Source: Burkholderiales bacterium
Lineage (GTDB): Bacteria > Pseudomonadota > Gammaproteobacteria > Burkholderiales > Casimicrobiaceae
Assembly: GCA_025925475.1 (NCBI GenBank)
Contig: JAICLP010000003.1
Span: 1 to 35,140, forward strand
Direction: 5' to 3'
DNA length: 35,140 bases
In this document: positions 1-35,140 of the stretch, in pieces
Numbering within the stretch: the first letter of the stretch is position 1
Layout: each line of letters opens with the position of its first letter
The notes under the pieces: model-generated
Databases searched by the model: none
Told to the model about the DNA's origin: nothing
What the model saw: the letters and a program-made list of their open reading frames with translations, nothing else
Position numbers and translations under genes: made by a program

Positions 1-966
1 GATGCCGACCGTCCTGCCACCCAGGCGCGCCAGCGCGGTGATGGCCGAGCGGCCGAAGCGCGGCTTCATCTCGAACACGCTGTCGCGGTCGGCGATGACC
101 CCGACGATCCTGCGCATGTCGTAGACCTGGGTGCGCTTCTCGGGAAGGATGTCGAGGATCGCGGCCTGGTCCTGCGCGGCATCGCTCGCCATCGCTCGCG
201 CCGGCGGCAGCTCCATGTTGTGCGACGGCATGTAGCTCAGGAAGCGCCGGATCTCCTGCATCGTCTGCGCGTCGGTATCGGTGAAGCGGTCGATCAGTCC
301 CGTGTACTCGGCATGAATGCGCCAGCCGCCGAGGTCCTCGGGGTCGACCTTCTCGCCGATCGCCATGGACACGAGCCGCGGGCTCGACACGGCCATGATC
401 GAGCCCTTCTTCATCACGGCGAAGTCGGAGCAGCAGCAAAGCCAGGCTGACGAGCCGAACGACGTGTCGAGGGCGGCCGCGATCCAGGGCGTTTCACGCG
501 AGCGGCGAAACTGCGTCGGATCGTTGCCGAGCAGCGTGCCCATGCCGCGGGAGCCCATCGCGTCGGGGAGGCGGGCGCCGGTCGATTCGCCGACATGGAC
601 GAACGGCATGCCCTTCTCCGTCGCGGTGCGCCGCACATGGCCCATCTTCTTGGAATTCGTGGCGCTGGTCGAGGCACCGGCGACCGTGAAGTCGTTGACG
701 ACGACGCCGACGTCGCGTCCGTCGATCTTCGCGAAGCCGACGATCTTGCCGTCGCGCGGCGTGCGCGCCTCGTCGTCCCTGAACACGCCCGATGCGCCGA
801 GCAAGCCGGTCTCGACGAACGATCCCGGATCGACGAGGTGGTCGAGCCGCTCCTGCGCATTGAGCTGCCCGCGGCCCTTACGCTTCTCGAGCTTCTCGGG
901 CCCGCCCATGCGGCCCGCCTGCGCGCGCCGCCGATCGAGCTCGGCGAGCAATGCCTCGTGTGCCAT
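1..966 (-). CDS. Acyl-CoA carboxylase carboxyltransferase subunit (propionyl/acetyl-CoA carboxylase beta-like), partial: C-terminus runs off the left edge
   Basis: Minus-strand frame from ATG at 966 is open to position 1 (322 codons): MAHEALLAELDRRRAQAGRMGGPEKLEKRKGRGQLNAQERLDHLVDPGSFVETGLLG...DGKIVGFAKIDGRDVGVVVNDFTVAGAST... typical of the carboxyltransferase family. AGAGG Shine-Dalgarno upstream. Not in the ORF track because no stop lies in the window. Confidence 0.88.
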   Translation of the reverse strand, partial: MAHEALLAELDRRRAQAGRMGGPEKLEKRKGRGQLNAQERLDHLVDPGSFVETGLLGASGVFRDDEARTPRDGKIVGFAKIDGRDVGVVVNDFTVAGASTSATNSKKMGHVRRTATEKGMPFVHVGESTGARLPDAMGSRGMGTLLGNDPTQFRRSRETPWIAAALDTSFGSSAWLCCCSDFAVMKKGSIMAVSSPRLVSMAIGEKVDPEDLGGWRIHAEYTGLIDRFTDTDAQTMQEIRRFLSYMPSHNMELPPARAMASDAAQDQAAILDILPEKRTQVYDMRRIVGVIADRDSVFEMKPRFGRSAITALARLGGRTVGI

Positions 967-1018
967 TCGTGACCTCTATCCGCCTGCCGCGGCGCTGGCC
1001 GCGACGGCAAAGACGACA

Positions 1019-1086
1019 ACGTTAGGACGGCGGACGTGATGCGTCAATGAGGCCCACCGAGTCTTACTTGATACACTTTGCGCATC
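1019..1086 (-). promoter_or_regulatory. Site A: predicted sigma70 promoter with upstream LTTR box for the carboxyltransferase operon
   Basis: Minus strand: dyad GATGC-GCAAAGT-GTATC (1086-1070), 22 bp, -35 TTGACG (1047-1042), 17-bp spacer, -10 TAACGT (1024-1019), then ATG at 966. Same layout as sites B and C. Confidence 0.65.
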
Positions 1087-2022
1087 GTGGCCAGGACCCG
1101 TCACCCGTTGCTGCATCCGCGGCAGATCGAGGCGATCGTCACCGTCGCCCGCGCCGGATCGGTGCACGCGGCGGCACGGCTGCTGCACATTCCGCAGCCC
1201 GCCCTTTCGCGGCTGATCGCCGCGTCGGAGAAATCGCTCGGCGTCGCGTTGTTCGAGCGCTCGCGGGCCGGCACGCGCCCGACCGAGGCCGGCGAGCGCG
1301 TGCTGAAGCAGGGCGCGTTCGCGCTGCAGGCGCTGCAGGGCATCGCCGAGTCGGCCCGCGAGTCGCTGCCCGTCGTCCGCCTCGGCTGCATCCCACGCGT
1401 CATGCACGTGCTGATCCCGCACCTGCTTGCGCAATTGAGCAACGACGATGCGGGCTTCCGCCTCCATGTGTCGGTCGGCACGTCGAACGAGCTCGCCGGC
1501 GACCTCGATGCGGCACGGCTCGATTTCGTCATTGCACGCCGGGCGGCGCCGGGCGTCGTGGCGGCGCCCGACCTGCAGGCGGAGAAGCTTTACTCGGAGC
1601 GAACGGCCGTCGTATGCGGGCGCAGCAACAAGGACGTGCAAGCGGGCGCGGGCTCGCTGCGCATTCGCGACCTCGTCGCGTTGCCATGGGTGCTGCCGAA
1701 GCGCGGCTTTCACTCGCGTGACCTGCTCGACGGCATCGTGGCCGCGCACGGACTGCCGCCGATCGTGCCCGTCATCGAGTCGAATTCGTTCGAGTCGAGC
1801 CTGTCGATGGTCGCGTGGACGCGCTTCCTCACGCTCGCACCCGAGTTCGCCGCGCGACGCTTCGAGCAGTTGCGGCTCGTGCGCCTAATCGCAATGCGGC
1901 CGACGCTCGGATCGAGCCCGATCATGCTCGAGTATCGACGCATTCAGCAGCAGCATCCGGCGTTCCCGGCGTTCCGCGCGTCGGTATTGCGCGCGACGCG
2001 TCAGATCCACGCAGGCGCCTGA
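1078..2022 (+). CDS. LysR-family transcriptional regulator
   Basis: N-terminal wHTH RQIEAIVTVARAGSVHAAARLLHIPQPALSRLIAASEKSLGVALFERSRAGTRPTEAGE, followed by a LysR substrate-binding domain. Exact start uncertain (TTG 1078, GTG 1087 or TTG 1108). Confidence 0.93.
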   Translation: MRIVARTRHPLLHPRQIEAIVTVARAGSVHAAARLLHIPQPALSRLIAASEKSLGVALFERSRAGTRPTEAGERVLKQGAFALQALQGIAESARESLPVVRLGCIPRVMHVLIPHLLAQLSNDDAGFRLHVSVGTSNELAGDLDAARLDFVIARRAAPGVVAAPDLQAEKLYSERTAVVCGRSNKDVQAGAGSLRIRDLVALPWVLPKRGFHSRDLLDGIVAAHGLPPIVPVIESNSFESSLSMVAWTRFLTLAPEFAARRFEQLRLVRLIAMRPTLGSSPIMLEYRRIQQQHPAFPAFRASVLRATRQIHAGA

Positions 2023-2034
2023 TCACGCGCCTGC
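2011..2034. repeat. 24-bp near-perfect palindrome at a convergent gene junction (GCAGGCGC-CTGATCAC-GCGCCTGC)
   Basis: 8-bp perfect arms. The loop TGATCA contains the back-to-back stop codons of LysR (+) and the M20 hydrolase (-). No T-tract. Confidence 0.75.
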
Positions 2035-3303
2035 GCCGAGCAGCGCGCGGACGAGCACCCGCAGCGCGAGGCGGAAGTCGGCGAGCTGCATCGCCTCGCG
2101 CGGATTGTGCGAGCCGCACTGGTTGCGGATGAACAGCATCGCCGCCGGAATGCCGGCGTGCGCGAAGACGGCCGCATCGTGGCCCGCGCCGCTCGGCATG
2201 CGCAGCGATGCAATGCGCTCCTCGTTGCAAATCTGCTCGAAACGATTCACCCATTCCGGATCCATTGCGGCAGGAAGGTTGACGATCGGCTCGTCTAACG
2301 CGAAGGAAACGCCGCGCCGTTCTGCGACCGCCGCTGCTTCGGCACGCGCGAGGTCGTGAAACGCAAGGAGCTGCTCTTCATTCTCGGCGCGAATCTCGAG
2401 GCTCGAATCGACCGCACCCGCGACGCGCGAAATCGCGTGCTCGCGCGGATCGGTGCCCACGATGCCATGCGTGACCGTGATCTGGCGGCCGGCTTCGAGC
2501 CACTCGCTCCAGCGCGCGTCGAGGCGAAGGATGAAGTCCGACACCGCGACGACCGCGTCACGCCGCAGCGAACGCGGCGTTGCGCCCGCATGCGCCGGCT
2601 CGCCCGTGCAGCGGATCCGGCGATGGCGCAGGTTGCCGTAGATCGACGTGACGATGCCGAGCGGCACGTCGCGCGCCTCGAGCACCGGGCCCTGCTCGAT
2701 ATGCACCTCGAGAAACGCGATCATTGCACCGGGGCGCAGCAACGGCTCTCGCGCGGCGATCGCGCCGACATCGGCGTCGACGTCGCGCAGGTGCTCGAGC
2801 AGCGTGCGTCGCGTATCGGACCGGCGCTGAGCGAGATCGGCGTCGGAGAGAAGCCCGAGCAACGCGTGCGAGCCGATCCACGACTTGCCGAACCACGCGC
2901 TCTCTTCGCCGCGCAATGCGAGCAATCGAACCGCTCGCGGCGGCGTGATGCCATTGCGCGCCAGAAGCGCAAGCGCGAGTAGGCCCGCGACGACGCCCGC
3001 CGCACCATCGTAGTTGCCGCCGCACGGAACGCTGTCGAGATGCGAGCCGACGCCGATGAATCGGCCGTCGTTTTCGCGGCCGGGCAGCGACACGACAAGA
3101 TTCGCGGCGCCGTCGCGCTCGACGCGAAGGCCGTCGGCGCGCGCGAATCGGGCGATCACTTCCTGCGCCGCGGTCTCGCGTGCGCCGAACGCTTCCCGCG
3201 TGACGCCTTCGCCGTCGCGCGATGCGCGGCGAAGCTCCGCGAATATCTGCTCGGCCACCGGCAGGAGCTCGGCCGTCTTCCGCGAGAGGTCGAGGCCTTC
3301 CAT
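2023..3303 (-). CDS. M20-family Zn-dependent amidohydrolase (N-carbamoyl-L-amino-acid hydrolase / allantoate amidohydrolase-like)
   Basis: MEGLDLSRKTAELLPVAEQIFAELRR...GVGSHLDSVPCGGNYDGAAGVVAGLLAL...LRGEESAWFGKSWIGS...LEVHIEQGPVLE...PSGAGHDAAVFAHAGIPAAMLFIRNQCGSHNPREAM. The ORF track merges an upstream extension; start chosen at 3303. Confidence 0.88.
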   Translation of the reverse strand: MEGLDLSRKTAELLPVAEQIFAELRRASRDGEGVTREAFGARETAAQEVIARFARADGLRVERDGAANLVVSLPGRENDGRFIGVGSHLDSVPCGGNYDGAAGVVAGLLALALLARNGITPPRAVRLLALRGEESAWFGKSWIGSHALLGLLSDADLAQRRSDTRRTLLEHLRDVDADVGAIAAREPLLRPGAMIAFLEVHIEQGPVLEARDVPLGIVTSIYGNLRHRRIRCTGEPAHAGATPRSLRRDAVVAVSDFILRLDARWSEWLEAGRQITVTHGIVGTDPREHAISRVAGAVDSSLEIRAENEEQLLAFHDLARAEAAAVAERRGVSFALDEPIVNLPAAMDPEWVNRFEQICNEERIASLRMPSGAGHDAAVFAHAGIPAAMLFIRNQCGSHNPREAMQLADFRLALRVLVRALLGAGA

Positions 3304-3311
3304 GGCGTCGG

Positions 3312-4202
3312 CTAACGCTGGGCCGGCTCCGGCGGTGGCTCGACCTTCCGGTACCAGTCGGCGATCTCGCTGCCCGTCATGAAAATCGTGTCGCTGCGCT
3401 CCTTGAGCAGCCGCAGCGCCTTCGCGAGGTACGGCAGCCGATGCGGCACGCCGACCTGGTGCGGATGCAGTCCCAGCGACAGCACGCGCGGCTGGCTCTC
3501 GAGTTCGTGCTCGTACGTGGCGAGCGTGTCCTGGACGCGCGCAAGCAGGTCGGGCGATGCCTGCCGCTCGACCGTGTACACGAGGCTGTCGTTGAGCTCG
3601 AACGCGTAGGGCATGCAGATCATCGGCCCGTGCTTCGTCGTCATCCAGCACGGCAGGTCGTCGACGATCCAGTCGAGGTTGTACTCGATGCCGTGCTTGC
3701 GCAGGTAATCGGGCGTGTCGAACGTCTGCGCGAAGCCCGGGCCCATCCAGCCGCGCACCGGCTTGCCGGTGAAGTCGCGCACCTGCGCGAGCGCCTGCTC
3801 GATCACCGCTTCCTGGTTCTGCTCGCGGTTGAGCAGCCGCTGCACGACGCCGTGGCCGACGAACTCCCAGCCCGCCTCCAGCATGGCGTGCGCGAGCGTC
3901 GGGTACTGCGCGATCACCTGCGAATTCAGGTTGACGCTCGCGGGTATCCCGAGTGCGTCGAACAGCGCGAGGATGCGCGGCATGCCGCAGCGCAAGCCGT
4001 ATTCGGCCCAGCACCAGTTCGGGATGTCGGGGACCGTCTCCATGCCGTGCGGCGTGCTCAGCGTCTTGCGCGGCATCGGCTGGTCGAACGGCCAGTACTC
4101 GACGTTCATGATCACGTGAACGATCAGCGGCTTGCCGGGCCGCGGCGGCGGCAATCGCTTGCGATCGCTCGCCAACTGAAATGGCACGCGGGGATTCGTC
4201 AT
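3312..4202 (-). CDS. Polysaccharide deacetylase family protein (PuuE/allantoinase-like)
   Basis: VHVIMNVEYWPFDQPMPRKTLSTPHGMETVPDIPNWCWAEYGLRCGMPRILALFDALGIPASVNLNSQV...GHGVVQR...GWMGPGFAQTFDTPDYLRKHGIEYNLDWIVDDLP. CAGGAGAG SD before ATG 4202. Confidence 0.85.
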   Translation of the reverse strand: MTNPRVPFQLASDRKRLPPPRPGKPLIVHVIMNVEYWPFDQPMPRKTLSTPHGMETVPDIPNWCWAEYGLRCGMPRILALFDALGIPASVNLNSQVIAQYPTLAHAMLEAGWEFVGHGVVQRLLNREQNQEAVIEQALAQVRDFTGKPVRGWMGPGFAQTFDTPDYLRKHGIEYNLDWIVDDLPCWMTTKHGPMICMPYAFELNDSLVYTVERQASPDLLARVQDTLATYEHELESQPRVLSLGLHPHQVGVPHRLPYLAKALRLLKERSDTIFMTGSEIADWYRKVEPPPEPAQR

Positions 4203-4254
4203 GGCAACTCTCCTGCTGTATTGCGTGGCTGGACTGGCGGCGCAGCTGCCGGCT

Positions 4255-5697
4255 TCATCCGACGATCGCGCCCTGCGCGCGCAAATCGCTGCGGAGCCGA
4301 TCGACCGGCACTGCCCGCGGCTCGATGCGCCGTTTCGCGGCCAGCGCGGCGGCAACGCCCGCTGCATGCCCGTATGCCATGCATTGCGCGCCCATCCGCG
4401 CTGACCCGATCGCCTCGCGGGTCGCGGACAGACAACGGCCCGCGACGAGCAGCCCGTCGACCCGCTCCGGCACGAGGCAGCGATACGGAATGTCGTAGTC
4501 GCCGCCGTCGGGCACGAACAGGTGCTGGCGCGTGTTCGGCTGCTCGGGCGATTGCACGCTCATCGGATACGCACCGCGCGCGATCGTGTCGTCGAAGCGC
4601 TTGCGCGCCTCGATGTCCGCGCGGGTCAGCATGTATTCGCCGCGTACACGTCGCGATGCGCGAATCGAAACCGACGGCGACACGCTCTGCAGGAAGCAGC
4701 CGCGAAACCCGGGAACGTAGCGGCGCAGCACGTCGACCGCGAGCTGCAGCTGCCGGTGCCCCTCACCTTCGGCGCGGCTCAATTGGTCGGCGCGCGTCGC
4801 ATCGAACGTGATGCTCGTCGCGTTGAGCGTCACGATGTCGTCGCGCTGCGCCACCGGCATGATGCTGAAGCGGCTCGCGAACGGCCTCAGGCGGCCCCAT
4901 TGCGCCTTGTCCTCGCCGGTGATTTCCCATTCGGCCCAGTCGGATCTCGGAACGTAGTCGCGCACCAGGTTCGACAGATAGATGTATGGGCAGTCGTAGA
5001 TATCGCGCACGCGCTCATGCATGACGCGCCGCGCATCGAGTCGCTTGACGTCGCGCAGGTAGGGATCGGCGAGCAGGACGATCCTGTGCGGCGACGCGCG
5101 AACGTCGTCGATGAACGCCTGCGTGTCGACGCCGGCGACGCGAAACAGAAGCGTTGCATTCAACGTCGCTTCGGGCACGTCCTGCTCGTACGCAGCGCCG
5201 GCGCTCGCGGCCACGTCGGCATCGCCGGTCGCATCGACGAACACGCGCGCGCGAAGCTCGTGCGGACCGGACTTGTTGAAGACGCGAATCGCGCGCAGCG
5301 TCGCATCCGGCGCGTCGGCACCCACGAACATCGTATGCAGCCAGACGTGAAGCTGCGCCTCGCTCGCCATGTCGAGCAGCGCGAGCTTCATCGCATCGGG
5401 GTCGACCGGCGTGAACGAACCGCCAATGCCGGTGGGATTCGGCAGGTGACCGCCGGGGCGCACGCCGCCGCGCTGCTCGAGCCGCTCGACGAGCTGTTGC
5501 GCGAGCCCGGCGACGACCGCCTCGCCGCGGCTGTTGTGGAACGGTGTCACGTTGGCGAGCGCATGGCAGGTTCCGCCGAGGTAGCCGCCCTTCTCGACGA
5601 TGCACGTGCGCGCGCCCGAGCGTGCGGCCGCGATGGCGGCCATCGAACCGGCAGTTCCTCCACCGACGACCACGACGTCGAATTCATGGGACGGCAT
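4255..5697 (-). CDS. FAD-dependent oxidoreductase
   Basis: FDVVVVGGGTAGSMAAIAAARSGARTCIVEKGGYLGGTCHALANVTPF (GxGxxG Rossmann) ... VFVDATGDADVAASAGA ... VDGLLVAGRCLSATREAIGSARMGAQCMAYGHAAGVAAALA. Strong SD GGAGGTGATTTCG-ATG. Confidence 0.88.
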   Translation of the reverse strand: MPSHEFDVVVVGGGTAGSMAAIAAARSGARTCIVEKGGYLGGTCHALANVTPFHNSRGEAVVAGLAQQLVERLEQRGGVRPGGHLPNPTGIGGSFTPVDPDAMKLALLDMASEAQLHVWLHTMFVGADAPDATLRAIRVFNKSGPHELRARVFVDATGDADVAASAGAAYEQDVPEATLNATLLFRVAGVDTQAFIDDVRASPHRIVLLADPYLRDVKRLDARRVMHERVRDIYDCPYIYLSNLVRDYVPRSDWAEWEITGEDKAQWGRLRPFASRFSIMPVAQRDDIVTLNATSITFDATRADQLSRAEGEGHRQLQLAVDVLRRYVPGFRGCFLQSVSPSVSIRASRRVRGEYMLTRADIEARKRFDDTIARGAYPMSVQSPEQPNTRQHLFVPDGGDYDIPYRCLVPERVDGLLVAGRCLSATREAIGSARMGAQCMAYGHAAGVAAALAAKRRIEPRAVPVDRLRSDLRAQGAIVG

Positions 5698-5728
5698 CGA
5701 AATCACCTCCGGCCAGGCGCGCGCTTCA

Positions 5729-7501
5729 TCATTCACCGAGCTGCGACAGCGTCGCGACGACGACCTCGCACGCATCGTCGACTGCATCGGCAACGCGGTT
5801 GCGTTCGCGGCGCAGCTGCGTCCCGAGCAACAGCCACGCCTCGCTTCCGCGTTCTGCATCGAGCCAGCCGGCGACATCGTAGAGGCACGGTATCGCCGAA
5901 AGCTGCGGCGTGAATCCATACGGATCGTGCCCGTACACGCCCTTCACCGTGCTCTGGATCGGAATCAGCGTGTTCGACAGACGCTTCAGGCACCGATTGA
6001 TGAGCGCGGCGGCGCCCTGCGAATCGGCATCCTGGGCACGATAGCGATTGCGCCACCGGCTCGCGGCTTCGTCGACGCGCGCGACGCCGCGCTCCAGCTC
6101 GCGCGAGCGTGCAGCGACCTCCGCGAGTCCAAGCAGGTTTTCGCCATCACGCCGAGCGAGATCCTCGAGACGAATCGCGAACTGCTGCGCGACGGCGGTG
6201 AAATCGAACGGCAGGATCGGCGCGGTGCAGAGGTTCCAGAGCCACGCCGCGTAGACACGCAGGTGCGGTTGCATCCATGCGAAATCGACCTTGTCGGCCG
6301 TGCATTCGAGCGAGTGATGCCACCAGCCCAGGTTCGCGTCGGCGCTCGCGTGCAGCTCCTGCTGCGTGAACGCGCCCATGCCGTACAGCATCGGCACGCC
6401 GAGCCCGAAGAACGACGCGTCGCCCCCCTTCTTCTGCGGCTTCCAGTCGCTCGGCACCTGGAGATAGCGCCGCTCGACGCCCTGGTGGAAGCGGCGCATC
6501 TCGAGGTTCGACGTCGTCAGCCAGCGTGTGGTGCCCGTGCACGCCGGCTGATCGATCAGCAGGTAGGCAATCGCATGCCGGCGCAGCCGGTCCCAGTTGC
6601 GATCGACGAACCATGTCGAGCCCGCCATCGTGCCGGTCTCGTGCGCGGTCCAGAAGCCGAAGAGGATTCCGCGCGCGAGCCCGTCGCGGTGCGCATTGAA
6701 AACTCGCGCGAGCTCGACCATGCAGCCGTTGCCGGCCGCGTTGTCGGTCGCGGCGGCCCCGTACCACGAATCCTGGTGGCCGCCGACGATGACGAAGTCC
6801 TCGCTTTGCGGCGCCTGAATCTCGCCCACGGTGATCTGCACGGGACGCCAGACGTTGTCGACGTCCGTCTCGATCGCGACTTCGACGCGGCCGCTCGCGC
6901 ACAATTCCTTGAGCATCAAACCGGAACTGCGCGACACGCCGACCGAAGGCAGCCGCGGCATCTCGTCGCGCCATGTCTGCGGGGTCGGATTGCCCCATGC
7001 CGGCTTGATCGAGCCGAAGGGCAGCGACGTATCGGTAGGCGAGCCCCAGTTCATCATCACGGCACCGATTGCGCGATGGTTCGCGGCGATGCGCTGCTTT
7101 TCCATCCGCGCCGGTGAATAGGAGATCTCGCAGAGCACGATCTTCCCGGCGACGTCCTTGCCCGCGAGATCGGACTCGCTGCCCGATCCGACGTAGACGA
7201 GGTCGCCTCGCAGTGCGCGACCGGACGTCTCGACGCTGTGCCCCGACGTGAACGCATCGATGGCGAGCCTGCGCGGTGCGAGAACGCTGAGCTTGCCGGC
7301 GCGCGGAAAGCTGACGAGCGCCTCGAGCTCCTGCACCGCGGCCTCGACGCCGACTGCACGCAACGCGTCGGCGTTGTAGCGCGCCATCCGCAACGCGTTC
7401 TCCGATCCTGCGAGGCGCGACGGAATGTGCTCACAGACGTACTCGACGTAGCGGCGCACGTTGTCCGCCGATACGCTTTCCACCACCTGCGTTTCGCTCA
7501 T
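5729..7501 (-). CDS. M28-family peptidase-like protein (PA domain plus aminopeptidase-like domain), noncanonical general-base position
   Basis: VIVGGHQDSWYGAAATDNAAGNGCMVELARVF...FGFWTAHETGTMAGSTWFVDRNW...YLLIDQPAC...GWWHHSLECTADKVD. Overall M28/GCPII-like fold order of metal ligands. Confidence 0.85.
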   Translation of the reverse strand: MSETQVVESVSADNVRRYVEYVCEHIPSRLAGSENALRMARYNADALRAVGVEAAVQELEALVSFPRAGKLSVLAPRRLAIDAFTSGHSVETSGRALRGDLVYVGSGSESDLAGKDVAGKIVLCEISYSPARMEKQRIAANHRAIGAVMMNWGSPTDTSLPFGSIKPAWGNPTPQTWRDEMPRLPSVGVSRSSGLMLKELCASGRVEVAIETDVDNVWRPVQITVGEIQAPQSEDFVIVGGHQDSWYGAAATDNAAGNGCMVELARVFNAHRDGLARGILFGFWTAHETGTMAGSTWFVDRNWDRLRRHAIAYLLIDQPACTGTTRWLTTSNLEMRRFHQGVERRYLQVPSDWKPQKKGGDASFFGLGVPMLYGMGAFTQQELHASADANLGWWHHSLECTADKVDFAWMQPHLRVYAAWLWNLCTAPILPFDFTAVAQQFAIRLEDLARRDGENLLGLAEVAARSRELERGVARVDEAASRWRNRYRAQDADSQGAAALINRCLKRLSNTLIPIQSTVKGVYGHDPYGFTPQLSAIPCLYDVAGWLDAERGSEAWLLLGTQLRRERNRVADAVDDACEVVVATLSQLGE

Positions 7502-8907
7502 GGCTGCACGTCAAGCGGCGGGCGCCGCAAGTGGTGATCGGTGGCGCGCTCGAATGCGGCCGCAATGCGCAGCAGCAATGCCTCCTGAAGATCGCTGGCG
7601 ACGATCTGCAAGCCCACCGGCATGCCGAGCGCGAAGCCGCAGGGGACCGACACCGACGGCGCGCCGACGAAGCTGAATGGCAGGTTGAAGCGGCGCCCCA
7701 GCGCCCAGACCTCGGGCGGCGCCGTTTGCAGCGGCGTCACGTTCGGCAGCACCGGTGCGAGCAGCGCGTCGACCTTGCCGAAGACCTGCTTCACCGCCGC
7801 CGATTGCTGCGGGCGCTCGGCGAGGATGCGCTCGTACGTCGCGCGCGACACCTGTGCGCCGCGTTCGATGTCCGAGTGCACGGCGGGCCCGAACAGGCGC
7901 TTGTCGGCGGCGCGGTAGCGCTCGCCGAGGATCTCGTGAAACTCGTAGAGCAGCACGTCGCGAAACAGCGCCGAGTATTCGAGGGCGCCCGTGAGCTCGG
8001 GGATGGTCACGGTTTCGATATGCGCGCCAAGGCTCGCGAGCACGTCGACGGCCGCCCGCAGAACGCGCTCGACCTCCGGGTCGATGTCGTCGAATGTGTA
8101 CCGGTCGATCACGCCAAGGCGCAGCCCGCGCACGCCCGCGTCGAGGTCGCGCGTGAAATCCTCGGGGGGAGCGTCGAGCGACGAAACGTAGTCGGGATCG
8201 TATCCCGCGAGGGCGTTCATCATCAGCGCCGCGTCCTTCACGCAACGCGTCATCGGCCCGGCGACGCCGAGCGTGCGCGTGCGCGGCCATACGCCGGCGA
8301 GGCTCACGCGGCCGAACGTCGGACGCAGCCCGAAGATGCCGCAGCGACTCGCCGGCTGGCGGATGGAGCCACCGGCATCGGTCCCGATTCCGGTGAGGCA
8401 CATGTCCGCTGCGAGCGCTGCGCCGTTGCCGCTCGACGAGCCGCCCGGCGCGCGGGCGAGGTCCCACGGGTTGTGCACGTTGCCGTAAAACACGTTGACG
8501 CCCGACGAGCCGGACGCGAATTCGCTCATGTTCGCCTTGCCGAGCATCACCATGCCGGCGTCGCTCAGCCGGTGCACCATCGCGGCGTCGCGCTCCGGTA
8601 CCCGCGCACGCATCAGCGCGGAGCCGACCGTGCTGCGCACGCCGGCCGTGTCGAGATTGTCCTTGTAGACGACCGGGATGCCGTGCAGCGGACCGCGGTC
8701 GCGCCCTGCGCGAAGCTCGTCGTCGAGCGCCTGCGCGCGCGAAAGCGCGTGCTCGTCCGTGACGGTGATGAACGCGTTGATCTTCGGCTGCAATGCACGG
8801 ATACGCGCGAGGTATGCGCGCGTCAGGTCGGTCACGCTGTACGCGCCATCGCGCAGTGCCTGCGCGGCCTCGTCGATCGAGCGCGGTAGTGAGACGTTCT
8901 CGTTCAT
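7498..8907 (-). CDS. Amidase signature family (Asp/Glu-tRNA amidotransferase A-like) amidohydrolase
   Basis: IPVVYKDNLDTAGVRST...APGGSSSGNGAALAADMCLTGIGTDAGGSIRQPASRCGIFGLRPTFGRVS; K-S-S triad context present. 4-bp ATGA overlap with the downstream M28 gene. Confidence 0.93.
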   Translation of the reverse strand: MNENVSLPRSIDEAAQALRDGAYSVTDLTRAYLARIRALQPKINAFITVTDEHALSRAQALDDELRAGRDRGPLHGIPVVYKDNLDTAGVRSTVGSALMRARVPERDAAMVHRLSDAGMVMLGKANMSEFASGSSGVNVFYGNVHNPWDLARAPGGSSSGNGAALAADMCLTGIGTDAGGSIRQPASRCGIFGLRPTFGRVSLAGVWPRTRTLGVAGPMTRCVKDAALMMNALAGYDPDYVSSLDAPPEDFTRDLDAGVRGLRLGVIDRYTFDDIDPEVERVLRAAVDVLASLGAHIETVTIPELTGALEYSALFRDVLLYEFHEILGERYRAADKRLFGPAVHSDIERGAQVSRATYERILAERPQQSAAVKQVFGKVDALLAPVLPNVTPLQTAPPEVWALGRRFNLPFSFVGAPSVSVPCGFALGMPVGLQIVASDLQEALLLRIAAAFERATDHHLRRPPLDVQP

Positions 8908-8914
8908 CGTCGTT

Positions 8915-9925
8915 CTAACTGCCTTTCAATTGCTGCACGGGTCCCGGGAAGAACATGTCCTTCCACGATTCGGGCCGCACCTTGATGACGCCCGTGCGGT
9001 GCATGAAATCGACGTAGCGCATGACACCCTCCGGCGCGAGCGAGTAGCGCATGTCGGGCTGGTCGAAGATGCGCACCACCTCGTCGACGCTCATCTTCTC
9101 GCCGGCCATGCGCAGGAAGATCCCGGCGACCGCCTTGTGATCGTGGTTGATGAGATCGATTGCTTCGGCGAGTGCCGCGTAAACCGCCGCGTACGTCTTC
9201 GGATTCGCGTCGTGAAACCGCTTCGTCGTCCACATCATCAGGAACGTCGCCGGTCCGCCGAGCACCGCGTTCGAGTCGAGCACGCGGTGAATTCCGTGCT
9301 GCTTCAGCACATCGGCCTCGTATTGAAACGGTGGACCGGAGAACTGCGAGTCGATCTCGCCTTTGGACAACAGCGCGGCGAAGCCGTCGGGCAGCGACAA
9401 CGCGACCGTAAGCGGGTCGAGCTTTTTCGGATCGCCGAACGCCTGCTCGGCCGCCATCTGCAGCACGACCGCCTGATCCGACACCTTCGCGCCCGGCACC
9501 GCGATGCGGTCGCCCGGCCCGAAGTCGCGCACGCTCTTGACGTTAGGGTTGCGCGTCAGCAGGTACATCGGCGCGGCGTTCATCGCGGCGACACCCTTCA
9601 CTTCAACCGCTGAGCCGCGCGTTCGTGCCCACAAAACGGCGAACGGCGGCGGGCCCCCGCCGGCGAAGTCGACCTGTCCTGCGAGCAGCGCGTCGTTCAT
9701 CGCCACGCCGCCGCTGAACTTGAACCAGCTGACGCTCACCTTGCCGAGGCCCGCGGCGGCGGCGTGCTTCTCGATGAGCTTGCGATCCTCCATGACCATC
9801 GACGGCAGGAAGCCGAGCGAGAGTCCGCGCGACATGTGCACCTCGGTCACTTCCGCCAGCGCGGGCCGTGACGACGTCGACGCAAGCGCGACGAATGCAA
9901 GGATCAGGGTGGAAGCAATGCGCAT
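8915..9925 (-). CDS. ABC transporter substrate-binding protein, NitT/TauT (NMT1/SsuA-like) family (SBP1)
   Basis: Signal peptide MRIASTLILAFVALASTSSRPALA, then EVTEVHMSRGLSLGFLPSMVMEDRKLIEKHAAAAGLGKVSVSWFKFSGGVAMNDALLAGQVDFAGGGPPPFAVLW... C-terminus ESWKDMFFPGPVQQLKGS. GAGGAAAG SD before 9925; alternative start 9940 overlaps the thioesterase stop (ATGA). Confidence 0.88.
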   Translation of the reverse strand: MRIASTLILAFVALASTSSRPALAEVTEVHMSRGLSLGFLPSMVMEDRKLIEKHAAAAGLGKVSVSWFKFSGGVAMNDALLAGQVDFAGGGPPPFAVLWARTRGSAVEVKGVAAMNAAPMYLLTRNPNVKSVRDFGPGDRIAVPGAKVSDQAVVLQMAAEQAFGDPKKLDPLTVALSLPDGFAALLSKGEIDSQFSGPPFQYEADVLKQHGIHRVLDSNAVLGGPATFLMMWTTKRFHDANPKTYAAVYAALAEAIDLINHDHKAVAGIFLRMAGEKMSVDEVVRIFDQPDMRYSLAPEGVMRYVDFMHRTGVIKVRPESWKDMFFPGPVQQLKGS

Positions 9926-9936
9926 CGAATCTTTCC

Positions 9937-10896
9937 TCATCGTGGAAGTGGATGCGGGACGACGAGCTGCGCGACGGCGTGAAGCACGCGGGCGCCATCG
10001 CCTCCGCTCACGTCGGTCTGCACGAGCATCGTCTGACGGCCGCGATGGACAATCGTCGAGCGCGCAACCAGGTCGGTGACACCGGGACGCAGGAACCACG
10101 CCGAGACGCTCGAGAGCTGCATGCCCGCCGGCGCGACATCGGTCGCACTGGTCGCTGCGAGCGCCAGCAGCACGCCGCCTTGTACGTGTCCGACACGATT
10201 CGTCGTATGCATCCCGATCGTGAGCCGACGCGCCGTCCCGGAAGCATCCGGGACGTGCTCGCCGCCCCACAGGCGCCGCACCAACGACTCGCACTCGTCC
10301 GCCTGCGCGAGCGCCGTGACGCACCGTTCCAGCACGTTGCGCTCGTCGGGATCGAGTTGCTGCTCGTCGAGCGCCGCATGAGCTGCCTGCTCGCGCTGCC
10401 ACGGCAACGGTGCGAGAACAACGCCGTCGGGCGCGCGCAGTCGGGCGAACTTTCCGAGTGCGTAGGCGATCGGCTTGCCGCCCGCTTCGAATGTCGCCTC
10501 GGTCAGCGAATAGTCGTTCGACTCGCCGCTTCCATCGCGCGGCCGCACCGTCGCGGACACGCCGTCACGCGCGGCAACGCCGGTCAGCTGCAGCTGCAAC
10601 TCGAGCGTTGCCTGTCGCTCGTGATGGGCATCGCGCACGCGTGCTGCGGTTCCGAGCGCCATGTCGGCAAACACCGCGAGCGCGACGAGGTCGAGGCTGC
10701 CGTCGATATTGACCACATGCGGCGCGAGTGGCAGCACGAGCCGCGCATGCTCGGGGCCGACCTCGGGCCAACGCACGTCGAGCAGGTGGCCGGGAAAGTG
10801 GTAGCCGGGCGTGCGATGCGCCGCGATCGCGCGGAGAACCCGGTCGCGCATCGGTCGCTGATCGTCGACCCCCGTCATCGGCAACTCGTTCATCAC
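9937..10896 (-). CDS. PaaI-type thioesterase-like protein with two tandem hotdog-like halves
   Basis: First half ...HVVNIDGSLDLVALAVFADMALGTAARV...; second half ...HTTNRVGHVQGGVLLALAATSATDVAPAGMQLSSVSAWFLRPGVTDLVARSTIVHRGRQTMLVQTDV..., hotdog-type pattern. Confidence 0.65.
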   Translation of the reverse strand: MMNELPMTGVDDQRPMRDRVLRAIAAHRTPGYHFPGHLLDVRWPEVGPEHARLVLPLAPHVVNIDGSLDLVALAVFADMALGTAARVRDAHHERQATLELQLQLTGVAARDGVSATVRPRDGSGESNDYSLTEATFEAGGKPIAYALGKFARLRAPDGVVLAPLPWQREQAAHAALDEQQLDPDERNVLERCVTALAQADECESLVRRLWGGEHVPDASGTARRLTIGMHTTNRVGHVQGGVLLALAATSATDVAPAGMQLSSVSAWFLRPGVTDLVARSTIVHRGRQTMLVQTDVSGGDGARVLHAVAQLVVPHPLPR

Positions 10897-10920
10897 GATC
10901 GCCGCTTCACCGGGCAGCGA

Positions 10921-12567
10921 CTAGCGTGCATTGCCGTCCACGCCGTCCTGCGGAAGCGAATATCGCCAGCCCTCGCGCCGATCACGCGCGATCGCGTCGG
11001 CGCCTCGCTCACGCACGTCACCGTAACCCCCGGCGCCTGGCGTGCGCACGAGCAGTTCGTCCCCCTCGTTCAGCAGATGCAGCCGGCGCACGTCGATCGA
11101 GCGGCCGTTGATCTGCACGTCGCCGAGCCCGCCCGCGCCACCGCCGGCGAGACCGGGTGCCGGCATTCGCGTACGCTCGGCGAGGAATACCGCGGCCATC
11201 GGTGTCCGCGAACGGCTTTCGAGCAGGATGTCCTGGCCGAGGCCGCCGCAATGGCGGCCTTCGCCGCCCGAGTTCTCGCGCAGCCGCTTGTAGCGGACGA
11301 AGAACGGCGTGTCGCGTTCGGTGACCTCGACCGGCGTCGACGCGATGTTGTTGGGCCACGAGTAACAGCTGACGCCATCCTTGCGCGAAGTCGCCCCCAT
11401 CCCGCCGTTGTAGAAGAGCACGTTCGCATACGGCTTTCCGTCCTCGCGCACGCCGCTGATCACCATGCTCCACAACGGCGATCCGGGCGCGGCGGAAACG
11501 CGATCGGGAATCACCTGATGCAGCGCGCCGAACACGAGCGACGGCAGGTAATCGCCGCTGCAGATGCGCCCACCGACCGATGCCGGGAACCGTGCATTGA
11601 GGAGCGAGCCTTCGGGCGCACGCACGGTCAGCGCCCGGAACATCCCCTCGTTGTTCGGAAGCTCGGGCAGCAGCGCGCACTTGAGCGCATACGCGGTCAT
11701 CGCGAATGTGTACGCGTAGACGACGTTGATGCCGCGCGACTGCTGCGGCGACGTGCCCGCGTAGTCGACGTCGATTGCGTCACCCGCGATCGTCAGTGCG
11801 ATCCTGAACGTGAACGGCTCGTCGAGCCCGTCGGTGATCATCTCGTAGCGGTACGTGCCGCCGGGCAGCGCGCGGACGGCGTCGCGCATCGCTGCGTCCG
11901 ACCGGCGATACAGCTCATCGGCGAAGGCATCGAGCGAGCGCAGGCCATAGTCGTCCATCAGCGTGCGCAAGCGCTGCTCCATCACCTCGAGCGCGCCGAC
12001 CTGCGCGAAGAGATCGCCGACCGTCTGGTCGGGCGTACGCACGTTCGTGCGCATCAGCGTCAGCAGCGATTCGTCGGGGATACCTTCGCGCAGCAGCTTC
12101 ATCGGCGGGATGTGGAAGCCTTCCTCGAACACCTCGCGCGGCTCGACCGAGCGGATGCGGCCGCCGATATCGGGAACGTGCGCGCAGCACGCTGCGAACG
12201 CGACGAGCCGATCCGCGTGGAACACCGGCTTGACGAGCTGCACGTCGTTCAGGTGTCCCGAGCCCTTCCACGGATTGTTCGTGATCAGCACGTCGCCCGG
12301 ATGCATCGCAGTGATCCCGATCGCGTCGATGAAGTGCCGCACCGTGTTGGGCAGCGTGCCGATGAACGACGGCAGGCTCGCCGTGTTCTGCGCAAGCAGC
12401 AGCCCGCGGTCGTCCGTCAGCACGCACGAGTAGTCGTTCGCCTCGTTCAGCAGCATCGAGAACGACGTGCGCACGATGACCTTGGCCCCCTCGTCGACGA
12501 TCGACGTGACGCGCGTGCGGATCACCTCGAGAACGATCGGATCGTAGCTATGCTCGGTGCCATCCAT
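10921..12567 (-). CDS. Hydantoinase B/oxoprolinase family protein
   Basis: YDPIVLEVIRTRVTSIVDEGAKVIVRTSFSMLLNEANDYSCVLTDDRGLLLAQNTASLPSFIGTLPNTVRHFIDAIG...MHPGDVLITNNPWKGSGHLNDVQLVKPVF...CCAHVPDIGGR..., HyuB hallmark sequence. Confidence 0.93.
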   Translation of the reverse strand: MDGTEHSYDPIVLEVIRTRVTSIVDEGAKVIVRTSFSMLLNEANDYSCVLTDDRGLLLAQNTASLPSFIGTLPNTVRHFIDAIGITAMHPGDVLITNNPWKGSGHLNDVQLVKPVFHADRLVAFAACCAHVPDIGGRIRSVEPREVFEEGFHIPPMKLLREGIPDESLLTLMRTNVRTPDQTVGDLFAQVGALEVMEQRLRTLMDDYGLRSLDAFADELYRRSDAAMRDAVRALPGGTYRYEMITDGLDEPFTFRIALTIAGDAIDVDYAGTSPQQSRGINVVYAYTFAMTAYALKCALLPELPNNEGMFRALTVRAPEGSLLNARFPASVGGRICSGDYLPSLVFGALHQVIPDRVSAAPGSPLWSMVISGVREDGKPYANVLFYNGGMGATSRKDGVSCYSWPNNIASTPVEVTERDTPFFVRYKRLRENSGGEGRHCGGLGQDILLESRSRTPMAAVFLAERTRMPAPGLAGGGAGGLGDVQINGRSIDVRRLHLLNEGDELLVRTPGAGGYGDVRERGADAIARDRREGWRYSLPQDGVDGNAR

Positions 12568-12582
12568 GCGTGTCTCTGCAAG

Positions 12583-14703
12583 TCATGAAAAATCGACGCG
12601 AACGTTCTGCGACGGCGTCACCGTGGCGACGGCACCGGGACCGACGACGAGCGTCGAGCCTTCGTCCTCGACAATCGCGGGACCATTGAAGCCATCACCG
12701 GGACGCAGCATGCGCCGCGCGTAGATTCGAGTTCTCGCGTAACCGACCTCGGGAAACCAGGCGTCGCGCCAGCCCTTGTGCGCCGATCCGGCTGCGGCGG
12801 CGACTGATTCAGTCGCGATGTCGGTGCCCGGCACTCGAACGCGCATGGATACGCGAATGTTGATGAATTCGATCGGGACGTCGGGCGGCGTGCGCGAGAA
12901 CTTCTCCCGCGACGCGCGCTCGAACGCGCCCTGCAATGCGGCACGGGTTCTCTGCGCATCGTCGCGGTCGTACGGACCCGGCGGCAACGGCACAACGAGA
13001 TCGTGTCCCTGGCCGACGAAACGGCCATCGGCGAATCGCTGCACCGTCGCTTCGTCAACGGGAAAGCCGGCATCGGCGATCACCGATTTCGCTTCGCGCT
13101 CGAGCGACGTGAATGCCGACTCGAGCAGCCCCCAGTCGCCGCGGTCGAGACGCATGCCGAGTGTCGCGACGCGGTCCACGCTGGCGGGCGCAACGAGCAA
13201 ACCGAGCGCCGACGCGACGCCCGCCGACGGCGGGCACACGATGCTCTTCACGCCGATCTTCCTCGCGACGTAGAAAACGTGCGCCGGCCCCGCGCCGCCG
13301 GTGCAGAGAATCGCGTAGGTCTTCGGGTCGCGGCCGCGCTCGGCAATGTGCACGCGCGCTGCGCTCGCCATGTTCTCGTTCACGATGTCGTGGATGCCCC
13401 ATGCCACCTTCTCAGCGGGCAGACCCACTTGTCGCGCGAGCTTCGCGATCGCCGCGCGCGCACGCTCGAGCTCGACCTTCATCGTGCCGCCCGCGAAATA
13501 CTCGGGATTCAGGTAGCCCAGCACGAGGTCGGCATCGGTGACGGTCGCTTCGGTCCCGCCGAGGCCGTAGCATGCGGGCCCTGGTTCCGATCCGGCGCTT
13601 TCCGGGCCGACCTTCAGCAGGCCGAGCTCGTCGACGCGCGCGATGCTTCCGCCGCCTGCGCCGATTTCGATCAGCTCGATCGTCGATATGCGCACCGGCA
13701 ACCCGCTGCCGTGCATGAACCGCTTCTGCCGTGCAGCTTCGAAACCGTACGCGACGAGTGGCTCGCCGTCGTCGACGACGCTCAACTTCGCCGTCGTGCC
13801 GCCCATGTCGAAGGCGAGCAGATGGTCGCCACCGTCGTCGCGGCCGAAATGGGCAGCAGCCAGTGCACCGGCCGCCGGGCCCGATTCCAGCATCTGCACG
13901 GGATTCTTCCTCGCTTCGGCGAGGTGCGTCAGGCCGCCGTTGGAAAGCATGAGCAAAAGCTTGGCGGGGATGGCCTCGTCGCCCATCCGCGTGCGCAGGT
14001 CCTCGAGATAGCCGTGCGCGAGCGGCTTGACGTACGCATTGATGACGGTCGTCGATGCGCGCTCGTACTCGCGAATTTCGCGCACGACCTCGTGCGACAC
14101 GGTCACGAAGAGATGCGGGAAGCGCGCACGGATCAACGTCGCGGCCGCGATTTCGTGCGCCGGGTTCGCATAGGCGTGCAGGAACACGACTGCCACGGAC
14201 GTGACGTCGCGCGCCACGAGCCGCTCGACAGCGTGCGTAAGCTCGGCAGGGTCGAGCGGCTGCAGCACCTCGCCGTTCGCCTGCGTGCGCTCGGACACTT
14301 CTTCGCGCAGGTGCCGCGGCACGATCGGCGGCGGATTCTCGATGTTGAGGTCGTACAGCTCGTAGCGCGATTCGCGTGCGATCTCGAGCGAGTCGCGGAA
14401 GCCGCGCGTCGTGACGAGGCCCGTGAGCGCGCCCTTGCGCTCGATGACGGCGTTGGTGAAAAGCGTCGTCGCGTGGACGAGCCGGTGCACCGAGCCCGCC
14501 GCGATGCCGTTGTCGTGAAGAATGCGGCCGACGCCGCTCATCACGGCCCGCACGGGGTCGTCGTGCGTCGTCAGGACCTTGAGACTGTATTGCCGCGCCG
14601 CGCGATGGTCGTAGACGACGATATCGGTGAACGTTCCACCGATGTCGATGCCAAGCGAGTGGCCCGGGTTAGGAGCCTGCGGTGTGCCGTAAGGGACCGT
14701 CAT
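12583..14703 (-). CDS. Hydantoinase A/oxoprolinase family protein (ATP-dependent)
   Basis: HSLGIDIGGTFTDIVVYD (ASKHA nucleotide-binding motif) ... AFDMGGTTAKLSVVDDGEP ... GAGGGSIARVDELGLLKVGPESAGSEPGPACYGLGGTEATVTDADLVLGYLNPEYF. Confidence 0.94.
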   Translation of the reverse strand: MTVPYGTPQAPNPGHSLGIDIGGTFTDIVVYDHRAARQYSLKVLTTHDDPVRAVMSGVGRILHDNGIAAGSVHRLVHATTLFTNAVIERKGALTGLVTTRGFRDSLEIARESRYELYDLNIENPPPIVPRHLREEVSERTQANGEVLQPLDPAELTHAVERLVARDVTSVAVVFLHAYANPAHEIAAATLIRARFPHLFVTVSHEVVREIREYERASTTVINAYVKPLAHGYLEDLRTRMGDEAIPAKLLLMLSNGGLTHLAEARKNPVQMLESGPAAGALAAAHFGRDDGGDHLLAFDMGGTTAKLSVVDDGEPLVAYGFEAARQKRFMHGSGLPVRISTIELIEIGAGGGSIARVDELGLLKVGPESAGSEPGPACYGLGGTEATVTDADLVLGYLNPEYFAGGTMKVELERARAAIAKLARQVGLPAEKVAWGIHDIVNENMASAARVHIAERGRDPKTYAILCTGGAGPAHVFYVARKIGVKSIVCPPSAGVASALGLLVAPASVDRVATLGMRLDRGDWGLLESAFTSLEREAKSVIADAGFPVDEATVQRFADGRFVGQGHDLVVPLPPGPYDRDDAQRTRAALQGAFERASREKFSRTPPDVPIEFINIRVSMRVRVPGTDIATESVAAAAGSAHKGWRDAWFPEVGYARTRIYARRMLRPGDGFNGPAIVEDEGSTLVVGPGAVATVTPSQNVRVDFS

Positions 14704-14709
14704 CGCGTC

Positions 14710-15630
14710 CTAACCGACCGGCGAATAGTGATGCGCGAACGTGAAGATCGCCCAGCGGAACACTCGATCGACGACGAAGCCGAGCACGGCCAGCGTGAGG
14801 AGTACGACGAACACCGTATCCACTTCCATGTACAGCCGGCTCTGCCAGAGCAGCGTGCCGATGCCCTGGTTCGCGGCGACGAGCTCGGCGGCGACGATCG
14901 TCGTGAATGCGTTCGCCATCGCGAGGCGCATGCCGGTGAGGATGTACGGCACGGTTGCCGGCAGCGTGACGAACAGGAACAGCTGCAGGCGCGAGGCGCC
15001 GAGCGACATCGCGGCCCGAGGCTTGTTGACCGGGATGCTCGCGACGCCGGCCGCCGTGGCGATGATGACGATGAAGACGGTGCCGTACAGGATGATGAAC
15101 ACCTTCGAGAACTCGCCGATGCCGAACCAGATGACGGCGACGGTGATCATCGCGACCGCCGGGATGAACCGAAGGGTCTCGACGACGGGGTCCAGCAGGC
15201 GGCGCACGGTGACGAACGAACCGACGAGCAGTCCGATGAACACGCCGATCACCGAGCCGAGTACGAAGCCGAGCAGGATTCGCTGCAGGCTCGCCCAGAC
15301 GTTGACGAGGAGCTGGCCGTTGGCGATCAGCTCGCCGGCCTTGCGCAGCACGGGCAGCGGTGGCGGAAACAGTACCGACACGAACAGGCGCGTCGCCACG
15401 ATGTGCCAGACGACGAACATGCCGACGAAGCCGACGACGTACGGCCAGTACGCGAGCAGCGCCGAGACGTCGCGCGCGGAATGGCGACGCTGCGCGTCTC
15501 CCCGCGTCGACGCGGAAGTCTCGATGCCGGCTCCGGCGCTTCCATGTCCCCCCCACGCTCGCGGCTGTCGCCGCTCGCTGCCCCCGGCGGGGGCGCAATT
15601 CGCGCTTTGAGGCGGTTCTGCTGCGCTCAT
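14710..15630 (-). CDS. ABC transporter permease (SsuC/TauC-like, NitT/TauT family)
   Basis: LLAYWPYVVGFVGMFVVWHIVATRLF...VWASLQRILLGFVLGSVIGVFIGLLVG...ETLRFIPAVAMITVAVIWFGIGEFSKVFIILYGTVFIVIIATAAGV...SLGASRLQLFLFVTLPATVPYILTGMRLAMANAF (EAA loop). Start 15630 overlaps the ATPase stop by 4 bp. Confidence 0.9.
   Translation of the reverse strand: MSAAEPPQSANCAPAGGSERRQPRAWGGHGSAGAGIETSASTRGDAQRRHSARDVSALLAYWPYVVGFVGMFVVWHIVATRLFVSVLFPPPLPVLRKAGELIANGQLLVNVWASLQRILLGFVLGSVIGVFIGLLVGSFVTVRRLLDPVVETLRFIPAVAMITVAVIWFGIGEFSKVFIILYGTVFIVIIATAAGVASIPVNKPRAAMSLGASRLQLFLFVTLPATVPYILTGMRLAMANAFTTIVAAELVAANQGIGTLLWQSRLYMEVDTVFVVLLTLAVLGFVVDRVFRWAIFTFAHHYSPVG
15545..15612. repeat. GC-rich two-hairpin segment resembling a dispersed intergenic repeat, inside the permease N-terminal coding region
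   Basis: gtccccccca cgctcgcggctgtcgccgctcgctgcccccggcgggggcgcaattcgcgctttgaggcgg: hairpins GCGGC-TGTC-GCCGC (15561-15574) and GCCCCC-GGC-GGGGGC (15580-15594). Encodes a low-complexity N-terminal tail PPQSANCAPAGGSERRQPRAWGGHG. Confidence 0.5.
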
Positions 15631-16430
15631 CGAACGTGCTCCGGCTGCCGCGACATGCCCTTCGCGCTCTTCAGCACCTCGTCGCGGATCATCTCGTAGA
15701 CCTCGCGATAGACATCCATGAAGGCGCTGTCGGTGCGGTGCCGCTCCTCGCCGAGCGCGACGTCGATCCGGCCCTTGAGCGTCGATGCCGGCCCGGCCTT
15801 CATCACGCCGATGCGGTTGCCGAGCATGATCGCCTCGTCGATGTCGTGCGTGATGAAGAAGACCGATGTCTTCGCCGCGTTGGCGATCATCCGCATCTGC
15901 TCCTGCATCAGCAGTCGCGTCTGCGCGTCGAGCGCCGCGAATGGCTCGTCCATGAGCAGCATCAGCGGCTCGTTCGCGAGCACTCGCGCGATCTGTATCC
16001 GCTGCTTCATGCCGCCGGAGAGCTGCGGCGGATGCTTGTCCTCCTGGCCGGACAATCCAACGAGATCGAGATAGTGCCGCGCCCGCTCGCGCCGCGCACG
16101 TCGCGAGACGCCGCGCATCCGCAGGCCGAATTCGACGTTCTCGACTGCGCTGAGCCACGCGAAAAGCGAATCGTCGCCCTGGAACACGACGGCGCGGTCG
16201 CGTCCCGGGCCCCGAATCGGATTGCCCTCGATCGCGATCGCGCCACCGGTCGGTTCCTCGAAGCCCGCCAGCATGTTGAGCACCGTCGTCTTGCCGCAGC
16301 CGCTCGGACCCAGAAGGCAGAAGAACTCGCCCGGCTCCGTCTCGAGCTCGAATTCGTGCACGGCGACGTACGGCGCGGCACGATGCGGCCGATAGACCTT
16401 CTCGACGCGGCGGAACGATACGAGCGCCAT
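15627..16430 (-). CDS. ABC transporter ATP-binding protein (SsuB/TauB-like)
   Basis: Walker A LGPSGCGKTTVLNML, signature LSGGMKQRIQIARVLANEPLMLLMDEPFAALD (Walker B), H-loop FFITHDIDEAI. Confidence 0.95.
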   Translation of the reverse strand: MALVSFRRVEKVYRPHRAAPYVAVHEFELETEPGEFFCLLGPSGCGKTTVLNMLAGFEEPTGGAIAIEGNPIRGPGRDRAVVFQGDDSLFAWLSAVENVEFGLRMRGVSRRARRERARHYLDLVGLSGQEDKHPPQLSGGMKQRIQIARVLANEPLMLLMDEPFAALDAQTRLLMQEQMRMIANAAKTSVFFITHDIDEAIMLGNRIGVMKAGPASTLKGRIDVALGEERHRTDSAFMDVYREVYEMIRDEVLKSAKGMSRQPEHVR

Positions 16431-16466
16431 GTTCGGCTTCAGTCGGTCAACGGGTTGCGAGCGGCA

Positions 16467-17249
16467 TCATCCGACGACGAAACCGCCGTCGGCGACAACC
16501 GTCTCGCCGGTGATGTACGAGGCTGCAGGCGACGCGAGGAAGAGCGCGAGCTTCGCCGCTTCCTCCGGCTGGCCATAGCGGCGCAGCGGGATGCGTGCAA
16601 GGCCTCGATCTCCTTCCCGTTGCCGCACGGCCTCGTTGAGCGGCGTGATCGTGCGCCCGGGCGCCATGCATACGACACGCACGCCGGCAGGGCCCCATTC
16701 GACTGCGGCGGCGCGCGTGAACTGAGACACCGCCGCTTTCGCCGCGGCATACGCGCCGCGCAACTCACCGCCGCTGAACGCGAGCTGCGAGCCGACATTG
16801 ACGATCACGCCGCTTGCACGCTCGATCATGCCGCGCGCGACGGCGCATGCAAGCACCATCAGTCCGACGACGTCCACATCGAATAGGCGGCGCATCTCTG
16901 CGGGCGCGCAATCGACGAGCGGCTTGAACAGCAGGATGCCGGCGTTGTTGATCAGCACGTCGATGGCGCCGGCAACGCTCGCAAGCTTCTGCACCGATTC
17001 GGTATCCGCCTGATCGTAGACGTGCCACTCGGCAGAGTCGCCCAGATCCTCGGCTACGCCTCGCACGCCACGCTCGTCGATGTCGGCAAGCACGAGCGTC
17101 GCGCGATGACTTGCGAACGCATGGGCCATCGCACGGCCGAGGCCGCCCGCAGCACCCGTGACGAGCACGCGCTTGCCGGAGAAATCGAAGTCGCGGTCCA
17201 ACGCCGCCGGACCCAATGGCCGAGCCTCCTTCTCGTGTCGCGTTGCCAA
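16467..17249 (-). CDS. SDR family oxidoreductase (canonical)
   Basis: FSGKRVLVTGAAGGLGRAMA (TGxxxGxG), DVLINNAGILLF (NNAG), AYAAAKAAV (YxxxK). Confidence 0.92.
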   Translation of the reverse strand: MATRHEKEARPLGPAALDRDFDFSGKRVLVTGAAGGLGRAMAHAFASHRATLVLADIDERGVRGVAEDLGDSAEWHVYDQADTESVQKLASVAGAIDVLINNAGILLFKPLVDCAPAEMRRLFDVDVVGLMVLACAVARGMIERASGVIVNVGSQLAFSGGELRGAYAAAKAAVSQFTRAAAVEWGPAGVRVVCMAPGRTITPLNEAVRQREGDRGLARIPLRRYGQPEEAAKLALFLASPAASYITGETVVADGGFVVG

Positions 17250-17253
17250 TTCG

Positions 17254-18234
17254 CTACATGTTGTCGGGCAACGTGACAGCCGCCGAGTCCACGGCGCGCA
17301 AAAGGTCCGGGTAGAACCAGCTCTTGTAGTCGAACTGTCCCGGCTTCACGCGTCCCTGCGCGATCTGCGTGTCGACGAGGCGCTTCGTAACGGTGTAAGA
17401 GTCGGGACCCAGCACCAGCGTGAACGTCACCTTCGGCCACATCGAGTCGAGCAGGTTCTTCGGGAGGTTCAGCATCTTGCCGACCATTGCCTTCGCCTTG
17501 TCGGGTTCCCGATTGATGAAGTCATTGGATTCCTTCATCGCCTTCATGAATCTCATCGCCGTATCGTGGTTCGCCTCGACCCACTTGCGGCTCATGTAGA
17601 TGAACCCGACGTCCTGCACCATGCCGATGTCGTCGACGAGCACACGCGTGTTCGGGACGTTCAGCGTCGTGCGCGAAAGCCAGGGCTCCCACGCGGAGAA
17701 GGCCTGCACGTCGCCGCGCTCGATCGCCGCGACCATTTCGGGCGCCTCGACGTTCACCATCGCAGGCTTGAAGTCGGCCGCGTTGAGGTTCGCGTGCTTC
17801 AAAGCGTCGTACCAGTAGCTCTCGCTCGCATTGCCGAGCGAGACGCCGACCTTCTTCGTCTTCAGGTCCGCAAGCGACTTGATGTCGCTCTTCGCGACGA
17901 TGCCGTACCAGCGGTCGTAGCGGAGCATCTGCGCGACGGCCACGATGTCGGGATCCTTCAGGTGATTGCTGATTCCCGCGAACGCCGCCGACATCGACGC
18001 CTGCGACGCGTTCGAGATGAGCAGCGGCACCATTGCGCCGCCCGACGGACCTGTCCGCAGGTCGACGTCGATTCCGTTCTTCTCGAGGAATCCGCCGAGC
18101 TTGGCGACGTAGAAGATCGAGAAGCCGGGGTCGACGCCGGTCGCGATGGTCATCTTCGTCGCCCCGGCCGCCACCGCCGGAAGCGCGAAGGCGAGCAATA
18201 GCGCCGACAGCAACAACTGCAAACGTTTGATCAC
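17254..18234 (-). CDS. ABC transporter substrate-binding protein, NitT/TauT family (SBP2)
   Basis: GTG start at 18234 with GAGGAGGAG SD. Signal peptide IKRLQLLLSALLLAFALPAVAAG, then ATKMTIATGVDPGFSIFYVAKLGGFLEKNGIDVDLRTGPSGGAMVPLLIS... Close paralog of SBP4. Confidence 0.88.
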   Translation of the reverse strand: MIKRLQLLLSALLLAFALPAVAAGATKMTIATGVDPGFSIFYVAKLGGFLEKNGIDVDLRTGPSGGAMVPLLISNASQASMSAAFAGISNHLKDPDIVAVAQMLRYDRWYGIVAKSDIKSLADLKTKKVGVSLGNASESYWYDALKHANLNAADFKPAMVNVEAPEMVAAIERGDVQAFSAWEPWLSRTTLNVPNTRVLVDDIGMVQDVGFIYMSRKWVEANHDTAMRFMKAMKESNDFINREPDKAKAMVGKMLNLPKNLLDSMWPKVTFTLVLGPDSYTVTKRLVDTQIAQGRVKPGQFDYKSWFYPDLLRAVDSAAVTLPDNM

Positions 18235-18258
18235 GATAGTCTCCTCCTCAAAGTCGCA

Positions 18259-18274
18259 CGCGGCGCGCGCCGCG
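18259..18274. repeat. Perfect 16-bp GC palindrome CGCGGCGCGCGCCGCG between SBP3 and SBP2
   Basis: Self-reverse-complementary sequence in the 86-bp gap between two same-strand SBP genes. Confidence 0.7.
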
Positions 18275-18320
18275 CCCGGGCTCGATGGCACTTGTCCGCG
18301 AGCGTTTGATTCGAATGCGC

Positions 18321-19319
18321 CTAAAGATCGGTCCGGCCCGGCGCCGCTTCCTTGATAATCGCCGGGTAGACGAGATCGCCGACCAGCTTCTTCGCGTCCT
18401 TCGCCGGGAAGAGGCCGATGCCGACACCCCACTCGGCGATGCTCACTTCCTGGTCGACCGCCTTGCGGTGAAAGTCACCCGGCCACTTCAGGTACTGGAT
18501 CTGCTTCGCGACCTCGTCGACCGACGGCGCCTTCAGCACCTCGTTCGCGACCTTCGCCGCTTCCAGCGGATTCGCGCTCATCCAGTCGGCCGCGGCGATC
18601 AGGCCCTTGACGACCTTGACTGCGACATCCTTGTGATTCTTCGCCATGTCCTCCCGCATCGCGACGTTGCCCGCGAATACGAAGCCGTCGTCGATCGTGC
18701 GGCTATAGAGCTTGGCATTGGGGACGGTGTCGCTTGCTTTCGTGAGGAACGGTTCCCACGAGAAGAAGGCCTGGATGTCGCCTCGGGCAAGTGCCGGAAT
18801 CTGGTCCGGTGCGTCCATGTACTTCACGGTCACCTTGTCGGCGGGAATATGGTTGTGCGATAGGAACCACGCGAGGTGGTAATTGGCGCCGCTGCCGCGC
18901 TGGACGCCGATCGCCTTGTCGATGAAGTCCTGCGGTTTCTTGATTGCCTGCGCGTTGACGACCGAGCCGTTGATGCGCCCGCTCAGGTAGCCCGTCATTA
19001 CCTGCACGATCCTGCCGCCCCGCGCGCGTGCTGCGAGTTGCGGCGGCTCGGTGTTGGCGGTGATGTCGGCCCGCCCCGCGACGACGCCCTGCAGCGCAGC
19101 CGGCGACGAGTCGAAAAGCTGCAACTGCGCGTCGAGCCCTTCCTTCGCGAGGAAGCCCTTCTTCACGGCAACGATCATCAACGACATGTCGGTCGAGGGT
19201 GACGCGCCGACGATGACGGTTGGCGTTGCACCGCCCGACGTCTGCGCGGCGACGCTGAGCGACACGGCAAGGGCACAACCCAGCACGAGCGTTGCCGCCG
19301 ATCGAAGCACGTTTCGCAT
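18321..19319 (-). CDS. ABC transporter substrate-binding protein, NitT/TauT family (SBP3)
   Basis: MRNVLRSAATLVLGCALAVSLSVAAQTSGGATPTVIVGASPSTDMSLMIVAVKKGFLAKEGLDAQLQLFDSSPAALQGVVAGRADITANTEPPQLAARARGG... GGAGGAG SD. Confidence 0.88.
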   Translation of the reverse strand: MRNVLRSAATLVLGCALAVSLSVAAQTSGGATPTVIVGASPSTDMSLMIVAVKKGFLAKEGLDAQLQLFDSSPAALQGVVAGRADITANTEPPQLAARARGGRIVQVMTGYLSGRINGSVVNAQAIKKPQDFIDKAIGVQRGSGANYHLAWFLSHNHIPADKVTVKYMDAPDQIPALARGDIQAFFSWEPFLTKASDTVPNAKLYSRTIDDGFVFAGNVAMREDMAKNHKDVAVKVVKGLIAAADWMSANPLEAAKVANEVLKAPSVDEVAKQIQYLKWPGDFHRKAVDQEVSIAEWGVGIGLFPAKDAKKLVGDLVYPAIIKEAAPGRTDL

Positions 19320-19365
19320 GGCTCTCCTCCGTAATGTTTATAGTTGGATGCGGGTTAACCAAACT

Positions 19366-20697
19366 TCACACGTTCACCGCCGCCAATGCATCGCCGATGA
19401 TGCGGATGGCACGCTCCACCTGGCCCGACTCGATCACGAGCGGCGGCGTGATCCGCAATACATTGCCGTACGCACCGGTCGTCGAGATCAGGGCGCCGCG
19501 CTTCAGGACTTCGCGCTCGAGGGCCTTCGCGAGGTCGGGCGCCGGCGTTCGGCCGGGATCGCGCACCAGCTCGAAACCGATCATCAGGCCTCTCCCGCGC
19601 ACGTCGCCGACGACCGGGAAGCGCTTCTGCAGCGACCGCAGCCCCTCCAGGAACACCGCACCCTGCTCGCGCGCGCGGTCCTTCAGCGCCTCGTCGCGCA
19701 GGATGTCGAGGACCGCATGCCCGGCCGCGATGCCGATCTGGTTCTTCGCACCGTACGTCGTGAAGTGATCGCCCGGCTCGAACGCGGTGCCGAGTTCCTC
19801 GGTGCCGATGAAGCCGCCCAGCGGAACGCCACCGCCGATTGCCTTCGCAAAGGTGACGATGTCGGGCTCGAGACCGTAATGTTGATGCGCGAAGTCGTAA
19901 CCGGTGCGGCCGAATCCGGCGAAGACTTCGTCCATGACGAGCGTGATGCGGTGCCGCTTGCAGATCGCCTGCACTTTCGGCCAGTAGTCGTCGGGCGGCA
20001 CGATCACGCCACCCACGCCGAGGATCGGCTCGGCGATCATCACCGCGGCTTCGCCCGGCACACGGGTCTGCAGCATGTCCTCGACGACATCGGCGCATGC
20101 GGTGCCGCACTTGCCGGGGTCGAGCTTCAGCGGACAGCGATAGCAGTACGGCGCTGGTGCATGCACGACGCCCGGGAACGTTCCGTAGGGCCCCATCCCG
20201 CGCTTCTGCTTCGCAATGCCCGTCAACGCAAGCGGCAGCGACAGCCGGCCGTGGAAGCCATGCTCGAGCGCGATGATGCCGAAGCCCTTCTTGCCGCTGT
20301 TCGCCGCGTGCTTGAGGCTGCACTTGATCGCGCCGTCGGCCGATTCCGCGCCGCTGTTGGCGAAGAACGTGCGGCGCAGCCGCCCGCCCGCCAGATCGGA
20401 GATGCGCTGCGCAAGCGACATCGTGCGCACGCTGTGATAGCGACCCGGCACCTGTAACAGGCGATCGGCCTGATCCTTGATCGCCTGCACGACCTTCGGA
20501 TGGCAATGGCCGACCGACGCGACGCCGGGACCCGCTTCGAGGTCGATGTAGGCGCGACCCTGCTCGTCGCGAACTTCCGCGCCGCGCCCGCTGGCAAGGC
20601 ACGGCTCGATGTTCTGATTGACGACGAGAAATTCGTTGAGCTTCGCGCGCGCGGAGGCCGGTTCATCCATGGTTTCGCAGCTGACGTCTCGGTTCAT
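19366..20697 (-). CDS. Class III PLP-dependent aminotransferase (aspartate aminotransferase family / GabT-like)
   Basis: YIDLEAGPGVASVGHCHPKVVQAIKDQ...FFANSGAESADGAIKCSLKHA...ALEHGFHGRLSLPLALTG...LVMDEVFAGFGRTGYDFAHQHYGLEPDIVTFAKAIGGGVPLGGFIG...RGRGLMIGFEL. Confidence 0.93.
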   Translation of the reverse strand: MNRDVSCETMDEPASARAKLNEFLVVNQNIEPCLASGRGAEVRDEQGRAYIDLEAGPGVASVGHCHPKVVQAIKDQADRLLQVPGRYHSVRTMSLAQRISDLAGGRLRRTFFANSGAESADGAIKCSLKHAANSGKKGFGIIALEHGFHGRLSLPLALTGIAKQKRGMGPYGTFPGVVHAPAPYCYRCPLKLDPGKCGTACADVVEDMLQTRVPGEAAVMIAEPILGVGGVIVPPDDYWPKVQAICKRHRITLVMDEVFAGFGRTGYDFAHQHYGLEPDIVTFAKAIGGGVPLGGFIGTEELGTAFEPGDHFTTYGAKNQIGIAAGHAVLDILRDEALKDRAREQGAVFLEGLRSLQKRFPVVGDVRGRGLMIGFELVRDPGRTPAPDLAKALEREVLKRGALISTTGAYGNVLRITPPLVIESGQVERAIRIIGDALAAVNV

Positions 20698-22253
20698 CTA
20701 TCGAACGTGAGCGGCGCGTCGCTGGTGCCGACGAACACGCTCTTGATCTGCTGGTATTGGCGCAATCCCTGCGCACCGCGCTCGCGGCCAATCCCGCTCT
20801 GCTTGACACCGCCGAACGGCGTGGAGACGCTGTTCTGCCGGTAGGTATTGATCCACACCGTTCCCGCTTGCACCTGGCGCGCGATGCGCCATGCATGGCG
20901 GAAGTCGCCGCTCCAGATTCCGCACGCGAGGCCGTACACCGTATCGTTGGCCTGCCGCACGAGATCCGCGTCGTTGGCGAACGGCAACACGCAAAGCACG
21001 GGGCCGAAGATTTCCGTCTGGCAGGTTGCGGAACGATGCTCGAGCCCGTCGATGATCGTCGGCAGGTAGTACGCCCCCCTGCCGAACGAGGCGCCGCCGG
21101 GTGCATCGCCGCCGGTGACGATGCGTCCGCCTTCTGCGCGCGCATTGCTGACGAGGCCATGAACGCGCTCGCGGTGCGCGAACGATGCGAGCGGACCGGC
21201 CTGCGTCCCCGCAACATCGGGCGGACCGAGGCGCAATGCGCGCGCGATGTCGACGAGCATGGCGACGAACCGCTCGCGAACCGATTCGTGCACGAATAGT
21301 CGCGACCCGGCAATGCACGACTGCCCGAGCGATCCGAAGATGCCGGCGGCGACGCCGGCCGCTGCGAGCGAAATGTCGGCATCCTCCAGCACGATGTTCG
21401 GCGACTTCCCGCCGAGCTCGAGCACGACCGGAACGATGCGCTCGGCGGCCGCCAATGCAATCGCGCGACCCGCCGCCGTGCCGCCGGTGAACGAAATCAT
21501 GTCGACGCCCGGATGCCCGACGAGCGCCGACGCAGTCTTCGCGGTGCCCGGCAGGACATTCACGAGTCCCGGAGGCAGGCCCGCATCGAGGCAAAGCTTC
21601 CCGAGCTCGAGCGAAACGATCGACGTGATTTCGGACGGTTTCAGGACGACCGCATTCCCGGCGGCAAGCGCCGGCGCGAGCTTCTCGGCCGCGATGTTCA
21701 CCGGCGAATTCCAGGGCGTTATGGCCGCCACGACCCCCATCGGTTCGCAGACGGTGAACGACAGGTAGTCGCCGCGCGAGGGCGTCACGTCCGAACCGAG
21801 CGTTTCGCACAACGCCGCGTAGTAGCGGAAGATGCCGGCCGCATTGCGTGCCTGCTGACGGCATTCCGTCAGCGTTTTGCCGTTCTCGTGCATGACGATG
21901 CGCGCGAGCGGCTCCGCACGCTCGTCGAGAAGGCGCGCGATCGCATGCAGGTGGTCCGCGCGGCGGTGCGGCAGCGCATTGCCCCACGCTGAAGCGGCGA
22001 GCGCATCGCGCGCGTTGCGCACCGCCATGTCGACATCGTCGGCCGATCCCGTCGACAGCGTTGCGTTGGTCCCGCCGGTCGCCGGATCGATGGACACGAG
22101 CGGTTCGCCGCGGCCGGCATGCCATGCGGCGCCGATGAGAAGCGACCGGGACGCCGCAATGTTTTCATCGATCTCTATCAACGTCGCCTCTCGAGCGGCC
22201 AATCCGACGCGACGCCTTCGCCACGCCGTGACCGCGTCTTTCATCGAACGCAT
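20694..22253 (-). CDS. Aldehyde dehydrogenase family protein
   Basis: VVAAITPWNSPVNIAAEKLAPALAAGNAVVLKPSE...GVDMISFTGGTAAGR...PVVLELGGKSPNIVLEDAD...GSLGQSCIAGSRLFVHE (catalytic Cys) ... FGGVKQSGIGRERG. Stop overlaps the aminotransferase start by 4 bp. Start uncertain (ATG 22253/22244 or TTG 22181). Confidence 0.93.
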   Translation of the reverse strand: MRSMKDAVTAWRRRRVGLAAREATLIEIDENIAASRSLLIGAAWHAGRGEPLVSIDPATGGTNATLSTGSADDVDMAVRNARDALAASAWGNALPHRRADHLHAIARLLDERAEPLARIVMHENGKTLTECRQQARNAAGIFRYYAALCETLGSDVTPSRGDYLSFTVCEPMGVVAAITPWNSPVNIAAEKLAPALAAGNAVVLKPSEITSIVSLELGKLCLDAGLPPGLVNVLPGTAKTASALVGHPGVDMISFTGGTAAGRAIALAAAERIVPVVLELGGKSPNIVLEDADISLAAAGVAAGIFGSLGQSCIAGSRLFVHESVRERFVAMLVDIARALRLGPPDVAGTQAGPLASFAHRERVHGLVSNARAEGGRIVTGGDAPGGASFGRGAYYLPTIIDGLEHRSATCQTEIFGPVLCVLPFANDADLVRQANDTVYGLACGIWSGDFRHAWRIARQVQAGTVWINTYRQNSVSTPFGGVKQSGIGRERGAQGLRQYQQIKSVFVGTSDAPLTFDR

Positions 22254-22285
22254 GCACGGAAGGCGTCAGCTGCCTGTCGTCGCTA

Positions 22286-22354
22286 ACGTTAGGCGCCATC
22301 CGATAATGCTGTCAATGAGGCCAGAAACGACTTGCCTGATGCATTCTGCACATC
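22286..22354 (-). promoter_or_regulatory. Site B: predicted sigma70 promoter with upstream LTTR box for the 16-gene operon
   Basis: Minus strand: GATGT-GCAGAAT-GCATC (22354-22338), 22 bp, TTGACA (22315-22310), 18-bp spacer, TAACGT (22291-22286). Plus-strand GTCAATGAGGCC is identical to site A. Confidence 0.68.
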
Positions 22355-22426
22355 ACGTCCACCTCGGCTGCCTGGCGGCGGGCCGGGCCTCGATTCGCGC
22401 TGCGGGCGACGCGGCTTACGCCGCGC

Positions 22427-23215
22427 TCAGATCGTTCGCGTCTGCCCGCCGTCGACGTTGAACGACACGCCGGTCACGAAGCTCGCACGATCCGACGCGA
22501 GGAACGCGATCGCCGCGCCGATCTCGGCGGGATCGCCAAAGCGCCGCAAAACGATGTCGTCCGTGAAAGCCGAACGTGCTTCGTCTGTCGACACGCCCTC
22601 CTCGCTCGCCTTGCGGGCGACCAGGTAGCGCATGCGATCGGTATCGGTCGGCCCCGGATTGACGGCGTTGACGAGAACGCCATGCGGCGCACCCGCTTCG
22701 GCGAGTCCCTTGGCAAGGCTCAGCAGCCCGGCATTGATCACGCCGGCCGTCAGCACTTGCGCATGCGGTTGCCGCCCGTGCGTACCGGCGATGAACACGA
22801 TCCTTCCGTATCCGCGCGCGACCATGCCTTGCCAGACCAGGCGCGCCTGGCGCGCCTGCGTCACGAGCTTGCTGTCGAAGGCGATGCGCCAATCCTCGTC
22901 GGTCAACTGCTCGAAGGGCTTGACGAGAGTTCCGGGCGAATTGGCGACGAGGATGTCGATGCGCCCGAAGCGGCTTTCGGTGTCGCGGACGAGCGCCTCG
23001 ACGTCGGCGGCAACGGTGCAGTCGCCTGCCTTGGCAAGCACGTCGGATGCACCTGCAACGCGCAGATCGCGCACGCATTGCTCGAGACGATCCGGATCGC
23101 GCCCGGATAGCGCAATGCGGGCGCCGCCGGCGGCAAGCTCCAGTGCGGCGGCACGGCCGAGGCCGCCGCTGGCGGCAGGAAGCAGCGCAACCCTGTTCCC
23201 GAAATCGAGCTTCAC
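22427..23215 (-). CDS. Atypical SDR family protein (lacks YxxxK)
   Basis: GTG start at 23215, AAAGGA SD. KLDFGNRVALLPAASGGLGRAAALELAAGGARIALSGRD...IDILVANSPGTL...HAQVLTAGVINAGLLSLAKGLAE...VNAVNPGPTDTDRM...FVTGVSFNVDGG. Confidence 0.87.
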   Translation of the reverse strand: MKLDFGNRVALLPAASGGLGRAAALELAAGGARIALSGRDPDRLEQCVRDLRVAGASDVLAKAGDCTVAADVEALVRDTESRFGRIDILVANSPGTLVKPFEQLTDEDWRIAFDSKLVTQARQARLVWQGMVARGYGRIVFIAGTHGRQPHAQVLTAGVINAGLLSLAKGLAEAGAPHGVLVNAVNPGPTDTDRMRYLVARKASEEGVSTDEARSAFTDDIVLRRFGDPAEIGAAIAFLASDRASFVTGVSFNVDGGQTRTI

Positions 23216-23265
23216 CGCGAAGTCCTTTCGTTCGAAAGCGAAGGGGCGAACACGCTTCGCTTGCC

Positions 23266-24249
23266 CTATCGCTTCAGGGCAGGCAACTGCACCGCCTCGG
23301 GTTTGATCTCCTTCAGCAGCGCGGGATAGAACCAGCTGTCGAGGTCGAATTGACCGGGCTTCACGCGCCCCTTCGCAACGAGTTGATCGACGATGCGGTT
23401 GCTGACCGCATACGCGTCGCTGCCGAGCACGAACGTGTAAGTGCACTTCGGCATGATGGAGTCCATCAGGTTCGTCGGCAGGTTCAGCAGCTTGCCGACG
23501 ATCTGCTTCGTCTTCTCGGGCTCGCGGTTGATGAAATCGTTCGCTTCGTCCATCGCCTTCATGAACCTGATCGCCGTCGCACGGTTCGCGTCGATCCACT
23601 TGCGGCTCATGTAGACGAAACCGACGTCCTGCACCGTCCCGAGATTGTCGGTCAGCACCTTCGTGGCGGGCACGTTGAGGACCGCTCGCGATATCCAGGG
23701 CTCCCATGCCGAGAACGCCTGAACGTCGTTGCGCTCGATCGCCGCGACCATCTCGGGCGGCTCCACGTTGACGAGCGAGCCCTTGAAGTCGTCGGGATTC
23801 AGATGATCCCGCTTCAATGCGTCATACCAGTAGCTCTCGCTCGCATTGCCGACGGTGACGGCGATCTTCTTGCCCTTGAGATCGGCGAGCGACTGGATGT
23901 CGCGCTTCGCGACGATGCCATACAGCCGGTCATAGCGGACGACCTGCGCGACTGCGACGATGTCCGCGTCCTTCAGATGGTTGTTGATGCCCGCGAGCGA
24001 CGCGGCAACGGACGCATTGGAAGCGCCCGAAAGCAGCAGCGGCACCATCGCGCCACCCGACGGACCGGTGCGCATGTCCACGTCGAGGCCGTTGCGTTCG
24101 AAGAAGCCTCCGAGCTTGGCTACGTAGACAATCGAGAAGCCGGGATCGACGCCGGTAGCGACGACCATCTTCGCCATCTCCGCCGCGGATGCGCAAATCG
24201 ACACGGCAAGGCCCAGAAGCGGAAGTACGATCAAGCGCCAGCGTGACAT
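23266..24249 (-). CDS. ABC transporter substrate-binding protein, NitT/TauT family (SBP4)
   Basis: MSRWRLIVLPLLGLAVSICASAAEMAKMVVATGVDPGFSIVYVAKLGGFFERNGLDVDMRTGPSGGAMVPLLLSGASNAS... AAGGAGGACTC-ATG. ORF-track start is far upstream; start reassigned. Confidence 0.9.
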   Translation of the reverse strand: MSRWRLIVLPLLGLAVSICASAAEMAKMVVATGVDPGFSIVYVAKLGGFFERNGLDVDMRTGPSGGAMVPLLLSGASNASVAASLAGINNHLKDADIVAVAQVVRYDRLYGIVAKRDIQSLADLKGKKIAVTVGNASESYWYDALKRDHLNPDDFKGSLVNVEPPEMVAAIERNDVQAFSAWEPWISRAVLNVPATKVLTDNLGTVQDVGFVYMSRKWIDANRATAIRFMKAMDEANDFINREPEKTKQIVGKLLNLPTNLMDSIMPKCTYTFVLGSDAYAVSNRIVDQLVAKGRVKPGQFDLDSWFYPALLKEIKPEAVQLPALKR

Positions 24250-24376
24250 GAGTCCTCCTTGCTGTCCGGCGGTGGACTTCGATGGAGCGTCGGTGCAGCG
24301 CTCGCTCAGGCGAAGTGCCGCACCGAGGCTGGGCGGTGAACGATATACCTGCGCTCGCGGGTTCGCCAGCGGCGCA

Positions 24377-24390
24377 TCGGCGGCCGCCGA
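24377..24390. repeat. Perfect 14-bp palindrome TCGGCGGCCGCCGA between SBP5 and SBP4
   Basis: Self-reverse-complementary sequence in the 155-bp gap, the largest gap within the second operon. Confidence 0.65.
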
Positions 24391-24404
24391 CGACTCGGGA
24401 GCGT

Positions 24405-25412
24405 CTAGCTTCCCGACAGCTTGTCGATTTCGGGATCCGGGAAGAAGCAATCCTTCCACGACGTGGGCATCGTCTTGATGCGGCCCGCCTTGTGCAGGAA
24501 TTCGGCGTAGCGCAGCAGGCCGCTCGGCGCCAGCGAGAACTGGATCGCATTCTTCTCGAGCGGCGCCAGGATCTCCTCCATCGTGAAGCCCTTCGCGCGC
24601 TCCTGGAAGAGAAGGGCCGCAGCGCGCTTGTCGCGGTTGATGATGTCGTCCGCTTCCTTCAACGCGTCCACGAAAGCACGGTAGATCTTCGGGTTTTCCC
24701 GCCGGAACTTCTCGGTCGTCACGAACACGTTCTGCGTTGCGGGGGCGCCGAGGACGTCGACGGTGCTGAGCACGGTATGCACGCCCGGCTGCGCCAGTTC
24801 CTTCGTCGAATAAGGTTCCGACGCGAAATTGGCGTTGACGTCGCCGCCCGACAGCATCGTGACCAGCGCGTCGGGGCTGCTCAGGGAAACGGTGAGCCGG
24901 TCGAGCTTGTGCAGATTGTCTTCTCCGAACGCCTTCCCTGCTGCGAGCTGCAATTGGATCGCCGCGACCGAAATGCCGACGCTCGGCACTGCGATCTTGT
25001 CCTTGTCGGTGAAATCGCGAATGGAATGAACGGATGGGTTGCGCGTATTGAGGAAGAGCAGCTCGTTGTCGACGGCGGCGACGATGTGGACGTTTTCGCG
25101 GCCTCGCGTCTTGTCCCACAACATGATCGACGCGGGCGGTCCATTGAGCGTGAAGGCGACATCGCCCGAAAGCAGCGCGTCGTTCTCCGGCCCGGCGCCG
25201 GCGAACGACACCCATTCGACCTTCAGATCGAGGCCCTGCGCCTTCGCATGCTTCGCGATCAGCTGCTGCTTGTCCATGACGAACGTCGGCAGCTGCCCGA
25301 GACTGTAAGCGCGACCGACTTTGATGGTCGTCGGTTCCGCGCCTACGGCGAACGCCGCGCCCGCAGCGAACAATGCGAGCAGCGTTGCAATGGCCCATCT
25401 TGACGTCCTCAC
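24405..25412 (-). CDS. ABC transporter substrate-binding protein, NitT/TauT family (SBP5)
   Basis: GTG start with GGAGGAAAC SD. AEPTTIKVGRAYSLGQLPTFVMDKQQLIAKHAKAQGLDLKVEWVSFAGAGPENDALLSGDVAFTLNGPPASIMLWDKT... C-terminus TSWKDCFFPDPEIDKLSGS. Confidence 0.9.
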   Translation of the reverse strand: MRTSRWAIATLLALFAAGAAFAVGAEPTTIKVGRAYSLGQLPTFVMDKQQLIAKHAKAQGLDLKVEWVSFAGAGPENDALLSGDVAFTLNGPPASIMLWDKTRGRENVHIVAAVDNELLFLNTRNPSVHSIRDFTDKDKIAVPSVGISVAAIQLQLAAGKAFGEDNLHKLDRLTVSLSSPDALVTMLSGGDVNANFASEPYSTKELAQPGVHTVLSTVDVLGAPATQNVFVTTEKFRRENPKIYRAFVDALKEADDIINRDKRAAALLFQERAKGFTMEEILAPLEKNAIQFSLAPSGLLRYAEFLHKAGRIKTMPTSWKDCFFPDPEIDKLSGS

Positions 25413-25461
25413 GTTTCCTCCTTGGCAGCTGTCGTTTGAAGGTAGATCGAGCGAAAAGAGA

Positions 25462-26529
25462 TCAACCGGCAGTGCGGCCCGCCGACAGCAGCGCTTCGAC
25501 GTTGTCCATCCCGGGCTTCAATTCGTTTCGCTCCATACGGTGAACGATCTGCGTAATCGCCTCGTGCGTCGGCGCTCGATGGCCGGTTGCTGCAGCGCGA
25601 GCCGCGACATAGCCGCCGAGGTAGTCGACTTCGGTCCGGCGTCCCTTGCGCAAGTCCTGCGCGATGCCGGTGCGGCCTCCCTCGAGGCTCGTCGCCTGCC
25701 ACGTTGCCATCGCGGCTTCGAGGCGCAGAAGCGACGATCGCTCGCCACGCTCGGCCGCCACGTAGTCGTCGGGAGACGTTCCGAATATCGGCTCCAGCGC
25801 AAAGCCGAGTGCGTGGCCGAGGCCGACCGCCTCGGCCGCGAGGCGAATGACGAGCCGGCGTGCCTGCGACTGCTCGTACATCTCTTTCAGCGTCAAGCCG
25901 GAGATGGCGGCGACCGGCGACGTCATCGAATTGGCGACGAGCTTCGACCAGCGCTCGCCCCACAGATTCGTCGTGACGCGAGCGGTGTCGACGTTCTGCA
26001 ACAGCGCCGCTACGCGCTCTGCGCGGCGCGTTGGCCGTCCATGAATCTCGCCGACACGAAACGTGTCATGGAGCGTTCCACCGGGTGGATTCGTGCGGCG
26101 GATATGGCCCGGTTCCACCAGTTCGACCTGAAACCGGCTGACGACGCAACCGATCACGCGCGGCCAGCCAACGACCTGCGCGACATTCTCCTCGACCAAT
26201 CCATTTTGCATCGTCACGACGAAGCCGGACTCGGACAGGTAGGGGGCTATCAATGCGGTCGCCCAGCGCGTGTCGTAAAGCTTGACGCTGACGAAGGCCA
26301 CGTCGACCCGTCTGTGAATAAGCGTCTGGACATCGCACACGTGCAGTGCGGAGAGCGCGACGTGCCGCTCGCCGTCCATGCCATCGAGTTTCAACCCACG
26401 CGCGCGAATGGCTTCGACGTGCGCTGGCCATGCATCGACAAGCGTCACGTTCGATCCAGCCTCGGCGAGGAGCCCGCCGACGAATCCGCCGACAGCCCCA
26501 GCACCGACGATCACGACATGCGGATTCAC
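25462..26529 (-). CDS. Ketopantoate reductase (ApbA/PanE) family protein
   Basis: GTG 26529: NPHVVIVGAGAVGGFVGGLLAEAGSNVTLVDAWPAHVEAIRARGLKLDG...VDVAFVSVKLYDTRWATALIAPYLSESGFVVTMQNGLVEE...LWGERWSKLVANSMTSPVAAISG. Confidence 0.87.
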   Translation of the reverse strand: MNPHVVIVGAGAVGGFVGGLLAEAGSNVTLVDAWPAHVEAIRARGLKLDGMDGERHVALSALHVCDVQTLIHRRVDVAFVSVKLYDTRWATALIAPYLSESGFVVTMQNGLVEENVAQVVGWPRVIGCVVSRFQVELVEPGHIRRTNPPGGTLHDTFRVGEIHGRPTRRAERVAALLQNVDTARVTTNLWGERWSKLVANSMTSPVAAISGLTLKEMYEQSQARRLVIRLAAEAVGLGHALGFALEPIFGTSPDDYVAAERGERSSLLRLEAAMATWQATSLEGGRTGIAQDLRKGRRTEVDYLGGYVAARAAATGHRAPTHEAITQIVHRMERNELKPGMDNVEALLSAGRTAG

Positions 26530-26542
26530 GCCCGCGCCTGCG

Positions 26543-28195
26543 TCATGCGATTGCCAGGCCGCCGCCGCCGCGCGGGTCCGATCCTCCGTTGAATGCACCG
26601 TCGGCCCCGCGCATCGCAACGAAAACGAGCGCGAATGCGCGGTCGTAGCCTTTCGCCGAAGGACGCAGCCGCCATCCTTGCGCCTCGAGCTCGTCACGCA
26701 GGCGCCAGTACAGGCGGCTTTCCATCTCCAGCCACGGGCCTTCCGCGTGAAATCGCGCCGCATCGACGGCTTCCGTCGGTCGCATGCCGTGCTCGACGAT
26801 GTTGCAGAACGTGTTGACGATCGCGGTCGGCATGCGCGTCCCACCGAGCGCTCCAAGCGCCATCCACGGCGCCGATTCCTTGAAGACAAGAGTTGGGGCC
26901 GCACCGGTGAGGCGACTTTTGCCGGGAGCGATCGAATTGGGATGGCCGGGAAACGGATGAAACTGATACATGCAGTTGTTGTAGACGAACCCCAATCCGG
27001 GCGTCACGACGCCTGAAGCGGAGCCGAGCGTGTGCGTCAGCGATACGGCGTTGCCCTCGCCGTCCATCGTGCACACGTGCGTCGTATGGCGCGACTCGGA
27101 GTATTCGAGCGAATCGACCGAGATTGCGCTTTCCCCTTCGACGAGTGCCGCCAGGTCGCGGGCGTGTGCCTTGCCGAGCAGCCGATCGACCGGCACGTCG
27201 ACGAAGCGCGGATCGCCGAGAAAGCGTGCGCGATCGGCGAAGGTGGCCAGCATCGCGCGGCTCACCCGATGAACGTAGCGCGCCTCGTCATCTCGTCGCA
27301 GTCCGGCAATGTCGAACTGCTCGAGAATGTTGAGCAGCTCGATCACCTGGATGCCGCTCGCCGGCAGCGGCGAGCTCTCGATTCGCAGTCCTCGGTAGGA
27401 CCCGCTGACGGGGCTCGCCACATCCGGGCGATAGCCGGCGAGGTCCTCGCTCGTGAACAGGCCGTCGTTGCGCAAGAAATCGTTGGCGATCGTCTGCGCG
27501 ATGTCGCCTCGATAGAAATCGTCGGCGCCCGCCTCGGCGATTCGCGCGAGCGTGGATGCGTAGTCGGGCTGGCGCAGCATCTCGCCCGGCTTCAGCACGC
27601 TGCCGCCGGGAGCGAAGATCGCCGCACACGCCGCCGTTGCCCGGATACGCTCGAGACCCGATTTGTGACCGGGCTCGGTAAGGTCGGTCCAATGCGCGTA
27701 AACCTCGCCGGGCAATGGAATACCGTCACGCGCGAGACGGATCGCGGGCTCGAGAAGAACCTTCCACGGAAGGCGGCCAAAGGCGCGGTGGGCTGCATCG
27801 AAACCGGCGAGGACGCCGGGAACCACCGGCGAGCGATATCCGATCTGATTGACCGCCGCTTCTACTTCGTAACGCTCCGCATGCCCGTGAATCTGACCGA
27901 CGACATCGTCCGCGAACACGTCGGAGCGCGCCTTGGATCCCGCGCGGCCGTGATAGCTGACCGCGGTCGTGCGCCGATTGCGGGCGTCGTGAACGAGCAT
28001 GCAGCCGAAGCCCCCGATGCCGCCGTTGAATGGATCGACGACGCCCTGCGCAAACGCCGTGGCGATGGCGGCGTCGAGTGCATTGCCGCCATCGGCGAGG
28101 ATCGCAGCGCCGACGCTCGCCGCCGCCGGCTGCGGTGCGACGACGACGCCTTTCCGTTGCATTCCGCCAGGTTGCGGACCGCCGGCCGAGGGCAT
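26543..28195 (-). CDS. Gamma-glutamyltransferase family protein
   Basis: GVVVAPQPAAASVGAAILADGGNALDAAIATAFAQGVVDPFNGGIGGFGCMLVHD...SRHTTHVCTMDGEGNAVSLTHTLGSASGVVTPGLGFVYNNCMYQFHP (nucleophilic Thr context) ... GALGGTRMPTAIVNTFCNIVEHGM. Confidence 0.93.
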   Translation of the reverse strand: MPSAGGPQPGGMQRKGVVVAPQPAAASVGAAILADGGNALDAAIATAFAQGVVDPFNGGIGGFGCMLVHDARNRRTTAVSYHGRAGSKARSDVFADDVVGQIHGHAERYEVEAAVNQIGYRSPVVPGVLAGFDAAHRAFGRLPWKVLLEPAIRLARDGIPLPGEVYAHWTDLTEPGHKSGLERIRATAACAAIFAPGGSVLKPGEMLRQPDYASTLARIAEAGADDFYRGDIAQTIANDFLRNDGLFTSEDLAGYRPDVASPVSGSYRGLRIESSPLPASGIQVIELLNILEQFDIAGLRRDDEARYVHRVSRAMLATFADRARFLGDPRFVDVPVDRLLGKAHARDLAALVEGESAISVDSLEYSESRHTTHVCTMDGEGNAVSLTHTLGSASGVVTPGLGFVYNNCMYQFHPFPGHPNSIAPGKSRLTGAAPTLVFKESAPWMALGALGGTRMPTAIVNTFCNIVEHGMRPTEAVDAARFHAEGPWLEMESRLYWRLRDELEAQGWRLRPSAKGYDRAFALVFVAMRGADGAFNGGSDPRGGGGLAIA

Positions 28196-28198
28196 TGC

Positions 28199-29002
28199 TT
28201 ACGCGTCGCGCGATGTGCGAGTCGGGAATGACTCGAGGAAACGCCGGACCTCGCTTGCGATTCGCTCGGAGGTTCTCGTCGCGATCTGCTCGCCAAGTTC
28301 AGGCGACGTGATAGCCGGGTCGCCGAAAAAGCCATCGGTAGGTGCCATTTCTTCGATGTTCAGGACGGCACGAAACGGAAACGAGCGCAGCAAGTCCATG
28401 CGGCCGCGATCGGGTTTCTTGCGCTTGTCCATGCGTACCGAATTGCCGGCATGCGCTTCCGCGATCGACAGCTCGACCGACCCTCCATGCCCGTCGGCAC
28501 CGTAGCTCAGGTCCTGTTGCTCGAGATGCTTCGCCGCATCGGGGCCGAGCACCTCCTTGAGCCGGCCCCGATTCGCGTCCTGGTAGCACATGTACAGCAC
28601 GTGGGTCTCCGAGTCCCACGCGGCCTCCTGCAAACCCGAAATCGCCGCGTGATCGTTGCCGCGATGGCCGCTGATCGCAAGAACCAGGCGATAGCCGTCG
28701 CGGATGAAGTTCCCGCAGATCTCCTGCAGGAAATGCGCGTAGGTGCTGGGGCGCAGCGCGATCGTGCCCTTGAAGTGCCTCTGGTCGAAGCACATGCCGA
28801 AGGGAACGGCGGGTGCGAGGATGGCATCGAGCTGCTCCGCGACCTTGCGCGCGACGATCCGCGCCGCGAAGGTGTCGGTACCCATCGGGCCATGCGGTCC
28901 ATGCTCCTCGGTCGAACCGAGGGGAAGCACGACGATTCCCGCTCCGTCCTTCAAATAATGCTCGACCTCGTCGAAGGTCATCCGGTCAAGTTCGCGTAAC
29001 AC
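28199..29002 (-). CDS. Creatininase family protein
   Basis: GIVVLPLGSTEEHGPHGPMGTDTFAARIVARKVAEQLDAILAPAVPFGMCFDQRHFKGTIALRPSTYAHFLQEICGNFIRDGYRLVLAISGHRGNDHAAISGLQEAAWD...DGHGGSVELSIAEAH. Confidence 0.9.
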   Translation of the reverse strand: MLRELDRMTFDEVEHYLKDGAGIVVLPLGSTEEHGPHGPMGTDTFAARIVARKVAEQLDAILAPAVPFGMCFDQRHFKGTIALRPSTYAHFLQEICGNFIRDGYRLVLAISGHRGNDHAAISGLQEAAWDSETHVLYMCYQDANRGRLKEVLGPDAAKHLEQQDLSYGADGHGGSVELSIAEAHAGNSVRMDKRKKPDRGRMDLLRSFPFRAVLNIEEMAPTDGFFGDPAITSPELGEQIATRTSERIASEVRRFLESFPTRTSRDA

Positions 29003-29020
29003 CGTCCAGTCTCCTTGCTC

Positions 29021-30025
29021 TCAGTTTCCGGGAAGCGTCGCGACGATCGGATCCTGGAAAAAATAATCCTTCCACGAATTCGGCATCGTCTTGATGGTTC
29101 CGATCTTGTGCAGGAATGCCGCGTACTTCATCGTCTGCAGCGGCGTCATCGAATGCTGGATCTTGTTCTCTTCCAGCACCTTGTGGATTTCGTCGAAGGA
29201 GAAGCCCTTCGCCTGCTCGACGAAAACCTGTGCGGCGGCCTTCTTGTCGCGGTTGATGATCTCGTCCGCTTCCTGTAGCGCCTCGACGAACGCGTGGTAG
29301 ACCTTCGGATTCTCGCGCCTGAATTTCTCGGTCGCCACGAACACGTTCAGCGTTCCCTGACCCCCCAGCGTCTCATCGGAGGTCAGCACCGTATGGACGC
29401 CCGGGTGGGCGAGCTCGCGCGTCGAATAAGGCTCGACGGTGAAATGGCTGTTGACCTCCGAGTTCGAAAGAAGCGCGCTCATGCCGTCGGGGTTGGACAG
29501 CGAAACGGTGAACGGATCGAGCCTGTGCAACTCGTTCTCGCCGAGCTGCTTCGCAGCGGCCATCTGCAGCTGGATCGCCGTGACCGAGACGCGCACTGCC
29601 GGCACCGCGATCTTGTCAGCCGACGTGAAGTCCCGAATCGATTTGACGTTCGGGTTTCGCGTGTTGAGGAACATGGTTTCGGCATCCAATGCCGCGACCC
29701 CGCGCACCTGTCCGTGCGTCTTGTCCCAGAGGATCAGCAAGCCCGGAACGCCGTTCGCGGTGAAGGCGACGCTTCCCGAGAGCAGTGCATCGTTCTCGGC
29801 CGCCGCACCGGCGAACTTGTGCCACTCGACGTCGAGGTCGATGCCCGCGGCCTTCGCGTGCTTTTCGACCAATCGATGCTTTTCCATCACCATGGCCGGC
29901 AGCTGCCCCAGGCTGAAAGAGCGCCCGATCTTGATCGACGTCACCTCGCCAAGCGAGGCGGAAGAAAACACCATCGCGACGGACGCAAGCAACAGCTTGC
30001 GCATGGCGGACGCGCGCGCATCCAT
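29021..30025 (-). CDS. ABC transporter substrate-binding protein, NitT/TauT family (SBP6)
   Basis: ATG 30025 with GGGAGGG SD. EVTSIKIGRSFSLGQLPAMVMEKHRLVEKHAKAAGIDLDVEWHKFAGAAAENDALLSGSVAFTANGVPGLLILWDKTHG... C-terminus NSWKDYFFQDPIVATLPGN. Confidence 0.9.
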   Translation of the reverse strand: MDARASAMRKLLLASVAMVFSSASLGEVTSIKIGRSFSLGQLPAMVMEKHRLVEKHAKAAGIDLDVEWHKFAGAAAENDALLSGSVAFTANGVPGLLILWDKTHGQVRGVAALDAETMFLNTRNPNVKSIRDFTSADKIAVPAVRVSVTAIQLQMAAAKQLGENELHRLDPFTVSLSNPDGMSALLSNSEVNSHFTVEPYSTRELAHPGVHTVLTSDETLGGQGTLNVFVATEKFRRENPKVYHAFVEALQEADEIINRDKKAAAQVFVEQAKGFSFDEIHKVLEENKIQHSMTPLQTMKYAAFLHKIGTIKTMPNSWKDYFFQDPIVATLPGN

Positions 30026-30093
30026 GCAGCAGACCCTCCCCCGTTGATTCAAACGGCAGCGCCGACGGACACCGCCTGCGGCTTGCATTGCGC

Positions 30094-30164
30094 ACCGTAG
30101 GACGTCTGCGGCATCGATGTCAAATGATGGCGAAATCTCGTTTACCCGATGCCTTTCGCGCATC
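30094..30164 (-). promoter_or_regulatory. Site C: predicted sigma70 promoter with upstream LTTR box for the 7-gene SBP6-creatininase-GGT operon
   Basis: Minus strand: perfect dyad GATGC-GCGAAAG-GCATC (30164-30148), 24 bp, TTGACA (30123-30118), 18-bp spacer, TACGGT (30099-30094). Box lies inside the last codons of the MFS gene. Confidence 0.66.
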
Positions 30165-31377
30165 CTTGTGAAGATGCGCGTTCCGCCTCCTCCGGCGGGC
30201 GCACGCGGCGGAAAAGTGCGAGCAGCGTCAAGTCGTAGGCAATCTTCATCGCGCCCGCCAGCACGAGCGGCCATCCGAACGGCGACAGAGCCAGAAGATA
30301 GCCGGTCAGCAACGGACTTCCCGCCGCAGCGAGGCTGCGCGGCACCGCTGTCGCACTGGCGGCCGCCGGCCGCTCGGGCGGCGTCACGACCGCCATCACA
30401 TACGAGCTTCGCGTCGGCACGTCCATCTGCGACAGCGCACTGCGCACGAGCAGCAGCGCAACCGCGATATTCACGTCACCGGAGAACGGGATGGCCATCA
30501 GCGCGACGCTCGACGGGATGTGGGTAAAAACCATCGTGTTGACCAGGCCGAAGCGACGCGCGAGCGGTGCCGCGACCAGATACGACGCACCGGCCAGCAG
30601 GCCGGTGCCGAAGAACAGCATGCCGAGTTCCGCTGCAGTCAGCGCGAAACGCTGCACGAGCCACAAGCTCAGCATCGACTGCACGATCAGACCGCCGGCG
30701 AACGCGTCCACGCTGAACAGGGCAGCGAGGGTCAGTACGATGCGCCGCGATTCGCGCAACGGCGCATGGCGGGTGTCGCTGGCCGGGTCGTCGACGCGAG
30801 CGGGCAGGCGCCGGTACAGCAACCAGGCAGCGAAGCCCAATGCCGCGTAGAGCACGAACATGCCCTGCAGCGCGACGCGCGACTGAACATGCAGCGCATC
30901 AGCAGCCAACCGCGGAACGCCGGCCAGCAGCGCACCCACCGCGCCGCAGACGGCGCCGACCAGGCTGTAACGGGCGAACGTGCTCGTGCGGCGCTCGGCG
31001 ATCATGACATCCGAAAGCACGGCGTGCTCGAGCGGCAGAAAGACGCTCACGTCGCCGCTCGACGGATTCAGCGTCCCGACGAACGCCACGATGAGCAGCG
31101 GCCAGAAGTCGCGCACGCCACTGAACGCGATTCCGGTTGCGATCATCAGCAGCGCCGCGCCCAGCAGCGCGCGGCGGTAACCGATCCGCGTCGCATACAT
31201 GCCCACGATCAGCGAAAGCGCCGCCGAGCCGAGCAGCGTAGCCGCCGACACGACGCCCACCTGCAGCGGGGTATAGCCGAGTGCGAGCAGGTACAGCGGC
31301 AACGTCAGGCTGACGAAGCCGTCGCCGAGTGCGCGCGTGCCACGCGCGGCAAGAACCACTGAAACGATGGAGCCCAT
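30142..31377 (-). CDS. MFS transporter
   Basis: Polytopic: FVSLTLPLYLLALGYTPLQVGVVSAATLLGSAALSLIVGMYATRIGYRRALLGAALLMIATGIAF...LSLWLVQRFALTAAELGMLFFGTGLLAGASYLVAAPLARRFGLVNTMVFTHIPSSVALMAIPF...LSQMDVPTRSSYVMAVVTPPERPAAASATAVPRSL. Start 31377 chosen (ORF track longer). Confidence 0.9.
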   Translation of the reverse strand: MGSIVSVVLAARGTRALGDGFVSLTLPLYLLALGYTPLQVGVVSAATLLGSAALSLIVGMYATRIGYRRALLGAALLMIATGIAFSGVRDFWPLLIVAFVGTLNPSSGDVSVFLPLEHAVLSDVMIAERRTSTFARYSLVGAVCGAVGALLAGVPRLAADALHVQSRVALQGMFVLYAALGFAAWLLYRRLPARVDDPASDTRHAPLRESRRIVLTLAALFSVDAFAGGLIVQSMLSLWLVQRFALTAAELGMLFFGTGLLAGASYLVAAPLARRFGLVNTMVFTHIPSSVALMAIPFSGDVNIAVALLLVRSALSQMDVPTRSSYVMAVVTPPERPAAASATAVPRSLAAAGSPLLTGYLLALSPFGWPLVLAGAMKIAYDLTLLALFRRVRPPEEAERASSQGCAKGIG

Positions 31378-31705
31378 GCAATCTCCCGCCCGGACGCTAC
31401 GCCCGATGTCAGGAGCAGAGCTTGGACACGAGGACTGTCTTGGGAAACGGAAACGGGGAGTCTGCCCGCGCCCCCGCGAGCGAACTGTAGCGCGACAAGG
31501 CGACGGCGACAAATGCCGAGCGCGCAGCGGCCCTCCCCAGCCGCAAATGGCAGGCGCTGAAGCGCTCACGCGACGACGAGTTGACGCCTGTCATCATTTG
31601 CTGACGCCAGGCAGCACTCGACAGGAAGCGTTGTCGCAGCGACGCCCGGTAAAACCGCATCAAGCGGCATTGGTACGTCCCCTGCTTCTCGCCACGCTCA
31701 TCTGA

Positions 31706-31734
31706 ACGACGTCGAGACGTCGTCTCGCGCGAGG
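31706..31734. repeat. Nested palindromes immediately upstream of the PBP gene
   Basis: ACGACGTC-GA-GACGTCGT (31706-31723), overlapping GAGAC-GTC-GTCTC, followed by CTCGCGCGAG. Confidence 0.6.
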
Positions 31735-31743
31735 AAAGCAGGC

Positions 31744-34095
31744 ATGGCAGGCGACCGCGAACGCAACCTTGGCCCGGCGCTCGTGCGGCTGCCCTGGCGG
31801 TTCGTTTGCTTTTGCGGCCGCATCGTCGTGCGCCTCTTCGTCGCCGTCGGCCTGCTCGCCGTCGTCGGCGTCGCGGGGTACGTGTGGTTCGAATCCATCG
31901 TCGAGGCGACCGATTCGCGGTATGGCGAGCGGATCGATGCGTATTTGCACATCGATCGCAAGGCGATCGACCGGCTGCGCGACCCGACCTACTTCGCGCG
32001 CCAATCGGTGCTCGTCACCGAGGACCTCAAGACGGTCGCCTGCATATCGTCGCCCGAGCACCGCATCCTGATCGAGGACGCGGCCGACATTCCTCCGCTC
32101 TTCGTCAGCGCGATCCTCGCCTCCGAGGACAAGAACTTCTTCCGCCACGAAGGCATCGACAAGGCAGCCATCGTGCGCGCGCTGGCGAAGCGGCTCCTGC
32201 AGGAGAGCCGCTCCGGCGCGTCGACGCTGACGATGCAGATCGCGAAGAACCTTCGCGGCGGCACCGGGCGCCCGTCCACCGAATTGGAGAAGGTCGGCGA
32301 CATCGTCACCGCATTGCGCCTCGAGCGAGCGTTTTCCCGGCGCGACCTGCTTCTGAAATACGTCAACATGCCGTACTTCGGGCGCGGTCAGTACGGCATC
32401 GAAGCGGCCAGCCGCGCGTATTTCGGCAAGCCGGCGAAGGAGCTGACGCTGCACCAGGCAGCGTTCATCGTGGCGCTCATCAACAAGCCGGCGTTGCCCG
32501 ACCGCGGATTCGCAACCGACCCGCTCCTGAAGACTGCCGAGCAGATCCACGATGCGAACTGGGCCGAAGCGAGCCGGGCGACGATGCGCGTGCTCGATCT
32601 CATGCTGGACCAGGGCGCGATCGACGAGGTCGAGCACGCCCGTGCGGCGAGCTTCGTCGAGAAGGCGCTGCGCAGGGAGATCGTGCCGCGGAGCGGCGGC
32701 TGCGGAACGCACGATTACTTCCTCGAGCGCGTGCGCCTGCTGTACAAGGACCGCTTCCCGATCAACAAGGGCGGATTGACGATCTCCATTACCCGCGACG
32801 ACGGGCTGCAGGAGGTCCTCGCGAAGGCGGTCGACACGACGCTTCGCACCTACCGCGAACGCCATCCGAACGACGCGGACAACGACGAACTGCGCGCGGG
32901 CGCATTCGCGGTCGACTTCACCGGCGACGTTCTCGCCGAAGTCGGCAACGTCGACTTCCGCCGCTACCGTTACGACGTCATGGCAAGTGGCTGGCGCCAG
33001 CCTGGCTCGACGTTCAAGATATTCACGTACGGAAGCCTCGTCGAACGGCTGACGAGTGAAGTCCTCGAGGCCGAGCCGCGATCCGAGTCGGTCGACGCGA
33101 TCGCGTCGGAAGTTCTCGCCCGCTGCAGCGTGCTCGACGCACCGTTCTTCGTTTCGCTGGGACGCGGGCGCGGCGTCAAGAAGATCGAGAACTTCCACTC
33201 CCGGTCCGAACCGGAGTACCGCGGCGAGGTCAGCTGCCGCATTGCACTCGGCGAATCGCGCAACACTGCCGCCATGCGCGCCGGGGCGCGCGCCGGCATC
33301 CGAAACGTGATCGAGCTCACGTACCGGCTCGGCATGCCGCGCGATCCTGCGCACCCGCTGCAGCCGTACCCGACGACGGCCATCGGCGCATCGGAAGTGA
33401 ACCCGCTTGCGATGGCGTCGACCGCCGCTTTCGTCAACGGTGGATTCCGCGTGACGCCTCGCTTCACAAACGACGTCTGCCGCGACGGCAAGTCGCTGCT
33501 CGACCACGAAGCAAGCGGCCAGCCGGCCGATTGCGACATCAGGGGTGAACGCGCTCCGCTTCAACCGCGAATCATGCATCCGGCGGTATCGGCGGCGATG
33601 ATCGAACTGCTGAAGGGGCCGCTCGACATCGGTCCCACCGGCACGGCGGCAGCGCTACGAACCGGCGTCATCCCCGGAATGGATCCGCTCGGCGACGGCA
33701 TCTGGAAGCTGGCGCCGAACGAGCGCAAGCAACGGATGCTCGCCTTTCCGGCCGAGGATGCGGGCGAGATCGCGGGCAAGACTGGAACGGCAACCAATGC
33801 GGACGGCAAGACGTCCGACGTGTGGTTGCTCCTGTTCGTTCCAGGTCCTCCCGACCATCCGAAGAAGGGCATCGTGCTCGGCTTCTGGATGGGCAAGGAC
33901 TCCAAGGATCACGCGCTCGGGGCCCGCGGCTCGACGGGAGGACCCGGCTTTGCCGAATCGGGCGCGCGCAACTGGCTGCCGTCGGCAGCTACGGTGCTCG
34001 CGTTCCTGCGCAAGGAGCGGGGCCTCCTGCGCGCCGGGAACAAGTTCGAGCCGATTTTCCACGACAACGCAATGGCAGCGGGTTATCGCGAGTAA
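31744..34095 (+). CDS. Class A penicillin-binding protein (GT51 transglycosylase plus transpeptidase)
   Basis: GT51: ILASEDKNFFRHEGIDKAAIVRA, SGASTLTMQIAKNL, RAFSRRDLLLKYVNMPYFGRGQYGIEAASRAYFGK. Transpeptidase: QPGSTFKIFTYG (SxxK), GESRNTAAM (SxN), IAGKTGTATN (KTG). GAGGAAAG SD. Confidence 0.93.
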   Translation: MAGDRERNLGPALVRLPWRFVCFCGRIVVRLFVAVGLLAVVGVAGYVWFESIVEATDSRYGERIDAYLHIDRKAIDRLRDPTYFARQSVLVTEDLKTVACISSPEHRILIEDAADIPPLFVSAILASEDKNFFRHEGIDKAAIVRALAKRLLQESRSGASTLTMQIAKNLRGGTGRPSTELEKVGDIVTALRLERAFSRRDLLLKYVNMPYFGRGQYGIEAASRAYFGKPAKELTLHQAAFIVALINKPALPDRGFATDPLLKTAEQIHDANWAEASRATMRVLDLMLDQGAIDEVEHARAASFVEKALRREIVPRSGGCGTHDYFLERVRLLYKDRFPINKGGLTISITRDDGLQEVLAKAVDTTLRTYRERHPNDADNDELRAGAFAVDFTGDVLAEVGNVDFRRYRYDVMASGWRQPGSTFKIFTYGSLVERLTSEVLEAEPRSESVDAIASEVLARCSVLDAPFFVSLGRGRGVKKIENFHSRSEPEYRGEVSCRIALGESRNTAAMRAGARAGIRNVIELTYRLGMPRDPAHPLQPYPTTAIGASEVNPLAMASTAAFVNGGFRVTPRFTNDVCRDGKSLLDHEASGQPADCDIRGERAPLQPRIMHPAVSAAMIELLKGPLDIGPTGTAAALRTGVIPGMDPLGDGIWKLAPNERKQRMLAFPAEDAGEIAGKTGTATNADGKTSDVWLLLFVPGPPDHPKKGIVLGFWMGKDSKDHALGARGSTGGPGFAESGARNWLPSAATVLAFLRKERGLLRAGNKFEPIFHDNAMAAGYRE

Positions 34096-34146
34096 CACCG
34101 CTTCTGTGCGACGCGCCGTCTTGAATGCCCGGGTGCGCGCAGAGCG

Positions 34147-34887
34147 TTACCACGACGTCGCGGCGATGCTCGATCCGCCGCAAACGTAGAGCAGCTGTCC
34201 GGTCACGAACGCGCATTGCGGCGAAAGAAAATACGCCACGGCGTCCGCCACTTCGTCGGGCGTACCCATTCTTCCCGTCACGACGCTTTTCATCACGTCC
34301 GCCGGCGCACGCGCCGCGGAATCCCGCTTGATGGACGCTCGCGTGTCATGCCAAAGCGGGGTCTCGATCGGTCCGGGCGCGACCGCGTTGACCGTAATGC
34401 CGTCGCGACCCAGTTCGAGCGCCCACGTCCGCGTGAATGCGACCAGCGCCGCTTTCGCGGCGCCGTACGCCGTCCGATACGGAATGCCCTGTACCGCCCG
34501 CGAGGCGATGTTCACGATCCGGCCAAACTTCGCCTCGCGCATCGCCGGCAGCACCGCCTGCGCGAGGATCAGCGCAGCGCGAACGTGCAGGTTCATCAGG
34601 TAGTCGAAGTCCTCCATTGCAACGTTCTCGAGCAGCGCCGGGCGATTGCTGCCTGCATTGTTGACGAGCGCCGTGATGTCGAAGCGCAAGACGGCGCTTC
34701 GCGCGGCGTCGGCCGTCGCCTTCGGATCGGAGAGATCGACCTCGATGTAATGGAGCCGATCGTGGCTTCGCGCCGGCGGCTTGCGGTCGAGGTCGACGAC
34801 AGTGCCGCCCGCGTCGAGCACGTGGCGCGCGATGGCAGCCCCAATCCCCGAGCTGGCTCCGCTGACGAGCGTCGCCGGTGAGCTCAT
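34147..34887 (-). CDS. SDR family oxidoreductase (canonical)
   Basis: ATLVSGASSGIGAAIARHVLDAGGTVVDLDRK...ITALVNNAGSNRP...GRIVNIASRAVQGIPYRTAYGAAKAALVAFTRTWALELGRDGITVNAVAPGPIETPLW. Confidence 0.93.
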   Translation of the reverse strand: MSSPATLVSGASSGIGAAIARHVLDAGGTVVDLDRKPPARSHDRLHYIEVDLSDPKATADAARSAVLRFDITALVNNAGSNRPALLENVAMEDFDYLMNLHVRAALILAQAVLPAMREAKFGRIVNIASRAVQGIPYRTAYGAAKAALVAFTRTWALELGRDGITVNAVAPGPIETPLWHDTRASIKRDSAARAPADVMKSVVTGRMGTPDEVADAVAYFLSPQCAFVTGQLLYVCGGSSIAATSW

Positions 34888-34890
34888 CCG

Positions 34891-35140
34891 TCAGCTGCCC
34901 GGGAGCGCCTCGATCTCGCCGGGAAAGAAGAGATCCTTCCAGGAATCGGGTCTCGCCTTGAGAATGCCGATCCGGTGCATGAAGTCGACGTACTTCATCA
35001 TGTTCTGTGGCGTCTGTCCGAACGTGATCTCGGGGTCCGCCATCATCTTGTCGATCGCGTCGACGCGCGGCTTCGTCTTGAACGTCGCGAGGAAGATCTC
35101 GCGCGCACCGTGCCGATCCGAGTGAATGAAACCGATCGCC
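34891..35140 (-). CDS. ABC transporter substrate-binding protein, NitT/TauT family (SBP7), partial: N-terminus beyond the right edge
   Basis: Open minus frame ending TGA at 34891: AIGFIHSDRHGAREIFLATFKTKPRVDAIDKMMADPEITFGQTPQNMMKYVDFMHRIGILKARPDSWKDLFFPGEIEALPGS. Matches C-termini of SBP1/5/6. Absent from the ORF track (no start in window). Confidence 0.85.
   Translation of the reverse strand, partial: AIGFIHSDRHGAREIFLATFKTKPRVDAIDKMMADPEITFGQTPQNMMKYVDFMHRIGILKARPDSWKDLFFPGEIEALPGS

Follow-up and report, generated by a model that had tools for sequence, protein, structure and literature searches.

Three operons of a Burkholderiales bacterium probably share the recognition sites of one LysR-type regulator

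Introduction

LysR-type regulators (LTTRs) are generally described as binding a T-N11-A anchor site near position -65 and a second site around the -35 and -10 elements, and divergent, autoregulated target genes are common among them (PMC8407307). For lactam catabolism, a described arrangement is the caprolactam cluster of Pseudomonas jessenii, in which genes for an ATP-dependent lactamase of the HyuA/HyuB type, an omega-aminotransferase and a semialdehyde dehydrogenase lie together; the paper that describes it mentions no LysR (PMC6061476).

Here we analyse a window of 35,140 nucleotides (the whole stretch of DNA under study, from contig JAICLP010000003.1) of a Burkholderiales MAG. Its one LysR gene and three sites on the minus strand resemble the general RBS/ABS model of LTTRs in having a T-N11-A dyad near -65, a regulator divergent from a target, a candidate second site overlapping the -35 element and likely autorepression (PMC8407307). 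The locus differs from that model in a half-site, GATGC/GCATC, that is specific to this LysR subfamily, in the presence of three operons within 30 kb, and in a lysR start codon that stands directly at the dyad. Its second operon is like the P. jessenii cluster in holding HyuA/HyuB-type, aminotransferase and aldehyde dehydrogenase genes (PMC6061476), and differs from it in having many extra genes and in HyuA/HyuB scores below the caprolactamase cut-offs.

Results

Three sites of similar layout

The features on which the argument rests are as follows.

1-966, minus strand: carboxyltransferase gene, first gene of operon A (Pfam Carboxyl_trans, 4.1e-52), cut by the contig start
1019-1047, minus strand: predicted target promoter A (TTGACG, 17 bp, TAACGT)
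1070-1086, minus strand: recognition dyad of site A, GATGCGCAAAGTGTATC, with T-N11-A; abuts the lysR GTG
1087-2022, plus strand: lysR, LysR-type regulator of 311 aa with a GTG start (Pfam HTH_1 and LysR_substrate)
2023-22253, minus strand: operon B, about 15 genes, its extent inferred from strand and spacing
22286-22315, minus strand: predicted promoter B (TTGACA, 18 bp, TAACGT), with GCATT 28 bp past the dyad
22338-22354, minus strand: recognition dyad of site B, GATGTGCAGAATGCATC
22427-30025, minus strand: operon C, 7 genes, operon status inferred
30094-30123, minus strand: predicted promoter C (TTGACA, 18 bp, TACGGT), 24 bp past the dyad
30148-30164, minus strand: recognition dyad of site C, GATGCGCGAAAGGCATC, overlapping the last codons of an MFS ORF (30142-31569)

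The three sites read as a preliminary description had given them, including TTGAC(G/A), the three -10 hexamers and the stretch common to A and B between box and -35 (GGCCTCATTGAC). The same description placed a T-N11-A dyad about 65 bp upstream of each predicted transcription start, and we find the dyads centred at about -66 to -69. Its claim of an identical architecture at all three holds for A and B, where the distance from dyad to TTGAC(G/A) is 22 bp, but is too strong for C, which has two extra bases ahead of TTGACA (24 bp) and TACGGT. When A, B, C and an orthologous site described below are aligned, GATGYG, GYATC (ATC), TTGAC and CCTA fall in register.

In A, in B, in the ortholog and in a 41% homolog in genome G154, the dyad is followed after 27-28 bp by a GCAT half-site; at promoter A it begins as GCATCA at 27 bp and is a possible activation half-site. 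We consider it a candidate for the second, weaker LTTR site near -35 in these four. No GCAT half-site stands at this distance in C, which with its 24-bp spacing and its overlap with the end of the MFS ORF is the weakest of the three sites. The promoter assignments themselves stand in part: the -35 elements are present, but the -10 hexamers match TATAAT at no more than three of six positions and, because a strict sigma-70 scan called none of these promoters, the -10 assignments stay weak. Promoters that go uncalled in strict scans fit dependence on an activator, which falls short of proof.

Rarity of the pattern

The three sites together lie well outside what chance would produce. The host genome was searched by pattern scans. 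The full pattern GATGYG-N6-GYATC-N22..24-TTGAC has three matches in the 3.37 Mb assembly, exactly A, B and C, so that the random-position matches that might have weakened the proposal do not occur; a reversed-pattern control gave none in the host and three over all listed genomes. The 20-base dyad pattern GATGYGCN5GYATCRRG likewise matches exactly at A, B and C only, and the looser GATG-N10-ATC-N21..25-TTGAC adds one other place. Among 398 other genomes of the order the full pattern has five matches, one per genome. None of these, nor the match in genome G183, nor the fourth host match of the looser pattern, has a homolog of these LysRs nearby, and the five were set aside as chance. The dyad and architecture patterns were fitted to A, B and C, and held-out tests therefore weigh more. 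At 84% completeness, the host MAG may lack further sites or another regulator.

The orthologous locus

We found a single close ortholog of the LysR (66% identity). It belongs to the Betaproteobacteria MAG FW602_bin.15, at locus L051, where its gene is divergent from an 84% identical carboxyltransferase (8895-9860). In the intergenic region there, the dyad is conserved at 16 of 17 positions (GATGCGGAAAGTGTATC, L051 9994-9978, minus strand, also abutting a GTG), as are the 22-bp distance, TTGACA and CCTAAGGTT, and the sequence between these has diverged; 22 bp past the dyad stands TTGACAGCATCA, and the promoter is TTGACA, 17 bp, TAAGGT. This site is the pattern's single match in the ortholog's 5.9 Mb genome. 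A second candidate at L051 20771 was rejected, having no TTGAC downstream. Downstream of the orthologous lysR, on the same strand, follow genes for an ABC ATPase, a permease, a binding protein, an FAD oxidoreductase and an M20 peptidase; the FAD oxidoreductase and M20 genes have clear homologs in operon B (68% and 61%).

Conservation of the dyads in orthologous loci is thus seen for site A, in this one close ortholog and as a similar layout in the 41% homolog; no orthologous promoter was found for B or C. Further close orthologs of the LysR did not appear in 100 relatives, 399 genomes of the order, 199 relatives of the ortholog's genome or 369 genomes of the class. It is a rare regulator: all 21 congeneric genomes searched lack it, and plasmids held no homolog above 39-40%.

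Held-out scans

In a scan of 70,242 window positions with a 20-nt matrix built from A and B, C comes third, right after A and B themselves, with 18.0 bits against 11.6 for the next place. Conversely, a matrix from B and C places the ortholog site first of 41,684 positions. Of 300 simulated windows, 9 contained a place that reached the score of C's dyad, or about p = 0.03 per window, and of 300 simulated loci 20 reached the score of the ortholog site under the B+C matrix; the dyad alone is therefore modest evidence. The comparison over 72 nt is stronger evidence. With A and the ortholog as query over 70,138 window positions, the best other places are B (42) and then C (30), the next unrelated place scoring 21; with B and C as query in L051, the orthologous site comes first (28 versus 16 for the next).

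In one alternative, the LysR regulon comprises A and B alone, and C is a fortuitous dyad at the end of the MFS gene that happens to have a TTGACA nearby. The 24-bp spacing, the missing GCAT half-site and the coding overlap would all fit such an origin, as would the simulated frequency of C's dyad, which is not very rare per window. Yet among non-self places in the A+ortholog scan only B scores higher than C, which lies on the right strand just ahead of an operon start and is one of only three full-pattern matches in the host assembly. We consider this alternative unlikely; of the three operons, C is the one whose control by the LysR is least certain.

More distant homologs

The 41% LysR homolog in genome G154 faces different targets, namely TauD, enolase-type and TctC genes. 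Between the homolog's gene and these targets, at L088 10279-10355, stand GATGCCTGCTAGGCAT(A), with GATGC-N7-GCAT, a distance of exactly 22 bp and TTTACAGCAT, and TATGCT follows TTTACA after 17 bp. In the 72-nt scan this site leads only narrowly (18.5 versus 18.0). The composite ATGY-N7-GYAT-N23-TTNACAGCAT, a pattern written after the G154 site had been seen, matches in 3 of 399 genomes of the order: at site B, at the G154 site, and at one AT-rich locus (31.5% G+C) that has no LysR homolog. Regulators that have the site share the HTH segment SVHAAA. No matching dyad came up in matrix scans of two further LysR homolog loci, one in Variovorax (39%) and one in genome G071 (37%), so the motif is confined to part of the subfamily. 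At L089 3744-7838 in G071, the surroundings of the 37% LysR homolog include a 71% carboxyltransferase and a GGT homolog but no such dyad; we take this as a related locus with a different operator.

A further alternative is that the shared sequence is a promoter element of some other regulator and that lysR lies next to A by accident. LysR binding at the sites is predicted, and the host MAG is incomplete; however, both other genomes with a related site have it in the divergent region of a LysR homolog, its occurrence in the surveyed order follows that homolog, and a T-N11-A at about -66 is the known LTTR layout (PMC8407307). We therefore regard this explanation as very unlikely. Still more improbable is that promoter A was recently duplicated to give B, and perhaps C, as copies retained without a function: A and B do have GGCCTCATTGAC and CCTAACGTT in common, more than the ortholog keeps there (alignment score 24 for A-B, 28 for A-ortholog), but they have diverged between the shared blocks while the dyad, -35 and -10 region are kept, the copies stand at operon heads, and an origin by duplication is compatible with function.

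The regulator and its own promoter

The LysR matches Pfam HTH_1 (2.6e-19, 69.4 bits) and LysR_substrate (1.3e-27, 97 bits), both above cut-offs, and the host genome holds no second LysR relative at E<=1e-40. Its best NCBIfam match is PcaQ (TIGR02424; 121.5 bits, E 3e-35), an LTTR of the same broad group. An assignment as PcaQ was rejected, since 303.8 bits are needed; the target genes here also differ, not being protocatechuate genes.

The GTG of lysR is the only start candidate in common with the ortholog. Dyad A leaves no room for a ribosome site ahead of it. Read on the plus strand, dyad A contains TACACT preceded by TGA, that is TGATACACT, right before the GTG (1069-1087), and both TGATACACT and the GTG are kept in the ortholog. 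It is possible that TGATACACT serves as an extended -10 element of lysR, with transcription starting within a few bases of the GTG, and lysR may be nearly leaderless. LysR bound at dyad A would then be expected to repress its own gene.

Gene content of the operons

Operon A runs off the end of the contig, whose length is exactly 35,140 bases, and operon B, announced as 16 genes in the preliminary description, has about 15 by our count. Operon B encodes ALDH, a class III aminotransferase, NMT1-type binding proteins, an SDR, an ABC ATPase, a permease, HyuA and HyuB (caprolactamase-like), a binding protein, an amidase, an M28 peptidase, an FAD oxidoreductase and an M20 peptidase. Operon C encodes an NMT1_2 binding protein, a creatininase-family amidohydrolase, a gamma-glutamyltransferase, an ApbA-type reductase, two NMT1-type binding proteins and an SDR.

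Together the genes suggest lactam or amide catabolism. HyuA and HyuB score 498 and 214 bits, both below the NCBIfam caprolactamase cut-offs of 1000, and an assignment as caprolactamase CapAB was rejected; for the same reason a lactam or cyclic amide as substrate is only a guess. Between 8915 and 30025 lie about six NMT1-type substrate-binding proteins, with one ATPase/permease pair in the window. It may be that one transporter serves several of these binding proteins. Two minus-strand ORFs (639 and 147 aa) at 31660-34098, upstream of the MFS gene, have no Pfam match.

Discussion

We propose, with a probability of roughly 0.78, that the LysR encoded at 1087-2022 uses A, B and C as its recognition (anchor) sites and would control all three operons. 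The single regulon suggested in the preliminary description thus gains support from the rarity of the pattern, the held-out scans and the conservation of site A. Taken singly, operon A belongs to the regulon very probably, operon B nearly as probably and operon C probably. The operator appears to be conserved along with its regulator, as site A in the 66% ortholog and as a similar site in the 41% homolog.

In the mechanism that we envisage, one dimer of a LysR tetramer would sit on the GATGC-N7-GCATC dyad, near -66, and the other would occupy a weaker site around -35, marked by the GCAT half-site in A and B. The second dimer would move once an effector is bound (we suppose a lactam, an amide or one of their breakdown products), allowing RNA polymerase to use a good -35 element with a poor -10. 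Site A would thus activate the carboxyltransferase operon, site B the lactam/amide operon, and site C the operon with binding-protein, creatininase and GGT genes. The dyad of site A also lies across the likely lysR promoter, where bound LysR would repress lysR.

More tentatively, and at rather less than even odds, the regulator may represent a new LTTR subfamily, defined by the SVHAAA helix, GATGC-N7-GCATC, the 22-bp distance and TTKACAGCAT, whose site doubles as the extended -10 element of a nearly leaderless regulator gene and whose regulon grew in this lineage by promoter copies placed before two further amide/lactam operons.

A LysR switch over three operons is probably an ordinary kind of bacterial control, here unusually well supported by comparison of sequences. 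Its value would lie in providing a specific operator for an uncharacterised regulator and in joining as one unit three operons whose genes include lactamase-like, amidase, aminotransferase and transport functions; this would aid pathway assignment in an uncultured betaproteobacterial lineage. With one site in the ortholog's genome, and some operon-B homologs directly downstream of lysR there, the locus may also offer a small, clean case of regulon growth.
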